NCBI GenBank assembly: GCA_023663825.1
Contig: JAMPGQ010000001.1
Span: 1 to 64,000, forward strand
Reading direction: 5' to 3'
DNA: 64,000 bases
Origin: Anaeroplasma bactoclasticum
GTDB lineage: Bacteria; Bacillota_I; Bacilli_A; Acholeplasmatales; Anaeroplasmataceae
The notes beneath the pieces were generated by a model. That model was not told the DNA's origin. It saw nothing but the letters and a program-made list of their open reading frames with translations, and searched no databases. Below are positions 1 to 64,000 of the stretch, piece by piece (positions within the stretch are counted from its first letter, which is position 1; every line of letters begins with the position of its first letter). Position numbers and translations under genes: made by a program.

Positions 1-63
1 AGGCTTTTTGGGGTTGGTATCATTCCAACTTGAATTTTCAAATTTACTAATAAAAAAAAAGAC

Positions 64-102
64 GGACGATAAAGCACTATAAAAAGGCTTCATCGTCCTT
101 TT
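64..102. terminator. Bidirectional intrinsic terminator
   Basis: The arms GGACGAT (64-70) and ATCGTCC (92-98) pair, extended inward by AAGC/GCTT around one mismatch. On the minus strand a run of nine T follows; on the plus strand TTTT follows. It can close the ferredoxin transcript as a second site and any plus-strand gene entering from the left edge. Confidence 0.6.
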
Positions 103-109
103 CATATAT

Positions 110-144
110 TTCTTTAAAAAGAAAAGCTGATTATTCATCAGCTT
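110..144 (-). terminator. Terminator of the ferredoxin gene
   Basis: A perfect 8-bp stem AAGCTGAT/ATCAGCTT (124-144) with a 5-nt loop lies 8 nt past the ferredoxin stop codon. Read on the minus strand it is followed by TTTTCTTTTT. This is a typical intrinsic terminator. Confidence 0.75.
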
Positions 145-152
145 AATCCTTA

Positions 153-320
153 TTATCTTTCGGCGATTGCTGAAACTGGACAAACAGCTTCGCAAGCTCC
201 ACAATCAATACAAGTATCTTCATCGATTACTGCAGCATCATTTACTGTAATTGCTGAAACTGGGCATTGATCAGCACAAGATCCACAAGCGATACAAGTA
301 TCATTAACAAATCTAGGCAT
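153..320 (-). CDS. 2[4Fe-4S] ferredoxin, 55 aa
   Basis: A small soluble electron carrier of the bacterial 2[4Fe-4S] type. Two cluster-binding motifs are visible, CIACGSCADQCP and CIDCGACEAVCP, each with the CxxCxxCxxxCP spacing. The total of 55 residues is the usual size of clostridial-type ferredoxins. The open frame extends 13 codons further upstream, but the ATG at 320 is chosen because AAGGAGG sits just before it on the minus strand and the family starts at this point. The gene has its own promoter and terminator, so it looks monocistronic. Its redox partner cannot be told from the neighbours, though a flavodoxin-like gene lies nearby on the same strand. Confidence 0.93.
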   Translation of the reverse strand: MPRFVNDTCIACGSCADQCPVSAITVNDAAVIDEDTCIDCGACEAVCPVSAIAER

Positions 321-349
321 CTTTGTTCCTCCTTTTATTGTTATACTTA

Positions 350-378
350 ATTTTACCATTTTTCTTATATTTTGTCTA
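350..378 (-). promoter_or_regulatory. Sigma-A type promoter of the ferredoxin gene
   Basis: On the minus strand TAGACA (373-378) and TAAAAT (350-355) are separated by exactly 17 nt, each matching the vegetative consensus at five of six positions. The -10 box is preceded by ATGG, as in two other promoters of this window. Confidence 0.7.
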
Positions 379-460
379 CTATGTTTTTGGTTCTATTTTT
401 AAAAGTACCATTTTTTTTACTTTATACAGGGGACAATCTAAAGAATTCTTACGTTTATTC

Positions 461-489
461 TTGCAATTCCTATAAAAAAAGTATACAAT
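461..489 (+). promoter_or_regulatory. Promoter of the yneF-like gene
   Basis: TTGCAA (461-466) and TACAAT (484-489) are spaced by 17 nt, a good vegetative promoter about 20 nt upstream of the start codon. A ribosome binding site (AGGAG) lies between the promoter and the ATG at 512. Confidence 0.65.
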
Positions 490-511
490 ATGACTTAGGA
501 GTGATGATATA

Positions 512-733
512 ATGACATTAGAAATATGGCAATTCATTTTAATAGTCGTCCTAGAATTGATTGTTGTAGCAATTGGTACTTTTTTTATCGTAAGAAAAAT
601 ATTTGCAAATCAATTGAAAAAGAATCCACCAATTAATGAAAGACAAATTCGTGCTATGATGACACAAATGGGACGCACCCCCTCAGAAAAGCAGGTTCGT
701 GCTGTGATGAAGGCTATGGAAGATGCAAAATAA
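512..733 (+). CDS. yneF: YneF-like (UPF0154) small membrane protein, 73 aa
   Basis: A small single-pass membrane protein of the UPF0154/YneF family, which is widespread in Bacillota and has no firmly assigned function. One hydrophobic N-terminal segment (about residues 6-27) is followed by a basic cytoplasmic part. The family signature [17 protein letters not shown] is clear, continuing as [15 protein letters not shown]. The length is the usual 70-75 residues. The gene has its own promoter, an AGGAG ribosome binding site and a hairpin terminator right after the stop, so it is expressed alone. Confidence 0.9.
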
Positions 734-736
734 AAC

Positions 737-760
737 GGTCTAATTTAGACCATTTTTTTT
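737..760. terminator. Shared terminator of convergent genes
   Basis: GGTCTA-ATT-TAGACC forms a short stem directly after the yneF-like stop and is followed by eight T on the plus strand. On the minus strand the same stem is followed by GTTTTATTTT, so it can also serve the convergent flavodoxin gene ending at 780. Confidence 0.75.
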
Positions 761-779
761 ATGCTTCTTTATTCTTCTT

Positions 780-1250
780 TTAGTTTATATGCTCAGCAAA
801 ATCTTTGATTGCAGTCATATCAAGGGTAGGAAGAGGTAAGCCCTGATTTAAAAATTGATTGATACAAGACTGAATAATTGCTTTTGTTAAACCCCTGGCT
901 CTTGTAGGATCAAGCTCACCACCAAAAAAGCCAATGTAAGCATCTTGTGGTAAACTCTCTTGAGCTAAATTCATATATTTTGTTTTTTGATGCGAATCAG
1001 CAGCAATAATAAAACATGCAAATTTGGCAGAAATGCCTTTTTTTGTAAGCTTTTTTATGACCTTACAAAAAGACTTATTCAGCTTTCCCATATGTATATT
1101 AACCCCAAATATAATTGTATCATATGAAGAATATTCTATTTTATTTTTTTCCATCCCATTTATAATAGTACAGTCCTTAAACTGTTCTGCTAAAAGCTGG
1201 GATGCCTTTTTAGTTGTCCCAGTATGTCCAAAATAAAGAATCAGCTTCAT
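780..1250 (-). CDS. Flavodoxin-like protein, 156 aa
   Basis: A protein of the flavodoxin superfamily, probably binding FMN. The N-terminal strand-loop LYFGHTGTTKKAS carries the T-G-T-T phosphate-binding loop (residues 10-13). The segment IIFGVNIHMGKLNKSF and the later FFGGELDP resemble the flavodoxin-domain branch that includes protoporphyrinogen oxidase HemG-like proteins, but a HemG role is not supported by any haem gene nearby. The length of about 156 residues fits a single-domain flavodoxin. Its start overlaps the end of the gene upstream by 4 nt (ATGA), so the two are translationally coupled and likely share a process. The partner gene is of unknown function. Confidence 0.75.
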   Translation of the reverse strand: MKLILYFGHTGTTKKASQLLAEQFKDCTIINGMEKNKIEYSSYDTIIFGVNIHMGKLNKSFCKVIKKLTKKGISAKFACFIIAADSHQKTKYMNLAQESLPQDAYIGFFGGELDPTRARGLTKAIIQSCINQFLNQGLPLPTLDMTAIKDFAEHIN

Positions 1251-2167
1251 TCTTCAATTCTCCCATACTGCTTTAAAAGATATAGATTCCATACAGTTTC
1301 AGCTCCAAGCCACTTTAAGGCAGCGCTATCTTCTTCTGGGTATTTTTTATTTTTCCAGGATTTTCTATGCTCCCAAAGGCCATGACTTGCTCGACAAGAA
1401 AGCATTTCATCAAGCTTCATATTAATTTTATCCTTCAAGAGGGCATCAACTTCAATATCCTTTAACAACAAGGGGAAATTGAAATTAGGATCATCAAGAT
1501 GATTTTTTGCTTTCTTTAAAATCATTTGTTCGATTTGCTTTGCCTCCTTAGGAAATAATCCTGTTCTTTTTAAGGAGGATAATAAAGAGCTATAGCTTGT
1601 AAGATTATACATATTCCAAGAATGCTCTTCATTTAAATAGGCAAAAATAAAGTTTATTTGTTTTAATGCCTTTTTATAGTAAGCCTTAGAAGGTGGCATG
1701 AGTTCCAAAATATATCCTAAGATGGCTGCAGTTGGATGAACTCCCCAAGTGGAAAAAGGATTTTTCATATAAGAAAATTCCTCACTATGAGCAAATTGAT
1801 CATTTGATTCAACTAATGGATTCCATAATCCATCCTCTATAAGGCATCGATTAAACAAATAATTACCTATCTTATTTAAAAGCTGGGGATATAGCTCATT
1901 TTCACAGGTTTTATCAAATTGTAGTGCCGCTAGTATTCTAAGAGCTTCATAGGTTTGATAAACACTTGCATTTGGATTGTAATTATCAATATGCAAGGCA
2001 TTACCAATTCCACCATCCTTTGTTACATAAAGCATCAAGGAATCTAAAACAAAATCCTTATATGAAGGATCTAGTAAAGCATTATATATTGCAACATCAA
2101 TATCTCTAGCTTTATTATATAAGACATTTCCTATAGAAGCTAAGTCAGCTTTAGAAAGTTTTAACAT
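1247..2167 (-). CDS. Unknown all-helical protein, possible alpha/alpha-toroid fold, 306 aa
   Basis: I cannot assign a function. The protein is mostly helical and has repeating helix pairs with stretches such as GGIGNALHIDNYNPNASVYQ, DGLWNPL, WGVHPTAAILGYILEL and HGLWEHRKSW. These resemble the GLW/GxW-rich repeats of alpha/alpha-toroid proteins (terpenoid cyclase or prenyltransferase beta-like folds). That likeness is inference; no DxDD or other catalytic motif is visible. The open frame has a GTG at 2176, but that codon lies within the ribosome binding site AGAGGTG, so the ATG at 2167 is preferred. It overlaps the flavodoxin-like gene by 4 nt. The gene is divergent from the gene at 2298. Confidence 0.6.
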   Translation of the reverse strand: MLKLSKADLASIGNVLYNKARDIDVAIYNALLDPSYKDFVLDSLMLYVTKDGGIGNALHIDNYNPNASVYQTYEALRILAALQFDKTCENELYPQLLNKIGNYLFNRCLIEDGLWNPLVESNDQFAHSEEFSYMKNPFSTWGVHPTAAILGYILELMPPSKAYYKKALKQINFIFAYLNEEHSWNMYNLTSYSSLLSSLKRTGLFPKEAKQIEQMILKKAKNHLDDPNFNFPLLLKDIEVDALLKDKINMKLDEMLSCRASHGLWEHRKSWKNKKYPEEDSAALKWLGAETVWNLYLLKQYGRIEE

Positions 2168-2247
2168 ATTTTTCACCTCTAGTATAGATTTTATAATAAT
2201 TTTTTTAAAAAAGAAAGATGATTTTTGTAATTTCCTAACTTTACTTG

Positions 2248-2276
2248 TTTAAAGAAGTAAAAAGCTATGGTAAAAT
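2248..2276 (+). promoter_or_regulatory. Probable promoter of the gene at 2298
   Basis: TTTAAA (2248-2253) and TAAAAT (2271-2276) are spaced by 17 nt. The -10 box carries the same ATGG extension seen at the ferredoxin promoter. The -35 box is weak. The TAAAAT box lies about 20 nt before the start codon. Confidence 0.5.
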
Positions 2277-2297
2277 AGAGGAAGTAGGTGATGAAAT

Positions 2298-3173
2298 ATG
2301 GGCACTCATTTTATAAGATATTATCTTTTAAAGGATTCCTTGCGATTTATTAATTCAAATATTACTTATATGCAGGATACTTCTAATCAAGCTCTTTTTA
2401 AATATGCCCTATTTTATGATGTAAATTCATATTATAAAATTTTAAATCCTTTTAAAATAGATGCTTATAAAATCTGTGAGAAAATTGATGCTTTATTCTA
2501 TAGCTTCTTAACCGAATGTATTCATAATGCTTATTATCATGCAGATTTAGCTGAACAGCTTTTTTGTTATTATCTAGCAATATCTTACGTTACTAGAGGT
2601 TATCTTAAGGATTATATTAGTGCTTTTACTACAAAAAAGAAAAAGAAAGGCTATGTAGAAGCAATGATGGAAACCTACTTTTTCAATAAAAATGAAAAGA
2701 TAAAGCTCTATAAGACCAATATAGCAGATTATTTTTTCAACTCCTTTGAATTAAATGAAAGTGACATTCTTTTGCTTGAAAAGCCAATAAAAAGACAGTT
2801 TGGTTTTTTCTGCACGAAAAATTATTTTTCAGAATGCTATCATGCTGCAAGACTTTATTTTAATCATCTTGCAACAAGTAAAGCATTATTAAAAAAGCCT
2901 TTCTTCTTCTTTTATGATTTATTGCTAAACCATAGAAAAACAAAGAAAAAGGCAAGAACCTTTCTATATCCAAAACGTTTGGATACAACAATGCTTAATT
3001 TAACAAAACAACAATATCCTCTTAAGAATAAAGTCGTAAACTATAGCTTAGAAGAACTATATCAAGAAATGCTAAAAGAATCTAGGAAGGTTTGTGAGGC
3101 ATTAAATAGTTATTTCATAGGAAATCAAAATTTAAAGCCACTTGAAAAGTATTTTTTAGGCTTAAACAAATAA
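2298..3173 (+). CDS. Hypothetical protein, possibly a degenerate zinc-dependent phospholipase C-fold protein, 291 aa
   Basis: The function is unknown. The protein is helical, Lys/Tyr/Phe-rich and has no signal peptide. The order of elements recalls the zinc-dependent phospholipase C/S1-P1 nuclease fold as found in Bacillota cytoplasmic homologues: an N-terminal MGTHF, a central HADLAEQLFCYYLAISYVTR region, and a C-terminal YPKRLDTTMLNLTKQQYPL segment followed by SLEELYQEMLKESRKVCEAL. Most metal-ligand His and Asp residues expected in active members are not evident, so if related it is probably inactive or altered. This call is tentative. The start ATG follows AGGTGATGAAAT. It is divergent from the flavodoxin pair and convergent with the SSB gene. 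Confidence 0.55.
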   Translation: MGTHFIRYYLLKDSLRFINSNITYMQDTSNQALFKYALFYDVNSYYKILNPFKIDAYKICEKIDALFYSFLTECIHNAYYHADLAEQLFCYYLAISYVTRGYLKDYISAFTTKKKKKGYVEAMMETYFFNKNEKIKLYKTNIADYFFNSFELNESDILLLEKPIKRQFGFFCTKNYFSECYHAARLYFNHLATSKALLKKPFFFFYDLLLNHRKTKKKARTFLYPKRLDTTMLNLTKQQYPLKNKVVNYSLEELYQEMLKESRKVCEALNSYFIGNQNLKPLEKYFLGLNK

Positions 3174-3184
3174 TTTTTATTTAG

Positions 3185-3214
3185 TAGAAAATGGCTAGGA
3201 AATCTCCTAGCCAT
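3185..3214 (-). terminator. Terminator of the SSB gene
   Basis: A perfect 10-bp stem ATGGCTAGGA/TCCTAGCCAT (3191-3214) with a 4-nt loop lies between two convergent genes. Only the minus strand gives a T-rich tail (TTTTCT), so it fits the single-strand binding protein gene better than the plus-strand gene. Confidence 0.6.
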
Positions 3215-3240
3215 AAAACAAAATAATAAATGGGGGTAAT

Positions 3241-3564
3241 TTAATTTTGATTAGAAAAACTGATAATTCGTTCTCCTATAAGTGTCGGATAGTTTAGCTG
3301 ATACCCATTAGAAAGCTCTTCTTTATTTGTATTTAATCTACCTTTAACTAAAACAGGCAAACCCTTTTTTAAGTTTTCTTGGGCATATTCTATTAAATAA
3401 TCCCAAAATACAATCGTAAAAAAATCAGTGTCATATTCTCCCTTTGCGTTTTGAAAACTACGATTTACAGCTAATCTTAGATTCATAACACGTTTGCCTT
3501 CTGGAAGCTCCTTGACTTCTGGGTCTTTAACTAAACGTCCCATAAGCATAAAATAATTATACAT
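3241..3564 (-). CDS. ssb: Short single-stranded DNA-binding protein, 107 aa
   Basis: A single-stranded DNA-binding protein of the SSB family with one OB fold. Recognisable elements are the N-terminal MLMGRLVKDPEVK, the middle RLAVNRSF with DTDFFTIVFWDYLIEYA, and KGLPVLVKGRLNT. The protein ends at SFSNQN, so the disordered linker and the acidic DDDIPF-like tip that recruit repair proteins in full-length SSB are missing; usual full-length Bacillota proteins have about 150-170 residues. It may be a secondary SSB or a lineage-specific short form. The ribosome binding site GGAAGGGAGG precedes the ATG. The gene stands alone between convergent and tandem neighbours, not in the usual rpsF-ssb-rpsR arrangement. 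Confidence 0.88.
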   Translation of the reverse strand: MYNYFMLMGRLVKDPEVKELPEGKRVMNLRLAVNRSFQNAKGEYDTDFFTIVFWDYLIEYAQENLKKGLPVLVKGRLNTNKEELSNGYQLNYPTLIGERIISFSNQN

Positions 3565-3711
3565 AGCATTCCTCCCTTCCTTTTAAAATTTGTCTATGCT
3601 TTAAAAAAATTTCCTCCCTTCAATTAAGTACTATACCAAAAATCTTTTTTTCTACCTAATATCGAAAATCGAAATTCCATTTTAAAAAGCCTTCTTTTTT
3701 ATCTAAAAGGA

Positions 3712-3744
3712 TTAAAAAAGAATTCTAAAATATATAGAATTCTT
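3712..3744 (-). terminator. Terminator after the M16 peptidase pair
   Basis: AAGAATTCTA (3718-3727) and TAGAATTCTT (3735-3744) form a 10-bp stem with a 7-nt AT loop. On the minus strand it is followed by TTTTTT. It lies about 35 nt beyond the stop at 3780 and closes that transcript. Confidence 0.75.
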
Positions 3745-3779
3745 AAAAAATTATAGGTGGAGAAGAAAACTTTATAATT

Positions 3780-5021
3780 TTAATGTGATTTTGCACTTTT
3801 TTTGCAAATAGCTTGAATATACTCTGCTGTTTTAAAATAATTTAAATATTCATAAAAATCCTCTATGTTTAAGTTTTGACTAAGCTCTAATTCCTCTAAA
3901 TAAGAGGCATTTTCTAATGCCAAAATTAAAATTTCTTCTCCAAGCTCTTCAATTGAATCTAAGGCACGTATCCTTTTAGCCTTTAAATGCTTTAAATAAA
4001 GCTCTAATACCCTTTTATCTAAATCCTTCTTTGAAAGACTTTTTAATTTACTTTCTAAGCTAGATAAAAATAATTTAGCTAATTTAGAGGTTGTAGAAAT
4101 TACTGCATAGCTTGTATCCCTAAGCGTCATAACATAATAATCGATATCTGCTGAAAAAGCTTTTTTAGAATGAAGATTCTTATAATATTTTGTCGCAGGG
4201 GAAAGTAAGCTATCAAGTATCCCTATAATAAAACTACAAAATAAAGGCATATCTTGATTTGCAGAAAAACGAATTGCTAAAGCTGCTTGACTTTGTTCTA
4301 CTCTTGCTTGCATCACAAAATTAGAACCACACTCTAAGGGTATTTTATCTTCTTTTCTTTTAGGCAATCCACGATGGACTATGCATTTTTTCATCACTTC
4401 ATTTACAAACGAATATACCTTTTGTCTTGGTTGGCTAGAAACAATGACCAAATAGGAGTTATCTGTTGTATAAAAGGCACAATAAGCTCTCTCCAAATCT
4501 AGAGCCGTAATTCTACTAACGCTTTGAACTGTCCCTGCAACATCACTTGATAGGCTGCATTTTGGGAAAAGTGTTTTTAGAATTTTTCTTGAAAACTTTG
4601 CATCAGGAACATCATCATACATATCAATTTCAGAATGAATAATACTTTTTTCTCTTTCTACACTATCTAAATTAAAATAAGGCGTAAAAAACATTTCAAG
4701 TAATACCTTTAATGGGGCGTATAGGTCGCCACAGGTCGTAAAATAGTAAATTGTTTTTTCTAAATCTGTATAAGCATTTGCATGTGCATTTAGCTTTGCT
4801 AGTTCTGTAAAGGCATCGCCATAAGGCATTTCAAAGAGCTTATGCTCTATAAAATGTGCAGTTCCTTCCTTTGAGGTAATTTCCTTTTCATCTAAAAAAA
4901 ACTTTAAATCTCTGCTACCATAATTTAGTCCTATCCCAACATAGCTTTTCCGAAACTTCTTTTTTTCTACATAACAGACTCTTAGTCCATTTTCGGTTTG
5001 AAAAATCTCATCATTCTGCAT
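3780..5021 (-). CDS. ymfH: M16 family zinc peptidase, YmfH type, 413 aa
   Basis: A cytoplasmic M16 (inverzincin) peptidase homologue. The inverted zinc motif HFIEH (HxxEH) is present near residues 56-60 within GTAHFIEHKLFE, and a third ligand Glu is plausible in HSEIDMYDD about 71 residues later, so the zinc site looks intact. Length and the C-terminal M16 half fit the YmfH family, whose member in Bacillus has been linked to 5-aminopentanol modification of elongation factor P. The frame also allows a TTG three bases upstream, but the ATG at 5021 is better placed behind AGGAGG. It overlaps the preceding gene by 11 nt, so the two are coupled and probably form a heterodimer-like pair. Confidence 0.85.
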   Translation of the reverse strand: MQNDEIFQTENGLRVCYVEKKKFRKSYVGIGLNYGSRDLKFFLDEKEITSKEGTAHFIEHKLFEMPYGDAFTELAKLNAHANAYTDLEKTIYYFTTCGDLYAPLKVLLEMFFTPYFNLDSVEREKSIIHSEIDMYDDVPDAKFSRKILKTLFPKCSLSSDVAGTVQSVSRITALDLERAYCAFYTTDNSYLVIVSSQPRQKVYSFVNEVMKKCIVHRGLPKRKEDKIPLECGSNFVMQARVEQSQAALAIRFSANQDMPLFCSFIIGILDSLLSPATKYYKNLHSKKAFSADIDYYVMTLRDTSYAVISTTSKLAKLFLSSLESKLKSLSKKDLDKRVLELYLKHLKAKRIRALDSIEELGEEILILALENASYLEELELSQNLNIEDFYEYLNYFKTAEYIQAICKKSAKSH

Positions 5022-6210
5022 CAACGTTTCCTCCTAAAATATAGACAAAAGATTTTTTTAAACCCTGATAAACCTTACCTATATCCTCTTGCGTTACTTT
5101 ACGATATAAGCTGATTTCTTTAAGTGATTTTGGAGTGTCTAAAAAATAAGTATCTGAGAGGTAATTTTGAATAACCGTATCTAAATCATCTTCTAAAAAG
5201 CGATGATTAGATATAAAGATGTTTTTAATTTCATCTAAATCAAAATTAAAATTTTTGATTTCTTCTAAAGCTTCATCTATGGCCTTTAAAGCCTTGTCTA
5301 TATTCTTTGGATCTAGAATACAAGATATGAGGATTATACCTGATGCTCCTAAATAGGAAGAGGAAATATAGTAGCATAAGCCTTGTTCTTCTCTTACCTT
5401 TTGAAAAAGATAAGAAGAGGAACTTCCTCCCAAAATATAATTCAAAAAAGAGCAAGCTGTACTTAAGGGGTCATCTAAAAAAAGGTGAGTTTCATAAATG
5501 ATATTTAAATAGCATTGCTGAGATTTTGCTTTTTCTATTATTTGTTTGCAAGGATTTTTTCTATCCTTGAAATGATAATTTCTTTTTGGAGTAAGCGTAA
5601 TATTTTTTTCTAGCTTTGATGCTGGCATACGGCCTGTTCCTATCGATATAGTTTCCTCTTCTTTTAGCCTTTCGTAATAGGAAAAAAGCATTTTAGGCGT
5701 GATTTTAGAAAGCTCTTCTAAATTACCATAGTTACTAAAATCTCGCGTAGTTCCTTTAAAATAATGCATTAATGCTCGATCAATTGAGATAGTTTGAAGA
5801 TTTTCCTTTAAGCTAAGTAAATTACTTTCATAAATTTCACAAGCTCGATTAAATAACACTTTATCTGCTGAGGCAGAGTTCATTTTTGCCTCAATCAGAA
5901 GTAAAAAGATTTCTTCTATTCTTTTTAATGTATATTCCTTATCCTCTAAAAAGGTAGGATCTACTGCTGTAAGTGTATACGTAAAAAGACTATAAGAAGC
6001 AAAGAAGGTTAAACTTACATGAAACTTTGCATCGTATAGTTCTCCTAAAATCAGACTCATTTTTGCTTCAGTGGGATACGATTTACAAGCAAGCTCCTGA
6101 TAATAGCATAATAGTCTTCTAATTGTCATTTCTTCTTTTTTTATTTTTGAAATATAATATTTTTTTAAGACAATTTGATGAAATTTATCTTGATGAATAT
6201 AAATGTCCAT
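5011..6210 (-). CDS. ymfF: M16 family non-catalytic partner, YmfF type, 399 aa
   Basis: An M16 peptidase-family protein without the zinc motif. The region that should hold HxxEH reads MSLILGELYDAKFHVSLTFF, which matches the LYGA-type segment of YmfF proteins. The C-terminal half has the usual M16 features, including SSSYLFQKVREEQGLCYYIS. It is most likely the non-catalytic partner of the peptidase encoded just downstream. The open frame reaches further upstream, but the ATG at 6210 is chosen because AGGAGG sits 6 nt before it, and the extra 24 codons would run through the deoD terminator hairpin. No clear vegetative promoter was found in the 58 nt before it. Confidence 0.82.
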   Translation of the reverse strand: MDIYIHQDKFHQIVLKKYYISKIKKEEMTIRRLLCYYQELACKSYPTEAKMSLILGELYDAKFHVSLTFFASYSLFTYTLTAVDPTFLEDKEYTLKRIEEIFLLLIEAKMNSASADKVLFNRACEIYESNLLSLKENLQTISIDRALMHYFKGTTRDFSNYGNLEELSKITPKMLFSYYERLKEEETISIGTGRMPASKLEKNITLTPKRNYHFKDRKNPCKQIIEKAKSQQCYLNIIYETHLFLDDPLSTACSFLNYILGGSSSSYLFQKVREEQGLCYYISSSYLGASGIILISCILDPKNIDKALKAIDEALEEIKNFNFDLDEIKNIFISNHRFLEDDLDTVIQNYLSDTYFLDTPKSLKEISLYRKVTQEDIGKVYQGLKKSFVYILGGNVDAE

Positions 6211-6241
6211 TATATACCTCCTCGTACTATTTTGACCAAAT

Positions 6242-6266
6242 AAAAAAGAAGAAATACATCTTCTTT
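6242..6266 (-). terminator. Terminator of the deoC-deoD operon
   Basis: On the minus strand AAAAGAAGA and TCTTCTTTTTT form a 9-bp stem with a 6-nt loop ending in a T run, starting 2-3 nt past the deoD stop codon. Confidence 0.7.
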
Positions 6267-6268
6267 TC

Positions 6269-6991
6269 TTATTTGCTAGCAAGCTCTAAAGCAACCTTCA
6301 TCATATTTGTAAAATTCTTTTGGCGCTCTTCACTTGATGTTACCTCATGACTAATGAAGGAATCAGAAATTGTTAATAGACATGCTGCCTTTTTTCCTAA
6401 TGCCTTAGCATTGGCAAACAAAGCAAAGCTTTCCATTTCAACACATTTACAGCCATAGGTATCATGAACATCCTTCCAATGATTTGGATTGGTTGAATAA
6501 AATACATCACTTGAATGAATTTTTGCTTCTTTTAGAGGAATTCCTAATTTTTCTGAAGCCTTTCTTAGCTTATTATTGACTGAATTAGAGCTCTTTAAGG
6601 ACTTTCCTCGCATTCCAAAGGCAGTCTTAGCAAAAGAAGATTCAGAATATGCCTCTGTTACTAATACAGTATCGTATACCTTTAAATCAGCATCATAGGA
6701 TCCTGCTGAACCAATTCTAATAATTGTTTCTACTCCGTAGAATGCAAATAGCTCGTAAGAATAAATTCCTATAGAAGGCATTCCCATACCAGAACCCATT
6801 ACAGTAATTTTCTTGCCATTATATTTACCTGTAAAGCCAAACATATTTCTAGTTGTAGTAAAGCAGTTTACATCTGTTAAAAATGTATCTGCAATAAATT
6901 TTGCACGAAGTGGATCGCCTGGCATTAATACAGTCTTTGCAATTAAAGATGCATCTAGACAAGCAATATGTGGTGTAGGGATTTTACTCAT
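6269..6991 (-). CDS. deoD: Purine nucleoside phosphorylase, DeoD type, 240 aa
   Basis: Catalyses phosphorolysis of purine (deoxy)nucleosides to the free base and (deoxy)ribose 1-phosphate. The hexameric DeoD/PNP-I family signatures are clear: the phosphate-binding [16 protein letters not shown], the [16 protein letters not shown] block, the [10 protein letters not shown] segment with the ribose-contacting Glu, and TISDSF with the base-contacting Asp. Length is standard. The frame is open for 20 more codons upstream inside deoC, but the ATG at 6991 has GGAGGAATATAAAA before it. It overlaps the end of deoC by 8 nt, so the ribosome binding site lies within deoC and the genes are translationally coupled. 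Together with deoC it forms a deoxynucleoside salvage/catabolism unit. Confidence 0.95.
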
Positions 6992-7637
6992 TTTTATATT
7001 CCTCCATAATCGTAGTACCACAGCTACAACCAATTCGGTCTGCACCTGCATCTATCATTGCCTCAAAGCTAGCTTTATTACGAATACCACCAGCTGCCTT
7101 AACCTTACATGTAGTACCTACAGTCTTTTTCATTAGGACTACATCCTCTACTGTAGCTCCCCCAGTACCAAAGCCTGTTGAAGTTTTAACAAAATCAGCA
7201 TGAGCCCTCATTGCTGCTTTACAAGCTTCAACCTTTTCCTCATCTGTTAAATAGCAGCATTCAATAATTACCTTTACTAAAACCCCTCTAGCTGCCTCTA
7301 CTACTGCCTTAATATCCTCATAAACATACTCCCAGTTATGAGCCTTGGCCATACCAATGTTGATAACCATATCAATTTCATCAGCTCCATCAGCAATTGC
7401 CTTAGTAGTTTCAAAAGCCTTTACCTCACTTGGAGTAGCTCCTAATGGGAAGCCTACAACTGTACAGGTTAATACACCTGTATCTGTAAGTAGCTTATGA
7501 GCTAAACCTACATTACTTGGATTGACACACACACATGCAAAATGATACAAGTTTGCCTCATTACAAAGCTTTAAGATATCATCATAGGTGGCTGTTGCCT
7601 TTAGATTTGTGTGATCAATATACTTTGATTTTTCCAT
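6984..7637 (-). CDS. deoC: Deoxyribose-phosphate aldolase, 217 aa
   Basis: EC 4.1.2.4; splits 2-deoxyribose 5-phosphate into glyceraldehyde 3-phosphate and acetaldehyde. The Schiff-base lysine is K151 in [11 protein letters not shown], the second active-site lysine is K180 in [10 protein letters not shown], and the catalytic Asp lies in [11 protein letters not shown]. Length and TIM-barrel motifs are typical. The start follows a moderate ribosome binding site (GGAAAGGAAAAGAG). It sits 44 nt after an unknown gene and overlaps deoD; no terminator or strong promoter is seen in the 44-nt gap, so the three genes are probably one operon. No phosphopentomutase (deoB) is present here. Confidence 0.96.
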
Positions 7638-7681
7638 ACTCTCTTTTCCTTTCCTTTTATTATTTTTTAAATTTTAGATTT

Positions 7682-8536
7682 TTAAATATCTAAAATATTT
7701 TTTAATTTAATTTCCTTTAGTTCTACAGTTAAAGGAGCAAATTTAGATTTTGTGATAATCTTTCTTAGCTTACCAATAGCCTTACCATCAACCATTCTAA
7801 TATTTCCATATCCATCAATTATTTTAAGAAGCTTATCTGCCTTCAGCACAAGCTCTTGCATAGCTACATACTTAGGAGCCTTAGAGTCCTTGTAATATAA
7901 AATGTCAATTCCAGGTGGAATAATAAACGGATTTTCTCCATCCCAGGACATACAAACAAAAGCCGTTCTTGATTTATCGGCACGCATAAAGAAATAGTCT
8001 GAAATTTGAACCTTATTTCCATCTAGCAAAACCTCTAGCTTAGGCTTTCTTAAAATATAATTATATATTTGAGATAATGAGGCAGAATCTATACGACTAA
8101 AGCTTGCAATCTCCTCTTCATTTTTATTTTTATAGGCATTTTTCCAAATATCAAATGTCTTTGCCAAGGTGTTTTTTCTAAAGGCCACCACATTTTCATA
8201 GGATTCATTATAAACTGCAAATTTAAACATCTTTGCAATTTCATCGGCGATATCTAATATTAACTCTACACAATAGGTAGGTAGCTTTATATCAAATTCT
8301 ACTCTAAAGTTCACATCAAAATATTTCGGATTTAGGCGCTCTAAATGAGGGATAGCACTTTTAGCAGAAAGAATAAAATGCGCATCAAAATCTAATATAG
8401 GATGATGGAACGTATAATCTCTATTATCACCATTTTTTTCTAAAGTCACATTTGGATTAGATTGAAAATATGTTAAAAGCTCAGTACGATCAAAAACCCT
8501 CGTTCCTTCTTTTAAATAATAGAATTTAAATTGCAT
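7682..8536 (-). CDS. Unknown protein, first gene of the deo operon, 284 aa
   Basis: I do not recognise the family. The protein is soluble, without signal peptide or membrane helix, and appears mixed alpha/beta with a basic C-terminus (GKLRKIITKSKFAPLTVELK). The middle reads DKSRTAFVCMSWDGENPF followed by IIPPGIDILYYKDSKAP, which may be a conserved core. Two starts are possible. The ATG at 8557 would lie at the predicted transcription start. The ATG at 8536 has GGTGGTGA at a good distance and is chosen. It is the promoter-proximal gene in front of deoC-deoD, so a role linked to nucleoside use is possible, but this is guilt by association only. Confidence 0.75.
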   Translation of the reverse strand: MQFKFYYLKEGTRVFDRTELLTYFQSNPNVTLEKNGDNRDYTFHHPILDFDAHFILSAKSAIPHLERLNPKYFDVNFRVEFDIKLPTYCVELILDIADEIAKMFKFAVYNESYENVVAFRKNTLAKTFDIWKNAYKNKNEEEIASFSRIDSASLSQIYNYILRKPKLEVLLDGNKVQISDYFFMRADKSRTAFVCMSWDGENPFIIPPGIDILYYKDSKAPKYVAMQELVLKADKLLKIIDGYGNIRMVDGKAIGKLRKIITKSKFAPLTVELKEIKLKNILDI

Positions 8537-8564
8537 ATATTTCACCACCAAATTCATCTATGAT

Positions 8565-8593
8565 ATTTTACCATTTTTATAAAGAATTGTCAA
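8565..8593 (-). promoter_or_regulatory. Strong promoter of the unknown gene-deoC-deoD operon
   Basis: On the minus strand a perfect -35 box TTGACA (8588-8593) is followed after 17 nt by TAAAAT (8565-8570), again preceded by ATGG. The predicted transcription start (about 8558) falls next to the upstream ATG at 8557, which supports the downstream start at 8536 for the first gene. No operator-like dyad for a DeoR-type repressor is obvious. Confidence 0.8.
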
Positions 8594-8713
8594 AAATAAA
8601 CGAATGAAACATGAAATTATATATCGCAAGTATTACCAAAATCACCTATTCTTTAAGATATAAAAAATGGATAAAGCATTTATATTATCCTTTATTCTTT
8701 CTTTTAGAAGCAA

Positions 8714-8763
8714 AATATAAAGCTTGAAGCTTTTTAAATAAGAGAGGCTTCAAGCTTTATATT
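8714..8763 (-). terminator. Long hairpin after ileS, probable terminator
   Basis: A perfect 17-bp inverted repeat (8714-8730 against 8747-8763; core AAGCTTGAAGC) with a 16-nt loop starts one base past the ileS stop region. The minus-strand tail is only weakly T-rich (TATATTTTGCTTC), so termination is likely but not a textbook case. Confidence 0.6.
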
Positions 8764-8764
8764 C

Positions 8765-11461
8765 TTATAATGGATATTTTTTAACAATCTCTTGACATCT
8801 AGGACATAATCCATTTGCATTTCTCACTGGGACAATCATCCAACAGCGTTCACAAACATCACCCATTGCCTTTTCTACTGTAACACTAAAAGAATCGCCA
8901 TCTTTAAGCTCAAGCTGGGAAACAATTAGGATTTGTGCCAAATTGGAATCTAAGCTATCTACAAGCTTCCTAGCTTTTGCATCTAAGGTTAAAACCAATT
9001 TAGCATTAAAGCTCTTTCCAATAATCTTAGCAGCACGTGCTTCTTCTAATGCCTTTAGGATTTCATCACGATACTTCATAAATGTATCGAAGGTTTCTTC
9101 AAGCTCTTCATCTACTTTGGTAGCCACTGGCATATCAGTCAAATAAATATCTTTTGCTGTTTTGAAAGGAAGTAGGTCATAAGCCTCACTCATTGTATGA
9201 GGTAATATAGGGGATAAAAGCTTTAGTAAAGCATCTAAAATCTCATAAAATACAGTTTGACAAGAAAGTCTTTTTTTGCTAGAAGGAGCTTCAATATACA
9301 AAATATCCTTCGTAAAATCAAGGTAGAAGGCAGAAAGTGTATTAGCAATATAACTATTCGTTGTACGATATACTTCGCCAAAGTCAAAGTTATCATAATG
9401 CCTTTCTACATCCTGAATATACCTTTGAAGCTTAATGTGCATATATTTATCTACGTTTGTTAATTCTTCATAAGCTAATGAATTCTTTGGATCAAAATCA
9501 GAGGTATTTGCCATTAAAAAACGTAATGTATTTCTAATTTTTCGATAGGATTCAGAAACTTGCTTTAAAATATCTTTAGATAAAGGCATATCTGCACGAT
9601 ACTCAATGGAGGCAACCCATAATCTTAAAATATCAGCACCATACTCATTACATGCTTTAATTGGATCTACAGTATTTCCTAAAGATTTACTCATCTTTAC
9701 CCCTGTACCATCAAGCGTAAATCCATGAGATACAACGGTCTTAAATGGTGCAATACCTGTAGTTGCAACACCTGTAATTACAGAAGCATTAAACCAACCA
9801 CGATATTGATCAGAGCCTTCTAAATATAAATCTGCTGGATAGGATAAGCCCCTTCTTTTTAATAGCATATAAGATGAACCACTATCAAACCAAACATCCA
9901 TAATGTCCTTTTCTTTTGTGAATAACCCATTAGGACTACCTGGATGTGTATAGCCTTCAGGTAATAACTCTTTAGCCTCCTTTTCGAACCAAATATTAGA
10001 TCCATATTCCCCAAATAAATCTGCAATATGAGCAAATACCTTTTGATCTAATACAGGTTCCCCATCCTCAGCATAGAAAATAGGAATAGGTACACCCCAA
10101 GCTCTTTGTCTTGAAATACACCAATCATGACGATCTTTAATCATATTAGAAATACGCACATCACCCCATTTAGGATTCCAAGTTGTTTTAGAAATTGCCT
10201 CTAAAATTTCATCCTTAATCGGGTCAATTGAGGCAAACCACTGTGGAGTTGCTCTAAAGATTACAGGCTTATGTGTACGCCAGTCATGAGGATAGCTATG
10301 ACATATCTTTACAGTCTTTAGTAGACAGCCACAAGATTCCATATCCTCTATAACCTTCATATTACAATCCTGGTAGAACATACCTTCATACTTTCCTGCT
10401 TCTTTAGTCATATAGCCTTTATAATCTACAGGACATAAAATATCTAGACCATAGTTTTTCCCAACTAAATAATCATCCTCACCATGTCCAGGTGCTATAT
10501 GGACTAAACCAGTACCATCAGAGGTAGAAACATAATCTCCTAAAATACATGGAGATATACGTTCATATAAAGGGTGCTTATATTTTAAGCCTTCTAAGTC
10601 CGTACCCTTAAAATGCTTTAATACCTCTACATTCCCTAGCTCTAATAAATCCTTTAATTTATCTAATAGTTCATACCCAAAGATAAAGGTTCCTTTATCT
10701 GTTTTAGCCAAAACATAATCAATTGTAGGTCCTGCACAAACAGCTAGGTTTGCTGGAAGTGTCCAAGGTGTAGTTGTCCATACGAGGAAGGAAGCTCCTC
10801 CTACTTCTTTATTATCTACAATTGGAAGACTAAAGTAAATAGAAAAATCCTCTTTATCCTGGTATTCGATTTCTGCCTCTGCTAAGGCAGATTCACTCGA
10901 ATAAGACCAATACACAGGCTTTAAGCCTTTGTAGATTAGACCACGCTTTGCCATCTTAGCAAAAATTAAAATTTGATCCTTTTCATAATCATGCTGTAAG
11001 GTAATATAAGGATGATCAAAATCACCTAATACTCCAAGTCTTAAGAAGCCTGCTTTTTGGCGTTCTACCTGCTTATAGGCATATTCTTCACATAGCTTTC
11101 TAAAAGCTGCAGTAGATAGTTCCTTACGCTTTACACCAGATTTTTGAAGCTGGTTTTCAATAGGAAGCCCATGTGTATCCCAACCTGGAATATAGACAGA
11201 TTTAAAGCCACTCATATTCTTATAGCGTACAACAAAGTCTTTTAATATTTTATTTAAGGCATGCCCTAAATGAATATCTCCATTTGCATAAGGTGGTCCA
11301 TCATGAAGTGTATACTCTTTCTTATTCGCATTCTTTTTTAAAACCTCTTCATATAGGTGCATATCCTGCCACTTCTTTTGAATGTTTGGCTCTTTCATAC
11401 TTAAGTTACCTCGCATTTCAAAATCCGTTTTTCCCATAAATAACGTATCCTTGTAATCCAT
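8765..11461 (-). CDS. ileS: Isoleucyl-tRNA synthetase, 898 aa
   Basis: Charges tRNA-Ile with isoleucine; class I synthetase in the cytoplasm. The HIGH-type motif HLGH is at residues 64-67 in PPYANGDIHLGHALNK, and KMSKSLGN lies near residue 588. The editing (CP1) domain is present with TTTPWTLPANLAV, and the C-terminus ends in a zinc-finger CERCW...CPRC (Cys 870, 873, 886, 889), as in bacterial IleS. Length is normal. AAGGAGGAAAGAAT precedes the ATG. The gene is monocistronic, with its own T-box leader and a hairpin after the stop, so uncharged tRNA-Ile is expected to raise its expression. Confidence 0.98.
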   Translation of the reverse strand: MDYKDTLFMGKTDFEMRGNLSMKEPNIQKKWQDMHLYEEVLKKNANKKEYTLHDGPPYANGDIHLGHALNKILKDFVVRYKNMSGFKSVYIPGWDTHGLPIENQLQKSGVKRKELSTAAFRKLCEEYAYKQVERQKAGFLRLGVLGDFDHPYITLQHDYEKDQILIFAKMAKRGLIYKGLKPVYWSYSSESALAEAEIEYQDKEDFSIYFSLPIVDNKEVGGASFLVWTTTPWTLPANLAVCAGPTIDYVLAKTDKGTFIFGYELLDKLKDLLELGNVEVLKHFKGTDLEGLKYKHPLYERISPCILGDYVSTSDGTGLVHIAPGHGEDDYLVGKNYGLDILCPVDYKGYMTKEAGKYEGMFYQDCNMKVIEDMESCGCLLKTVKICHSYPHDWRTHKPVIFRATPQWFASIDPIKDEILEAISKTTWNPKWGDVRISNMIKDRHDWCISRQRAWGVPIPIFYAEDGEPVLDQKVFAHIADLFGEYGSNIWFEKEAKELLPEGYTHPGSPNGLFTKEKDIMDVWFDSGSSYMLLKRRGLSYPADLYLEGSDQYRGWFNASVITGVATTGIAPFKTVVSHGFTLDGTGVKMSKSLGNTVDPIKACNEYGADILRLWVASIEYRADMPLSKDILKQVSESYRKIRNTLRFLMANTSDFDPKNSLAYEELTNVDKYMHIKLQRYIQDVERHYDNFDFGEVYRTTNSYIANTLSAFYLDFTKDILYIEAPSSKKRLSCQTVFYEILDALLKLLSPILPHTMSEAYDLLPFKTAKDIYLTDMPVATKVDEELEETFDTFMKYRDEILKALEEARAAKIIGKSFNAKLVLTLDAKARKLVDSLDSNLAQILIVSQLELKDGDSFSVTVEKAMGDVCERCWMIVPVRNANGLCPRCQEIVKKYPL

Positions 11462-11709
11462 ATTCTTTCCTCCTTAAATATAAAAATGCGTCCCAATCAA
11501 AGGACGCAATTATTTTTACGTGTTACCACCCTTGTTCAAGAAATAAAACCTTATTTCAAGCACTCCTTCCTCTTTAACGCAGAGCCAAAACGAATACACT
11601 TTGCATGTATCATCTCCATTAGTGATCTAAATTACGTGCATCGACTACCTTCCACCAACCAGTAGCTCTCTTCACCCACAGCATAATTCCGTCTAATATC
11701 AACAATTTC
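11462..11709 (-). promoter_or_regulatory. T-box leader controlling ileS
   Basis: The minus-strand leader carries the near-invariant T-box sequence AACAAGGGTGGTAACACG (11519-11536). Just downstream lies a terminator stem GCGTCC...GGGACGC with a T tail (11484-11510), so uncharged tRNA binding would favour the antiterminator. Upstream are stem I elements GAGAGC and GGTTGGTGGAAGG. A plausible specifier codon ATC (isoleucine) lies at 11624-11626, followed by A; this position is read by eye from the expected order and not folded. The leader is about 250 nt, typical for T-boxes. Confidence 0.93.
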
Positions 11710-11715
11710 ATACAT

Positions 11716-11744
11716 ATGATACAACAAAACAAACAAAATGTAAA
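11716..11744 (-). promoter_or_regulatory. Promoter of the ileS T-box transcript
   Basis: On the minus strand TTTACA (739-744 of the 11-kb block, i.e. 11739-11744) and TATCAT (11716-11721) are 17 nt apart, each with five of six consensus matches. Transcription would begin near 11709, just before the T-box stem I. Confidence 0.7.
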
Positions 11745-11778
11745 TAATTTTATTTAATTTTTTTTACCCATTTAAAAC

Positions 11779-11840
11779 AAAAAGAGACTTCACATACTAG
11801 CTTTAATAGTATACTAAATTTTAGTATGAAGTCTCTTTTT
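11779..11840 (-). terminator. Strong terminator of the lipoprotein-giant operon
   Basis: AAAAAGAGACTTCA...TACTA (from 11779) pairs with TAGTATGAAGTCTCTTTTT (11822-11840) over about 19 bp with one bulge. On the minus strand it is followed by TTTTTG. It begins a few bases after the stop of the giant gene at 11845. Confidence 0.85.
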
Positions 11841-11844
11841 TATG

Positions 11845-14800
11845 TTAATAACGATACCTATCTTTTCTCTTCTTATTCCAAATACTTACTAAAATTAATA
11901 AAATAATTAGAATTAGAATAATTATAGCTAGAAGAATAATAATCCACATAGGAATAGATCTAACAGGTGTTTGAGAAAAGTAAACAACAATTTCAACATC
12001 ACTATCCACATTGTTAATTACAATTTGATTATTAACAAGTTCAGTTTGCTCTCCATCAACGAAAAGGATTTCTAATGTCCATCCTTCTGCTGGTGTAATG
12101 GTAAGTGTAGCACTATCGCCATAAGTTAAAGAGGTCAAATCCTTATTTCCTTCTATTGAGCCTTGACCATGAATAGAGTAGTTTATTTGAAATAAAGTCT
12201 GTTCAAAAATGATATGAAGATTATGGTCAGAAAGTAAGGATGAGAACGTATAATTATCTACCTTTCCAACTGTTTTTCCATCAACCAAAACTTCTTTAAC
12301 TTGGTTTCCTAGGTCTGGTTTGAAAACTAAGGTTAAAGGAGTATATATCTCATAATCACTTGATTCGGGAGCAGTTCCATTTCCCTCAGTCGTAATATCG
12401 ATATGGATGAGCTGCGTAAAATCAATTTGAAGCATGTAATCATTCATAATTGAGGTAAGCTTCAATTGATTTGTTGTATCTACTACCTCACCATTAATCC
12501 AAATTTTAGGGAAATAATGTTCATCGGCAGTGATTTCAAACTCAATATCACTTCCGTATGGAATACTAATTTTATCATTAGGAACAACAGGCCCTTCCTC
12601 TGTAGGATAGGTGATTTTTCCATGAGGTCCAAAAAATACAGTGATATCAAATAAAATTTCTGTAAATTCTACTTCAAGTGTATGATCACTTGTAATGTTA
12701 GAAAAGTAATATCCTGTAATGTCATTTCCAACACTTTCACCATCAACAATAATATTAGAGATGACATAGCCCTCATTTGGTACAAAACGACATGCTAAAT
12801 TTGAATCATGAGCAACAATATTTTCGTTAGGAACATCAGCAGTTCCATTTTGACCAACTGATACTGTAATCGTATGAAATAATTCCTCAAATTCAACAAG
12901 CACGGTATGATTTGCTAAAATATTTTCTAGTGTGTAGCTAGAAGGAGCTCCTATAGATACGCCATCAATCAAGACATCCTTAATGCCATTGCCTCTAGCT
13001 GGAAGGAATGAAAATGTCTGATTTTCTCCGTAATTGACTATAATAGATGTTCGGTCAGGTTGAATAGAACCATTTCCTCGATGGGCAATGGAAAGAGTAT
13101 ATGTGATTTGTTCAAACGCAATATGAATTTGATGATTTTGGCTTATTTTAGGTAAGGAAATTTCATCTACGTTCAAACTAGTCTGTCCATCAATTTCTAA
13201 TAATCGAACTCTTTGACCATATTCTGGAACAATATGAATTGTCAAATCTGTTCCATAATCAACAACAGAGTGATGAGCTAAATCAACATCGCCTTGTCCA
13301 TCAATATCAATATCAATCGTATAAACTAATTTTTCAAATTCTACGGATATAGAATGATTTTCTAAAATGTTTTCAAATTTATACTCCAAAATTGCAGGAA
13401 TAACATGCCCATCTATTTCAAGTCTACTAATATAATAGCCTTCTTCTGGGGTAATGATGAACTCTTGACTTCCTCCATAAGGTAGGTGACAGGTTTCATT
13501 AGGACTTAAAGTACCATGTTCTGTTGCTTGAACCTCAATGGTATAATAAATTTGGTCAAATAAAACTTCTACAGATTGATTTTCTAAGATATTTAAAAGC
13601 GTATAGCTAGAAAGGGCACCTACACTTCTATTGTTAATGATTACATCTGATATGACATAGCCTTCTTCTGGAAGGAAGGTTAAGGTTCTATTTTCACCAT
13701 AATTTACTGTTAAGCTTCCATCAGCTTCAATCTCGCCATGCTGTGGAGTGTTTGTCTCGATTGTATAGGTATATTGGGCAAATTCAACAGATAAGCTATG
13801 ATCGTTTGTGACATTTTCAAAAATATAATTTGAAATAGAGCCTAAATCTTCTCGATTATCTAGCTTTACATTTTTTACATAATAGCCAACCTCAGGAATA
13901 AAGGTGAAAAACTTATCTGCACCATGCATTACAACTGCATTTCCAACCGGATTAATAGACCCACCCTCCGTTTTAGAAACCACAATACGATAATAGAGCT
14001 GTTCTACTTCTATTTGAATTGTATGATGTTGTAAGATATTTTCTAGTGTATAGCTAGAAATAGCTCCTAAGCTTTCATCATCTACGATTAAATTTACTAA
14101 CCGATAGCCCGTTCTAGGAAGAATTGTGATTTCTTTTGTTGAACCATATGGAAGCTGGATAGTATCCTCAAAGGCAGCTATACCATTTTCAATTAAGGTC
14201 GTAGTTATCGTAAATAATATTTGCTTAAATGTAATAGAAAAGGAATAATCCGTTCGAACACGCTGGAAGGTATAGCTTAATTGATCATATTCTTCTAAAC
14301 GAATACTATTGACTATGAGTGTATCAACAACATAGCCTTCATTTGGTTCAAAGGTGATTGTTAGGTTTTCTCCTTCAGCAATTTCATAAACACCTGGATT
14401 AATAGACATTACACCATTTCTTGTAGGGGCAATATTGATTTGATAATAACGTGTTAAATCAAAATCAATTAAAATGTCTCCTGCTGGCATTGTAAAGGAA
14501 TATGGATTTTCAGTACTTCCAGAAAGAAGTGCTTCATCATTTGTAGTAAAGCCTGCAAAGCGATAGCCTTGATTAAAGGTGGCTTCTATAACAACAGCTT
14601 CTCCAAATTTATATGTTCCAGCCCCATTAAATTGAGCAAGACCTTGATGTGCTGTATGAGTAAGCTCATAGGATAAACGCTTATAATATACATCTACTCT
14701 TGCTGCATCATTCGGTAAAACAGTAATCGGGAAGATAGGTGCAGCCTCAAAACCAGGTCTAAATGGCACCAAATACTGAATTTCATCATTTACAAGTGCT

Positions 14801-17800
14801 TCTATAGTATCTATATGAATTTCTTCATAATCATCTGATTCGATATATTGTAAATGATGATACACACTATAATTACTTGTGTTTCCTTTAAATACTGCAC
14901 TGATAGAATGATCCATAACAACAGAGGAGAAGGTATATGTATCACTAGCTGGAAGATTAGTTCCATCAACAATCAAAGAAACTATACTACAGCCTTCTAA
15001 TGGTGCGATAGTAAAGGTAATACTTGAGGCATGCTCTACTTCTACAACATTCGTTTCAAGCGTTTCTCCAAACTCATCTTTAATCATTCCATTTTTCGTT
15101 TGAGTTATGGTTATAGCATAGATATTAATAGCAAAGGAAACAGAAAGCTTATGTGATTCTTCAATTTCTGTAAAAGTATAGCCATGCTCTATAGCAGAGG
15201 CTAAATCATCTTCTGATAAAGCATCACCATCAACTACAATCTCACTTACATGATAACCACTTGCAGGAATAAAGGTATATAAAGCATCCTCATGATAATA
15301 ATATGACTGATTATCTGATGGACTGATTTGCCCATTTCCTGTAACATTTTCAAGCTCAATTTCATAAAGAATTGGCCCAAATTCAACGCTGATTGTATAA
15401 GGTCCCTTAATGACTTGGGTAAAGGTTTTAGAGGCTAAAATAGCTTCTCCATTTATTGTTATGCTTTTTAATTCATTACCAGGAGTAGAAATAAATTCTA
15501 AATCTAAAGTAGTTCCATGCTCTATAGTAAAGGAATGATTTCCTTTAGAATAGCTTTCTTCTACAGGTGAGGTCCTCTTAACAGTACCTTCTCCTATCAC
15601 TTCTAAAGAAATTGGATAGGAAAGAATCTCAAATGTGACTTTAATTTCATGGTCGCTTGCCGAAGAATCAACAAAGCTTAAGTTTATACTTGTTACATTT
15701 TGAAGACGGCTTCCATCAAGGGATATTTCCTTAAGACCATAGCCTTCATCAGGAATAAAGTCAAACTGCTGGGTTGAACCAAAAGGAATATAAATTTTTC
15801 CATCAGTAGGAGCAGGAGTGATACTTCCACTTCCTATAATATCAACCGTAATTTCATAAATGATAGGCTCATATTCCACATCTATTGTTAAATCATTTGT
15901 TAGATTCTCTTTAGTATAAATCCATGAAGAGGCTGGAAAGATAATTTCTTCTGAACCAATCATAGCCTTTTTAAGAATATGACCATCTAAAGCTAAATCT
16001 ATGACTAAGGAATCACCATAAAGAACCTCCTGCTCTATGGTTGCTTCTCCTATAGCTAAGCCTGTTCGATTGATGCAAACAATTGGATTAACAGCACGCG
16101 TAACAACAATACTCACTTTTTCTTCTACATCTACTTGTGGATTTAATTTTGCATACTCGCTTTGGATATAAATATCAAACTTATTTTCGTTTAAGGCAAG
16201 CGGTAATACTTTGTTTTCATAAATTTCACCATCTAAAAGAACAGTAGCATACTGACTTTCTTTTAAAACCTCTAAATATACCTCATCAACCGCATTAGGT
16301 AAAATCAAAGTATATATTCCATTTTCATAATCAATAAAGCTTACATTATCGACGCCTAAAAGTGTTTCTTTTGTCTTACTATCTAATAGATTAATATCCG
16401 TAATTGTTGCATTTATATCAGCAGGATAAATGGTAAATGTATATTCATTTTCCTTCCCATTTTCACTAGTTACTGTAATCTTTTTAACGTTAGGAACACC
16501 TGGTATCAAATCTAAATCATCTGGAAGAGTATAACTTGCCTTTAAAGAAACCTCTAGTTGGGAAATATCAAAGGTAGTAGTTGTTCTATCAACTGCATAG
16601 AAATATTCAAATTGTGTCTTTTTCATCTCTAAGGCTATTATTTCCGTATCAAATTCATTGTACTTATAGCCAAAGCTTTCAATAAAGCACTCATCACTAC
16701 CACTATCTCTACATATTTCCACAGTATAATCCTTATAGGCACCACTTTGAGCTGTGATATGGATTTTAAAGGTTCTTGGCTGATCTGGTATCAAGCCTGA
16801 AATTAAAGTACCTTCATAGGACTGCTCATTCCCATCAAAGCCTACTTCAAAAAGCTCAATATCAACAAGACCTAGCTCAAGATATGCACTGCCGTATACT
16901 AATGTAGCTTCATCCTGTGGATAGTCAATAGTGATTGCATAATCAACTTCATCAGGTGTAAAATCATATAACACATTTTCTTCAGCAACCCAAATTTCTA
17001 ATTCATCTAGTGTTGTTGGAGCATCTCTTACCACCTTTAAGTAATAGGTACAAGTCGTTGTTTCATCTTCTGCTAAACAGGTTATTTCAAAATCATTATC
17101 CCCAATCTCTAAGTATGTATCCGTAATTGGATCTGAGGTGATTTTAGCATTTACATCACTTGGCTCTGCAAGAATAGAGGCAAATACATAATCATATTCA
17201 ACATTACTAATAAATATCTTAGAAGGAATAGGCACAACACCTGCTTCAAAATCCTCAAAATCTTTTTCTTCATTGACCTCTTCAAAGGTTGTCAAAGCAA
17301 GACTTAAACTACTTAAGGTAGCATCATGGCTAGGCTCAGCTCTAAATACAGCAATTTCGTAATCTTTAAAGACTTGACTTGCTGTGTAAACACGTAAAAT
17401 ATAGCTTAAGGTCGTTCCATAAGGGATTTCTGTGATTTCTAAAGTGTCAAATTCTTCTCCATCTATGATGAGCTTAATACTATTTTGTTCATAAGTAGTA
17501 GCTTCAAAGCGAAGAGATTTTTCTTGATAAGTTAAGTTGACTTGATAATGATCCTCCTCTTTAGAAAAGCTAGGAGTCATCTGTTTTTGTTCTTCTAAAA
17601 CATAAGCTTCTAAGCCAGTTAATTCTCTAGGAGCATCCTTAATTATAATAACTTGATAAGTATAAGAAGTAACATTATCTTCTGCAAGAGTTACTAGCTC
17701 GAAGACATTTTCTCCAACAGACAAGCTTGCATCTATACAAGTATTTGATACTATTCTTGAAGTTTCTTGGTTCAATATACCTGTAAGAGTATATGTATTT

Positions 17801-20800
17801 ACATCTTCATTAGAAACATTGATTGTATAAACTCCACCCTTATCAGTTGGTAAAAATCCTTCAACACGAGTTCCATTTAAGCTTAATTCACTTAAGGTGG
17901 CATCTGTATTTGGATCTCTTATAATTGTAAAAATATATGGATCATCCTTATTAGAGGTTGTCTTATCCTCTGCAATTACATACATTTGAATTGTTTTTGT
18001 AGAATTTGTTGGAATAGAAAATGCACTTGTTATAATATTTGTTATAAGGGTAGAATTTGATATAGATTTTCCATCTGGGTCAACAATAACTAAAGTTGCT
18101 TCCTTTGGCTTTTGTAGGGTAAACTTAATTTTAGCATCTGCTTCCTGCTCAGTTAAATGAATAGTATAATGTGGTTTTCCTACTACACTATCACGTTTTA
18201 CCTCTGCATTAGCATCATTTCGAATGCTTGTGATTTTTAAAGTAATATCAGAGGATGGATTTGCACGAGTAGTCCAAAGAATAATTTGATAATCCTTTGT
18301 TACATCCTCATCTTCAGCCTCTACACTTAGAGTTAATACCTGCTTAATAATAGTATCACTAAAAGAAATTGCAATATTTTCTAAGCTAGATGTTATTTTA
18401 GCCAAAGGAGAATGCAAGCTTGCTGTTATTGTAGCATTCGTTGAGGATTGTTCTACATATTCAATATCATAAGTATCAGAAATACACTCTGAAACATCAT
18501 GAATTAATACATTAGGTTCTTTAGAATCAATTTGGACAGCAAGATAATCTAACGAAACATCCTTAGACCCTTCACTACGCTCAATCGTTAAGGTGTAGGC
18601 CTCAAATTTTTCATTGACATTTTCATCGGCTAAGGACAATTTACCAAGTTCAGAATACACCTTTAAATCAAATACATTTTCACCAACACGTAAAGGAATA
18701 TCTCCACTTAAATTATAAGTGGCTGCTTGATTTACAAATGAAACATCTCCTAAAAAGTCTGTAATAGAATACTGAATACTCTTAGTTGCGTAAGGAACTG
18801 TAATTTTAGGTTGATTCTTTATAGTAGAATCAAATTCAAATTCTTGATTACTCTCTATATCCACTATAGGCTTATCATCAAAGCTTAAGGTAAATTGCTC
18901 CTTTTGTATTGTAGTTTGGGTGTCTGCAAAATAAATTCGTATTGCATACGTTCTTCCTTCAGTGTGTGTAAACTGGTCTACTTCTGATAAAACTGTAATA
19001 GTAAACTCATAAATATCCGTATCAGAATCTAGAAGTACGCTCCATGAAAGATCATCTATTCTACTACTATCACTTATACTAGTTTGGAAAAGAGCGAACT
19101 GAGAAATAGCTATTCTAAAGGTAAGTGAGGTTTGACTTTCAAGTTTTGGGAAAAACATCGAAAAGCTCTTGCAATCCTTAGAAAAAGCCTTATCAAAGTA
19201 TTGTCCTGTTGCAGTAGCTTCACAATCTATATTTTGAATAAAAAGCTCCTCAATAAAATTATCTTCATTTCCAGCACTTCTTTCGAAGCTAAAGCTATAC
19301 ACTACTCCTGCAGTTTCCTTTTCAGAAATTCCTTGGAGTTTTACTTCTTTAACCTCTCCAGCAGATAGGTCGATATCTATTTCAACTATACAATTTGTAG
19401 GTGTTCCATAAATAAAGCCATCACCATCAAATAGTGTCTCTTTTTTATCCTTTAATGTAATTGTAGCCTTTATTTTATCTGCAATATAAGGAAGCACAAT
19501 CTTATCATAGGTTTCCTCTTCTATAGTAAATGAAAGAGGAATTGTTGTATTTCCATATTGGAAAACAACATTTTCAATACCATTTTCTGTAGAACGTTCA
19601 TCAGCAGCTTTAGTTTCTACTATATATTCACTAAATTCACCATCTTGTGATTTTAAATAAATAAACAGAGTATCTCCAATAGTCCATATTGTATCCTCAC
19701 GATATAAATTTGCATCTGAATTGACGATTTCATTTGCTTCAGTTTTAGATACATATGCCTTTGTATATCCTGATTTCCAATCTAAAGAAAGCTTAAAATA
19801 ACTTCCTGGTGCTTCAGGTGTACCAGCTAAGCTTTTTTTAATTTCAAAAGAATTTTTAACCTTATCTAGACCAACACCAACAGTTTCTAGGCTGGTAAGC
19901 TCTGAAAGTACGCCTTGATTTTCGATATGAACTGCTGAAACCTTATTTAATGTTCTTTCCTTATCTGGGTCTGCAGTACTAAAATATAGGTAATACTCAC
20001 CACCACCAGAGGTTTTACTGCCAGGACGTAGGAGCTGGAATTTTTGAGTTTTAATTAAAAGTCTTTTTCTTTCACTTCTTTTAGTAAGAGAAAAATTTAC
20101 ATCATAGGTAAATTCATAAAAACCATCTTCATCGATTAAAGCTTCTTCTGCATCTATATATACTTTAGCAGATGAGGAATCAGGTTTAATTTTAAATTTA
20201 ATTTGATAGGTAGAAAAAGGGAGTAGGTGGGCACTATCTGTACCATAAACATCTACAGTAGGCTTACTTTCTTCTACCATATCTGAATCTTCATTTTTCT
20301 CTGTTTCAAGCTTAGAAAAATCTAATGTTTTTTCTTGTACAGCACCAGTCTCATCATAATAATAAGCCGTTGCTGTACCAAAGGTAAAGGTTTCTGTATC
20401 ATCCGCAGCAGCCTTCTTAATTGTTCCTGTATACGTTTTTGTTTTATTACTTTCTGAAGTAACAATAATATCTACCTTATATGTCAATTCTTTAAAAAGG
20501 TTACTATTAATATCGATAACCTCGCCATACGAAAAAGAAATTGAAGATTGATTGATATTATTAATTTTATAGTCTATAGTTGCATATTTATAATTTGGCT
20601 CAGCAGTAATACTAAAGCCTGTTGTATTATAAGGCAAGTCTTCTTTTATGGTAAGAGTATTTCCAGCAAAGGAATCACAAAGAAGTAATCCCTCATTAGA
20701 AACAATTTGTAAACTATCTGACTTTATTGTGGCATCATCACTTTTGCTTGTGTTATGATTTATTGTAATATAGTATACTTCTGGAATCAATGATGTTGAT

Positions 20801-21321
20801 AACTTTAAAGATAAAGTTATATTTATTTTCTTTACTCCATCAGGAATGGGCAAATCAACATATCCATTTTCTTTTAAATCGAATGTAGGCGTTCCAGCAG
20901 AAACAGAAGTTGGAGTGTAGTCTATTGTTGGTGTTATAGATTGGATTTCTTCTTTTTTTGTAAAATCAACCACTAATCTATACCATGTAACTCGATAAGG
21001 CATAGTTTGTTTAAAAGAAAAGGTATTAAATAGACCAGGAGTAGTTGCTGTAGCATCACTAGCCGTTAAGGTTTCATTAAATAATTCCTCATCCTCAGTT
21101 AAATCATCAGCAGTATCACCAACTAAAGCAGTTGCCTTAACTAAAGACGGCATATGTGCAGTCATAGAGGTACTACTAGCTAGCTTAGTAGGGGCTGTAG
21201 ATGAGGTTTTAGTATCTAAAGAAGAGGCTTGATCTAAATTAGAAAGAATGAAATTGTATCCGCTTAGGAGGAAAACCGTAGCGAAAAATGTTATAAATAT
21301 GAATTTAAAAATTTTTTTCAT
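11845..21321 (-). CDS. Giant membrane-anchored surface protein with cadherin-like and InlB-type repeats, 3,158 aa
   Basis: A cell-surface protein. An N-terminal signal peptide or anchor (KKIFKFIFITFFATVFLLSG) is followed by cadherin-like beta-sandwich modules (about residues 90-1740), seen as repeats of the form xYxLxIxR...DAxLxxLxLxG. Then come about 17 divergent InlB/Flg_new_2-type repeats of 70-85 residues (1745-3110), each with YTI, NGxI, YGxxxxFxxxPxxGYxIxxIxVDG and HxIxVxFxxI. The C-terminus has a transmembrane helix (about 3122-3147) and a basic tail KKRKDRYRY, so it is held in the membrane with the repeats outside. The ATG at 21321 is chosen over a GTG three codons earlier because GAGGAGTG precedes it. 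It follows the lipoprotein gene by 25 nt. Its first half is collinear with the 2,657-aa protein. A stalk or adhesin role is inferred. Confidence 0.88.
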   Translation of the reverse strand: MKKIFKFIFITFFATVFLLSGYNFILSNLDQASSLDTKTSSTAPTKLASSTSMTAHMPSLVKATALVGDTADDLTEDEELFNETLTASDATATTPGLFNTFSFKQTMPYRVTWYRLVVDFTKKEEIQSITPTIDYTPTSVSAGTPTFDLKENGYVDLPIPDGVKKINITLSLKLSTSLIPEVYYITINHNTSKSDDATIKSDSLQIVSNEGLLLCDSFAGNTLTIKEDLPYNTTGFSITAEPNYKYATIDYKINNINQSSISFSYGEVIDINSNLFKELTYKVDIIVTSESNKTKTYTGTIKKAAADDTETFTFGTATAYYYDETGAVQEKTLDFSKLETEKNEDSDMVEESKPTVDVYGTDSAHLLPFSTYQIKFKIKPDSSSAKVYIDAEEALIDEDGFYEFTYDVNFSLTKRSERKRLLIKTQKFQLLRPGSKTSGGGEYYLYFSTADPDKERTLNKVSAVHIENQGVLSELTSLETVGVGLDKVKNSFEIKKSLAGTPEAPGSYFKLSLDWKSGYTKAYVSKTEANEIVNSDANLYREDTIWTIGDTLFIYLKSQDGEFSEYIVETKAADERSTENGIENVVFQYGNTTIPLSFTIEEETYDKIVLPYIADKIKATITLKDKKETLFDGDGFIYGTPTNCIVEIDIDLSAGEVKEVKLQGISEKETAGVVYSFSFERSAGNEDNFIEELFIQNIDCEATATGQYFDKAFSKDCKSFSMFFPKLESQTSLTFRIAISQFALFQTSISDSSRIDDLSWSVLLDSDTDIYEFTITVLSEVDQFTHTEGRTYAIRIYFADTQTTIQKEQFTLSFDDKPIVDIESNQEFEFDSTIKNQPKITVPYATKSIQYSITDFLGDVSFVNQAATYNLSGDIPLRVGENVFDLKVYSELGKLSLADENVNEKFEAYTLTIERSEGSKDVSLDYLAVQIDSKEPNVLIHDVSECISDTYDIEYVEQSSTNATITASLHSPLAKITSSLENIAISFSDTIIKQVLTLSVEAEDEDVTKDYQIILWTTRANPSSDITLKITSIRNDANAEVKRDSVVGKPHYTIHLTEQEADAKIKFTLQKPKEATLVIVDPDGKSISNSTLITNIITSAFSIPTNSTKTIQMYVIAEDKTTSNKDDPYIFTIIRDPNTDATLSELSLNGTRVEGFLPTDKGGVYTINVSNEDVNTYTLTGILNQETSRIVSNTCIDASLSVGENVFELVTLAEDNVTSYTYQVIIIKDAPRELTGLEAYVLEEQKQMTPSFSKEEDHYQVNLTYQEKSLRFEATTYEQNSIKLIIDGEEFDTLEITEIPYGTTLSYILRVYTASQVFKDYEIAVFRAEPSHDATLSSLSLALTTFEEVNEEKDFEDFEAGVVPIPSKIFISNVEYDYVFASILAEPSDVNAKITSDPITDTYLEIGDNDFEITCLAEDETTTCTYYLKVVRDAPTTLDELEIWVAEENVLYDFTPDEVDYAITIDYPQDEATLVYGSAYLELGLVDIELFEVGFDGNEQSYEGTLISGLIPDQPRTFKIHITAQSGAYKDYTVEICRDSGSDECFIESFGYKYNEFDTEIIALEMKKTQFEYFYAVDRTTTTFDISQLEVSLKASYTLPDDLDLIPGVPNVKKITVTSENGKENEYTFTIYPADINATITDINLLDSKTKETLLGVDNVSFIDYENGIYTLILPNAVDEVYLEVLKESQYATVLLDGEIYENKVLPLALNENKFDIYIQSEYAKLNPQVDVEEKVSIVVTRAVNPIVCINRTGLAIGEATIEQEVLYGDSLVIDLALDGHILKKAMIGSEEIIFPASSWIYTKENLTNDLTIDVEYEPIIYEITVDIIGSGSITPAPTDGKIYIPFGSTQQFDFIPDEGYGLKEISLDGSRLQNVTSINLSFVDSSASDHEIKVTFEILSYPISLEVIGEGTVKRTSPVEESYSKGNHSFTIEHGTTLDLEFISTPGNELKSITINGEAILASKTFTQVIKGPYTISVEFGPILYEIELENVTGNGQISPSDNQSYYYHEDALYTFIPASGYHVSEIVVDGDALSEDDLASAIEHGYTFTEIEESHKLSVSFAINIYAITITQTKNGMIKDEFGETLETNVVEVEHASSITFTIAPLEGCSIVSLIVDGTNLPASDTYTFSSVVMDHSISAVFKGNTSNYSVYHHLQYIESDDYEEIHIDTIEALVNDEIQYLVPFRPGFEAAPIFPITVLPNDAARVDVYYKRLSYELTHTAHQGLAQFNGAGTYKFGEAVVIEATFNQGYRFAGFTTNDEALLSGSTENPYSFTMPAGDILIDFDLTRYYQINIAPTRNGVMSINPGVYEIAEGENLTITFEPNEGYVVDTLIVNSIRLEEYDQLSYTFQRVRTDYSFSITFKQILFTITTTLIENGIAAFEDTIQLPYGSTKEITILPRTGYRLVNLIVDDESLGAISSYTLENILQHHTIQIEVEQLYYRIVVSKTEGGSINPVGNAVVMHGADKFFTFIPEVGYYVKNVKLDNREDLGSISNYIFENVTNDHSLSVEFAQYTYTIETNTPQHGEIEADGSLTVNYGENRTLTFLPEEGYVISDVIINNRSVGALSSYTLLNILENQSVEVLFDQIYYTIEVQATEHGTLSPNETCHLPYGGSQEFIITPEEGYYISRLEIDGHVIPAILEYKFENILENHSISVEFEKLVYTIDIDIDGQGDVDLAHHSVVDYGTDLTIHIVPEYGQRVRLLEIDGQTSLNVDEISLPKISQNHQIHIAFEQITYTLSIAHRGNGSIQPDRTSIIVNYGENQTFSFLPARGNGIKDVLIDGVSIGAPSSYTLENILANHTVLVEFEELFHTITVSVGQNGTADVPNENIVAHDSNLACRFVPNEGYVISNIIVDGESVGNDITGYYFSNITSDHTLEVEFTEILFDITVFFGPHGKITYPTEEGPVVPNDKISIPYGSDIEFEITADEHYFPKIWINGEVVDTTNQLKLTSIMNDYMLQIDFTQLIHIDITTEGNGTAPESSDYEIYTPLTLVFKPDLGNQVKEVLVDGKTVGKVDNYTFSSLLSDHNLHIIFEQTLFQINYSIHGQGSIEGNKDLTSLTYGDSATLTITPAEGWTLEILFVDGEQTELVNNQIVINNVDSDVEIVVYFSQTPVRSIPMWIIILLAIIILILIILLILVSIWNKKRKDRYRY
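11985..16090 (-). repeat. Array of about 17 InlB-type (divergent B-repeat) modules
   Basis: Within the 3,158-aa protein, modules of about 75 residues recur with the core PxxGYxIxxIxVDGxSxGxxSxYTLxNIxxxHxIxVxFEQL. Copies differ at most positions, so the array is old and not a recent DNA-level amplification. One unlike module (about 14665-14875, starting NYSVYHHLQYIESDDYEE) with a MucBP-like look interrupts it after the fifth copy. Counts are by eye. Confidence 0.75.
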
Positions 21322-21346
21322 AAATATCACTCCTCGTTCATTTTTT

Positions 21347-22465
21347 CTAATCTAGCACTGCGATTTTATATCCTTCTGTTATTCCTTCAAATTCAACAAC
21401 AACAGAATACGTACCTGGCTCATCAAATTGTTCTTTTAAAATTCCATTTAAATAAAATGTGAAGTTACAAGACAATCGATTTACAACTCTTTTTCTAATT
21501 CCATCCTCACAATAATATATAACTAATCCTTGGGAACTAAATGCCTCTCCAACAGAAAATTTTAGGATTGCATCATCAATAGATAGCTCTAATTCCTTTT
21601 GGATCACTCTATACAAAACCTCTATCAAAGCCTCACATTCAATATTTTCATATTGAATCAATAGCACATAGGTTCCTGTCTCAGTAAATTCTTCTACTGG
21701 TATAGCATTATAAAACAGACTAAAGCTACATAATGTACTTTGAATTGGCACATTTGTATTCGTAATTGTATCCTTGATACTGACATAGATTTGTTCCTTT
21801 TCAAATGGCTCATTTAAATAGTAGGTAAGCTTAGACTTTTCCTTATCTACAACCAATTTATCATTTGTAGTAGAATTCAAATCATGAAGGACTTCAATAT
21901 ATTGATTAGCAACATAAGTAGTTTGATTATATCGATATGTAATAATAATACGATATAATCCAGCCTCATCTAATTTATCCTTTGTAATTCCATTAAAGGA
22001 TAAGCTGATTTCACATTCTAAAAGACTGATGCTTCTTTGATAAGCATTATCCTCTAGAAATGCCAATTCTAAACCATTACTCTCAAAAGCCTCATTTACA
22101 TAATAGGTAGTTTTATAAGGCTCATGGGTTATAACTAAGGAATAGCTTGGTTGATGGGGCTTAGAAATTACTTCTACTTGGTAATCTACTTGTAAGCCTA
22201 AATAAGATACAAATACCTGTTTTATTCCTAAGCTCATCGTATCGATTGAAGAAAAAGTGGCTTCCTTAGTTACATCTTCCTTATTCGTCTCATAAACGGC
22301 ATAAACCGTGATTCCAGTAGGAATATAGGCTAAACCTACATAAGTGGTAATTTCTTTAGGAGTATTCAATTCTAAAGATAAAAGCTTTTCTTCTTTTGTT
22401 TTTTTACAACTAGAAAGTGATAAAAAAAACACAACAAGAAGAAAGACCGATATGATTTTTTTCAC
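21347..22465 (-). CDS. Lipoprotein with four Ig-like modules, 372 aa
   Basis: A membrane lipoprotein. The signal peptide KKIISVFLLVVFFLSLSSC ends in a lipobox LSSC with the lipidated Cys at residue 20. The rest is four related beta-sandwich modules of 70-90 residues, each with a YYVNEAFESNGLELA-like start and a FTETGTYVLLIQYE-like end, similar to bacterial Ig-like (Ig_3/Big-type) domains. No catalytic domain is seen. The start is GTG at 22465 with AGAGGAAG upstream. It precedes the 3,158-aa giant gene by 25 nt in one apparent operon, so it may assist display or anchoring of that protein; this is inference. Confidence 0.85.
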   Translation of the reverse strand: MKKIISVFLLVVFFLSLSSCKKTKEEKLLSLELNTPKEITTYVGLAYIPTGITVYAVYETNKEDVTKEATFSSIDTMSLGIKQVFVSYLGLQVDYQVEVISKPHQPSYSLVITHEPYKTTYYVNEAFESNGLELAFLEDNAYQRSISLLECEISLSFNGITKDKLDEAGLYRIIITYRYNQTTYVANQYIEVLHDLNSTTNDKLVVDKEKSKLTYYLNEPFEKEQIYVSIKDTITNTNVPIQSTLCSFSLFYNAIPVEEFTETGTYVLLIQYENIECEALIEVLYRVIQKELELSIDDAILKFSVGEAFSSQGLVIYYCEDGIRKRVVNRLSCNFTFYLNGILKEQFDEPGTYSVVVEFEGITEGYKIAVLD

Positions 22466-22503
22466 TTTTTCTCTTCCTCTTCTTAATAATCTTAGGTTCC
22501 AAA

Positions 22504-22559
22504 TAAAAGAGAATTTTCTCTTTTACTTGAAATCTAAGACTATCTTAAACGATAGTCTT
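22504..22559. terminator. Two tandem hairpins between the EAL gene and the lipoprotein gene
   Basis: AAGACTATC/GATAGTCTT (22536-22559) and the palindrome TAAAAGAGAA/TTCTCTTTTA (22504-22525) follow the EAL gene stop. On the minus strand only the second is followed by a T-rich stretch (CTCTTTTATTT). They probably end the upstream operon or cause partial read-through. No convincing promoter for the lipoprotein gene is visible in this 101-nt gap. Confidence 0.6.
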
Positions 22560-22566
22560 TTGATTT

Positions 22567-25461
22567 TTATTGTTTTTCTGCTTTAATATACTTAAACTTA
22601 TTCGCATAATCCACAGATTTATAATTAGAGTTAACAACACTCTTATGCTCTTCCATCAAATCATCAATAACCTTATTGATTCTTCGAACAGAAAGCTGTG
22701 AACGAACCATTGTATAATATGGCGTTCTTACATGTGCCTTTTTATCAGAAACATCTCTATGTGGAAATTGACGTTCTGGATATTTAGATGGATCCATAGC
22801 TAAATATACTTTAAGCTTCTTAGAGGTTAAGGATAGCTTACATACTAATTTTCTTCCAATATAGAAGCTATCATAGAAATTCGTTAGCTTATTTGAAACA
22901 TTTGAGTATTTCATAATTTCATTTTTGACAATATTAAATACCTGCTTTAATTCTGGAGAAGCCTTTTTGATTCGATCAAGGAAGGTTCTTCTAGTACGTC
23001 TATAGTAATTTAATCCATCAATGATTTCATAATAACCATCTCTTAGCTCATCCTTAGCATATGTACTCCATTCATCCTGATATTTATCACGATAGGATTG
23101 AATGATAGCCTCTAACTCTTCTAAAGAAAGCTTTGGCTTAACAAGATGTTCCATTTCCTCCTCGTCATCTTCATCTTCTTCATCATCTGCAACATCTGTT
23201 CTAGATAATGTTGAAATATCAAGATTAAGATTACGGTCTGCTTCTTCTTGTTCTCTAATTTGTTCTTGAGCATCAACGACAACAGTTTCTTCTTGTTCAT
23301 CCTCAATTTGCTTAAGCTTTAGCTCATTGATTAATGCTTCTAAGTCTTCACGCTCTTTACGTTCTTGTTCAAGACGTTCTCTTAAGGATTTTGCTTCAGC
23401 CTCAGCCTTTTCAATTCTATATCTAGAATCATCCTGACGCTTTGTTAAACGTTCAACAAGCTCATCGATATTAAATACAGGCTGATTTCTTTGATTTTCC
23501 TTTAAATCATCAATCTGCTTTTGAAGGAGTTCATAGTCTCTATCACGTGTATCTCTTACGAAATAACGATCACGACCACGATCAGCATATCTTAAATCAC
23601 TAACCTCTCTACGTAAGCGTGAGATTTCATCCTCATAATCATAGTAGTTTCTATCTCTATATTCTCTTTGAATATACGTGTTAGTAGATGTATTTTGACT
23701 AGCCTTAAGACGTTCAATTTCAAGACGTAATGCATCATATTCAGAAGAATGATCTTTTTCCTTTGGCTGATTTTGCATTCTAGCCATTTCATCACGCATA
23801 CGCTTCATTTCATCCTCATGAGCCTGACGTTTTTGTTCTTCAAGAGTAGACTGGAATTGACGGCGCATTTCTTCCATTTGACGGCGCATTTCTTCCATTT
23901 CCTTATTTTGTTCAGGTACAACAGTAGTTCCACCTAAACCAGAAATGTTGATTGAGGTACCACCATTTGGAGTTCCAAGATTTGCATCCACATTAACATC
24001 AACTGATGCATCCTTACCCTCATCCTTAGATTTCTTTTTCTTAGGAGTTTTTTCCTCCTCTTCCTCTTCTTCAAATTCAGGTAAATTGAAGTTGAATACT
24101 CGATCAGCAAATGGATCAAACATAGGAAGTGGAATTGGTTCAGAAATAACATAGCCCTGGACAATAACATCACGACAAATTTGAGCAAGCTCTGTTAATG
24201 TTTTTTCATCGGATACACCCTCACAAATTAGCTTATAATTTAGGTTTAAAAGCATACGTAAGATATTTTTAACAACGACACGATCCTTTTCTGTTGCAAG
24301 CTTATTTTTAAAGAATAGCATATCAAGCTTTACATATTCAAAGGAGCTTGTTGTTAAAGATTCCATTGAGGATAATTCCTTACCAAAATCATCCATCGCA
24401 ACAGTAAAGCCAAACTGACGTAAACGCATGATAATTTTAGAAATATATTCATAGTTTTCCATCAATGTATTTTCAGCAATTTCAAGACTGATATTCTTTG
24501 GATTGATTTGATAAGATTGAACAGTTTCCATTACTCTATTTTCAAAGTTTGGTGTCATAAATTGAACCTTTGATACGTTAACAGAAATGATAATATCACT
24601 TCTTCCTCGTTGAATCATTCTTTGAGCAAGCTCACATGCTGATTTTAGCATCAAATCATCAATATAACGAATAAAGCCAGTTTGTTCAAATAAAGGAATA
24701 AAGTCACCTGGATTAAATTTAAAGCCAGTCTCTTCATCCTCCCAACGGCAAAGAATTTCACCACCAACAACCTTACCCGTTCTTAAATCAACATTAGGCT
24801 GAATATATGGAACAAATTTATTTTGTTCAAAATCAGGTTGTTTTTCAGCATTAATCTTCTTTAACTTTTCAAAAATTGCTCTTACATCATCTGTATAATA
24901 ATATAAGTTATTTTCAACCATTTTAGAAAAGGATGTGATTACAGAAGATACATAAATAATCTCTGGGTCATCTAAAGGAGCATTTTCGTAAATACCAAAA
25001 TTTAAATAGAAATCATATTCCCCAAAGCCATCAATTGGCATTTCAACCAAACGACGTTCCATACTTTGGCACATCGCACGAATATCTTCTTTTGCCTTAT
25101 TATCAAGAATTAAGAAGAACTTATCAAATTCGATTCGACTAATCATTTCATATTTATTTAAGCCCTTAAGTAAGCATTCTGTAATTTCATACATCAATCT
25201 ACTTCTTCTAGGATAGTTCATATACAGGTAGCTTAAATTGCGCATTTCAACTACCAAAACGGTAGGATTAGAAAATTTCTTTATTTTCTTTTCTAAATAT
25301 TTTTCTAATCCTTTTTTATTGTAAATTAAGCATTCATTATCCATATATTGACTAGCTCTAGTTTGCTTTCTGTGATTATAGCGGTAAGCTATTATAGCAA
25401 TCAATAAAGCAATGACTACAACACATGGAATTATAATAGCAAGTGCTTGTTCAAGTTTCAT
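22567..25461 (-). CDS. Membrane EAL-domain protein with degenerate GGDEF, coiled coil and extra C-terminal domain, 964 aa
   Basis: A likely cyclic-di-GMP phosphodiesterase or c-di-GMP receptor at the membrane. Residues 6-27 form a transmembrane helix. Residues about 45-200 are a GGDEF-type domain whose signature is replaced by IEFDKF (110-115), so it cannot be a cyclase. Residues about 205-455 are an EAL domain keeping the expected metal and catalytic positions: E235 (EIL), N295, E327, D357/D358 (DDFG), K378, E414 and Q435. An acidic stretch, a Lys-rich patch, a long charged coiled coil (about 515-750) and a DEEDEDDEEE tract follow. Residues about 826-937 form a domain also seen, from memory, in many uncharacterised clostridial proteins (core YIGRKLVCKLSLTSKKLKVYLA, then DVSDKKA). 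It starts 16 nt after the 2,657-aa giant gene, so it is co-transcribed with surface proteins. Confidence 0.9.
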   Translation of the reverse strand: MKLEQALAIIIPCVVVIALLIAIIAYRYNHRKQTRASQYMDNECLIYNKKGLEKYLEKKIKKFSNPTVLVVEMRNLSYLYMNYPRRSRLMYEITECLLKGLNKYEMISRIEFDKFFLILDNKAKEDIRAMCQSMERRLVEMPIDGFGEYDFYLNFGIYENAPLDDPEIIYVSSVITSFSKMVENNLYYYTDDVRAIFEKLKKINAEKQPDFEQNKFVPYIQPNVDLRTGKVVGGEILCRWEDEETGFKFNPGDFIPLFEQTGFIRYIDDLMLKSACELAQRMIQRGRSDIIISVNVSKVQFMTPNFENRVMETVQSYQINPKNISLEIAENTLMENYEYISKIIMRLRQFGFTVAMDDFGKELSSMESLTTSSFEYVKLDMLFFKNKLATEKDRVVVKNILRMLLNLNYKLICEGVSDEKTLTELAQICRDVIVQGYVISEPIPLPMFDPFADRVFNFNLPEFEEEEEEEKTPKKKKSKDEGKDASVDVNVDANLGTPNGGTSINISGLGGTTVVPEQNKEMEEMRRQMEEMRRQFQSTLEEQKRQAHEDEMKRMRDEMARMQNQPKEKDHSSEYDALRLEIERLKASQNTSTNTYIQREYRDRNYYDYEDEISRLRREVSDLRYADRGRDRYFVRDTRDRDYELLQKQIDDLKENQRNQPVFNIDELVERLTKRQDDSRYRIEKAEAEAKSLRERLEQERKEREDLEALINELKLKQIEDEQEETVVVDAQEQIREQEEADRNLNLDISTLSRTDVADDEEDEDDEEEMEHLVKPKLSLEELEAIIQSYRDKYQDEWSTYAKDELRDGYYEIIDGLNYYRRTRRTFLDRIKKASPELKQVFNIVKNEIMKYSNVSNKLTNFYDSFYIGRKLVCKLSLTSKKLKVYLAMDPSKYPERQFPHRDVSDKKAHVRTPYYTMVRSQLSVRRINKVIDDLMEEHKSVVNSNYKSVDYANKFKYIKAEKQ
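23860..23901 (-). repeat. 21-bp tandem duplication in the EAL gene coiled coil
   Basis: Two identical copies of a 21-bp unit (ACGGCGCATTTCTTCCATTT plus G on the plus strand) encode the consecutive heptads MEEMRRQ MEEMRRQ. Being identical at DNA level in an otherwise diverged coding region, it looks like a recent in-frame slippage that lengthened the coiled coil by one heptad. Confidence 0.75.
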
Positions 25462-25477
25462 ATTTTCATCCTCACTT

Positions 25478-28400
25478 TTAATCTAATTCTTTCTTTCTTT
25501 TTTTATTGATTGCACCATATTTATCACGATTAACACAAATTAAGATAATGATTAAAATTATGATTGCAATAGCAATTAAAATCCATGGCATAATTTGTTG
25601 CAGAAGTTCTGGTATAGAAAATCCTGAATTTAATGCAGTAGATTTTAATTTAAATGTTACATATTCTTCATCTGAACCATCAAATATTCTTACAACAACC
25701 TCTCTACAATTTTCATCACTAATATCTGATAAAACAGTAATTTCTGGTTTCTTATTGTAGGAATTTGAGGAATCATATTGTTCAGAATCAAATACGATAT
25801 ATTTTGCAAAATCTTCAATTGCAGATGCTCTCTTATCTACTAAATCAATTTCATAGATCTTTTTCTCCTCATTTAGAGTTGTCATTGTATAGTTATAAGC
25901 ATTCTCATCAATTGTATAGGACATTGCTTCACGCTCAACATTTACTACAATTGCACGAGTTGATACTTGATCCTCAGCATAAACAAGTACTACTACTGTA
26001 TTCATACCAACTCTTAAATAAACATCACTCTCATCTGGGAAACGAGGATCTCTTGCATTAATAACCTGATAAGTTGCACCATCACCATCTGCATCTGGTA
26101 ATTTTTCAGGTGTTACAATAACATCTAAAATTTGAATACCATTAGGCACCTTATAGCTATATTCTCTAATGTCGTTATTATATTCTGTTTTGAATACTGG
26201 AATTTGAGGAATATCAATTGCAGAAACATCTGTATTTGTTGAGGATTCTCCACGACGTTTAATTGTTAAAACATATTCTGTAGTTTTGCCATCAACAGAG
26301 GTTACCGCGATTGTAAAACGATTCAATCCCTCAACTAAATCAACATTAAAGCTTCTTAATAAGCCTGTAGTCGTTATGGCTGTTGAATTGCTACAAGTTA
26401 CAATATGGTTTTCATTATCTACTGATGCATTAATTGTTGCATGTAGAGTCATATAAGTAACAATTGTAGTATATTCATAAACATCCTTATCAAAGGTTGT
26501 ATTCTTATAATTAGTATCTAATAATTTTTCACCTGAGGCTTCAAGATTAGTTAAATAAGGATTTGGATAATCTCTTTGAACTGTAATACGATAGGTATAA
26601 GCTGTACCACTTTCAGAAGTAACAACGATAACAAATGTATTCATACCCTCATTTAATAGCTGAACGCCTAAATCACCAACAACAGTTGCCTTACTATCAG
26701 CAGAGGTATACCCAATTGTTACAGATGTAGTATCATATGGTCTAGTTGCTAAAGTATATGTACCACCTTCATCCTCTGGTGAAAAGCCTGGAACTGTAAC
26801 ACCATCTGCAGTTAAATCAGATAATTTAGCATTATCAGATGGAGCATCAAATTCTAACTCAATCGTATAAACATCACCCGGAGCTCCGTTTTCAGCTTGA
26901 ACTTGAACAGTTACTGTCTTCGTTTTTCCGCGATCAGAATCAAGAATTGTAGTTGTTTTTGTTCCACTTGTAACTGTTTGATTGTCAATTAAAACAATTG
27001 ATGGAGAATATCCTGGCTTAACTACTGTAATGGTATAGTTTTGAGCACTAAATGGAATATGATAAGTACCATAGGTTGTCTTGGAAACATCAAAGTCGTT
27101 TGCCCCTAAATGCGTTTGACCAGTACCATCAGAAACTTCAATATAGGTTAATGACTTATCAGCTGATAAATCAAGCTTGCCTCTTGATAAATTAACTGGA
27201 TAATTTGTCGTACTTCCATCCTCTGCAGTGACTGTTATTGTATAATAGAAGTTATTTTCATTTGCACTACCTAAGGTTTGATTTCCAGCTCCGTTTACTT
27301 TAGCTGTTGGATCATTAGGTACTGCAACAATGTTAATTGAAGAAACTGAATCACCTAATTCCTCAATTACAAGAGGAGAATTTCCAGGTAAACTTTGATG
27401 GCTTACTGTTTTTGGTTGACCAGTTCCATCTACATAAATAACAGTTAATTCCTTTAAGGTGGAATCTGAACTTTTTGCATTACGGATAATCGTAACTGTT
27501 ACAGAAGCTGACTGAGCATTTGTAGCAGTTGGATCAAGTTCACCATATTCACTCTTAATATAAATTACAAAGTTATTTGTACCATCCTTAAGTGTTACTA
27601 TTTGATTAGAATACTTTGCACCATTAACATAAATAGTTGAATTTGCTCCACCACCTAATACTTCTAGATAGGTTTGAGACACACTATTTGCAACAGTGAT
27701 AGATAAGTGATTATTTTCATAATCAATAAAGCTTGTACCATCTACATCTAATACATCAGCACCACCAGCTAAAACTAAAGCATTAACATCATCAATATCA
27801 AAATCAGTATCGGCTGGATAAACTGTAAATGTATAAACCTTCTTCTTGCCTGTTTGACTTACAACCGTAACACGCTTAATATTAGCACGCCCTGGAAGTA
27901 AGGTTAAATCTGTAGGCATTTCAATAGTTGCATTTTCTGAAACTGTAATTTCTGGATTAAATAATATTGTATCTCTACTTACAACATATTTATAATTTGT
28001 CTCTGTAGAAGTAACAGCTAAATTGGTTAAATTAACATCAGAAGGAGATTGATAATACTCGTATACAATAATTGAATTGTCATCACTACCTGCATCTCTT
28101 GTTATTGCAATTGAATAATCTGCAGAGGCACCAGATTCTGTAGTGATTCTAACCTTATAAGTAGATGTCCCAACTGGAATGCCAGTTACATTAAAGGCAT
28201 TAGAAGGACTAGATAATACATTACCTGTAGGTTCGACGATTGTTACTGTATTTTTAGTATACATTGTATTATATCTAAAAATTGCACTATCCTGATCAAA
28301 GGCTAAATTCACCTTATATCCAGAATAAATTTCAGGAGAGAAAAGTGGATTTAATTTATTCACTTCTACTCCACCCTCAGTGACAACAACAAATAAATCA

Positions 28401-31400
28401 TCTAATGTCTTTGGAGCATCCTTAATAACATTAACATCATATTTACAAGTGGTTTTTCCATCTTGAGCTGTTGTTATTACAGTCAAAATGTTACTTCCAA
28501 TATTTAATGTATATCTAGAATCTGAAGTTGCAGGATTTGTAGTAATTGTTGTAGTTTCATTTGTAGGTACACCATCAAAATATACATCCTTAACATCACC
28601 AATATATACTTCGTATTGACCACCATTATCTCCTGGTTTAAAGCCTGTTACTGTCTTACCATTGATTGTAAATTCTTTCAAAGTAGCATTCGTATCAGCA
28701 GGATCTCTTGTGATCGTGATCGTATATTCATTGTTTTCGTCTTTAGTACTTGTTCCATCTTGAGCTGTTAAATAAACCGTATAAACAACTGTTGAATCTG
28801 GAGCAACTGGAATAGTTTTTTGATATGTTTTAGCAGTTACTGTTTCATTATCAGATCCTGATTCAATATATAGTGTTGAATTTTCACTGTTTTTAACAAA
28901 ATCTAGAATTGCAGCATCTTCTAATGAAGATAAATGTACTGTATAGGCATGTGTATTTTGAGCAAACGTTGGAGAAAGCTTATTTGTTGCAGAGGTTGAG
29001 GAATAAGCACGAATAGAGTTTAAAGACTTATCCGTATCTGGATTAGCTCTCGTGGTCCAAATTTGAATAGAATACGTTCTTGTCGTCTTCTCATCTTCTG
29101 CAGTAACTGTTATTCTATACGTTTGCGTATTTGTGGATGCTCCTAAAGATACTGTTTGAATATCGATATCGCCAGATAGCTTAGCCTTAGAATCTTCAGG
29201 TACAGCCAAAATATTTGCTTGTCCTGTAGTTGATTTCACATTTTCAACCATATAAGGTCCAACATTTTCTTTAGCAAAGTTTTGAGCTACTCCACCAATA
29301 CTATAATTTTGCTTTATCCCATCAATATATATTTCTAAAGATGAAAGGTAAGCATTATTTGAACCTGTTTGTCTATTAATTCTTATAGAATAGGTTCTTG
29401 TCTTATCTGTAATCTTTGAATCTCCAGATGCCAATTTTCCTAATTCAGAAACAACCTTAACTTGAATTGTATAATTTTGTGGATTAGGGAATTGCTTAGT
29501 ATAACCATCAGATAAATTTGCTAAGGTTGCAGAATCAAACGCTACTGTACCATTAAATCCACCCTTACGAGGAAGTAAGAATGCACTTTTTACAGGGAAT
29601 GGTACTGTAAAGGTTTGTACTCCTGCTGTAGAATCTAGATTTGGATCAAAGATAAAGGTAGATCCAGAAGTATCTAGGATATCTGTGTAGTTATCATCTG
29701 TTTCATAAAAATTAATATTATCTAATTTATTATCTGTATCTGCACAATAAATACGAATCTTGTAATTCTTCCCTGAACCTGACCCATCAACAGTTTCTTG
29801 TTCAGATTTTACATTCACCATTAACTCAACAACTTCTCCATCACCAATTGAGCATGTAAAAGGTGAGGTAGTCATATTTGAACCCTTGCTTGGTGTAATT
29901 GTAAAGGTAGCTCCTGGAGAAACCGTTAAAGCGACATCTAGGAATGCTGTACCTCTAGGTAAGTAGAATGAAAATGCGTTATCATTTTTATTAAATACAG
30001 AGTCAAAATGTACTCCTATTTGGCTAGAATCTGTAGTATTTACATTATTAATAATTAAACTTTCAATTGTCTTTTGAGTACCTGCAGTATCTCTTACTAC
30101 AGTAAAGGTATACACTTGTCCTACCTGTCCATTTTCTGCAACACCTTGTACCTTAAATACATTCTGTCCTGCAGATAAATTCACAGTTTGTTTTACCTTA
30201 AGCGTTGAATCAGGTACACCTGAAATAAATCCAGAGCCTGCACCTAAGGTCTCCTTTGCATTCTTTACAGTAACCTCTACATCTAAGCTTGTTACTGAAT
30301 ATGGTAAACGTACTGTTCCAGATGTAGGATAGGTTGTCGTTGTTTCTACAAAGTTAAATGGAATAGATGTAGAGCCATTCATAAATACTACATCTGCAAT
30401 ACCATTTTCTTTAGAACGTTCATCCTCAAAGGATGTATCAACGATGTAGGTGTCATAATTTCCATCTTGAGATTGTAAATAAATATATACCTTTTGACCA
30501 ATATCCCATAGACTATTTTGACTATATTCATTTGCAGCCACCATAATACTACTAGAATTTGTCTTAGACACGTACGCTTTTGTAGTAGAACTACTCCATG
30601 TTAATCCTAATTTATACCGAGCGCCGACTGTACTTTCCTTCAATACAAAGGAATATGTTTTTCCAGACTGGCTTGAATTCGTTGAATTAGAAATTTGAGC
30701 TGAGGAGGTAGAATGATTAAGAACCAAATTATCAATCACTCTTGTTCCATCTGGCTTATCACACTTAATTTCAATCCAGTTTTCATCACCACCAGATGTA
30801 GTATTTCCTGGACGAGTAATCTCATCAGCCTCTGATTTAATTAAAACTCTTATTCTTGTACCTTGTAAGGTTGCAGAATTAGAGATTGGTACAGTCACTA
30901 GCTGATTTGTCTTATCTACACCGTCAATATAAGCCTTCGTTGTAGATGATGTTGGTACAACCTTAAAACTTACAGACTTAGTTAAATAAGGCAATGGATT
31001 AGATGCATTACTTAAAGTAGCTGTACTTCCAGCAAGCTCTGCTAATGTATATGTACCATTTAATGTAGCACCCGTGCCATTATCATAGGTATAGGTTAAA
31101 TCAGTTACTGTAAAATCTCGATTTGCATCTGCTCCTGCTCTACTAACGGTTCCACTATAGGTAGCTGTTGAACCATCTTCTGCTGTAACAACAATTGAAA
31201 CAGGTACATTTACTGCATTTACACCACTAAATGTATAAGTTGTAGCTACGTTATTATTAATTTTAATTTGAACAGTGGATAAGCTGTTTCCAGCAGTTGC
31301 TGCAACATCAAATTTAGTATACGTGATTGGTAAAGCAGCAGCCCCACCTGGATATGTAATATTTAAATTTGGACCAGATACACTATTACAAATCGTATCA

Positions 31401-33451
31401 TTAACACCTTTATTAGCCGTAATAGAAACACTACCTAAGGAGGTATCAGTATTTGCAGCTAAACGATTCACATCAATATAGAAGGTTTGAGTAAGGCCAC
31501 TTTTAGAGGTTACTACTAAACGAATTGTATCTGTAATTGCTCCCTTAGAGCCTCCATCACTAATATTAAATGTACAATTTCCACCTAATATATTCTGTGT
31601 AGAAGCAACACTTCCTTGGAAAGCCTCAACCTTACTAATTATAGAAGTGTCAGGGAAATTAACGCGCAGTGTATACTGCTTAGATGCAAATGGTAAATTA
31701 TTAATTGTAAAGTGATCATCACCATCTGCATCACTATCATTTGATGTAAATGAAGAACCTGTTCCCCCATTCACATCAACACGTGTTGGTTTTAAATTTA
31801 CCTCAGATAATGTACAGGTATAATCCTTTGTTGTTACACCATCTTGAGCTGTAACTGTAAATTTAACCTGTTGTCCATTTGTCCAAGTACTAGGAATGCT
31901 ATAAGAAGATCCTGAAGCAATCGTAGTACCTGCTGAGGTTGCAGGATAAGAAACTTTAATCGTTTTTCCTGTTCCTGTTGCCACAGGTGTAAATGACAAA
32001 TTTGATGTTCCCTTTGGCACATAAACTGTATAGCCTACTGTCCCAGAAGAAAATGATGGACTCAAAGTAGCATTTGCACCACCTGCAGAACCACTAACGG
32101 CCAGATTATCTAAATCTGCATTCTTATCTTTAGCCTTTGGTAACTCAACTGCATACCATTTCGTTTTATTACCAGAGGATGAAATGACTTGGAAAGTAGC
32201 ATATAAGCTTTGTCCAGGAGATACACTACTCATATCAACTGAAAATGAATTTCCACTCACTGTAGCAGTTGAATTTAATGACGTAAGTGATGTACCATAA
32301 CGAACTTGTGAAGCTGAATTAAGCTTACCACTATCTTGAACTGTTACTGTAACATTAGCTGTTCCATCACTAATCTCACTACCCTTATATTGTACAGTAG
32401 AGTCACCATTTACTGTAACATTACTAGTTGCTGTTATACATGACTTATTTTCAACTGTAATATCTGTAAGACCTACATTATCTGATAAACCAGCAACTGT
32501 AATAACACATGGATCTTCTTTAAATTGATTAGGAGCGGTTTTATAAGTTACTGCAGTTGAAGTACTTAATCCATCAGTAAATGCTGTATTAGCTATCGCT
32601 TGATCACTTACTTTACCATCTTTGAAAAACTCAATACTCATACTTCCAGAAACAGTTGAAGCAATAGTAAATCCTAATGCACCAACAAATGCTGGTGAAG
32701 GCGTGCTAGTTCTCGTTCCCGGAGAAGTCCAACCAATATTTCTACCAATATTTGTTTGATCAGCACCACTCATCGTATAGCTGGCAGCTTTAAGTTCCTC
32801 ATTCACATATCTTGTAATTCCACTCACTCCACCTTGAGCATATTTTGCTAAGTCCAAAACTACAACTGCCTGACGAATTGTAGGATTATTTTGAGCAGTA
32901 GCAGTGATAGATACTACTATTTCATCTCCTGGAACTGCTTGAGTAATTTTTGGATAAAAAGACTCATCTGATATATCCTTTGGTGGGAAATAATTTTTTA
33001 AAAAGCTATAAAATTCGTTATTTGTTTCAAACGAATAAAGCTGAGCCCCAGCAGCAAGTGAATATTTCTTATTTTTTCCTGTCCCTGAAATAACATAATC
33101 TCCACCAGATTGGTTTAAACTGGTAGATAAATAAAAATCAGTACCAAGATTATCAATCAATGAATAATCTGGATTACTTGGATTACTTTCGTATCCTTGC
33201 CATGCTTCAATAAGGGTATCCACATCATATGCATCACTTACTTTCAACCCAGAATCAACTATAAACTCAACTGGATTATTTAATGCATTTTGATACTTCT
33301 GCCATGTTTCTTTTGTATAAACATCATAATGGAAGGTCACTGTATCAGTAGTTACAGCCGCCCGAACACGAAGACTCCCAAATGTAACTAAGACAGTAAG
33401 ACTCATCAAAACCAGGAGTAGTCCTATTTTTAATTTTCTAAATTTTTTCAT
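25478..33451 (-). CDS. Giant membrane-anchored surface protein with cadherin-like stalk, 2,657 aa
   Basis: A cell-surface protein. The signal peptide (LKIGLLLVLMSLTVLVTFGS, cleavage near VRA-A at 30) leads to a unique head (about 33-310) that includes a 140-residue region resembling a cohesin. About twenty cadherin-like beta-sandwich modules follow, recognised by recurring NxTLKxFTINGxTVxGFxP, YxVxxxxxxxxxxxxxTxxxxxTTxxxxPxxS and YxxxVxRDxxDTN patterns. A C-terminal transmembrane helix (about 2,617-2,641, MPWILIAIAIIILIIILICV) and a basic tail NKKRKKELD anchor it in the membrane. The ATG at 33451 is preferred over an upstream start because AGAGGT is 7 nt before it and the signal peptide begins there. 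It lies 22 nt after the 5,637-aa gene and 16 nt before the EAL gene. It is a paralogue of the 3,158-aa protein. Confidence 0.88.
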   Translation of the reverse strand: MKKFRKLKIGLLLVLMSLTVLVTFGSLRVRAAVTTDTVTFHYDVYTKETWQKYQNALNNPVEFIVDSGLKVSDAYDVDTLIEAWQGYESNPSNPDYSLIDNLGTDFYLSTSLNQSGGDYVISGTGKNKKYSLAAGAQLYSFETNNEFYSFLKNYFPPKDISDESFYPKITQAVPGDEIVVSITATAQNNPTIRQAVVVLDLAKYAQGGVSGITRYVNEELKAASYTMSGADQTNIGRNIGWTSPGTRTSTPSPAFVGALGFTIASTVSGSMSIEFFKDGKVSDQAIANTAFTDGLSTSTAVTYKTAPNQFKEDPCVITVAGLSDNVGLTDITVENKSCITATSNVTVNGDSTVQYKGSEISDGTANVTVTVQDSGKLNSASQVRYGTSLTSLNSTATVSGNSFSVDMSSVSPGQSLYATFQVISSSGNKTKWYAVELPKAKDKNADLDNLAVSGSAGGANATLSPSFSSGTVGYTVYVPKGTSNLSFTPVATGTGKTIKVSYPATSAGTTIASGSSYSIPSTWTNGQQVKFTVTAQDGVTTKDYTCTLSEVNLKPTRVDVNGGTGSSFTSNDSDADGDDHFTINNLPFASKQYTLRVNFPDTSIISKVEAFQGSVASTQNILGGNCTFNISDGGSKGAITDTIRLVVTSKSGLTQTFYIDVNRLAANTDTSLGSVSITANKGVNDTICNSVSGPNLNITYPGGAAALPITYTKFDVAATAGNSLSTVQIKINNNVATTYTFSGVNAVNVPVSIVVTAEDGSTATYSGTVSRAGADANRDFTVTDLTYTYDNGTGATLNGTYTLAELAGSTATLSNASNPLPYLTKSVSFKVVPTSSTTKAYIDGVDKTNQLVTVPISNSATLQGTRIRVLIKSEADEITRPGNTTSGGDENWIEIKCDKPDGTRVIDNLVLNHSTSSAQISNSTNSSQSGKTYSFVLKESTVGARYKLGLTWSSSTTKAYVSKTNSSSIMVAANEYSQNSLWDIGQKVYIYLQSQDGNYDTYIVDTSFEDERSKENGIADVVFMNGSTSIPFNFVETTTTYPTSGTVRLPYSVTSLDVEVTVKNAKETLGAGSGFISGVPDSTLKVKQTVNLSAGQNVFKVQGVAENGQVGQVYTFTVVRDTAGTQKTIESLIINNVNTTDSSQIGVHFDSVFNKNDNAFSFYLPRGTAFLDVALTVSPGATFTITPSKGSNMTTSPFTCSIGDGEVVELMVNVKSEQETVDGSGSGKNYKIRIYCADTDNKLDNINFYETDDNYTDILDTSGSTFIFDPNLDSTAGVQTFTVPFPVKSAFLLPRKGGFNGTVAFDSATLANLSDGYTKQFPNPQNYTIQVKVVSELGKLASGDSKITDKTRTYSIRINRQTGSNNAYLSSLEIYIDGIKQNYSIGGVAQNFAKENVGPYMVENVKSTTGQANILAVPEDSKAKLSGDIDIQTVSLGASTNTQTYRITVTAEDEKTTRTYSIQIWTTRANPDTDKSLNSIRAYSSTSATNKLSPTFAQNTHAYTVHLSSLEDAAILDFVKNSENSTLYIESGSDNETVTAKTYQKTIPVAPDSTVVYTVYLTAQDGTSTKDENNEYTITITRDPADTNATLKEFTINGKTVTGFKPGDNGGQYEVYIGDVKDVYFDGVPTNETTTITTNPATSDSRYTLNIGSNILTVITTAQDGKTTCKYDVNVIKDAPKTLDDLFVVVTEGGVEVNKLNPLFSPEIYSGYKVNLAFDQDSAIFRYNTMYTKNTVTIVEPTGNVLSSPSNAFNVTGIPVGTSTYKVRITTESGASADYSIAITRDAGSDDNSIIVYEYYQSPSDVNLTNLAVTSTETNYKYVVSRDTILFNPEITVSENATIEMPTDLTLLPGRANIKRVTVVSQTGKKKVYTFTVYPADTDFDIDDVNALVLAGGADVLDVDGTSFIDYENNHLSITVANSVSQTYLEVLGGGANSTIYVNGAKYSNQIVTLKDGTNNFVIYIKSEYGELDPTATNAQSASVTVTIIRNAKSSDSTLKELTVIYVDGTGQPKTVSHQSLPGNSPLVIEELGDSVSSINIVAVPNDPTAKVNGAGNQTLGSANENNFYYTITVTAEDGSTTNYPVNLSRGKLDLSADKSLTYIEVSDGTGQTHLGANDFDVSKTTYGTYHIPFSAQNYTITVVKPGYSPSIVLIDNQTVTSGTKTTTILDSDRGKTKTVTVQVQAENGAPGDVYTIELEFDAPSDNAKLSDLTADGVTVPGFSPEDEGGTYTLATRPYDTTSVTIGYTSADSKATVVGDLGVQLLNEGMNTFVIVVTSESGTAYTYRITVQRDYPNPYLTNLEASGEKLLDTNYKNTTFDKDVYEYTTIVTYMTLHATINASVDNENHIVTCSNSTAITTTGLLRSFNVDLVEGLNRFTIAVTSVDGKTTEYVLTIKRRGESSTNTDVSAIDIPQIPVFKTEYNNDIREYSYKVPNGIQILDVIVTPEKLPDADGDGATYQVINARDPRFPDESDVYLRVGMNTVVVLVYAEDQVSTRAIVVNVEREAMSYTIDENAYNYTMTTLNEEKKIYEIDLVDKRASAIEDFAKYIVFDSEQYDSSNSYNKKPEITVLSDISDENCREVVVRIFDGSDEEYVTFKLKSTALNSGFSIPELLQQIMPWILIAIAIIILIIILICVNRDKYGAINKKRKKELD
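32537..32959 (-). other. Candidate cohesin-like domain in the head of the 2,657-aa protein
   Basis: Residues about 165-305 read as a single all-beta domain of cohesin length: YPKITQAVPGDEIVVSITAT at the start (compare the PGDTVTVPV opening of cohesins), then QAVVVLDLAKY, and near the end FVGALGFTIASTVSGSMSIE (compare the L-ATIxFKVK...SG strand pair), closing with TAVTYKTA. This is visual pattern matching to the type I cohesin order of elements; other carbohydrate-binding-module-like jelly rolls would look similar. Confidence 0.4.
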
Positions 33452-33473
33452 ATTTATACCTCTTTCTATCAGC

Positions 33474-36400
33474 CTACTCTGCTGGAGCATCTATTTCAGA
33501 TGCCCCACCATAAGTTGCTGGATAAGTTCCATCAAATGTATTGAAATCAACTGTAGGATCCTCAGAAATGTAAGTAACGTAGCCTTGAAGTTCTACAATT
33601 GTTGCATCTGAGAAGAATCCTATTTCTCTATTTGTAACACCACTAAAATAATAGTATGCTTCTACATCTGTAAATGTCATACCTTCTGAAACAAAGAATT
33701 GCGCCTCAGGTATGTCTGCATCTGAAATGTAACCATCACTATTTAAATCACCATATAAAATGCCTTGTACTGTATCTATAATTTGACCATCATCGTCAAG
33801 TAAGGAAACAGAGAAGCCTGAACCAAATGCCAAAATTGAATATGAATCTTTTTCAATTTCATTTCCTTGATGATCTAATACGATAAGTTTTTCTGGATCA
33901 TTTTTAAATTGTGCTATGATTTCACTAATAGGTGTGTCTTGGTGGAGATGTCCTAAATATAATCCATCTTCACCTGCTGCTAAATGTACAACAGAGCCAT
34001 CTTCTACAAAAGTCGTAGCGCCTTCTTCATAATTAGCAGTAATGAATTGAATTAATGCATCATCCTTCAATTCCAATACATCTGGTTTAGAAGCTACAAT
34101 TGTAAAATATTGAGTAGTTGGAGCAAAATAATAGATATCATTTGCTTTACTACTAATCAAAATTTCAGCCTTGCTATCTTCTGTTGTTACATCAATATTG
34201 TTTTGATATTCTATATCATAATGCTTTGGATCTAACTCTGTTAAAATATTTGTTGCAAGCTCTCGCAAATATACTGTAACAGGAGGTTCGATTGGGGTTC
34301 CTGTATGAATCCAAATTTCTTCATATTTGAATACTAAATCATAGTCTTCATTTGGTAAATTCTTTGGATTGATTGGGAAGGTTTGAATGATATCGTCAGT
34401 TCCATTGTTCTCCCAAGAATCATCGCCAGGATTCTTAAGCTTTATTTTAACCTCAATTTCATGCTTCCCATCCTCATCTACCTTACTATCGTCAATATCC
34501 ATAGTATATGGTAAATCAGCTGGTACCCAACCTGGAATTGTATCATCATATTTCCATAATTCACCTTGATCATCTATTAGATAAGTATGATATGGATCAT
34601 CTACTAGGTCAGGATTATCCTCAGCATCTTTTTTACGAATGTACTTATTTCCTTCCGTATCCTCTAAGACGATTGGATTTCCTGCTTCGTAGTCCTCATC
34701 TGGTGGTAATAATACAATATCCTTAATTACATTTTGAGTGATAACAAAGTCTTCAGCCATATTTGTAATTACATAATTTGGATCAGATGTAGTTGCTATT
34801 ACATCCCATTTTCCTTGATTAATGTAGCCAGTTGCTGGTTGAATATCTGCATTTACTCTATTACCACTAATATCAAGATAATATGCATTAGGGAGTAGTG
34901 GATTATCCACATCTCCTGTGTATTTTTGAGTTAAATTTTCCCAAGTTACTGTTACTGGTCGAGGATTAATTCTAATAGCTTGCTTAAATTCCTCACCAGC
35001 ATGCTCTAACGCATCATCTGAAATTTTTAAAACAAAGACATATCTTCCTGCATCTACAGGATTAGATGGCATTGCTTTACTTGGATCTAAATTATCCATA
35101 TTATGAATGTAGTAATCCCATTCATAATATTTAATATCATTTGTTACATTAGGATCTGTAGTAAAGAGTGGATCTTCAAATGGAATGCCATCATATACCT
35201 TGTTTTGATCATACTCAATATACGGAGCCTTATCTGCATCATTTGGTCCTGGATAATCTGGATCTGTTGGATCTGTAATAGGATTATCAGGATCGTCTGG
35301 GTTATTTGGATCTAGCCCAGGTGGATAAACTGGATTGTCTGGATCAACAATAACCAATCTAGCCTCCTTAATTAAGGTTTCATAATTTGGTGCAGAGATT
35401 CTTACACGAACATTATAAATACCGATTGCAGTTCTTTGAATTGCATCTAAAGGATAGAATGTATAATTTCCATTAGATAAAACGGCATATTCTGTAATTA
35501 CCTCATTTTCAAAATCAGCATAGACATATGGATCTACTGAGCCATCTGTCTTCTTTGTACCATTGATACGGGCTGCCATAGAAATTGGATTGCCTGTATA
35601 GAATACTGCCTTATCCTTGAAATCCACATCAAATTGACGCTCAACGATTTCTACATTCGCAAGTAAATTAACAACATAATTTTCCTTTGTAGGACCATTG
35701 ACCTCATTGCCCTCTGCATCATAAACTCTTAAATAGTTATTCTGCCAGTGGAAGCCTGGTTCAACACCTAAGGTTGTATAGGTTCCAACCATTGGTGAGG
35801 TTGTCATTAATATACCATTGTTAGAGGATTCTGTTAATCTTAAGGTATGACCTCTAACAAGATTTTCTACTTCCTCGTCCTTTACAGTATAGAACCATGA
35901 TAGATTGTCAAATTGCTTTGCTTGATTTGAAATATGAACTGTAATTGTACGTGGTGTAATCTCAAATGGTTCAAAGGAATGAACAACGCTGTTGTAATTT
36001 TGATTTGCAGGGAATTCAACATCAAGACGATATGTTCCAGCATCAATTGGATTATAATTTAGCTTAGATGCACTTCCATCTGAATTAATCTTATAATATG
36101 TATAAACACAGCTTGTTGTTGGACTACCATTATAGCTAATCGCAGGATTTGCTATAGGAGCACCATCATATATTTTGCCTAAACGTAAGTTCAAATCATC
36201 GAATTGAACCTCAGGTTCAGTACGTGTAATTGTAATTCCTGCCGTCTTTTCAAATACGGTTTCATTGGTTAAGGTATTTTTTATACGTACAGAAATTTGA
36301 TCTTGACCAACATCCATTCTTTGTGGCTTTCTAGTAGACCATGAGCTACTTTGACCTAATACCCAGTATTCAATAGAGAAATTCTCTGGGTCATCTACCA

Positions 36401-39400
36401 TTAAATCAACCTCAATTGAATGCCATGCTCCGTCATATTCACCTACATAATTGGTGATACTTACAGCAGCATCGGTAATATTTTCATTTAACACAAAGTA
36501 ATAGGAATATCCAATCAAGTAGTTGTCTGTAACATCAACATTATTTAAATCATAAATTCTAGGTGATTTGATTTCTGTATTTAAATTACCATCCATCCAA
36601 GCAAAATCTGATGCTTTATTATACTCTCCTGGACCACTGTAATTTAATTTAATATAATCACGAATTGTATGACTATCAACTAAATTAGAAGCACTAAAAC
36701 GATAGAATTCCTTCTTATTTAAGCCCGTGTAGTATGCTAAATAATCTACATCACCTTTATATAGGCTTTGTGGATAATTGAGCTCAATACGTACAGATCG
36801 AGGCTGGATAGTAAAGGTTACAGATTCAGTTTTTGTACTGATTTGATAGTTATATGCCTTATGATGGCTTAACCCATAATTTAATTTTGCTGTAGCGGTA
36901 TAGGTTCCCTTATTAATATGATTTGGATCCCCATTTACGCCATTTGGAGTAACCTCTACATCAAGGACAATGTTAATAACTCCATTTGTTGCATCATGTG
37001 GTACAAGCTGTAGATAAGCCTTAGGCGCTTTTGCTGTACCATCATAGGTAAAGGTTAGATTTTGCCATGTCACATCTGTGATATAGCTAGAAATCACAAA
37101 ATCATCGGAATAGGTTGCAGCCTCAAAATTTTGGCTTGCTGGAATTTCAATTTCCATACGATATTTACCTACATCAACCGGACGATGTCCATTTGTAACC
37201 AGCTTATCATTTTCTGTACCCTCGATAAGCGAATTATAATATTGAGTGAAAATAGGCTCTGGAATTAAATTGCCTGAATCATCGTATTGATAATATCTAT
37301 AGGTATATCGTCTTACATCTGTTCCTTCATGAGCCATATCACGGCTGGTCTTAATAATTTCAGGAACAGTTACCTCTCTACCATCATAAACCCTTGATAG
37401 GTTAGAAACATATTCTATATAGGTTTCAGCAGGCTTGATTGTCATTGTAAGAGTTACATCATAAACTGGATAATAATTGTCTGCAAACATACGTATAGTT
37501 GCAGTGTGCTCTCCTACATCTCGGTAAAATATTGGATTTCGTGACCATTCACTTGTCTGCTCATTATACCATTCTACTGTAACTAAACGACTATTGCTTG
37601 GATTTGTTATGAAGTAAGAGAAGGCATGATCTTGATTATCATAGGTATAAACAGGATGTTCAACAAAATATTCCATTGTAATTGGAGATATTTCCATTGT
37701 TGCCTTAGAATAATCAATCAAGTAATTTGTTGATACGTCATTGCCATTTAAATCATGAACACTAAATGCATAATTGTATAGCAATAATGAAGTATCACTA
37801 CCCTTATAGGTTCCTGTAGCATAGGATCTAGTCACTAAAGTAGCATCAAAGGTTAATCCTAAGGCTCCTAAAGGAGTTAGAGTAGTATCATCACCCTTTC
37901 TAATACCTACACTATAGCCTTGATTAGGGTTAGATAAGGTATCTGTTTCTTTTACGTTATAGGTTTTTACAAAGCCATCATAATCATAAAATACTGGGAA
38001 ATCCTTATCCTCAATATAAATTCTAATCTTAGAAATTACAAAATTGCCTTGAAGTGTAGAAGCCTTATAATAAGCACTCTCAGGAATGGTAATAGAATAC
38101 ATATAAACCCCTGCAGGAATACAACCTGTTTCTGCAGAAATAGCAGCGGTTTGACCTGCTTGATGATAGGAAATGTTATACCAATCCCAAGCTCCAAGTA
38201 CATTTTGTTTATTTCCAGTAGCATCAACAAAGTAATCTTCAATTTCAGGATGCTCATAGGATACTAAAAAATATGGATAATATCTACCGCTTGGATATCC
38301 TGTGGTTGCATGGAAATCACCAGCAGCTTCACCATCGTATTCCTTATTTAAAGACTTACTTTGTGTAACAGTACGATTTAATTTATTAATGATTATCGTA
38401 TATGATCCTGTTGCAGGCTCAAATTTTATGCTATTTGCACCTGTATTATCTTTGGTATCAATCTTATAATATACAGTATATGTTCCAGGCTCTGTAAAGG
38501 CCATATCATTAATACTTGTTTTACAAGTATCTGAAGCATTTGTTAAGGCATCTTTATTTAATGAATAAAGCTGAGTTGTGTTTAGAGGATCTTCAAAGAA
38601 TTCCTTAGAACGGAAAATAGATGCATCAGCACTTGTATAATCCTTAAATTCAATTGTACCAACATGAGGTAGACCATCATAATCTACAACATCTGGATCA
38701 GCTTTCACTGTCACTGGAATATATGGATAGTGAACTAAAAGCTTAAATGTCAAATTAATGTAATAGTTAAAGGACACATCCAGTGGAATTTCAATATAGG
38801 TTGGATCATTTGGATCAGAGCTTGGATCTACAACCTGTTGAGTTAAAACCTGACCCTTATCATTTGTTTTCACCAATTGCCAGCTAATTAAGAATTGCTT
38901 ACCATTATCTGCAGTGATTGTTGATGTATTTGTAGCATCAAGTAATCCTTGTTGTTTACCATCAACTCTTAGCATTTGACTTGCATTATAAACGCCTCTT
39001 GTAAAGATATCTGTTGAGAATTGATATCTTAATAAATCACCTGACATAATGCCTGCATTATCACCAGCATTCAAGCTAACTTGAGCACTTGACCATGCCT
39101 TACCTAGTAGTTCATCATCTAACAATTCTACATCCTGAGAAATAGTTAAATTAATTGGCTTAGCCGTGATTTCAAAGATTTGAGTAACATCAAGTGTTGT
39201 ATAATTCTTTTGACCTTCCTCTAAATCCTTGCTAGATAATATTCGAACCTTATATTTACCAACATTTACTGGTGCTTCTTCTAAGACTTGTTCATAAACT
39301 GTACCATTAATGGTTACTAATTCGACATATGAAATTAATAAATCAGAAACCTCACCATTAAAGCCAGAAGAACTATCTTGGACTAAAACAGAAACATCTA

Positions 39401-42400
39401 CGCTACTACCATCATAAACCTTAGACAAGCTCTTAGAAAATGTCATATAGGCTGGGAATGGTGTTATTGTAACATGGGCACTTCCTTTTTTAGCATCATA
39501 GCCTGTAGCCATAATATCAAAGGAAATATCATATTCTCCTGCTTGAGATATATTTGGGAAATTTAATCCATAAGGAACACCATTGATAACATAGTTTGTA
39601 ATTGTGGCACCTTCCTTTGGATTTTTAAGAGTTAAGATACCTAACTCAGCAAAGGTATAACCAACAACACTACTTGTACCCTTATTTTCCTTATAAGGAA
39701 GAGTTACATCCTTTGTCGTAAAATCAATCTCGTGTGGCATTACCGTCACTGAACCAATGATTTCAAAAGCAATAGACTGGGTTATATCTACACCATTCTT
39801 ATTCTTTATCATACAATTGACGATAAATCTTTCTCCACGATACGTTCCTACAGTATTATTTACTGCTTCTACTGTAGCAGGTAAGGATTCATTTCCTGGA
39901 TAAGATAAGCTAATTGTATCTAACCAGCTTCTTTCCTCTGGAGTTCTAGCTACAATTTCTGAAGCATTTAAAGTATCTTCCTTGTATAATTCAGAACGCC
40001 ATGCAGTCTGAGTATTATAATATATGATATTATTTGTATCTTCATTATTTGCATTAATTCCATCACCCAATTGAATTTGAAGAACTAAGTGAAGAATTGT
40101 AAAATAATTCAAATCATTTAATAAGGTATAATTTCTATCATAGGTTCTACCTAGACTAGAGGTTGTATCAAATTGAGCTAAGGATAGATAGGTTCCTCGA
40201 TTAATAACAGTAGGAATCCAATCTAAAGAAGGATTATCCCAATAGCTTGCGATTAAATCTACACGCTGTGGATTATCATGGTCAGTTTCCTCATCTAAAA
40301 TCCAAGCCTTAATAGCAAGATTTTCACCAGTGAAGGTCTGTTCCATATCCTCCCAATTGACTTCTACTTCCTTAGGTAAACATAGAAGCTCAGCATCTAA
40401 GAATGGTAGAGGGAAGTAAGGATTTCCATCTGCATCACGCGTATAATATGAATCTTGTAAAGAATGATAGTTCTTCCCCTCAGCAACAGAAATCTGCATT
40501 AGATAATGACCAGCATTCTTTTGATCTCCAAATACCTCAGTCTTGTTATCAGGGTTTTCTGGATCAATCTCAAAATAAGTAATTAACAACTCACCATCAG
40601 AAACACAAGTATAATTTGGCTCATGACGATAGCCATCATATATTTTTTCAGTATAATCTTCTACTGTAAAATCGCCCTCGCGCAAGTAAGCCTTCATAAT
40701 TTCAACATAGAAATCACCATGAATTACTGGATGATAGTTTTTACCATTTACTATAGTTCCATCAGTACGTCTAATATCAATTGCACCAAATTCAAATTGT
40801 GTCAAAAGATCATAAACTCCAGCATCTGCACTATTGGTTTGAACTGTATATAAACGCATTCTATCTGTAGTTTGGTTGATGGAATGATTTGTACATAAAC
40901 CTGTTGTAGCAGTTCTTGTGTTATCAAATGTTGCATTCGTTAAAGGAATTGAAATCTTAGTTCCATCATAAACCTTAACAAAGTTGTTGTTACTGCGGAT
41001 TTCTAAGTAAATATCTCTAGGCTTAAGCTCAATTTCTACAATCGTATAGGACTCATCCCAACGCATAGAATCAGCAGCAAAATAAACAACTAAATAATAC
41101 TTGCCCGCTTCTTTAATTTGCGTAAGTGCATTTAAATAAATTGGGCTCTTCGCATCAAAATTCTTATAAAGCTCCTCAATTTCAGCATAACTATACTCAT
41201 CCACACTATAATATCTTCTGTGTGTTGCAACAGGAGCGGGATTAGTCCTTACATTGGTAATAGTATAATCATTTAGATGAGCTGTATCATCATAAATATT
41301 ATGAGGAGTTTTCTTTGAATCTCCTTGCTTATATAATTCACCAACTTCAATATTTAATTTCGCTGGCTTAATCTTTAAAATTGCCTTGCCATAGGTTTCC
41401 TCATAGCCTTCTGCACCTATTCTATATTTAATCTCATAATCACCGACATTTACATAGCTAGGTGGAATTGTACTATAATAGCCTGATAAGGTTTCATATT
41501 CAGCATATCCATTAATTAGATATGGTGGAATAATGATTTGAATAGAATGCTGTGAACCATCATAATAATATTCATCAATCATTTCAAGCTGAGATAAATC
41601 AATATCAGGATTTTGTAAAGAAACTAATAGATAATAATCTATATCATAAAATTCCTTTACAGAAATTGGCATATCAAATTCATCTTTTACGAAGTAGCCC
41701 TGTTCATCAATTTGATATATATCGAAGGCTTTTACAAGGACACTATTGATATAAAATTCATTACTGATTGTAGAATGGAAATAAGATCCACGTACTCCTT
41801 CACTTGTCTCTAATTCAGCATATATTGCATGCATAGGAGCAAGACCAGAATATGTAACCTCTTGTAGAGTTCCGTCAATATAAACTGTTCTTTGACCACT
41901 TAAATTACCCAACAAATACCATCTATTGTCTCCAACCTGAGCTGAGGTATCGTAATATAAGGAATCCTCATGAGTCCAAGGAGTTGCACCATTATCCTTA
42001 AGTAAATGAGACTCCTCTAAAGTGAACAAAATATTACGTTTCTTAATCTCCATTTCAATAACATTTGTCTTTAAAACATAGTTTGGATTATTTTCAACCA
42101 TCGTAACTTCAAATGAATATAATCCAACCTCGATAGGCTCTTTATCACCAATAATAGAACTAATGATATGAATTACATCACTCGTTCCTGTTTGGACATA
42201 CGCATTTGGAGCTTTCAAAGTACCATCATAATACTGAGGATTTGTATAATGTACCTCAAGCTGTCTTGGAACAATTTGAACAAATCCAAATACAGTTGCT
42301 GGACCACAATTTTTCGTAGAAGCTACTCTTACTTCTACATAATATAAGCCAAGCTCCTCAGGAGGCATAATACGATTCATAGGCTCATCATATTTCATTT

Positions 42401-45400
42401 CACCACTAGAATTGAAATATGCAGAATAGAAATAATAGCTTCTAGCTCCATCAGCGACTGTATCAATAACAATCTTAGAAGTATCTAATGGTGCTCTAGA
42501 GTATTCAAACTGCTGAGGGCTTTCCATAGATATATCCGGATTATCTAATCTCTTAATTGTCAATCTTGTAAATTCTTGAATGACTAAGGTTTCAAAATTA
42601 TCAGCCTCAATACGAACATAAACAGCATAATTATCTACGTTGATTAAACCACGCTGATAAGCCTCGCCATCAATCACTTCTACAGTAGGAAGCCAGCCAG
42701 AGCCACTACCTACAACATTTGGATTTGTAGTATAATAAAATTTAAGTTCTACTTCCTCTTCCATTTTGGAATTTTTATAAAAATACGTCTTAGTTGTATC
42801 ATCAAAACGAATTTGATCCTTATTTGATGATAAGGTAATCATATGATATTTACCATCAAATACCGTCTCATAAGGATGGGTTTGAATATCAAGCTGCATA
42901 CCTGTGATTTCAATATTACCTTGAATGAAATCATCACGATAGCCTTGAGCCATAAATTTCACTGTAACTAAATAAGAACCAAGCTCAGTAAAATATGGCT
43001 TTTCAGTAGTCCAATTTGTTCCATCTGTTGAATATAAAATATTTGTATTTAAATCTGGATTTAAAGCTTTGAAAGCATCAGAGAAGTCAGCATCAACAGA
43101 ATGTGGTAATCCATCATATTCACCTTGAAAGAAATTAGCATAGAAATCATCAAGCTCAAATCTCTTTCCATCTTCTTCTGTCTCATTAGGGTTATTAATA
43201 TCATATAGCAGACGAACCGTACGACTAATTGGTCCTACTGTTTCATGATATGGTGCCTCTATACGATAAGAAACCTGATGTAAACCATAATCTAGGAATA
43301 ATGGAGCTTGAGTTGTATAGCTTGAACCATTTACACTATAATATACAACTGCACTAAACTCTGGAGATATAACCTCTATTTCGTATAGATGGGTTCTTCC
43401 ATCATATTGAACCGTCCAATACTGGTCACTACCATCTGTATCTAAGGTAGCAGGATCAGTATAAGTAATCTTTAAAAAGTTAATTTTAATCTTAACGTGA
43501 CCTATGACTGTTTTAAAATATTGAGCACGGATCATATAATAAAGCTCATATTCTCCTGGATCAGAAAAGACAGGAGCTGAATCTAACCAGCCAGCAGAAT
43601 CCTCTGATAAAGAAATCGCACTAAATTTAACCTCATATTCTGCTGAAAAAGCAGGATAAAAATCGCCAGGTGCTGGATAAGTAACATCAACCGTTCCTGT
43701 ATGGAATTCACCATCATAATCTCCAGTAAATCCTTCTGCAGTATACTCAAAAATAAGTGGGTTAATATCATATTTTCCACGTACTACGACGTTATAATTA
43801 TCAGAAACATTAGAATTATCAACATCATATATGATTGACCATGCCGGTGACCAAACAAAGGTGAATGTATCTGTATTAGATACAAAATAGCTTCCTGGTT
43901 CAAAAGAGGAGGTATGAATTGTTCCAACAAACTCATCTCCAGGAAGCAATCCTATATCAGGATTGTCATCTGGTCGTGCTAAATCTGCTGATAATGGTGT
44001 ATAGCTATAAGCCTGTTGGTCAAAAGTTTTATTACCACTAATAGTGATATCTATTCTTCTTTTTGAAATCGTAAATGTATGCGTACGATTATACTCATTA
44101 AAGTATGCACCCTCTGGAGCATAAATTTGGACACTATATGTACCCACATTTGCAGGAGCAGAGGATAAACGGTTGCCATTAACATCAAAATATGTAAAGG
44201 TCATTGCTAGACGCTGATCTTCACCAGCCTTAAGAATTTTACCTGTACCAAGAGGATCAACTGGATCTCTATCATATACTTTAGAAAGAGAAGCAACCTC
44301 AACATTACTTTTTACAGTTTGAAGACGAATATTCTTTCTTAATGTATTATAGTGTCTACCGCTCACCTGTACTGCATAAACATATTCGCCAATTTCTTTA
44401 AAGATTGGTCCTTCTTGATCATAGGAGGTACCATCATCCTTATAGTAAAATACTTGGTATTCTGGATTAGAATTTCTAAAGGAATTCCAATCCTCTATTG
44501 TCAATCTATAATTCTTTCCATCAACCATATAGCGAATATATTCATATTCACGCATATTTCCATCTGTATTTTCAGTGATGGTTTGTGGATAAACGATATA
44601 ATCTGGATTACGTTTATTCATATATTCATCATCTTCTACACCAACGAAATAGGTTAAATTAAAATCATTATATAAAATTTGAATACGAGCATTAACTACA
44701 ACATCATAATACTTAGCTTCATCAGCTATACGTAAATTTGGATTGAAAATTAAGTAAGGCTGTTCTGCACTTGGATCCCAATCTAACTGGATACGATTTT
44801 GACCACTACCAATATTGGTTGTAAAATGTCCGCCTGGAAGTAAGTTCGTCCAAGTAATCAAGGAAGAACCTGCTGCTTCAAAGGTATGATTATTTAATCT
44901 AGAATCAAAAGCAGCATTATAAACATCTAATGCATCACTACTTGTTTTTAGACTTCCTAAGAAGATAGAGTTGTCACCTAATCCATCAATACTTGCATGG
45001 CTATAACTAATATTTCCGATAGACCCAGAAAAGCCATAGCTTCTTGACCAGTAATCAGAAGTAGGTGGAATCTTATATGTTTCATTAATTGAAATCGTAA
45101 TTAATCCCTTGCATACTCTATATGCTGCTTCTACAGCTTGAAGAGTTGTCGTTGCATTTAAAACAAGCTTTGGCTTACTATAAGTTCCATCCTGTTGCTT
45201 TTCAAGCAAGTTATAATTTCTAGCTGCTGAACCAGAAACATAGCCATATATTCCATAAATTGGTGCAGTTTCTGGATCAGTATATGGATATATACCTACT
45301 CGAGAAGAATCCTTATGACTTGTTGTTATAGGACATAGGTTTGGAGAAATTAACTCTTGAGTTGCAATATTTCTAGCAATTGCATAAACCTTCATATTTC

Positions 45401-48400
45401 CACCAATATAAGGGTATTCAACCAGTGGTACTGTCTTTCCATTTGAATTATAGGTTCCAACCACATTTACAGGCTGATATACACCATTTACTGGATACTC
45501 AGTTCTAATCCAAACAAGCTCTACATCCTGAGGAACAATATTGACACTAAATTCTATAGTAACATCAAAATTATCTGTAATATTTCTGCCATTCAAATAT
45601 ACGCGCCATGGAGATGCCCAATATAGACCATACACATTTGTATATAATCCAACATTTTCAGAACGTGTTTCCACTCTACCTGAGAAGGTAGCTCCACTAA
45701 ACGCTTCTAAGCCAGATATTTCACTATTTACCCAATTAGAATAGGAATAAGGCTTACCATCATAAATCTTTTCAACAATACTACCAGAGATAGAACGAAC
45801 TACAAGCTGACTTTTTTGAATTGTATAATGAAGATTTGTTTTACCAGTCAAATATAAAGCATGTAAATAAGCTCCTGGATAATTATCTAAATCTCCTGTC
45901 CAAGAACGATTGAATAATAAAAGCTTTTCTTCATCTACTGTTACTTCAATTGTAGCTGTACCTACATTTACATTATTGTAATATGTATATTTAAGCATTT
46001 CATCAGGAGAAAGAGGTCTACCACCAATTGCACCACTGGCGCTATTTCCACCAATCGTACCAACGATAAGTAAATCACGGTTTACACCCATTTCATCATT
46101 AGAGTATAATTCTCCTGGCATTTGGATAACAACAACATTTTGATAGATAGGTCCACTCGTATAGTGGTTATCATTTTGACTCAAGGTATATTTGAAAGTA
46201 GCAATATTCAAATAAGGTACATTGTATGTAACTCCTGTGCCATATTGCCAGTAATCCTTATAATAAGCTATACCATAAGAAACCCAATCCTGTTCACCAT
46301 AGCAAACTCCATCCTCAGCACTTTCAGCAGCTGGGATCCAGCCCTTTAAGTTTCTAAGTAAGCTTTGCCAATGATTATAGGCTTCAGTAGATTGATCATC
46401 TAAAATGCCTTGTTCTCTCATCCAGCGTTCCTGTTGTTTTTCAAGATTTGCATAACTATCATCATATATTTTTTTGATTTCTGATTTAGTATATTCAAAA
46501 TAAATATCTACACGAGAGCCTGTTGCAAATGGAGACCCTGTAATTCGAGTGATAGACTTAGGTATAATTACCTTGGTAATTCCTGTTTGTGTACTAATAG
46601 ATTTACGATCTGGATTTTCATCATAATCATCTATTGTTTCATCAATACCAATAACTTGAATTCCATTATGCATATTTGGAATTGTAACTATTCCATTTAA
46701 TGTAGAATCAGGCTTTAAACCAGTAATATAAAACTTTCTTTCTGTTGTATCAAAGTGGTAAGTATAAATGTCATCAGCAACCTCACCAAGAATATACACA
46801 GGATAATCACAGTTCCAATTAGTTACCCAACCCTCAGGCCAATTTGCTTCTGGTTCATATACATAGAAGAAGAAATTATTATTACAACCATTCCAACCAT
46901 ATGGATCAATTACAGTCGTACTTCTTGGAATTGTCATATAATCCATTCCCACACAGCCTTGGAAGGCTCCTTCTTCTATCGTAGTTAGAGTAGAAGGTAA
47001 TACATAGTGACCTAAGCTACTACAATTTCTAAACGCATATTTTCCAATGCTGATTGTTTGATCACCAATCTCTAGATGTTGTCCGCCCTCGTCCTCTAGT
47101 TTTAAATTCACACAACCACTAAATAAGCCCTCTGGGATATTTACAATTGTTCCTAAATCTAAGCCTAAGCCTGTAAAGCTTGTACAATTTTCAAACATAT
47201 ATGGAGTAACTACAGGGTTGTTATCAATGATAACCTCCTCTAAATAAGAACATCCACTAAATAAACCATTACCAATAGAAGTTAAACCTACTGGCAAATC
47301 TACCTTTCTAATTTGTAAACAATTTCCAAATGCATAATCACCAACAGAACTAAATTTATCTAATACAAGCTCACCATCATTTGGATCAGATGAATATAGA
47401 TTCTTCTTTCCTACAGAAGACCCATTAAAGGAATAATTTCCAATTTCTCTTACAGTAGATGGAGTGAAATCCTCTATAGCCAAAACCTTAGAGCAATTAT
47501 AAAATGCATAATCGCCAACCTTCGTATAGGAAGCCTTTGGATAATGAACCTGAGATAAATTAGAACAATTTGCAAAAGCATAATTGCCTAAATCATTGAT
47601 TAAGGCATCATAGAAGTCAATATCTGCTATATTCTTACAATTCATAAATGCTTGGTCGAATACCTTATTAGACATATTCACTTGTTCTCTACCTGAAGCA
47701 CCAATCTTAACATTAGCAAGCTTTTCAGGAATATAATAGGTTCTTCCCTGCTGTAAGGCTGGATAAGCATCTGCATATTGAGATGAACCAAAAATCCAAC
47801 CAAAGGTATGGTTATACCCACTAACACCATTAGGATTCAAATTGCAGCCAATATAAGGAACCTGTACCTCCTGCAAGCCTGAACAACCATAAAAAGAATA
47901 TTCATCAATCAAATTTGGAATATTCGTAATAGAAATACTTTCTAAGGATTTCATATTTCTAAATGCATAGGTGTCGATTTCAGTTTCGTCTGTAACAGTT
48001 AATCTAGTAAGTTTATTTGGAATATAACGAATATAACCACTCCAATTTCCTACAGCAATTGTGGAATAGGTATTTGGATGATTTGTAGGAGAAAACAACC
48101 AAGAAACAGAGTTTCTAATTGCCTTATCTCCCCACCACCACCAGCGTCTATAGAATTCTCCACGCTCATAACCATTAAACGGAATTGTTAAGGTTTCTAA
48201 GCTTTCATTATTATAAAATAGAGCACTTTCCATAACCTGGGTATTATTCCCAATGGTTACATTTTTAATTCTACTACAATTATCAAAGGAACCTGTTTTC
48301 ATTGTAGCTTGGTTTGTAATAGCAATATTTTCTAAGCTAATAGGAATACGTGAATCTCCTTTGGTAACAGCACTATTTTCAAATTCAGCTCCCTTAAATA

Positions 48401-50387
48401 AATCTCCTAAATGATTTCCAATAGAAGAAATGGATAAGCTTTTTAAATTAGAACATCCATTTAAAGCACCTACTGCTATATTGTTGCCAACCCGTTCATT
48501 TACAGTTAAATTGATTAAGGATTGTAAATTTTGTAAAGCACCAGGCTCAACAACTGTTTCATCCCAAATATAAATATTTTCTAACGTTTTAGGAATAGCA
48601 AAGGATATACCTTCTATTCCATCATAGCTTTGGTATGCAGAATAAAATCTCTCTGTTCCACCTGTTGTACCAAAAATCCAACCAAATAAACCATGATAAT
48701 CTGTAGACCCACCTAAATTGTCCATCGCACAATCATGACCAGACTCGATATCTCCACAATTTCCACGATGGGCACCGATAAATGGTAAGGTCATCGTATT
48801 GATATTATAACAGCCAGCAAAAGCTCCATACCCGATTGTTTTTACATCATCTGGAATGTCGATTGTAACTAAATGCTGACAATCTCTAAATGCATTAGCA
48901 CCAATATATTGTAACGCTCTTGGCATTTCAAAATCATAATCTGCCTGGGTTACAGGCCCTGTAATTTCAATTTTAGTCTCACCGGAATCAGCATCAGTAG
49001 TTAAATCAATTTTAATACCATCACTTGAATTACCACTATAAAACTGCATTTTTTCTAGACTTGTACAGCCATTAAATGCTGCATCATCAATATTTGAAAT
49101 ACTTGCAGGCATAACTACTGCCTTTAAGTTGATTGCCTGATATAAAAAGCCCTCTGGAATTTCTGTCAACGCAGGAGGTAAAATAACACTTTCTAGCTTT
49201 TGACAAGTATTAAAGGTACCTTTTCTAAAAGAAACATTTCTTCTTGTTGGTAATTTAACATTTGTCAAATGCTCACATTCTGAAATTGCATAATTACCAA
49301 AAATAAGTGCTGAACCGTTAAAGGTAGAAATATCAATCATTCGAGCTGTACAGCCAGTTAAAGCATTATTTCCAATTGCTGTATCATCTGTGATGATTAA
49401 ACGCTGTAAGCTTCTAGGTATTAAATAATTAAATCTTTGAGATTCAACAACTACTTGATTTCCACCTGTAGTTTCATCAATTTTTGTATCTGAAAGCTCA
49501 ACCCAGCGAGTTCCATAAACCTTAGTGTATTTTTTATTAGTATTGGCCTCAAGGGTTGCATCCGTATCTCCATAATTCGTATTTGGAGTAAAGCCGAAGG
49601 TACCACCTGACTTATCACTATTCCAACGCCAATCATACCAATAATCTGTCCAATACTCAGTTGTTGGAGACCAAGATGTATTTGTAGCACGAGTATACTC
49701 GAAAGGCTTACCAAACATAGAACCCAAGCTATCACTAGTTGGGGTTGTTCTTCCACCAATGTTTTGAATTTGCTGAATTGTATAATTCATTCCTCTACCA
49801 GAGGAGCCTCTAGATGTTCCAACAAACGGAATTTTTAAATACTCTAATCCACTCATACTATTAAATGAACCAGTCGTAATTGCTAAAACTGTATCTGGAA
49901 TAGAAACACCCTTTATAAGCGAATAAAAAGCCTGTTGTTCTTGAAATTTAGCAGAATCCTTGCTACGCTGTGTCAAATCAACACCAACAACATCTGCATC
50001 ATATTCAGACATATGATCAGGCACAAGTAAGGCATGCTCATCACAATATTTTGCAATATTTAATTGGCTTGTGCCCATTTTGTCAAAATCAATTCCAATC
50101 AACCATAAACCAGCTGTTTTTCCATCTGGAGCATTTGCGCTAGTATAGGTTTGGAAAATTAAACAATTTAAAGGAATTGTATGATCTTCTGTGTCATCTT
50201 TTTTAAACATATCATCAAAATAATCATCGTCATAGATGACAGGAGAATCGATATTTGTTTTATGATTGCCTGAAAAGCCAACAGCAAGTTGAATTGACAA
50301 AGTTGCCACTGCAGAAACTACAGTTATTGCAGTTAAAATGCTTGCTATTAATTTCCATTTCCCACTTTGGATTAATTTTTTCAGCAT
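33474..50387 (-). CDS. Giant LRR_5/YDG-repeat surface protein with dockerin-like C-terminus, 5,637 aa
   Basis: One of the largest open frames one can expect in such a genome. An N-terminal hydrophobic segment (about 12-36) serves as signal peptide or anchor. Residues about 150-1,190 are BspA-type leucine-rich repeats (LRR_5), with copies such as ITSIGNGLFSGCSYLEEVII. After a 300-residue linker domain come about 20 YDG/MBG-type beta modules (about 1,540-5,100), each marked by a YDG core (KVYDGSSVDVSVL, KEYDGEAAGDFHA). A proline/aspartate-rich hinge (DPNNPDDPDNPITDPTDPDY) follows module 19. The C-terminus carries a dockerin-like loop GDLNSDGYISDADI with a degenerate second half. There is no C-terminal helix or LPXTG. 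AAAGGTG precedes the ATG; the gene has a strong promoter and leads the operon with the 2,657-aa and EAL genes. Role: adhesion or ligand binding, inferred. Confidence 0.9.
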   Translation of the reverse strand: MLKKLIQSGKWKLIASILTAITVVSAVATLSIQLAVGFSGNHKTNIDSPVIYDDDYFDDMFKKDDTEDHTIPLNCLIFQTYTSANAPDGKTAGLWLIGIDFDKMGTSQLNIAKYCDEHALLVPDHMSEYDADVVGVDLTQRSKDSAKFQEQQAFYSLIKGVSIPDTVLAITTGSFNSMSGLEYLKIPFVGTSRGSSGRGMNYTIQQIQNIGGRTTPTSDSLGSMFGKPFEYTRATNTSWSPTTEYWTDYWYDWRWNSDKSGGTFGFTPNTNYGDTDATLEANTNKKYTKVYGTRWVELSDTKIDETTGGNQVVVESQRFNYLIPRSLQRLIITDDTAIGNNALTGCTARMIDISTFNGSALIFGNYAISECEHLTNVKLPTRRNVSFRKGTFNTCQKLESVILPPALTEIPEGFLYQAINLKAVVMPASISNIDDAAFNGCTSLEKMQFYSGNSSDGIKIDLTTDADSGETKIEITGPVTQADYDFEMPRALQYIGANAFRDCQHLVTIDIPDDVKTIGYGAFAGCYNINTMTLPFIGAHRGNCGDIESGHDCAMDNLGGSTDYHGLFGWIFGTTGGTERFYSAYQSYDGIEGISFAIPKTLENIYIWDETVVEPGALQNLQSLINLTVNERVGNNIAVGALNGCSNLKSLSISSIGNHLGDLFKGAEFENSAVTKGDSRIPISLENIAITNQATMKTGSFDNCSRIKNVTIGNNTQVMESALFYNNESLETLTIPFNGYERGEFYRRWWWWGDKAIRNSVSWLFSPTNHPNTYSTIAVGNWSGYIRYIPNKLTRLTVTDETEIDTYAFRNMKSLESISITNIPNLIDEYSFYGCSGLQEVQVPYIGCNLNPNGVSGYNHTFGWIFGSSQYADAYPALQQGRTYYIPEKLANVKIGASGREQVNMSNKVFDQAFMNCKNIADIDFYDALINDLGNYAFANCSNLSQVHYPKASYTKVGDYAFYNCSKVLAIEDFTPSTVREIGNYSFNGSSVGKKNLYSSDPNDGELVLDKFSSVGDYAFGNCLQIRKVDLPVGLTSIGNGLFSGCSYLEEVIIDNNPVVTPYMFENCTSFTGLGLDLGTIVNIPEGLFSGCVNLKLEDEGGQHLEIGDQTISIGKYAFRNCSSLGHYVLPSTLTTIEEGAFQGCVGMDYMTIPRSTTVIDPYGWNGCNNNFFFYVYEPEANWPEGWVTNWNCDYPVYILGEVADDIYTYHFDTTERKFYITGLKPDSTLNGIVTIPNMHNGIQVIGIDETIDDYDENPDRKSISTQTGITKVIIPKSITRITGSPFATGSRVDIYFEYTKSEIKKIYDDSYANLEKQQERWMREQGILDDQSTEAYNHWQSLLRNLKGWIPAAESAEDGVCYGEQDWVSYGIAYYKDYWQYGTGVTYNVPYLNIATFKYTLSQNDNHYTSGPIYQNVVVIQMPGELYSNDEMGVNRDLLIVGTIGGNSASGAIGGRPLSPDEMLKYTYYNNVNVGTATIEVTVDEEKLLLFNRSWTGDLDNYPGAYLHALYLTGKTNLHYTIQKSQLVVRSISGSIVEKIYDGKPYSYSNWVNSEISGLEAFSGATFSGRVETRSENVGLYTNVYGLYWASPWRVYLNGRNITDNFDVTIEFSVNIVPQDVELVWIRTEYPVNGVYQPVNVVGTYNSNGKTVPLVEYPYIGGNMKVYAIARNIATQELISPNLCPITTSHKDSSRVGIYPYTDPETAPIYGIYGYVSGSAARNYNLLEKQQDGTYSKPKLVLNATTTLQAVEAAYRVCKGLITISINETYKIPPTSDYWSRSYGFSGSIGNISYSHASIDGLGDNSIFLGSLKTSSDALDVYNAAFDSRLNNHTFEAAGSSLITWTNLLPGGHFTTNIGSGQNRIQLDWDPSAEQPYLIFNPNLRIADEAKYYDVVVNARIQILYNDFNLTYFVGVEDDEYMNKRNPDYIVYPQTITENTDGNMREYEYIRYMVDGKNYRLTIEDWNSFRNSNPEYQVFYYKDDGTSYDQEGPIFKEIGEYVYAVQVSGRHYNTLRKNIRLQTVKSNVEVASLSKVYDRDPVDPLGTGKILKAGEDQRLAMTFTYFDVNGNRLSSAPANVGTYSVQIYAPEGAYFNEYNRTHTFTISKRRIDITISGNKTFDQQAYSYTPLSADLARPDDNPDIGLLPGDEFVGTIHTSSFEPGSYFVSNTDTFTFVWSPAWSIIYDVDNSNVSDNYNVVVRGKYDINPLIFEYTAEGFTGDYDGEFHTGTVDVTYPAPGDFYPAFSAEYEVKFSAISLSEDSAGWLDSAPVFSDPGEYELYYMIRAQYFKTVIGHVKIKINFLKITYTDPATLDTDGSDQYWTVQYDGRTHLYEIEVISPEFSAVVYYSVNGSSYTTQAPLFLDYGLHQVSYRIEAPYHETVGPISRTVRLLYDINNPNETEEDGKRFELDDFYANFFQGEYDGLPHSVDADFSDAFKALNPDLNTNILYSTDGTNWTTEKPYFTELGSYLVTVKFMAQGYRDDFIQGNIEITGMQLDIQTHPYETVFDGKYHMITLSSNKDQIRFDDTTKTYFYKNSKMEEEVELKFYYTTNPNVVGSGSGWLPTVEVIDGEAYQRGLINVDNYAVYVRIEADNFETLVIQEFTRLTIKRLDNPDISMESPQQFEYSRAPLDTSKIVIDTVADGARSYYFYSAYFNSSGEMKYDEPMNRIMPPEELGLYYVEVRVASTKNCGPATVFGFVQIVPRQLEVHYTNPQYYDGTLKAPNAYVQTGTSDVIHIISSIIGDKEPIEVGLYSFEVTMVENNPNYVLKTNVIEMEIKKRNILFTLEESHLLKDNGATPWTHEDSLYYDTSAQVGDNRWYLLGNLSGQRTVYIDGTLQEVTYSGLAPMHAIYAELETSEGVRGSYFHSTISNEFYINSVLVKAFDIYQIDEQGYFVKDEFDMPISVKEFYDIDYYLLVSLQNPDIDLSQLEMIDEYYYDGSQHSIQIIIPPYLINGYAEYETLSGYYSTIPPSYVNVGDYEIKYRIGAEGYEETYGKAILKIKPAKLNIEVGELYKQGDSKKTPHNIYDDTAHLNDYTITNVRTNPAPVATHRRYYSVDEYSYAEIEELYKNFDAKSPIYLNALTQIKEAGKYYLVVYFAADSMRWDESYTIVEIELKPRDIYLEIRSNNNFVKVYDGTKISIPLTNATFDNTRTATTGLCTNHSINQTTDRMRLYTVQTNSADAGVYDLLTQFEFGAIDIRRTDGTIVNGKNYHPVIHGDFYVEIMKAYLREGDFTVEDYTEKIYDGYRHEPNYTCVSDGELLITYFEIDPENPDNKTEVFGDQKNAGHYLMQISVAEGKNYHSLQDSYYTRDADGNPYFPLPFLDAELLCLPKEVEVNWEDMEQTFTGENLAIKAWILDEETDHDNPQRVDLIASYWDNPSLDWIPTVINRGTYLSLAQFDTTSSLGRTYDRNYTLLNDLNYFTILHLVLQIQLGDGINANNEDTNNIIYYNTQTAWRSELYKEDTLNASEIVARTPEERSWLDTISLSYPGNESLPATVEAVNNTVGTYRGERFIVNCMIKNKNGVDITQSIAFEIIGSVTVMPHEIDFTTKDVTLPYKENKGTSSVVGYTFAELGILTLKNPKEGATITNYVINGVPYGLNFPNISQAGEYDISFDIMATGYDAKKGSAHVTITPFPAYMTFSKSLSKVYDGSSVDVSVLVQDSSSGFNGEVSDLLISYVELVTINGTVYEQVLEEAPVNVGKYKVRILSSKDLEEGQKNYTTLDVTQIFEITAKPINLTISQDVELLDDELLGKAWSSAQVSLNAGDNAGIMSGDLLRYQFSTDIFTRGVYNASQMLRVDGKQQGLLDATNTSTITADNGKQFLISWQLVKTNDKGQVLTQQVVDPSSDPNDPTYIEIPLDVSFNYYINLTFKLLVHYPYIPVTVKADPDVVDYDGLPHVGTIEFKDYTSADASIFRSKEFFEDPLNTTQLYSLNKDALTNASDTCKTSINDMAFTEPGTYTVYYKIDTKDNTGANSIKFEPATGSYTIIINKLNRTVTQSKSLNKEYDGEAAGDFHATTGYPSGRYYPYFLVSYEHPEIEDYFVDATGNKQNVLGAWDWYNISYHQAGQTAAISAETGCIPAGVYMYSITIPESAYYKASTLQGNFVISKIRIYIEDKDFPVFYDYDGFVKTYNVKETDTLSNPNQGYSVGIRKGDDTTLTPLGALGLTFDATLVTRSYATGTYKGSDTSLLLYNYAFSVHDLNGNDVSTNYLIDYSKATMEISPITMEYFVEHPVYTYDNQDHAFSYFITNPSNSRLVTVEWYNEQTSEWSRNPIFYRDVGEHTATIRMFADNYYPVYDVTLTMTIKPAETYIEYVSNLSRVYDGREVTVPEIIKTSRDMAHEGTDVRRYTYRYYQYDDSGNLIPEPIFTQYYNSLIEGTENDKLVTNGHRPVDVGKYRMEIEIPASQNFEAATYSDDFVISSYITDVTWQNLTFTYDGTAKAPKAYLQLVPHDATNGVINIVLDVEVTPNGVNGDPNHINKGTYTATAKLNYGLSHHKAYNYQISTKTESVTFTIQPRSVRIELNYPQSLYKGDVDYLAYYTGLNKKEFYRFSASNLVDSHTIRDYIKLNYSGPGEYNKASDFAWMDGNLNTEIKSPRIYDLNNVDVTDNYLIGYSYYFVLNENITDAAVSITNYVGEYDGAWHSIEVDLMVDDPENFSIEYWVLGQSSSWSTRKPQRMDVGQDQISVRIKNTLTNETVFEKTAGITITRTEPEVQFDDLNLRLGKIYDGAPIANPAISYNGSPTTSCVYTYYKINSDGSASKLNYNPIDAGTYRLDVEFPANQNYNSVVHSFEPFEITPRTITVHISNQAKQFDNLSWFYTVKDEEVENLVRGHTLRLTESSNNGILMTTSPMVGTYTTLGVEPGFHWQNNYLRVYDAEGNEVNGPTKENYVVNLLANVEIVERQFDVDFKDKAVFYTGNPISMAARINGTKKTDGSVDPYVYADFENEVITEYAVLSNGNYTFYPLDAIQRTAIGIYNVRVRISAPNYETLIKEARLVIVDPDNPVYPPGLDPNNPDDPDNPITDPTDPDYPGPNDADKAPYIEYDQNKVYDGIPFEDPLFTTDPNVTNDIKYYEWDYYIHNMDNLDPSKAMPSNPVDAGRYVFVLKISDDALEHAGEEFKQAIRINPRPVTVTWENLTQKYTGDVDNPLLPNAYYLDISGNRVNADIQPATGYINQGKWDVIATTSDPNYVITNMAEDFVITQNVIKDIVLLPPDEDYEAGNPIVLEDTEGNKYIRKKDAEDNPDLVDDPYHTYLIDDQGELWKYDDTIPGWVPADLPYTMDIDDSKVDEDGKHEIEVKIKLKNPGDDSWENNGTDDIIQTFPINPKNLPNEDYDLVFKYEEIWIHTGTPIEPPVTVYLRELATNILTELDPKHYDIEYQNNIDVTTEDSKAEILISSKANDIYYFAPTTQYFTIVASKPDVLELKDDALIQFITANYEEGATTFVEDGSVVHLAAGEDGLYLGHLHQDTPISEIIAQFKNDPEKLIVLDHQGNEIEKDSYSILAFGSGFSVSLLDDDGQIIDTVQGILYGDLNSDGYISDADIPEAQFFVSEGMTFTDVEAYYYFSGVTNREIGFFSDATIVELQGYVTYISEDPTVDFNTFDGTYPATYGGASEIDAPAE
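33580..33760 (-). other. Dockerin-like domain, second loop degenerate (5,637-aa protein)
   Basis: GDLNSDGYISDADI fits the first calcium loop of type I dockerins (D-x-N-x-D-G-x-x-x-x-x-D). The second half (GVTNREIGFFSDATIVELQG) keeps the spacing but lacks the calcium-binding Asp at the first positions. About 30 further residues follow up to the stop. Confidence 0.65.
35090..45790 (-). repeat. About 20 YDG/MBG-type modules in the 5,637-aa protein
   Basis: Recurrent modules of 70-120 residues with a YDG, YNG or YTG motif near the start and a (V/D)GxYxVxxxI strand near the end. They fall into four recognisable kinds that follow each other in a fixed order. Sequence identity between copies is low, so no recent DNA-level duplication is seen. 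Boundaries are approximate. Confidence 0.75.
46820..49910 (-). repeat. BspA-type leucine-rich repeat block (5,637-aa protein)
   Basis: LRR_5 units of about 23 residues with the pattern I-x-x-x-A-F-x-x-C-x-x-L-x-x-V-x-I-P-x-x-V are repeated, for example LNDLGNYAFANCSNLSQVHY and VREIGNYSFNGSSV. The solenoid is interrupted several times by longer inserts carrying GWIFG and ending in YYIP. Confidence 0.85.
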
Positions 50388-50452
50388 ACAAGATCACCTT
50401 TCTCATATATGGATTTTAAAATATATATTTTAAGATTTTTTAAAAGCATATT

Positions 50453-50470
50453 CAAAAAACTAGTTTTTTG
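50453..50470. repeat. 18-bp perfect palindrome in the leader of the 5,637-aa gene
   Basis: CAAAAAACTAGTTTTTTG is fully self-complementary and lies in the predicted 5' untranslated region. A second ACTAGT (about 50474-50479) follows closely. It may be a protein-binding dyad or a weak RNA hairpin. Confidence 0.5.
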
Positions 50471-50487
50471 CGTACTAGTCCAATTTG

Positions 50488-50516
50488 ATTATACTTCAAA
50501 ATGTCAAGCATTTCAA
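50488..50516 (-). promoter_or_regulatory. Strong promoter of the giant-giant-EAL operon
   Basis: On the minus strand TTGAAA (50511-50516), a 17-nt spacer and a perfect TATAAT (50488-50493). Transcription would begin near 50481, giving a leader of about 94 nt before the start codon at 50387. A 20-bp repeat abuts the -35 box. Confidence 0.8.
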
Positions 50517-50517
50517 C

Positions 50518-50578
50518 AAAAAAGAAGGCGTTTTTGTTAGAAAAATAACATTTTTTTTAAAAAAGAAGGCGTTTTTGT
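50518..50578. repeat. Two 20-bp direct repeats upstream of the giant-operon promoter
   Basis: AAAAAAGAAGGCGTTTTTGT occurs identically at 50518-50537 and 50559-50578, an offset of 41 nt, close to four helical turns. The first copy sits right next to the -35 box and is a dyad (AACAAAAA/TTTTTGTT around AGAAGGCG). This is the layout of activator or repressor sites. Confidence 0.7.
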
Positions 50579-50665
50579 CGTAGTTTCCAACTTTTTTAGA
50601 AGAAAGATTGCAAAATGTTTAATAATTTATAAAAAAAATTGCGTTTGCGTCGAATGTTTTAAGTA

Positions 50666-50706
50666 AGAAAAAAAGGCCGAATCTACATAAGTACATTCAG
50701 CCCTTT
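50666..50706 (-). terminator. Terminator of the right-hand giant gene
   Basis: On the minus strand AAAAGGGCTGAATGTAC and GTAGATTCGGCCTTTT form a long imperfect stem with a 4-nt loop and a T run, starting about 10 nt after the stop codon at 50717. Confidence 0.75.
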
Positions 50707-50716
50707 TAAACTGCTT

Positions 50717-53700
50717 TTAAATATTTTGCATCATTTCAATTAGATCAGAATCATCTACATATCGATCATTTGTTATATCTGCCGCTTTGTAATATTCATA
50801 ACCTAAATTCGTTATACCAACAATATGCTTTTGTACTTCCATCATATCGTTATAGTCACAGATACCATCACCGGTTAAATCGCCTATAACAGATACATAT
50901 AGAAGATCTTTGACAAGATTTCCTTGTTTTAATTGAACACGGAAGCCTGTACCAACATATGTAGTTTCATAATTTTGAGCAGTTATCTTTAAATTATTAC
51001 TATTGTAGACAAGAATTGTTTGACCCTCTTGAATTGTTAAATTCTTTAAGAAGTCAGCAATGGTTGTTCTTGTTTCAACGTTAGATATAATAATTCGAAT
51101 ATTAGATTTATAAATCCTATGAGATGGTTCATCAACTAAGGTTTGAGAATTTGATGCTCTTAAGAAGCGATAGTTAGAACCCTCAGCAAGTCCAAATACA
51201 TTGACTTTAATTGTAAAGGCAAGCTCTAATGTGCCTGTGAAATTACCAACACCCTTAACAATTACAGTAGCTGTTTGAACACCTGGATCAGCATTATTCC
51301 TATAGCTTAGAGTATAATCTCTACCTTGAACTAAGGTAATACCATAGTATTTTAAGGTTGGCAGAGGTCTTATCGCGCTACCAGTATAATTTTGATCAGC
51401 AATAGGTGCTGCATCTAAACCTTCTATAAGATTTCCATTTTCTAATGGTGTAATATTTGCTGCTACCACAACAATTTCTACATTGATATCATCAGTAGTT
51501 TCACTTCCATCAGATAAAATCCAAATGTAGTTTTCTTTATCCACTAGTGATAATGTAGTAAGGGTTGTTCCTACTGCAGTTACTGACTTAACCGTAGATG
51601 AAATACCATTAGTAGCCTCATCAGTAGGTCTACCTGTATTAAACTCAACAGTAATAGGACGACCCGTATAAGTTCTTACAATTTTTTCAGGAACATTGAT
51701 TGCCTGATAGCCAATCTCATAATCAACAGAGGCATTTGTTAAGATGTAATGTGAATCAGTTGTAGTGACAGTTGCTGTATACTTACCACGCTTGATGGAT
51801 AAAGCATCAGCACCTGTAACAGTAATAATTAGATCTAATCCACCTTTTACTGCTTCTGTTAAATAAGCTCTTGGAGTTTGGGCAGTTCCATTATAGCTGA
51901 AGTTTGTTTCACTCCATCTAATCTCAATAGTGTTTATTGTGATATCAAATTCAAACTCTGCACTTGTTGCAAGATAGTTTGTTGCAGCTTCGATATCAAT
52001 TAAAACCTTATAATGACCAATTTCGATTGCAGAATCTACTTCTTCCCAACCAGAAGAGGTCTTCATAAACCACTGATAGCTTGCTTTGCCATTCGTGTTC
52101 GTAGAATAGCTTGGTTCTGAAACAGGATTTCCATCATATTCCTTAGATAAAGGCTTAGTCAATAGAATTTCCTTTACAGGACCTGGATTGATTGTAAGTG
52201 TAGCAGAGCCCTCAACTGTTTCGAAATTTTCAAATACAACTTTATAATAAATTGTATGAACTCCACAATCTGTATAAGTTACTGCACTTAACTGATAATT
52301 TATACCATCATTGCTATATAGAATTCGATAGGTTTCATTTAAATCATCTAATTGTGGTCTAGGAGCTGGGATTGTATATGCTCTACCATCATATTCTTCA
52401 ACAGAATCTCTTGAAAGCACAACAACCTTTGCAGGCTTGATTGTAACCTTCATAAAGACATCTACGATATAATTATTTGTTACATTCTTACCTGTTTTAT
52501 CAAAGACTTGAATCTCAGATGTATCAAAATGCTCATTATTGATATATACGCCCTGTCTTCCAGCAATCGTATAAATATTACCAACAAAGCTAAACTCGGT
52601 AGCTGTTTCAACAATGTTAACATCTATAACGTTATAGATATTGGAATTAGCTAACCATTCTTTTACTGGTTCTACTTCTAATGATTTGAATACATCAGCA
52701 GAAACTGCAAAACGTTTACCATCATCATATTCCATTGTGAACTCTTTGTCTAAATCGCCTAAGAATAGATGACTTCTATATACCTCAATTGTGTATGGTC
52801 TAGAGATGTATGCATTATAATTTCCATACTCCTCAACTGTAAAGATTATCGTATAGTTTCCTGCATCTACTATAGCAGGAACCACATTTCCATCCTTATC
52901 ATAGAATGTATAATCCGCTAAGATATTTCCATTTGTCTCGTAAATAATATTTGTATCAAGATCATCTGATTTTCTAGAAACGGAAATTGGTTGACCATCA
53001 TATATCTTAATGAAATCATAGGTTCCATCCTTTAATTCATTAACACGAATATCACCATCAGCACGAGAAATTGTGAAGGAATGTTCAAAATGAGTTTCCT
53101 TATAATTTGTAGTTTGACATACAATTACTCTCATTAAGTAGCTTCCTGCATCTGCTGGAGCATAATTTAAGTAATTGCCATCCTGATAATAATTTACAAA
53201 TACTAAGATACCTAAATCAGAGAATTCAGTTGTATTCATATTGATACCATTAATTAGAATTTCAGGGAATACGATATTTCCATCATATACCTTATCTAAT
53301 TCATTGGTAAGCTCAATATCATATGACATTCTTTCAATGGTGATAATAAGCTTAGATGAAACTGTTTCGTGATTAGCTAAGGCAATTTGATACTCTACCT
53401 CATACTGACCAGCTGCAATATATTCATCATATTCAAAAATCACTAAGCAATCCTCTGGTTCAGTTAAAATCACAAGCTCAGGAACAAGCGCCTCACCATC
53501 ATATTCCTTCGTATAATGATATCTTCCATTTTCTAAGGTTGCACCCTCGAAATAGTATTCAATTCTTGGTAAATGAATTTCTACATAAAGATTATATGTA
53601 ATATGGAAGGAACGTGTGACATCAATACCATCAGCTGTAATTATAACATTTCTAATAACAAAGTCGTTGATATTATTATATACCATATCCTTAATACGCT

Positions 53701-56700
53701 TGCTTCCCGGTAAATAGAAATCAAATTGAAGCTCATGATTATTTACCATATTTTCAACAGAAGCACTATCTAAATGTACATCAAAATCAAACAATGGATC
53801 TGCTAAAACATAATCATTTTTATAATTGATCATTAATTCGTAAGGTAATATCGTATATTGGAAGAAGGAATTATCTAATCCGTAATTTGGATATCCAGCC
53901 GGTAAAACTGCTTCTACAGTGTAGGTTCCAGCTAAGATAGGATCTATACTTGACTCAACATCAAGTAAAATTTGAGTTCCCTCTAAGTCATATGCATAAG
54001 CAATTGGCTTTTGAATTTGACCATTGTAATAATATGCTTGTTCACTTTCCCAACGAATGTAAAGCTGCGTAGCAATAATTTCAAATTCAAATGCTTTAGT
54101 AGTCGTAAGATAATAATCATTTCCTTCTACTGTTATCTCAACAATATACTTACCAACCTCATAAGGCGTATCAATAGGATTTAATAAATCCACATCAGAT
54201 GCTAAATAGTATCTAAAGCTTGTATTTTCTTCAGTTGATACTACAGAAGAAATCACACTTGGATGGGAAACAGGAAGACCATTGAATGGCTGTCTTAAGT
54301 AATCTCCTTGAATATTTATATTCATATAATTTCTTTCAACAACATATTCAAAGCTCTTTGTGAAGCCCTTGTAATTTGCTGTATCCTTCGCAACGATTTC
54401 AACTGTATAGGTTCCAATTGAGAAGGTTGAATAAGTTTTCAAACCATTCTTATAGAACTGAATTGTAGAAGGAGCAGCAAATGGAACAATCGTATATCCG
54501 ATTGTAATATCCTTACCATCAAACATCTTGCCTGAAATACTATCTGAATCATCAAACTCAATATCTAATTGCGCTGGTTCAATGACAAAATGAATTCTAC
54601 CAGTTGTAGTTTCATAATTTGTTGCAGAAATCGTATAGGTAATGTTCATCTCACATACATTTTTATAATTTTGAGGAATCGTATAAGAACCACTTGATGT
54701 TCTGTATAATATTCTTGTATTTCCTATAGCTGGAACTACTGTAGCATTATGGCTTTGTCCATCATAGGTATACCTTAATTCCCATACACCATCTACTAAA
54801 ACTGCATCTTGAACAACGTGTTCAATCGTTGGGTTTGTAATGGTAACATAAATACCATAGTATGTAATTGTGAAGAATTCAGTTACATCTATTCCATCCT
54901 CTGTTAGAATTCTAATGTCGTTTAATTCAATTTGGTGATTAGTATTACTTGAATAGCTTCCCTTTTCAGCACTTACTGTAGAAATTGTACCTGTAAAATG
55001 CATACCTTCAGGTAATAAGGAATCAAATTCTTGCATTGACTTTTCATATTTAGCTCCTGTATATACCATACGGTCCTCAAAAGAAATAGACACTCTATGA
55101 GAAACGATTGTATAAGAAAGAGTAGACATATCTAATACATAATTATTAAATTCCTCTGATAATGTCAAATCAACCATTTGACTTCCTACACTAATTCCAT
55201 CATATCCATCATGTGGAGTTGCTATAATTGTATATTGTCCATCCTGTGCTCCAGAAACGAATACATTAGGATAAACAAAGCTTCCCATATAGGATATAGA
55301 AGTATTTCCCCATTCAACACGTAATAATTTCGGCGAAATATTAAATTCAAATTCTTCATCATAAGCTAAAGTATTTGCATCCTCAGCTAAAGTGATTCTC
55401 AGTTTATAAGAACCAACAGAAGTTGGAGCTCCATCTAATACTACACCATCTAAAGTATAATATCTAAATTCAGGAGTTGATGTTGAATTTGTAGTCAATG
55501 TTGGGGTAGGATAAGCTAAACCATCATAAATATAATTCTTTACAAGATTGAATTCAACATGTGGTGTAGTTTTTTGGATTGTAACCTCTAAATCAAAGCT
55601 GAAATTGAAATTACTATTGCTAATTGCTACATCATTAATCGTTACTCGAATAGAAACAGGAGAAATATAAATTTGTCCATTTGATGTAGAATAAGCTTCC
55701 TCTTGAGCTACATTTGGCTCAATACTAAAGTTGAACTCGACTATAGAATCATTATCCTCAACTAAAGTAAATGGAACTTTATGGGTATAGATATTTTTAG
55801 AATTGTAAATGCAATCTGGATCAACAAGCTCTATAGCTATATCTCGCTTTGCAATACTAAATTCCTTATATGCAACAATACCATCATAATTTTCATCTGC
55901 AGGTAAATTAACAATTAATAGCCAATCTCCAGCAGCAACTGCATCTTCATAAGTAAGTAGCTGATAGCGATCAGATAAAGCTAAGGAAGCTAATTCTTCT
56001 TCACTTAAATCCGTACGCTTCATTCTATAGGTTAGAACAACCTCTTCTGTACTACCTGTTGTCTTGATAAAGTCCTCAACATTTGAACTTACACCTAATG
56101 TATCATAAACCTTATTTAAGTTTTCAGTTAAAATCTGAATGGTTGATGAATTTCTTGCAATCTTAAGTGTGATGATTCCATAAACTGGCTTATAATGATC
56201 ACAGAAGACACGATAGAATAAGGTATACGTTCCTGCATTACACCAATCAAAATCAGTTAAGGCAGTACCTGTTGCTTGAACCCAAATGTCATTATCAATG
56301 CTATATTCAATGCTTGCATCTTCCTTATTTGCTTGAATATGGAAGTTATGAAGAATACCCTCCTCATGAGTTGCTGTAAATGTAAATTCTTGATAGATGT
56401 TACCATTAAGTAGCTCATTTCTAGTTTCTTCACAGGCTGCTTCATTCGTATCTTCTACTGTTACTGCAATAGATGGATATACGACATTGATTTCACCACT
56501 AAAGACAATACGATAATTATCAGAATAATATTGGCCTGTAAGTTCATTTTTATAAATAACCTCATCACCTATCATTGCATTATCGCTATCTACACCTAAA
56601 AGCTTAAAGCCTTCATCCTTAAAGCCATATCGGCCTAACTCGTTTGGTATGATAATTCTAAACTCAACATCATGAACTAGCTCTTTTATTTCAGTTGAAT

Positions 56701-59700
56701 TTTCAGTTTTTGCTTCTACTTGAACCTTTATACTAGATTGGTAGATGTAGCTTAATACATCTGCTCCTGGTATATATTCAAGCTTATCAATTTCACCTAA
56801 ATCAATTAAAAGCTCTTCTTGACTAACACCAAAGGTTAAATCATAAATTGGTTCACGATATAATGGATTACGATAATCACGCCACTGATAATTATTTGGA
56901 TTTCTAAGCTTAGCATATATGTGATACATATCAACCGGCAAATAGGTCTTTTTCTTATCCTCACATAAATTACTATAGATATGGTTATTATTATAGAAGT
57001 TTTGGAACAAGTTTTCTGCTGTTGCTAAATCATCTGCACCAGCAATCAGAATCGTACACTCAGGATCTAAATAATAATCATATAGATTAGAAACTGTCAC
57101 ATCAATATATTTACTCATATTAATCTTATCAAAAGATAAAGCACTATAAACTGATGGAGTATCTACTGTTATCTTAGCTAATGTATAGAGGTTATATGCA
57201 TTCAATAAAATATAATTTCTTGATGTTGTTGTAGCCTCAACAGATAATACACCAGCATTATTAATTAAGATTTGATCTGACTTAAAGCTTGCATCACACA
57301 GATACTTGAGTAAGGATACATCATCATTAAAGATTTCAACATAAATAGGACAAACCTCATATGCAGAATAGCCATCTTTAACTACCACATAAGCAATAGG
57401 TAAAATGAATTCTTTAGATTCATTAAACTCAGTTTCTAGATTTCTCCAGTTTACCATTATCTCTTGTGGTTTAACTAAAACACTTACATTAAAGGATACT
57501 TCATAATTCTTAGTTAAATCTATACCATTCTTTGTAATTGTATAGGCTTTTTCCCAATGATAATTTAAAGCCATATCTGTATATGCATTAACATTTCCAC
57601 TTGCATCAATATAAACATCTGGTTGATTTAAGCTTAAGCAGCCATTAAATACTTCACCATCTGTTGCAAAATTAGAAATCTGAACACTAGAATTAGAACT
57701 ATCCCAGTTTGAATTAGACCAAATATCTCCTTCTTCAAAGACCTTCTCATCATCTACCTCAACAGAAAGTACACGACGAATAATCTTAAAGGAAATCTTA
57801 GCACCATCTGGTACTAAACCTAAAGCCATATTCTCTGTATTTGCAACAATATCTGAATACCAAGGATACTCTGTGATTTCATCACACCATAAATCCTTAT
57901 CTACTCTTAAATCGGATTCAAGTTCTTCGGTTGATGGGTCCTTATCATTATTAACAAATAAGTTTGTAAAGATTGCTGTATTATTTGTAAATACATAAAC
58001 CCAAGCATTTGAAATTACATTACCATCCTCATCATAGCTTACATCTAATATATTATGGTATTTTACTACATATTCACCATGACCTGCTACACCTATTATA
58101 TCATAGGTAGGTAATGTAGCATCACCAACTAAAACGGTATTTTCATTATCTACATCAAAGCTAATAACAGGCTTTGGCATAAATTCTTCACCTGAATAGG
58201 TAATGAAATATCCATTTTCCTCGTCATACATTAATCCTTCTAGACTATCTAAATCTAAAGTGATTTTTGTAGCACTAAGTAATAGTTGGTAAATAGCTTG
58301 CCCTCTATCAAGTGTCCATGTAATTCCTTGTCCATAATATACTAATCCTGTAGACCCACCAAGCCATTCTTCTTCAGCAATATAGCCTGCTTCTAAAGCT
58401 TCAGCTTTTGTCTTACATACATATGCTACAAAAGAATCTCCACCTTGAATAATATCTTTTCCTAAGGTTTTAACATTATTTGCAATAGCAATACCTGTAA
58501 TGCTTAATTGAGCCTTAGTTAAATCTATATACTTTTCCTTTAGAATTGTATAATAATACTCTATAGTAGCCTCATCATAGCCAAGTAATGCACCATCTGC
58601 AATTTCAACCACAGGACGTTGACTCTTATATTCTGGAATACGTAAAATATAACGACTATATTGAGCATCTCTGTGATTAATAATATGTTCTGGCAACAAT
58701 TCTGTAAAGCCTACAATCTTAAAGCTATTAGTATGATAATCGTATTCGTATTCAAATATATCTGAATCCTCTTCATAATATACGATATATTTTGTATGCC
58801 ACTTTTTAGCAACAGGCATATCATTTCCTGTTACCCAACCCTCAGGGAATCTACTATCTATGCTATAGCTTGCAGTGATAAAGAATATTTCATCAGGATG
58901 CTCTTCATCGCCCTCATACATATTCTCAAATACTGCTTCATGTAAAATCTCAGCAGGCTTTGGAACATTGATATATCTAAGATTTGTATCTCCACTAAAG
59001 GCAGCAGTTTCAATTTCATTAATATGATATGGAAGCTTTACATCATAAACTGTTGTAACTCCGGACATCTGTCCATTAGTAATGATATCAAATGTATCTA
59101 AGAAGACTACACTTGCAAGACCACTAGGAATCCAGAAGGCCTCACCAAACACACTAGGAGTTAGAGTGATTTGTCCTGTTTCATCAATATAATTACCATA
59201 GCCATCCGTATCATATGCAATGGTATTGAATTCATTTTTAAAAGACTTCTTAATTGTTTGTTGTGTTAATTCATCATAATACTTCATAAATTGATGAATT
59301 AATGTTGCATGATCATATACTTCACGACCAAAGATGTAGCCAAACAAAGACTCTGATCCAGATTGTGTAGCATAGCTTGCTTGCTTTGGATGATTAGAGC
59401 CAATAAATGGTAGGGTAATTTTTTCAATACTACCACATCCATTAAAGGCAGCATAACCAATATGAGTAACTTCTTCTGGAACGTAAAGTTCTAAAACATC
59501 TTCATTAGCTCTAAATGCATAATCCCCAATCCAATTTAGCTTAGCTGGAAGCTTAATTTCTTTTAAATCGGTATGATCAAATGCATAATCCTCAATCGTT
59601 TGAATAGATTCTGGAATATCAAATTCAGGTAAATTCAAATCTCCCATAAAGGTTGCTTTTTTAATTGTAACTATTTCCTTATTTGTAAATACTGCTTCTA

Positions 59701-62700
59701 CTAGCCCTGTACAATCTGCAAACATATATTCCCCAAGGCCAGCAGCTACATCCTTCATAGAAGCATGCATAGATACCTTTTCAAGATGTGTTGCTTCTGC
59801 AAAGATATAATTTCCAAAATAGATAACCTCTTCTGGAATCACTAGTTCCATAGGATTTATAGCCTGTTGAGTAGCTTGATAGAACATATGATCACTTAAA
59901 ATCGCATTTAAAATTGTAATATGCTCTAATGCATAGGTATAACTAAAGGCATAATCGCCAACCTCAGTTAAGTTTTCTGGTAAGGTAATACTTAGTAGCT
60001 TAGTAGCATAAGCAAACGCATATCTACCTAAGTGTCCTAAGGCATTTAAATCTACTTGCTCAACTGCTTCTGTATGGAAGAAGGCATAATCGCCAATTAC
60101 CTCTACATTTTGAATATCTAAGCTTTCCATACCTACACAATATGCGAAGGCATAATCACCAATGCTTTCTATACTCTCTGGAATAACAATCTTATAAGCT
60201 TCATTTTCATTAAAGCTATTTAGTACATCACAGCCATAGAATGTATATTCTAAAATTTCATGAATTTGATTTCCAGCATAAGAAATCTTAGCTAAACTAT
60301 CATTTTCATAGAAGGCATATCTACCTAAATAAACTGTATTCTTAGGAAGAATCAAGCCCTCATTTATAGAATTTCCAACTAAGGATTTACAATTATAGAA
60401 TGCATAATCCTCTATTCTATATTCTTTAATAGAATCATCTGATTCAAGTAAAATATATTCTACATCCTCAAAATTCATAAATGCGCCATAAGGAACACAA
60501 GAGGCATTAGAAGTAACTGTAACCTTCTTTAAAGCTTTAGGTACATAATAGGTCTGTTCTACAGCTGAATCAGAATATCTTTGAACGATTGGACGAAGTA
60601 AAGAATTTGTATTCACATCCTTACCAAAGATATATCCGAATAAAGCCTCTTCATTAGGAGTAGTATAGCTATGTGCTCCTACATAAGGAACTGTAATCTC
60701 TGTCAATCCTATACAACCACCAAAGGCTGCATACCCAATAGATTTAACCTCATTTGGAACAACCACATGATCTAAAACAGGATCATTAAAGAACATATAT
60801 TCACTTATTTTTGTATTATGGATAGATACAGTTTGAAGCTTATCACATTCTGCAAAAGCATAATCACCAATATCATCACCTATCGTTTCAGGAATATAGA
60901 TGCTTTCTATAGAATCACAATTATAGAAGGCACGACTCTTGATAGTCAATAAGCTTGAAGGTAAGTACACCTTATACTCATTTGTTTCATTGAAGGAAGT
61001 TAAATCTACACAGCCCTGGAATGCTGAAACTCCAATAGAGCTTAGCATAATAGTTTTAGCATCTGTTGTATCTACAAAGGATATCGTTTCGATATTTTGA
61101 GCACCATAGAACGCTCCATCTTCAATAATTTCTAAGCAATATGGCAACGTAATATTTTGTAGCATATCACATTCAAAGAATGTTCCAATATGCAATACTC
61201 TTTGAAGACGAACTGTTACATCAGTCAATGAAATTGGTACTTCTACAGTCATAGCTGCACCAACTAAACGCTGATCTAAGCTCATCAATAATGAAGAATT
61301 ATAATATGAATCTATGTTATCCTTTCCAAATAGATAGCTGAAAATAACATCCTTGCCATCATTTTCCGTTCCAACACAGGCATCCTTCATTTCTTTACCA
61401 ACAAATGGTAAATCTAGACTAATTAAATTACCACAGCCACCAAAGATATGCTCACCAATTAAAGTAACTGAATCTGGAATAATAATATTCTTTAAGGATA
61501 TATCATTGAAGAATACCTTATTTCCTAATTCATTTATATTAGCTCCAATATGAACATAATCTAATTCGAAATGATTAGGAGTAGTGATTGTTGTTAATGA
61601 ATAGCAATTATAGAACAACCCATCCTCTAGCTTAGTTATCAAATCGCCATTAAAATCAATTCTTCTTAGGTTCTCACAATTCTTAAATGCATATGCTCCT
61701 ATAGAAAGAATTGTTTGTGGAACTATGAAGCATTCTGCTTCAATATATTTCGGATCAGATAATGCCTTTGTTCCTAAGCTTACACATCCAGCAAAGGCAT
61801 ATTCCCCAATGGTTTCGAAATATCTTGTTCTGCCTGGTCTTTCCTCATTAGAAAGATCAATTGTTGTAATATTTGAACAATTACTAAATGCACCAAAACC
61901 AACGTGAGCATCATTTTGAACATGAACAATTCTTAAGGATGCTGGAATATAGAAGGTTTCAGTTTGGGTTTCTGATACCATTTGCTTTGTTTCTAAGACA
62001 AGAGGGTGAGTAGATGCAACAGCACTACTATACTTTGTCTCAGTTCCAAATATCCATCCAAGTAAAGCTTCTACACCATCTGAAACATAAGGATGTGCAC
62101 CTACAAATGGAATCCAAATTTCAACCAAGCTAATACAATCTCCAAAGGCTCCAGCACCAATTTCTGTTAAATCATTTGGCAAGCTTGCCTCAGTTAATCT
62201 AGGACAATTATAGAATTGGTATTCACCTAAAACCTGATTATGAATTGTAACATATCTTAATTCAGAGTTATTTGCAAAGGCATAAGGATCAATTCGATCT
62301 ACAACAGAAGGAATGACAACGCTCCTTAAAGCTGGAATTTCATAATCCTCCTTTGTAATATCAAAATCAGCTGGGAAATTGTCCTCATTATCAAACATAT
62401 GAGCACCAATCCAGTGGTTATTGATAACAATCTCACTTAATCGATCACAGCCAGCAAATACATATTCTCCTACAATACCAGCATCAGTAGTACCAACTTG
62501 ATCAGCAACAACTACTTTTTCAATAGAATTACAGTTTTTAAATGCTCTATCCTTTAAGGCAGTAACTAAATTTGGAATCCAAACACTATTTTTTCCATCC
62601 ATGCTGTTGAAGCGAATTAAGGATATAGCATCTTCAAAAGCACTTACCCCAATTTCTTCTAAACATGCAGAATTATAGCCACCATCAAAGGTTACTTCCT

Positions 62701-64000
62701 CTAGATCACAAGCATTATAGAATGCATAGTCCTCAATAATCTTTAGCATTTCAGGTAAATCCACAGAAGTTAAATAAGATACATTAGAGAAGGTACCATA
62801 ATGAATCACCTCTGTATTTGTAATGATTATGTTCGTTAGATTCTTAGGAATATAATACTCTACACTATCTTCTTCCTTGCTGCCAAATGCTTGAGTAATT
62901 GCCTTAAATTCAGTTAAAATATCCTCATGATAATTCAAATACTGTTCTTCCCCACCAAATAAATAACCATATACAGTTTCTTTACTATCGTAGGTTGGAT
63001 CATATTCACAAATTTCATATTTTTGAGCTCCTACAAATGGTAGTGTTAATTTTTCAATATGACCAGCACCACCAAATATTGCATTTCCAATTGTAGAAAT
63101 TTGATTTGGTAAAATAACTTCCCTTATTGCAATTGTGTTAAAGAATACATAATCCCCTAAAGAAGTTACACTATTCGGAACGGAAACAATATTTTCTATA
63201 GTCTGATTTTCTGTAAAAATCGTCTTTAGCTCATAATCATTATAGAAAGTACCTGTTGCAATTTCTAGGATTTGAATTCCATCCTCAAAGGTTACCTTTT
63301 CTAAAGCTTCCATATTCTTAAAGGCATATTCTAAAATCGTATCTACAGATTTTGGAATGAATAATTCTGTAAAGCTTTCATTCTTACATGTATCAAAGCC
63401 ATGTGCTCCTATCTTCTTTGTTGTGTTAGGGAAGTTTATTCCTTCTAAGCCTATACAATTGTTAAATGCATATGCTCCTACCTCAACAAATGGATTTGCA
63501 TCATCATACCCTTCTGGTAAAATGACCTCTCTTATCTCAATTGCATTTTCAAAGCCATAATCCTTTATCTTTGTATCATTTGTAACTTCTACATGTATTA
63601 AGCTCTTTGGTAAATAATAGGTATTCTCATTTTGTACTACCTCATACAATCCTTCTTCATTTCCTTCAATTATTTCTTCTAAGCTACTACTAAAGATATA
63701 TCCAAAGGTTGTTACATCATCTGGATTTGTATGATGTCTATATTCTCCTACAAATGGTATACTTAACTCCTCTAAGCCTATACATCCTCCAAATACATTA
63801 TTCTTAATTGTATTTACATGTTTTCCAATCACAAAGCTTTCTAGACTTGCGTTGTTAAATAATGCTCCTTCTTCAACCGCTAAAACAGAATCTGGGAAGG
63901 TATTTTCTAAACCACTTAAATCACTTCCTAGGCTTTCTGCTACCTTCATATTTCTTATCTTTGCATCATTTGCAAATACATAGCGACTGATTTCCTTTAA
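50717..64000 (-). CDS. Giant LRR_5/YDG-repeat surface protein with dockerin C-terminus, 5' end outside the window
   Basis: A partial gene: at least 4,427 codons, open through the right edge. The ATG at 63949 is not the start. It has no ribosome binding site, and the 17 codons before it (ending YVFANDAKIRN) continue the leucine-rich repeat. LRR_5 repeats run from the edge to about 58800. A linker region follows, then about 14 YDG/MBG-type modules (about 56120-51300), and last an Ig-like module with QNYTGSAIRPLPTLKYYG. The C-terminal 58 residues are a full dockerin with two calcium loops (GDLTGDGICDYND and ADITNDRYVDDSD). No C-terminal membrane helix or LPXTG is present, so attachment to the cell must come from the missing N-terminus or through the dockerin. 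The 5,637-aa protein is its paralogue with the same domain order. Confidence 0.92.
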   Translation of the reverse strand, partial: LKEISRYVFANDAKIRNMKVAESLGSDLSGLENTFPDSVLAVEEGALFNNASLESFVIGKHVNTIKNNVFGGCIGLEELSIPFVGEYRHHTNPDDVTTFGYIFSSSLEEIIEGNEEGLYEVVQNENTYYLPKSLIHVEVTNDTKIKDYGFENAIEIREVILPEGYDDANPFVEVGAYAFNNCIGLEGINFPNTTKKIGAHGFDTCKNESFTELFIPKSVDTILEYAFKNMEALEKVTFEDGIQILEIATGTFYNDYELKTIFTENQTIENIVSVPNSVTSLGDYVFFNTIAIREVILPNQISTIGNAIFGGAGHIEKLTLPFVGAQKYEICEYDPTYDSKETVYGYLFGGEEQYLNYHEDILTEFKAITQAFGSKEEDSVEYYIPKNLTNIIITNTEVIHYGTFSNVSYLTSVDLPEMLKIIEDYAFYNACDLEEVTFDGGYNSACLEEIGVSAFEDAISLIRFNSMDGKNSVWIPNLVTALKDRAFKNCNSIEKVVVADQVGTTDAGIVGEYVFAGCDRLSEIVINNHWIGAHMFDNEDNFPADFDITKEDYEIPALRSVVIPSVVDRIDPYAFANNSELRYVTIHNQVLGEYQFYNCPRLTEASLPNDLTEIGAGAFGDCISLVEIWIPFVGAHPYVSDGVEALLGWIFGTETKYSSAVASTHPLVLETKQMVSETQTETFYIPASLRIVHVQNDAHVGFGAFSNCSNITTIDLSNEERPGRTRYFETIGEYAFAGCVSLGTKALSDPKYIEAECFIVPQTILSIGAYAFKNCENLRRIDFNGDLITKLEDGLFYNCYSLTTITTPNHFELDYVHIGANINELGNKVFFNDISLKNIIIPDSVTLIGEHIFGGCGNLISLDLPFVGKEMKDACVGTENDGKDVIFSYLFGKDNIDSYYNSSLLMSLDQRLVGAAMTVEVPISLTDVTVRLQRVLHIGTFFECDMLQNITLPYCLEIIEDGAFYGAQNIETISFVDTTDAKTIMLSSIGVSAFQGCVDLTSFNETNEYKVYLPSSLLTIKSRAFYNCDSIESIYIPETIGDDIGDYAFAECDKLQTVSIHNTKISEYMFFNDPVLDHVVVPNEVKSIGYAAFGGCIGLTEITVPYVGAHSYTTPNEEALFGYIFGKDVNTNSLLRPIVQRYSDSAVEQTYYVPKALKKVTVTSNASCVPYGAFMNFEDVEYILLESDDSIKEYRIEDYAFYNCKSLVGNSINEGLILPKNTVYLGRYAFYENDSLAKISYAGNQIHEILEYTFYGCDVLNSFNENEAYKIVIPESIESIGDYAFAYCVGMESLDIQNVEVIGDYAFFHTEAVEQVDLNALGHLGRYAFAYATKLLSITLPENLTEVGDYAFSYTYALEHITILNAILSDHMFYQATQQAINPMELVIPEEVIYFGNYIFAEATHLEKVSMHASMKDVAAGLGEYMFADCTGLVEAVFTNKEIVTIKKATFMGDLNLPEFDIPESIQTIEDYAFDHTDLKEIKLPAKLNWIGDYAFRANEDVLELYVPEEVTHIGYAAFNGCGSIEKITLPFIGSNHPKQASYATQSGSESLFGYIFGREVYDHATLIHQFMKYYDELTQQTIKKSFKNEFNTIAYDTDGYGNYIDETGQITLTPSVFGEAFWIPSGLASVVFLDTFDIITNGQMSGVTTVYDVKLPYHINEIETAAFSGDTNLRYINVPKPAEILHEAVFENMYEGDEEHPDEIFFITASYSIDSRFPEGWVTGNDMPVAKKWHTKYIVYYEEDSDIFEYEYDYHTNSFKIVGFTELLPEHIINHRDAQYSRYILRIPEYKSQRPVVEIADGALLGYDEATIEYYYTILKEKYIDLTKAQLSITGIAIANNVKTLGKDIIQGGDSFVAYVCKTKAEALEAGYIAEEEWLGGSTGLVYYGQGITWTLDRGQAIYQLLLSATKITLDLDSLEGLMYDEENGYFITYSGEEFMPKPVISFDVDNENTVLVGDATLPTYDIIGVAGHGEYVVKYHNILDVSYDEDGNVISNAWVYVFTNNTAIFTNLFVNNDKDPSTEELESDLRVDKDLWCDEITEYPWYSDIVANTENMALGLVPDGAKISFKIIRRVLSVEVDDEKVFEEGDIWSNSNWDSSNSSVQISNFATDGEVFNGCLSLNQPDVYIDASGNVNAYTDMALNYHWEKAYTITKNGIDLTKNYEVSFNVSVLVKPQEIMVNWRNLETEFNESKEFILPIAYVVVKDGYSAYEVCPIYVEIFNDDVSLLKYLCDASFKSDQILINNAGVLSVEATTTSRNYILLNAYNLYTLAKITVDTPSVYSALSFDKINMSKYIDVTVSNLYDYYLDPECTILIAGADDLATAENLFQNFYNNNHIYSNLCEDKKKTYLPVDMYHIYAKLRNPNNYQWRDYRNPLYREPIYDLTFGVSQEELLIDLGEIDKLEYIPGADVLSYIYQSSIKVQVEAKTENSTEIKELVHDVEFRIIIPNELGRYGFKDEGFKLLGVDSDNAMIGDEVIYKNELTGQYYSDNYRIVFSGEINVVYPSIAVTVEDTNEAACEETRNELLNGNIYQEFTFTATHEEGILHNFHIQANKEDASIEYSIDNDIWVQATGTALTDFDWCNAGTYTLFYRVFCDHYKPVYGIITLKIARNSSTIQILTENLNKVYDTLGVSSNVEDFIKTTGSTEEVVLTYRMKRTDLSEEELASLALSDRYQLLTYEDAVAAGDWLLIVNLPADENYDGIVAYKEFSIAKRDIAIELVDPDCIYNSKNIYTHKVPFTLVEDNDSIVEFNFSIEPNVAQEEAYSTSNGQIYISPVSIRVTINDVAISNSNFNFSFDLEVTIQKTTPHVEFNLVKNYIYDGLAYPTPTLTTNSTSTPEFRYYTLDGVVLDGAPTSVGSYKLRITLAEDANTLAYDEEFEFNISPKLLRVEWGNTSISYMGSFVYPNVFVSGAQDGQYTIIATPHDGYDGISVGSQMVDLTLSEEFNNYVLDMSTLSYTIVSHRVSISFEDRMVYTGAKYEKSMQEFDSLLPEGMHFTGTISTVSAEKGSYSSNTNHQIELNDIRILTEDGIDVTEFFTITYYGIYVTITNPTIEHVVQDAVLVDGVWELRYTYDGQSHNATVVPAIGNTRILYRTSSGSYTIPQNYKNVCEMNITYTISATNYETTTGRIHFVIEPAQLDIEFDDSDSISGKMFDGKDITIGYTIVPFAAPSTIQFYKNGLKTYSTFSIGTYTVEIVAKDTANYKGFTKSFEYVVERNYMNINIQGDYLRQPFNGLPVSHPSVISSVVSTEENTSFRYYLASDVDLLNPIDTPYEVGKYIVEITVEGNDYYLTTTKAFEFEIIATQLYIRWESEQAYYYNGQIQKPIAYAYDLEGTQILLDVESSIDPILAGTYTVEAVLPAGYPNYGLDNSFFQYTILPYELMINYKNDYVLADPLFDFDVHLDSASVENMVNNHELQFDFYLPGSKRIKDMVYNNINDFVIRNVIITADGIDVTRSFHITYNLYVEIHLPRIEYYFEGATLENGRYHYTKEYDGEALVPELVILTEPEDCLVIFEYDEYIAAGQYEVEYQIALANHETVSSKLIITIERMSYDIELTNELDKVYDGNIVFPEILINGINMNTTEFSDLGILVFVNYYQDGNYLNYAPADAGSYLMRVIVCQTTNYKETHFEHSFTISRADGDIRVNELKDGTYDFIKIYDGQPISVSRKSDDLDTNIIYETNGNILADYTFYDKDGNVVPAIVDAGNYTIIFTVEEYGNYNAYISRPYTIEVYRSHLFLGDLDKEFTMEYDDGKRFAVSADVFKSLEVEPVKEWLANSNIYNVIDVNIVETATEFSFVGNIYTIAGRQGVYINNEHFDTSEIQVFDKTGKNVTNNYIVDVFMKVTIKPAKVVVLSRDSVEEYDGRAYTIPAPRPQLDDLNETYRILYSNDGINYQLSAVTYTDCGVHTIYYKVVFENFETVEGSATLTINPGPVKEILLTKPLSKEYDGNPVSEPSYSTNTNGKASYQWFMKTSSGWEEVDSAIEIGHYKVLIDIEAATNYLATSAEFEFDITINTIEIRWSETNFSYNGTAQTPRAYLTEAVKGGLDLIITVTGADALSIKRGKYTATVTTTDSHYILTNASVDYEIGYQAINVPEKIVRTYTGRPITVEFNTGRPTDEATNGISSTVKSVTAVGTTLTTLSLVDKENYIWILSDGSETTDDINVEIVVVAANITPLENGNLIEGLDAAPIADQNYTGSAIRPLPTLKYYGITLVQGRDYTLSYRNNADPGVQTATVIVKGVGNFTGTLELAFTIKVNVFGLAEGSNYRFLRASNSQTLVDEPSHRIYKSNIRIIISNVETRTTIADFLKNLTIQEGQTILVYNSNNLKITAQNYETTYVGTGFRVQLKQGNLVKDLLYVSVIGDLTGDGICDYNDMMEVQKHIVGITNLGYEYYKAADITNDRYVDDSDLIEMMQNI
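50720..50895 (-). other. Complete dockerin domain
   Basis: The last 58 residues of the right-hand giant protein contain two F-hand-like calcium loops in the type I dockerin arrangement, DLTGDGICDYND and DITNDRYVDDSD, each followed by a helix (MMEVQKHIVG, LIEMMQNI). All the calcium-coordinating Asp/Asn-type positions are filled, with Thr at the third position. Confidence 0.85.
51300..56120 (-). repeat. About 14 YDG/MBG-type modules in the right-hand giant protein
   Basis: Modules with cores YIYDGLAYPTPTL, YTYDGQSHNATVV, KMFDGKDITIGY, YYYNGQIQKPIAY, KEYDGEALVPELV, KVYDGNIVFPEI, KIYDGQPISV, EEYDGRAYTIPA, KEYDGNPVSEPS, FSYNGTAQTPRAYL and RTYTGRPITVEF follow one another. The order of kinds matches that in the 5,637-aa protein. 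Less clear modules extend to about 57450. Confidence 0.75.
58800..64000 (-). repeat. BspA-type leucine-rich repeat block, continuing past the right edge
   Basis: Several dozen LRR_5 units of about 23 residues (for example TEVGDYAFSYTYALEHITIL and THIGYAAFNGCGSIEKITLP), broken by six inserts of the PFVG...GYIFG...YYIP kind. LRR_5 domains of this type are common in surface proteins of gut and oral bacteria and eukaryotic parasites. Confidence 0.85.

Follow-up and report, generated by a model that had tools for sequence, protein, structure and literature searches.

Control of large adhesins by c-di-GMP is best known from LapD/LapG, a system that needs a periplasm, and LapD is defined by an extracytoplasmic output domain and a HAMP that lie between two membrane helices. 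LapD is a c-di-GMP receptor that controls a large adhesin via the protease LapG (PMC3032553). Trigger phosphodiesterases, as the concept is presented in PMC5052742, are EAL proteins that act through a macromolecular partner, the active EAL domain controlling a bound target as it binds and degrades c-di-GMP, and CC_3396 of C. crescentus is described as a GGDEF-EAL protein in which the degenerate GGDEF domain senses GTP (PMC12943098).

The window, by which we mean the whole stretch of 64,000 nucleotides of Anaeroplasma bactoclasticum DNA that was analysed, carries a row of very long surface-protein genes on its minus strand. The stop of one of these genes (25478-33490, encoding a protein that we call here the giant) is followed, after 16 nt, by the gene of a GGDEF-EAL protein with a separate C-terminal domain (CTD), which we name EAL-CTD. 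The features of the pair are as follows.

25478..33490, minus strand: giant surface protein, 2670 aa, with six cadherin-like domains (PF12733) and a C-terminal TM helix
25481..25537, minus strand: cytoplasmic tail of the giant, basic and conserved, CVNRDKYGAINKKRKKELD
25462..25477, minus strand: intergenic gap of 16 nt with a GAGG-like ribosome-binding site (from sequence)
22567..25461, minus strand: gene of the EAL-CTD protein, 964 aa (ORF list, domain search, orthologs)
25351..25455, minus strand: N-terminal membrane helix region, aa 3-37 (sequence; helix in the AlphaFold model)
24898..25344, minus strand: degenerate GGDEF domain, aa 40-188, with EFDKF at aa 111-115 (Pfam, alignment, model)
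24127..24837, minus strand: EAL domain, aa 209-445, catalytic residues present, loop 6 DDFGKELSS
23230..23910, minus strand: broken coiled-coil/charged region, aa 518-744 (model helices)
23140..23199, minus strand: acidic stretch, aa 755-774, directly ahead of the CTD
22612..22989, minus strand: CTD, aa 825-950, with a predicted YdhG/DUF1801-like fold

Like LapD, EAL-CTD is a membrane-bound protein with a degenerate GGDEF domain and an EAL domain, tied to a very large surface protein, and the LapD structures 3pjw and 6pwk are among its fold matches. Unlike LapD, it has neither output domain nor HAMP and only one N-terminal TM helix (by Pfam and the model), it retains the EAL residues, and it carries an extra coiled coil and the CTD; moreover, the surface protein is itself anchored in the membrane and encoded next door. 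With no output domain, no HAMP and a score far below the cut-off of the NCBIfam LapD equivalog (80.6 bits vs 1020), we rejected EAL-CTD as a member of the LapD family, and no match to the LapG protease was found among the 10 window proteins scanned. With trigger phosphodiesterases such as E. coli PdeR and PdeL it shares the retained residues and, possibly, action through a partner, but for those proteins the known target is either a transcription factor or a promoter region, and not a surface protein. CC_3396 offers the parallel of a lost GGDEF motif beside a residue-complete EAL domain; it differs in that loop 6 is altered in EAL-CTD, and GTP sensing is described for CC_3396 and not for EAL-CTD. 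Ties between a c-di-GMP protein and a large surface protein are known in kind, and the undescribed CTD is the most novel part of the locus. A literature search, which covered mostly papers outside subscription, returned, among the papers listed, no description of this architecture and nothing relevant on Anaeroplasma and c-di-GMP, on c-di-GMP and GGDEF in Mollicutes, or on an EAL domain together with YjbR.

Architecture of the EAL-CTD protein

An initial, sequence-only reading of the locus had proposed a membrane helix, a GGDEF domain without its motif, an EAL domain with all its catalytic residues and a separate C-terminal domain, in a protein starting 16 nt after a giant surface gene, and all of these elements were confirmed by ORF, Pfam, alignment and model. 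From its N-terminus, EAL-CTD consists of the membrane helix, the GGDEF fold, the EAL domain, a charged linker, helices at 518-744, the acidic stretch and the CTD. The AlphaFold model (13 orthologs) has the TM helix at 3-37, the GGDEF fold at 49-188 and the EAL domain at 216-452, followed in its C-terminal part by the helices 518-744, a helix at 780-822 and the CTD. The proposed coiled coil of about 250 residues was borne out in part: charged helices exist, but in the model low-confidence stretches interrupt helices 518-744, which do not make one continuous rod. An SMC-like low-complexity match extends over aa 513-803, and the dual-domain structures that best match the GGDEF-EAL region are MorA and PA0575. 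According to the positive-inside rule, basic residues are expected after a TM helix; the sequence RYNHRKQTR directly follows the N-terminal helix, so that the remainder of EAL-CTD should be cytoplasmic. Conservation across 14 orthologs (counting the window protein), the most distant of them about 36-40% identical, excludes a chance architecture.

The EAL-CTD and giant genes are likely co-transcribed. Scans of the window for promoters and terminators stayed near chance level, and no RNA element, such as a c-di-GMP riboswitch, matched Rfam above gathering scores in the window. A hairpin at 22536-22559, just 3' of the EAL-CTD gene, is terminator-like on the plus strand only and gives no evidence for an operon end. 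Within the linker, otherwise variable, the motif TSINISGLGG (23929-23958, minus strand, aa 502-511) is kept in the orthologs of the window's genus.

Pairing of EAL-CTD with a giant across genomes

We searched for orthologs with short conserved peptides in one genome per species, a scan of 84,980 species that can miss distant members, and obtained 13 orthologs, the other 41 loci being ordinary EAL proteins. The 13 come from MAGs labelled Anaeroplasmataceae, Acholeplasmatales, Mollicutes, Anaeroplasma, Clostridium or Bacilli. In all 14 cases (13 orthologs plus the window) a giant lies directly upstream on the same strand, at a distance of -4 to 21 nt, and its C-terminus is a TM helix followed by a CVNRDKYGAINKKRKK-like tail. 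Beyond the pair the neighbours vary: within the window's genus most members have a lipoprotein there, and elsewhere the genes are unrelated.

Of the 55 genomes available for the family, profile searches found both the tail and an EAL-CTD ortholog in 13, neither in 42 and only one of the two in none, and the two genes are adjacent in 13/13 of the genomes that carry them. Strong tail hits reached E values up to 7e-10 and orthologs stood below 1e-180, the next best protein being at 1e-70. Tail hits with E values of 3e-4 to 0.01 (eight genomes have only such hits; three have them in addition to a strong one) were excluded from the 13; we took them as noise since most are partial and several run across stops or lie in short frames. 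The pair is patchily present across four genera, and the genomes that carry it are related, so that the 13 co-occurrences are not 13 independent events. The suggested link to a surface gene is strongly supported by the 14/14 adjacency and the 13/42/0 distribution, and the opposite case of an EAL-CTD gene unlinked in relatives was rejected, as all 14 are linked and no unlinked relative was found. One pair was observed outside the order (L090/L203/L253, genome G366), in 1/28 genomes of its family. Completeness of that MAG is put at 83% and contamination at 6%, and the pair is possibly the result of transfer or of contamination.

The tail of the giant is itself conserved. Over 11 non-duplicate giants, mean pairwise identity is 67% for the 16-residue tail, 50% for the TM helix and 26% for the ectodomain (362 residues compared), and none of the 346 ectodomain windows of 16 residues matches the identity of the tail, which is the best-conserved part within the C-terminal 420 residues of the giant. 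Positive charge after the TM helix would be expected, but fixed VN, K and G positions would not. On the side of EAL-CTD, the most acidic window of the protein falls shortly before the CTD in 13/14 orthologs, and the sequences suggest that the tail may contact this acidic stretch. The basic tails and the C-terminal domain had been put forward as possible contacts, and they gain support from the conservation of the tail and from fusions of the CTD to other exported proteins (see below). A tie to the assembly or stability of the surface proteins, suggested in the same reading, would be a candidate function of the pair.

An arrangement of this kind could also reflect neighbourhood without interaction, in which the two proteins are merely co-expressed and EAL-CTD is an ordinary membrane phosphodiesterase working on the global c-di-GMP pool. 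GGDEF-EAL proteins are indeed common in the relatives, and the evidence for a partnership is one of sequence and gene context. We regard this explanation as improbable, in view of the exact co-occurrence and adjacency of two genes whose flanking genes differ, of the conserved tail and of the CTD fusions. A functional partnership between EAL-CTD and the giant is, on the contrary, highly probable.

GGDEF and EAL domains and the c-di-GMP network of the genome

The EAL domain is a clear Pfam match (PF00563, E=3.4e-51, 174.3 bits vs a cut-off of 31.3) and the GGDEF domain (PF00990, E=0.0021, 18.3 bits) lies below its cut-off of 23.8. The window protein reads R-I-E-F-D-K-F, with EFDKF where GGDEF belongs, and the GG(D/E)EF active-site motif is lost in 14/14 orthologs. 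In order to examine the EAL domain we placed its residues via alignments to solved EAL structures. The nine positions that, from the EAL literature, we take to be catalytic, metal or loop-supporting residues (E235, N295, E327, E330, D357, D358, K378, E414 and Q435) are all present in the window protein, and the set is complete in 13/14 aligned orthologs. The exception, L086 (9956-12925, genome G006), has E327 changed to D and D358 to N. The tail of the giant beside L086 is the most divergent of the tails, and the pairing is kept there despite an active site that is not intact.

Loop 6 of active EAL enzymes reads DFG(T/A)GYSS (PMC2994820, PMC12943098), and its second glycine has been modelled as hydrogen-bonding with the loop-holding glutamate (PMC2994820). 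The loop of the window protein, DDFGKELSS, deviates from this sequence; among the 14 orthologs 12 read DFGKE, L085 reads DFGKD and L086 reads NFGAE, so that E stands in place of the second glycine in 13 and D in one. In other EAL proteins sampled from this bacterial family the usual sequence is DFG(S/T)G, in a comparison whose overall counts are biased, as many of its 110 pooled EAL hits are duplicates and some loci (L092-L132) were fetched by patterns that contain DFG[KA][ED]. Binding of c-di-GMP by EAL-CTD is likely, while hydrolysis by its EAL domain is uncertain given the altered loop 6 and the degenerate ortholog L086. The same uncertainty, with loop 6 altered in all 14 orthologs, applies to the breakdown of c-di-GMP that had been suggested from the sequence.

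In the source genome (2.06 Mb, 96% complete) canonical GGDEF and HD-GYP motifs occur together in a single protein, a response-regulator-like protein on contig C87 (L001 622-3435), and the possibility that the genome has no cyclase was consequently rejected. The remaining GGDEF/EAL proteins (contigs C29, C14 and C50; E up to 0.1) have degenerate motifs, and the window protein is the only EAL of the genome with the full residue set.

These data bear on the direction of signalling. The giant might sense contact or a ligand outside, its tail switching the EAL domain as a local phosphodiesterase that passes the state of the surface on to the small c-di-GMP network of the cell. Retention of the catalytic residues in 13/14 orthologs, the position of EAL-CTD as sole EAL of the genome with a full catalytic set, and its near lack of an extracellular part, by which it could sense the outside only via the giant, would fit such an outside-in route; the change of loop 6 in 14/14 orthologs does not, nor does L086, where the pairing persists minus two catalytic residues and hydrolysis is therefore not needed for pairing. 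We consider this route rather unlikely. Inside-out signalling is the direction towards which we lean slightly, and c-di-GMP is probably the regulatory ligand of EAL-CTD.

The C-terminal domain

A search for further proteins with the same C-terminal domain established it as a real family: a profile built from 24 sequences detects relatives (E up to 1e-6) in 80 of 395 genomes sampled across the class. No Pfam or NCBIfam family matches the CTD above cut-off; the best Pfam match, YjbR at E=0.0015, appeared in 1/24 and 1/45 members scanned and not for the window domain, and when the CTD profile was run against PDB sequences, all E values were 0.5 or worse. Judged by its sequences, the CTD is an undescribed domain family. 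Its AlphaFold model (mean pLDDT 82) is closest to YdhG/DUF1801 structures, namely 2oc6 (Z 8.2, 3.1 A over 105 residues) and 9t2w (Z 8.1, likewise over 105), and then to YjbR and frataxins. Foldseek matches were weak (best E=0.02). Profile comparison by hhalign aligned the CTD with DUF1801 over the same span at E=0.0014 with a probability of only 17% (reversed control E=0.12), so that by this method homology to DUF1801 is weakly supported and homology to YjbR is not. We therefore call the CTD YdhG-like in predicted fold, with no claim of common ancestry; it resembles YdhG/DUF1801 (frataxin-like) and YjbR in predicted fold but differs from them as a separate sequence family found mostly in membrane proteins.

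We then considered the context of the domain in 47 proteins from 43 loci (40 hand-picked hits favouring long ORFs plus three from the own genome), a set whose proportions are not those of a survey. At least one TM helix is predicted, by simple hydropathy, in 40 of the 47, and seven have none. In five (L187, L189, L190, L191 and L195) the CTD stands behind the last TM helix of a large exported protein, where the positive-inside rule places it in the cytoplasm; List_Bact repeat, fn3, Big_11 or DUF1542 domains are present in the first four, and L195 has no Pfam match. Three single-TM proteins with 1-3 CTDs and no EAL domain (L054 2965-4449, from the own genome, L194 5723-7927 and L188 5715-6413) overlap the 3' end of a gene for a large protein with a C-terminal TM helix, a second type of pair in a similar style. 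Among these partners only that of L194 has a Pfam surface domain above cut-off (MBG_2). Many of the 47 have 4-11 TM helices and no obvious surface partner and a few are soluble, so that surface proteins are not the only carriers of the CTD. Soluble proteins that combine the CTD with a starch-binding domain (CBM_20) were also seen, above the Pfam cut-off in L208 (5897-6721) and just under it in L056 (4162-5070). A Ribosomal_L27A/L15 match (PF00828) above cut-off occurs at the end of the CTD proteins L190 (150-5051), L202 (6002-8281) and L210 (5838-7109).

The repeated occurrence of the CTD beside or fused to exported proteins, together with its YdhG-like predicted fold and low-scoring matches to the type III secretion chaperones SycT and SpcS (Z 4.0-4.3), would also agree with a role of the CTD and coiled coil as an aid in secretion, folding or anchoring of a long exported protein, a chaperone or scaffold for which the GGDEF-EAL part is a structural platform only. 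Fold matches at Z about 4 are nonspecific, however, and such a role would give no reason for 13/14 orthologs to retain the EAL catalytic residues; we attach little probability to it.

A possible c-di-GMP-responsive partner of the giant

We propose that the EAL-CTD product may be a dedicated cytoplasmic partner of the cadherin-like giant encoded just upstream. Both proteins would sit in the same membrane, each with a single anchoring helix, and at its inner face EAL-CTD would hold the basic tail of the giant via the acidic stretch and the CTD, and/or via the helices themselves. The degenerate GGDEF-EAL pair would bind c-di-GMP, with slow hydrolysis possible given the altered loop 6, and c-di-GMP occupancy would change the grip on the tail and hence the state of the giant outside the cell (retention, clustering or adhesion). 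Such an action would be like that of a trigger phosphodiesterase, or like the inside-out control by LapD minus the extracytoplasmic output domain. For this c-di-GMP-responsive partnership, in which contact, ligand binding and the direction of signalling are all inferred, we see the chances as evenly balanced. In its favour are the 14/14 adjacency, the identical phyletic sets and the conserved tail, with further support from the catalytic residues of 13/14 orthologs, the CTD fusions and the canonical GGDEF protein of the genome; against it stand the lost glycine of loop 6, the changed residues of L086, the presence of the CTD on non-surface proteins, the basic charge expected of any such tail, in which it is the degree of conservation that stands out, and the relatedness of the genomes. 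More tentatively, the CTD might be a general cytoplasmic adaptor for envelope proteins in mollicute-like Bacilli, EAL-CTD making one class of giants responsive to c-di-GMP via the tail.

As to the host, three proteins of the genome pass the penicillin-binding transpeptidase cut-off; a cell wall is therefore plausible, and we did not assume a wall-less organism. In a survey of the group, 40-60% of Anaeroplasmataceae genomes are reported to have peptidoglycan genes, and related lineages to have lost sortases (PMC10868615). The host is a gut bacterium and a single-membrane relative of mollicutes. The constant pairing of a giant with a c-di-GMP protein, where the genome's c-di-GMP network is very small, offers a case open to direct test of how such bacteria anchor and control their surface proteins. 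With it comes an undescribed domain family, found in one in five of the class genomes sampled. If the proposal is true, an intracellular second messenger would control a surface protein here without help from either a periplasmic protease or a sortase, and the pairing and the CTD together point to a previously unrecognized route by which a signal inside the cell may reach its surface.

Follow-up and report, generated by a model that had tools for sequence, protein, structure and literature searches.

Dockerins are known outside cellulosomes, mostly without known partners. The locus described here raises the question of how a giant surface protein that ends in such a module is held at the cell, and in particular whether it is captured by a membrane-anchored stalk encoded next to it. 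The window, that is, the whole 64,000-nucleotide stretch of DNA analysed, lies on contig C11 of a 2.06 Mb Anaeroplasma bactoclasticum assembly that is 96% complete; the nearest relatives of this genome are labelled Anaeroplasmataceae or Mollicutes MAGs. The only dockerin of the genome is part of a very large open reading frame (10–17 kaa in several species). The cluster offers one obvious candidate partner, so that the partner question is testable with two small recombinant domains.

The surface genes of the cluster are all on the minus strand, as is every window feature located below. In the direction of transcription they encode a giant leucine-rich repeat (LRR) protein, a second LRR protein of 5,637 aa, a 2,670-aa stalk, a 964-aa GGDEF/EAL protein, a 372-aa lipoprotein and a 3,161-aa transmembrane (TM) protein, followed by IleRS. 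The stalk gene overlaps its neighbours or is separated from them by 20 nt or less. The lipoprotein (positions 21347–22465), which contains Big_3 domains, is kept in five genomes of the genus, and the 3,161-aa protein (11845–21330), a second stalk-like protein with cadherin-like and InlB-B-type repeats, is not found in all species; these two are missing from some operons, whereas the stalk is conserved in every operon. A literature search combining Anaeroplasma with dockerin returned only work on animal feeding and gut communities and nothing on such a system, and we found no description of the cluster.

The giant is cut by the window edge. What had been taken for a 4,410-aa protein (50717–63949) is the C-terminal quarter of a single 16,497-aa ORF that extends from 50717 to contig position 100210, with its C-terminal 4,427 aa inside the window (50717–64000). 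Its length was considered as a possible assembly artefact, and this was rejected: dockerin-bearing open frames of 10.7 to 17.2 kaa recur in independent assemblies of relatives (G003, G005, G006, G009 and G052), which makes an assembly accident unlikely. LRR_5 repeats predominate in the scanned stretches of the protein and score up to 1,331 bits per 5,000 aa (PF13306), identifying them as BspA-type; they are followed by beta-rich repeats and then by the dockerin. At its N-terminus the giant begins with a single strong hydrophobic segment. The 5,637-aa protein (33474–50387) likewise begins with a single strong hydrophobic segment, a probable N-terminal signal, and carries LRR_5 repeats in its N-terminal half.

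The original prediction held that both LRR proteins end in dockerins, and this proved correct for one of them. The giant terminates in a full type-I dockerin (50720–50884) that is the only one in the genome above the Pfam cut-off for PF00404 (26.1 bits in the genome search against a cut-off of 22.9, and 23.8 bits with the C-terminal 160 aa as query). Two F-hand calcium loops, DLTGDGICDYND and DITNDRYVDDSD, are spaced 34 residues apart, and both loops and their constant spacing were found in all eight orthologues compared. The calcium loops are thus intact in all giants, suggesting retained function of the dockerin. The 5,637-aa protein ends instead in a half-dockerin (33585–33764), in which calcium loop 1 (DLNSDGYISDAD) is kept and loop 2 is lost, so that the two-loop definition of a dockerin does not apply; the state is identical in 8/8 orthologues from two genera, and Pfam made no PF00404 call on this protein. 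The accompanying claim that neither protein has another C-terminal anchor was borne out, with nothing of the kind after either C-terminal module. A search for sortase (PF04203) gave no match in the genome, while control searches were positive in 3/14 genomes. A wall-less cell as the rationale for non-covalent anchoring was also considered, and was dropped on account of the penicillin-binding transpeptidases encoded in this genome.

The stalk (25478–33490, with the probable true start at Met14, position 33451) comprises an N-terminal signal, 12 Pfam cadherin-like stretches, a C-terminal TM segment at residues 2634–2653 (25532–25591) that is conserved in eight stalks, and a strongly conserved basic cytoplasmic tail, NRDKYGAINKKRKK (25481–25531), in agreement with the expectation of a long stalk fixed in the membrane. 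Its head is not one simple block. A first beta strand at residues 50–58 (TVTFHYDVY, 33317–33343) matches the start of an insert-free, compact head in G052 (L110), and is followed by an alpha/beta insert of about 105 aa (residues 60–165, 32996–33313), which is modelled at pLDDT 83–94 in the orthologue L028 and gave no PDB match by Foldseek. The remaining beta head, at residues 168–335 (32486–32989), contains the region 32537–32959 that had been proposed as a cohesin, and is here a candidate cohesin only. Sequence divergence along the stalk is greatest in the head, with 27–53% identity within the genus versus 61–73% at the membrane-proximal end, and in G006 the operon is present with a different stalk head.

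The arrangement of the stalk gene and its two neighbours is conserved across two genera. Related loci were found with an alignment as query, whereas a search with the single stalk protein gave no match. The order half-dockerin giant, stalk, EAL gene occurs in G000, G003, G005, G006, G007 (where the giant is a fragment) and G009, as well as in G052, which belongs to a second genus; in G038 the half-dockerin giant precedes the stalk on one contig and the stalk precedes the EAL gene on another. A head profile search that was blind to gene order led to a head in G052 whose gene comes right after that of a half-dockerin giant. Among genomes of the genus, seven carry both the stalk and the dockerin and four carry neither one (Fisher p 0.003, the genomes being phylogenetically non-independent), and across the family the stalk tail was found in 9/12 dockerin genomes versus 4/43 others (p 2e-5, with the same non-independence). 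Stalks without a strong dockerin occur in G022, G024, G038 and G050, which counts against the pairing, although all four are fragmented assemblies. The comparison across genomes supports a predicted pairing of stalk and dockerin. The EAL gene directly follows the stalk in 13/13 loci, with gaps of −4 to 21 nt, and these loci include three genomes without any dockerin match.

The identification of the head as cohesin-like (residues 165–305 in the earlier numbering) was supported by none of the approaches applied, namely Pfam, an HMM of relatives' cohesins with decoys, profile-profile comparison, and Foldseek on two AlphaFold models. Pfam Cohesin (PF00963) gave no match to the stalk head at E ≤ 10. 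An HMM was built from 24 Pfam-defined cohesins of relatives and tested with decoys and shuffles; true cohesins scored 20 to 112 bits when each was withheld in turn, and the heads scored −2 to 7.2 bits, no better than decoy stalk windows (p 0.16; the 99th percentile of 265 windows taken elsewhere in the stalks is 6.9 bits). Profile-profile comparison of the head with cohesins, using hhalign on eight stalks, was not significant, the head windows being tied at the top with one other stalk region (22.0 and 22.2; mean 13). In the two AlphaFold models, obtained with five usable sequences, the beta head was mostly at pLDDT 26–49, which makes them an unreliable guide to the nine-strand jelly roll of cohesins, and Foldseek on both models returned no cohesin for a beta head that lay mostly below pLDDT 50. 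Local and global hhalign and phmmer against the PDB were also tried and gave no support. Local matches that fall in register at PGxEIVVxV and at GDYEI-type strands are suggestive by eye, but their scores are similar to those of other stalk windows. The strand order appears cohesin-like by eye, chiefly in G038 and G052, and is only a lead. Elsewhere in the genome no cohesin was found at Pfam sensitivity, an outcome that the original prediction had itself listed as counting against it; the best Pfam match (E 0.545) sits in an unrelated lipoprotein and is not above chance.

The cluster also lacks the features of a cellulosome, with one dockerin above the cut-off, no Pfam cohesin in the genome and, as had been anticipated, no glycoside hydrolase domain among the scanned cluster proteins. 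Non-cellulosomal cohesin and dockerin modules were reportedly reviewed by Peer et al. 2009, which is reference 34 of PMC2930009. The present case resembles such modules in that a dockerin occurs in a genome without a cellulosome, on surface proteins that are not glycoside hydrolases, and differs in that its only dockerin belongs to an LRR protein of 16.5 kaa encoded next to a TM stalk, in a genome where no cohesin is recognisable. Dockerins in huge bacterial proteins (PMC11573180) and presumably non-cellulolytic bacteria bearing scaffoldins (PMC11557425) have been described. Secreted LRR-dockerin proteins are found in Ruminococcus flavefaciens FD-1, for which 28 LRR modules have been tabulated (PMC2930009). 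The giant shares secretion and the combination of leucine-rich repeats with a dockerin with these proteins; R. flavefaciens, however, has a large cellulosome with many cohesins, whereas here we find one dockerin, no cohesin call, giant size and a fixed operon with the stalk and the EAL gene. The eukaryotic TMEM132 family, single-pass adhesion proteins in which a cohesin was detected by HHpred (PMC6030884), offers a parallel to the stalk, being single-pass with a conserved region, a cohesin-type domain and then Ig-like domains; unlike that case, the head here is encoded by a bacterial gene and its profile comparison with cohesins was not significant.

The protein encoded after the stalk (22567–25461, 964 aa) is a membrane protein with an N-terminal TM segment, a degenerate GGDEF domain, an EAL domain, a coiled coil and a C-terminal domain of about 130 aa that is strongly conserved and has no Pfam or NCBIfam name. 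The GGDEF motif is lost and most EAL catalytic positions are kept, so that the stalk may be linked to hydrolysis or sensing of c-di-GMP. In the LapD/LapA system, c-di-GMP controls the retention of a giant adhesin. As there, a giant surface protein and a TM protein with degenerate GGDEF and EAL domains are encoded together; in contrast to LapD, the protein here has no periplasmic domain, there is no outer membrane, and the EAL residues appear mostly intact. Membership in the LapD family was rejected, since the NCBIfam LapD score of 80.6 bits against a cut-off of 1020 reflects generic GGDEF-EAL similarity. The constant pairing of stalk and EAL gene makes this cluster a concrete starting point in the search for c-di-GMP control over surface giants in Anaeroplasmataceae.

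Together, these observations point, tentatively and with a probability that we put a little short of even, to a conserved non-cellulosomal dockerin-based surface assembly with the stalk as candidate holder of the giants, and to an assembly that is possibly c-di-GMP-linked. Two giant LRR proteins, one with a full dockerin and one with a half-dockerin, would be exported without a sortase-type or C-terminal membrane anchor. The stalk, built of cadherin-like beta domains and held in the membrane through its C-terminal TM segment, would carry at its distal end a head that is variable and has two parts; this head, which may have a cohesin-like fold, would bind the dockerin, the giants would act as adhesins, and the linked TM GGDEF/EAL protein might tune the system through c-di-GMP. 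The dockerin most likely serves to attach the giant to a further surface protein, non-covalently and in a calcium-dependent manner. Among possible holders the stalk ranks first, being the most constant partner, and its head is the leading candidate for the dockerin receptor. In a more specific version, the basic tail would couple the stalk to the GGDEF/EAL protein, c-di-GMP would control the display or release of dockerin-tethered giant adhesins, and the receptor would be a cohesin diverged past recognition. We regard this version as distinctly improbable; if true, it would give Gram-positive-type gut bacteria their own functional analogue of LapA/LapD.

A somewhat unlikely alternative is that the head functions on its own as an adhesin or a ligand-binding domain, that the dockerin is a calcium-binding cap with no partner or binds outside this cell, and that the genes are neighbours through co-regulation of surface proteins. 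No cohesin is detectable in the genome or in the head, the strong divergence of the head is as expected of a ligand-facing domain, and the loss of half of the second dockerin implies that tight dual-loop binding is not required of the half-dockerin. However, this alternative does not sit well with the co-occurrence of stalk and dockerin in the genus (7/7 versus 0/4) or with the two intact calcium loops in all giants. The dockerin might also bind a cryptic cohesin carried by some other surface protein of this cell; examples are the second TM protein, the lipoprotein or a protein encoded off the contig. Cohesins can diverge past the reach of Pfam, and G052 and G054 have Pfam cohesins in proteins other than the head homologue; yet the genome under study has no Pfam cohesin above chance, its best match lying in a different lipoprotein, and the lipoprotein and second TM protein of the cluster are absent from some operons in which the stalk is always there, making this reading quite improbable.

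The N-terminal hydrophobic segments of the two LRR proteins could anchor the giants without the stalk, and this counts against a stalk-held assembly. On that basis the giants would be held by N-terminal signal anchors, the dockerins would join giants into a surface layer, and the stalk would be a separate sensor for the EAL protein, in keeping with the inseparability of stalk tail and EAL gene even where a dockerin match is lacking. The segments nevertheless resemble ordinary secretion signals preceded by basic residues, and we consider this arrangement very improbable.

In relatives, pairs of neighbouring genes show that non-cellulosomal cohesin/dockerin surface pairs occur in this bacterial order and family, a second and clearer non-cellulosomal system, and this counts in favour of the assembly proposed here. 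G069 and G071 each encode a genuine pair, in which a TM protein containing three cohesins recognised by Pfam (79.5 bits in G069, 69.4 in G071) adjoins an exported protein with a dockerin; the G069 partner is a subtilase. In G040 and G048, a genome search placed a dockerin lipoprotein (with a Pfam subtilase domain in G040) beside a cohesin-bearing membrane protein; the G040 cohesin match was not repeated by a whole-protein Pfam scan, and that case is less firm. The G069 and G040 systems, to which G071 and G048 are similar, share with the present cluster adjoining genes, a membrane-anchored partner with N-terminal beta domains, an exported dockerin partner and membership of the same order or family; they differ in that their heads are Pfam cohesins in several copies and that in G069 and G040 a protease, in place of an LRR giant, bears the dockerin. 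The loci with a TM cohesin protein beside an exported dockerin protein are L085:4629-17679, L086:2385-13432, L088:5704-14678 and L089:5548-11907, and the cohesin/subtilase-dockerin neighbours among them (L085 and L088) are possibly a non-cellulosomal protease display system. At three further loci (L087:4207-7452, L090:411-7226 and L091:31495-38265), a Pfam cohesin is followed by a Pfam dockerin in one ORF, and such proteins could self-assemble into chains. Finally, a second dockerin protein is encoded on contig C70 of G006 (L084:6833-15351), in a frame split by a stop near 7829–7831, and the gene after it encodes a small TM protein whose cytoplasmic tail is long and charged.
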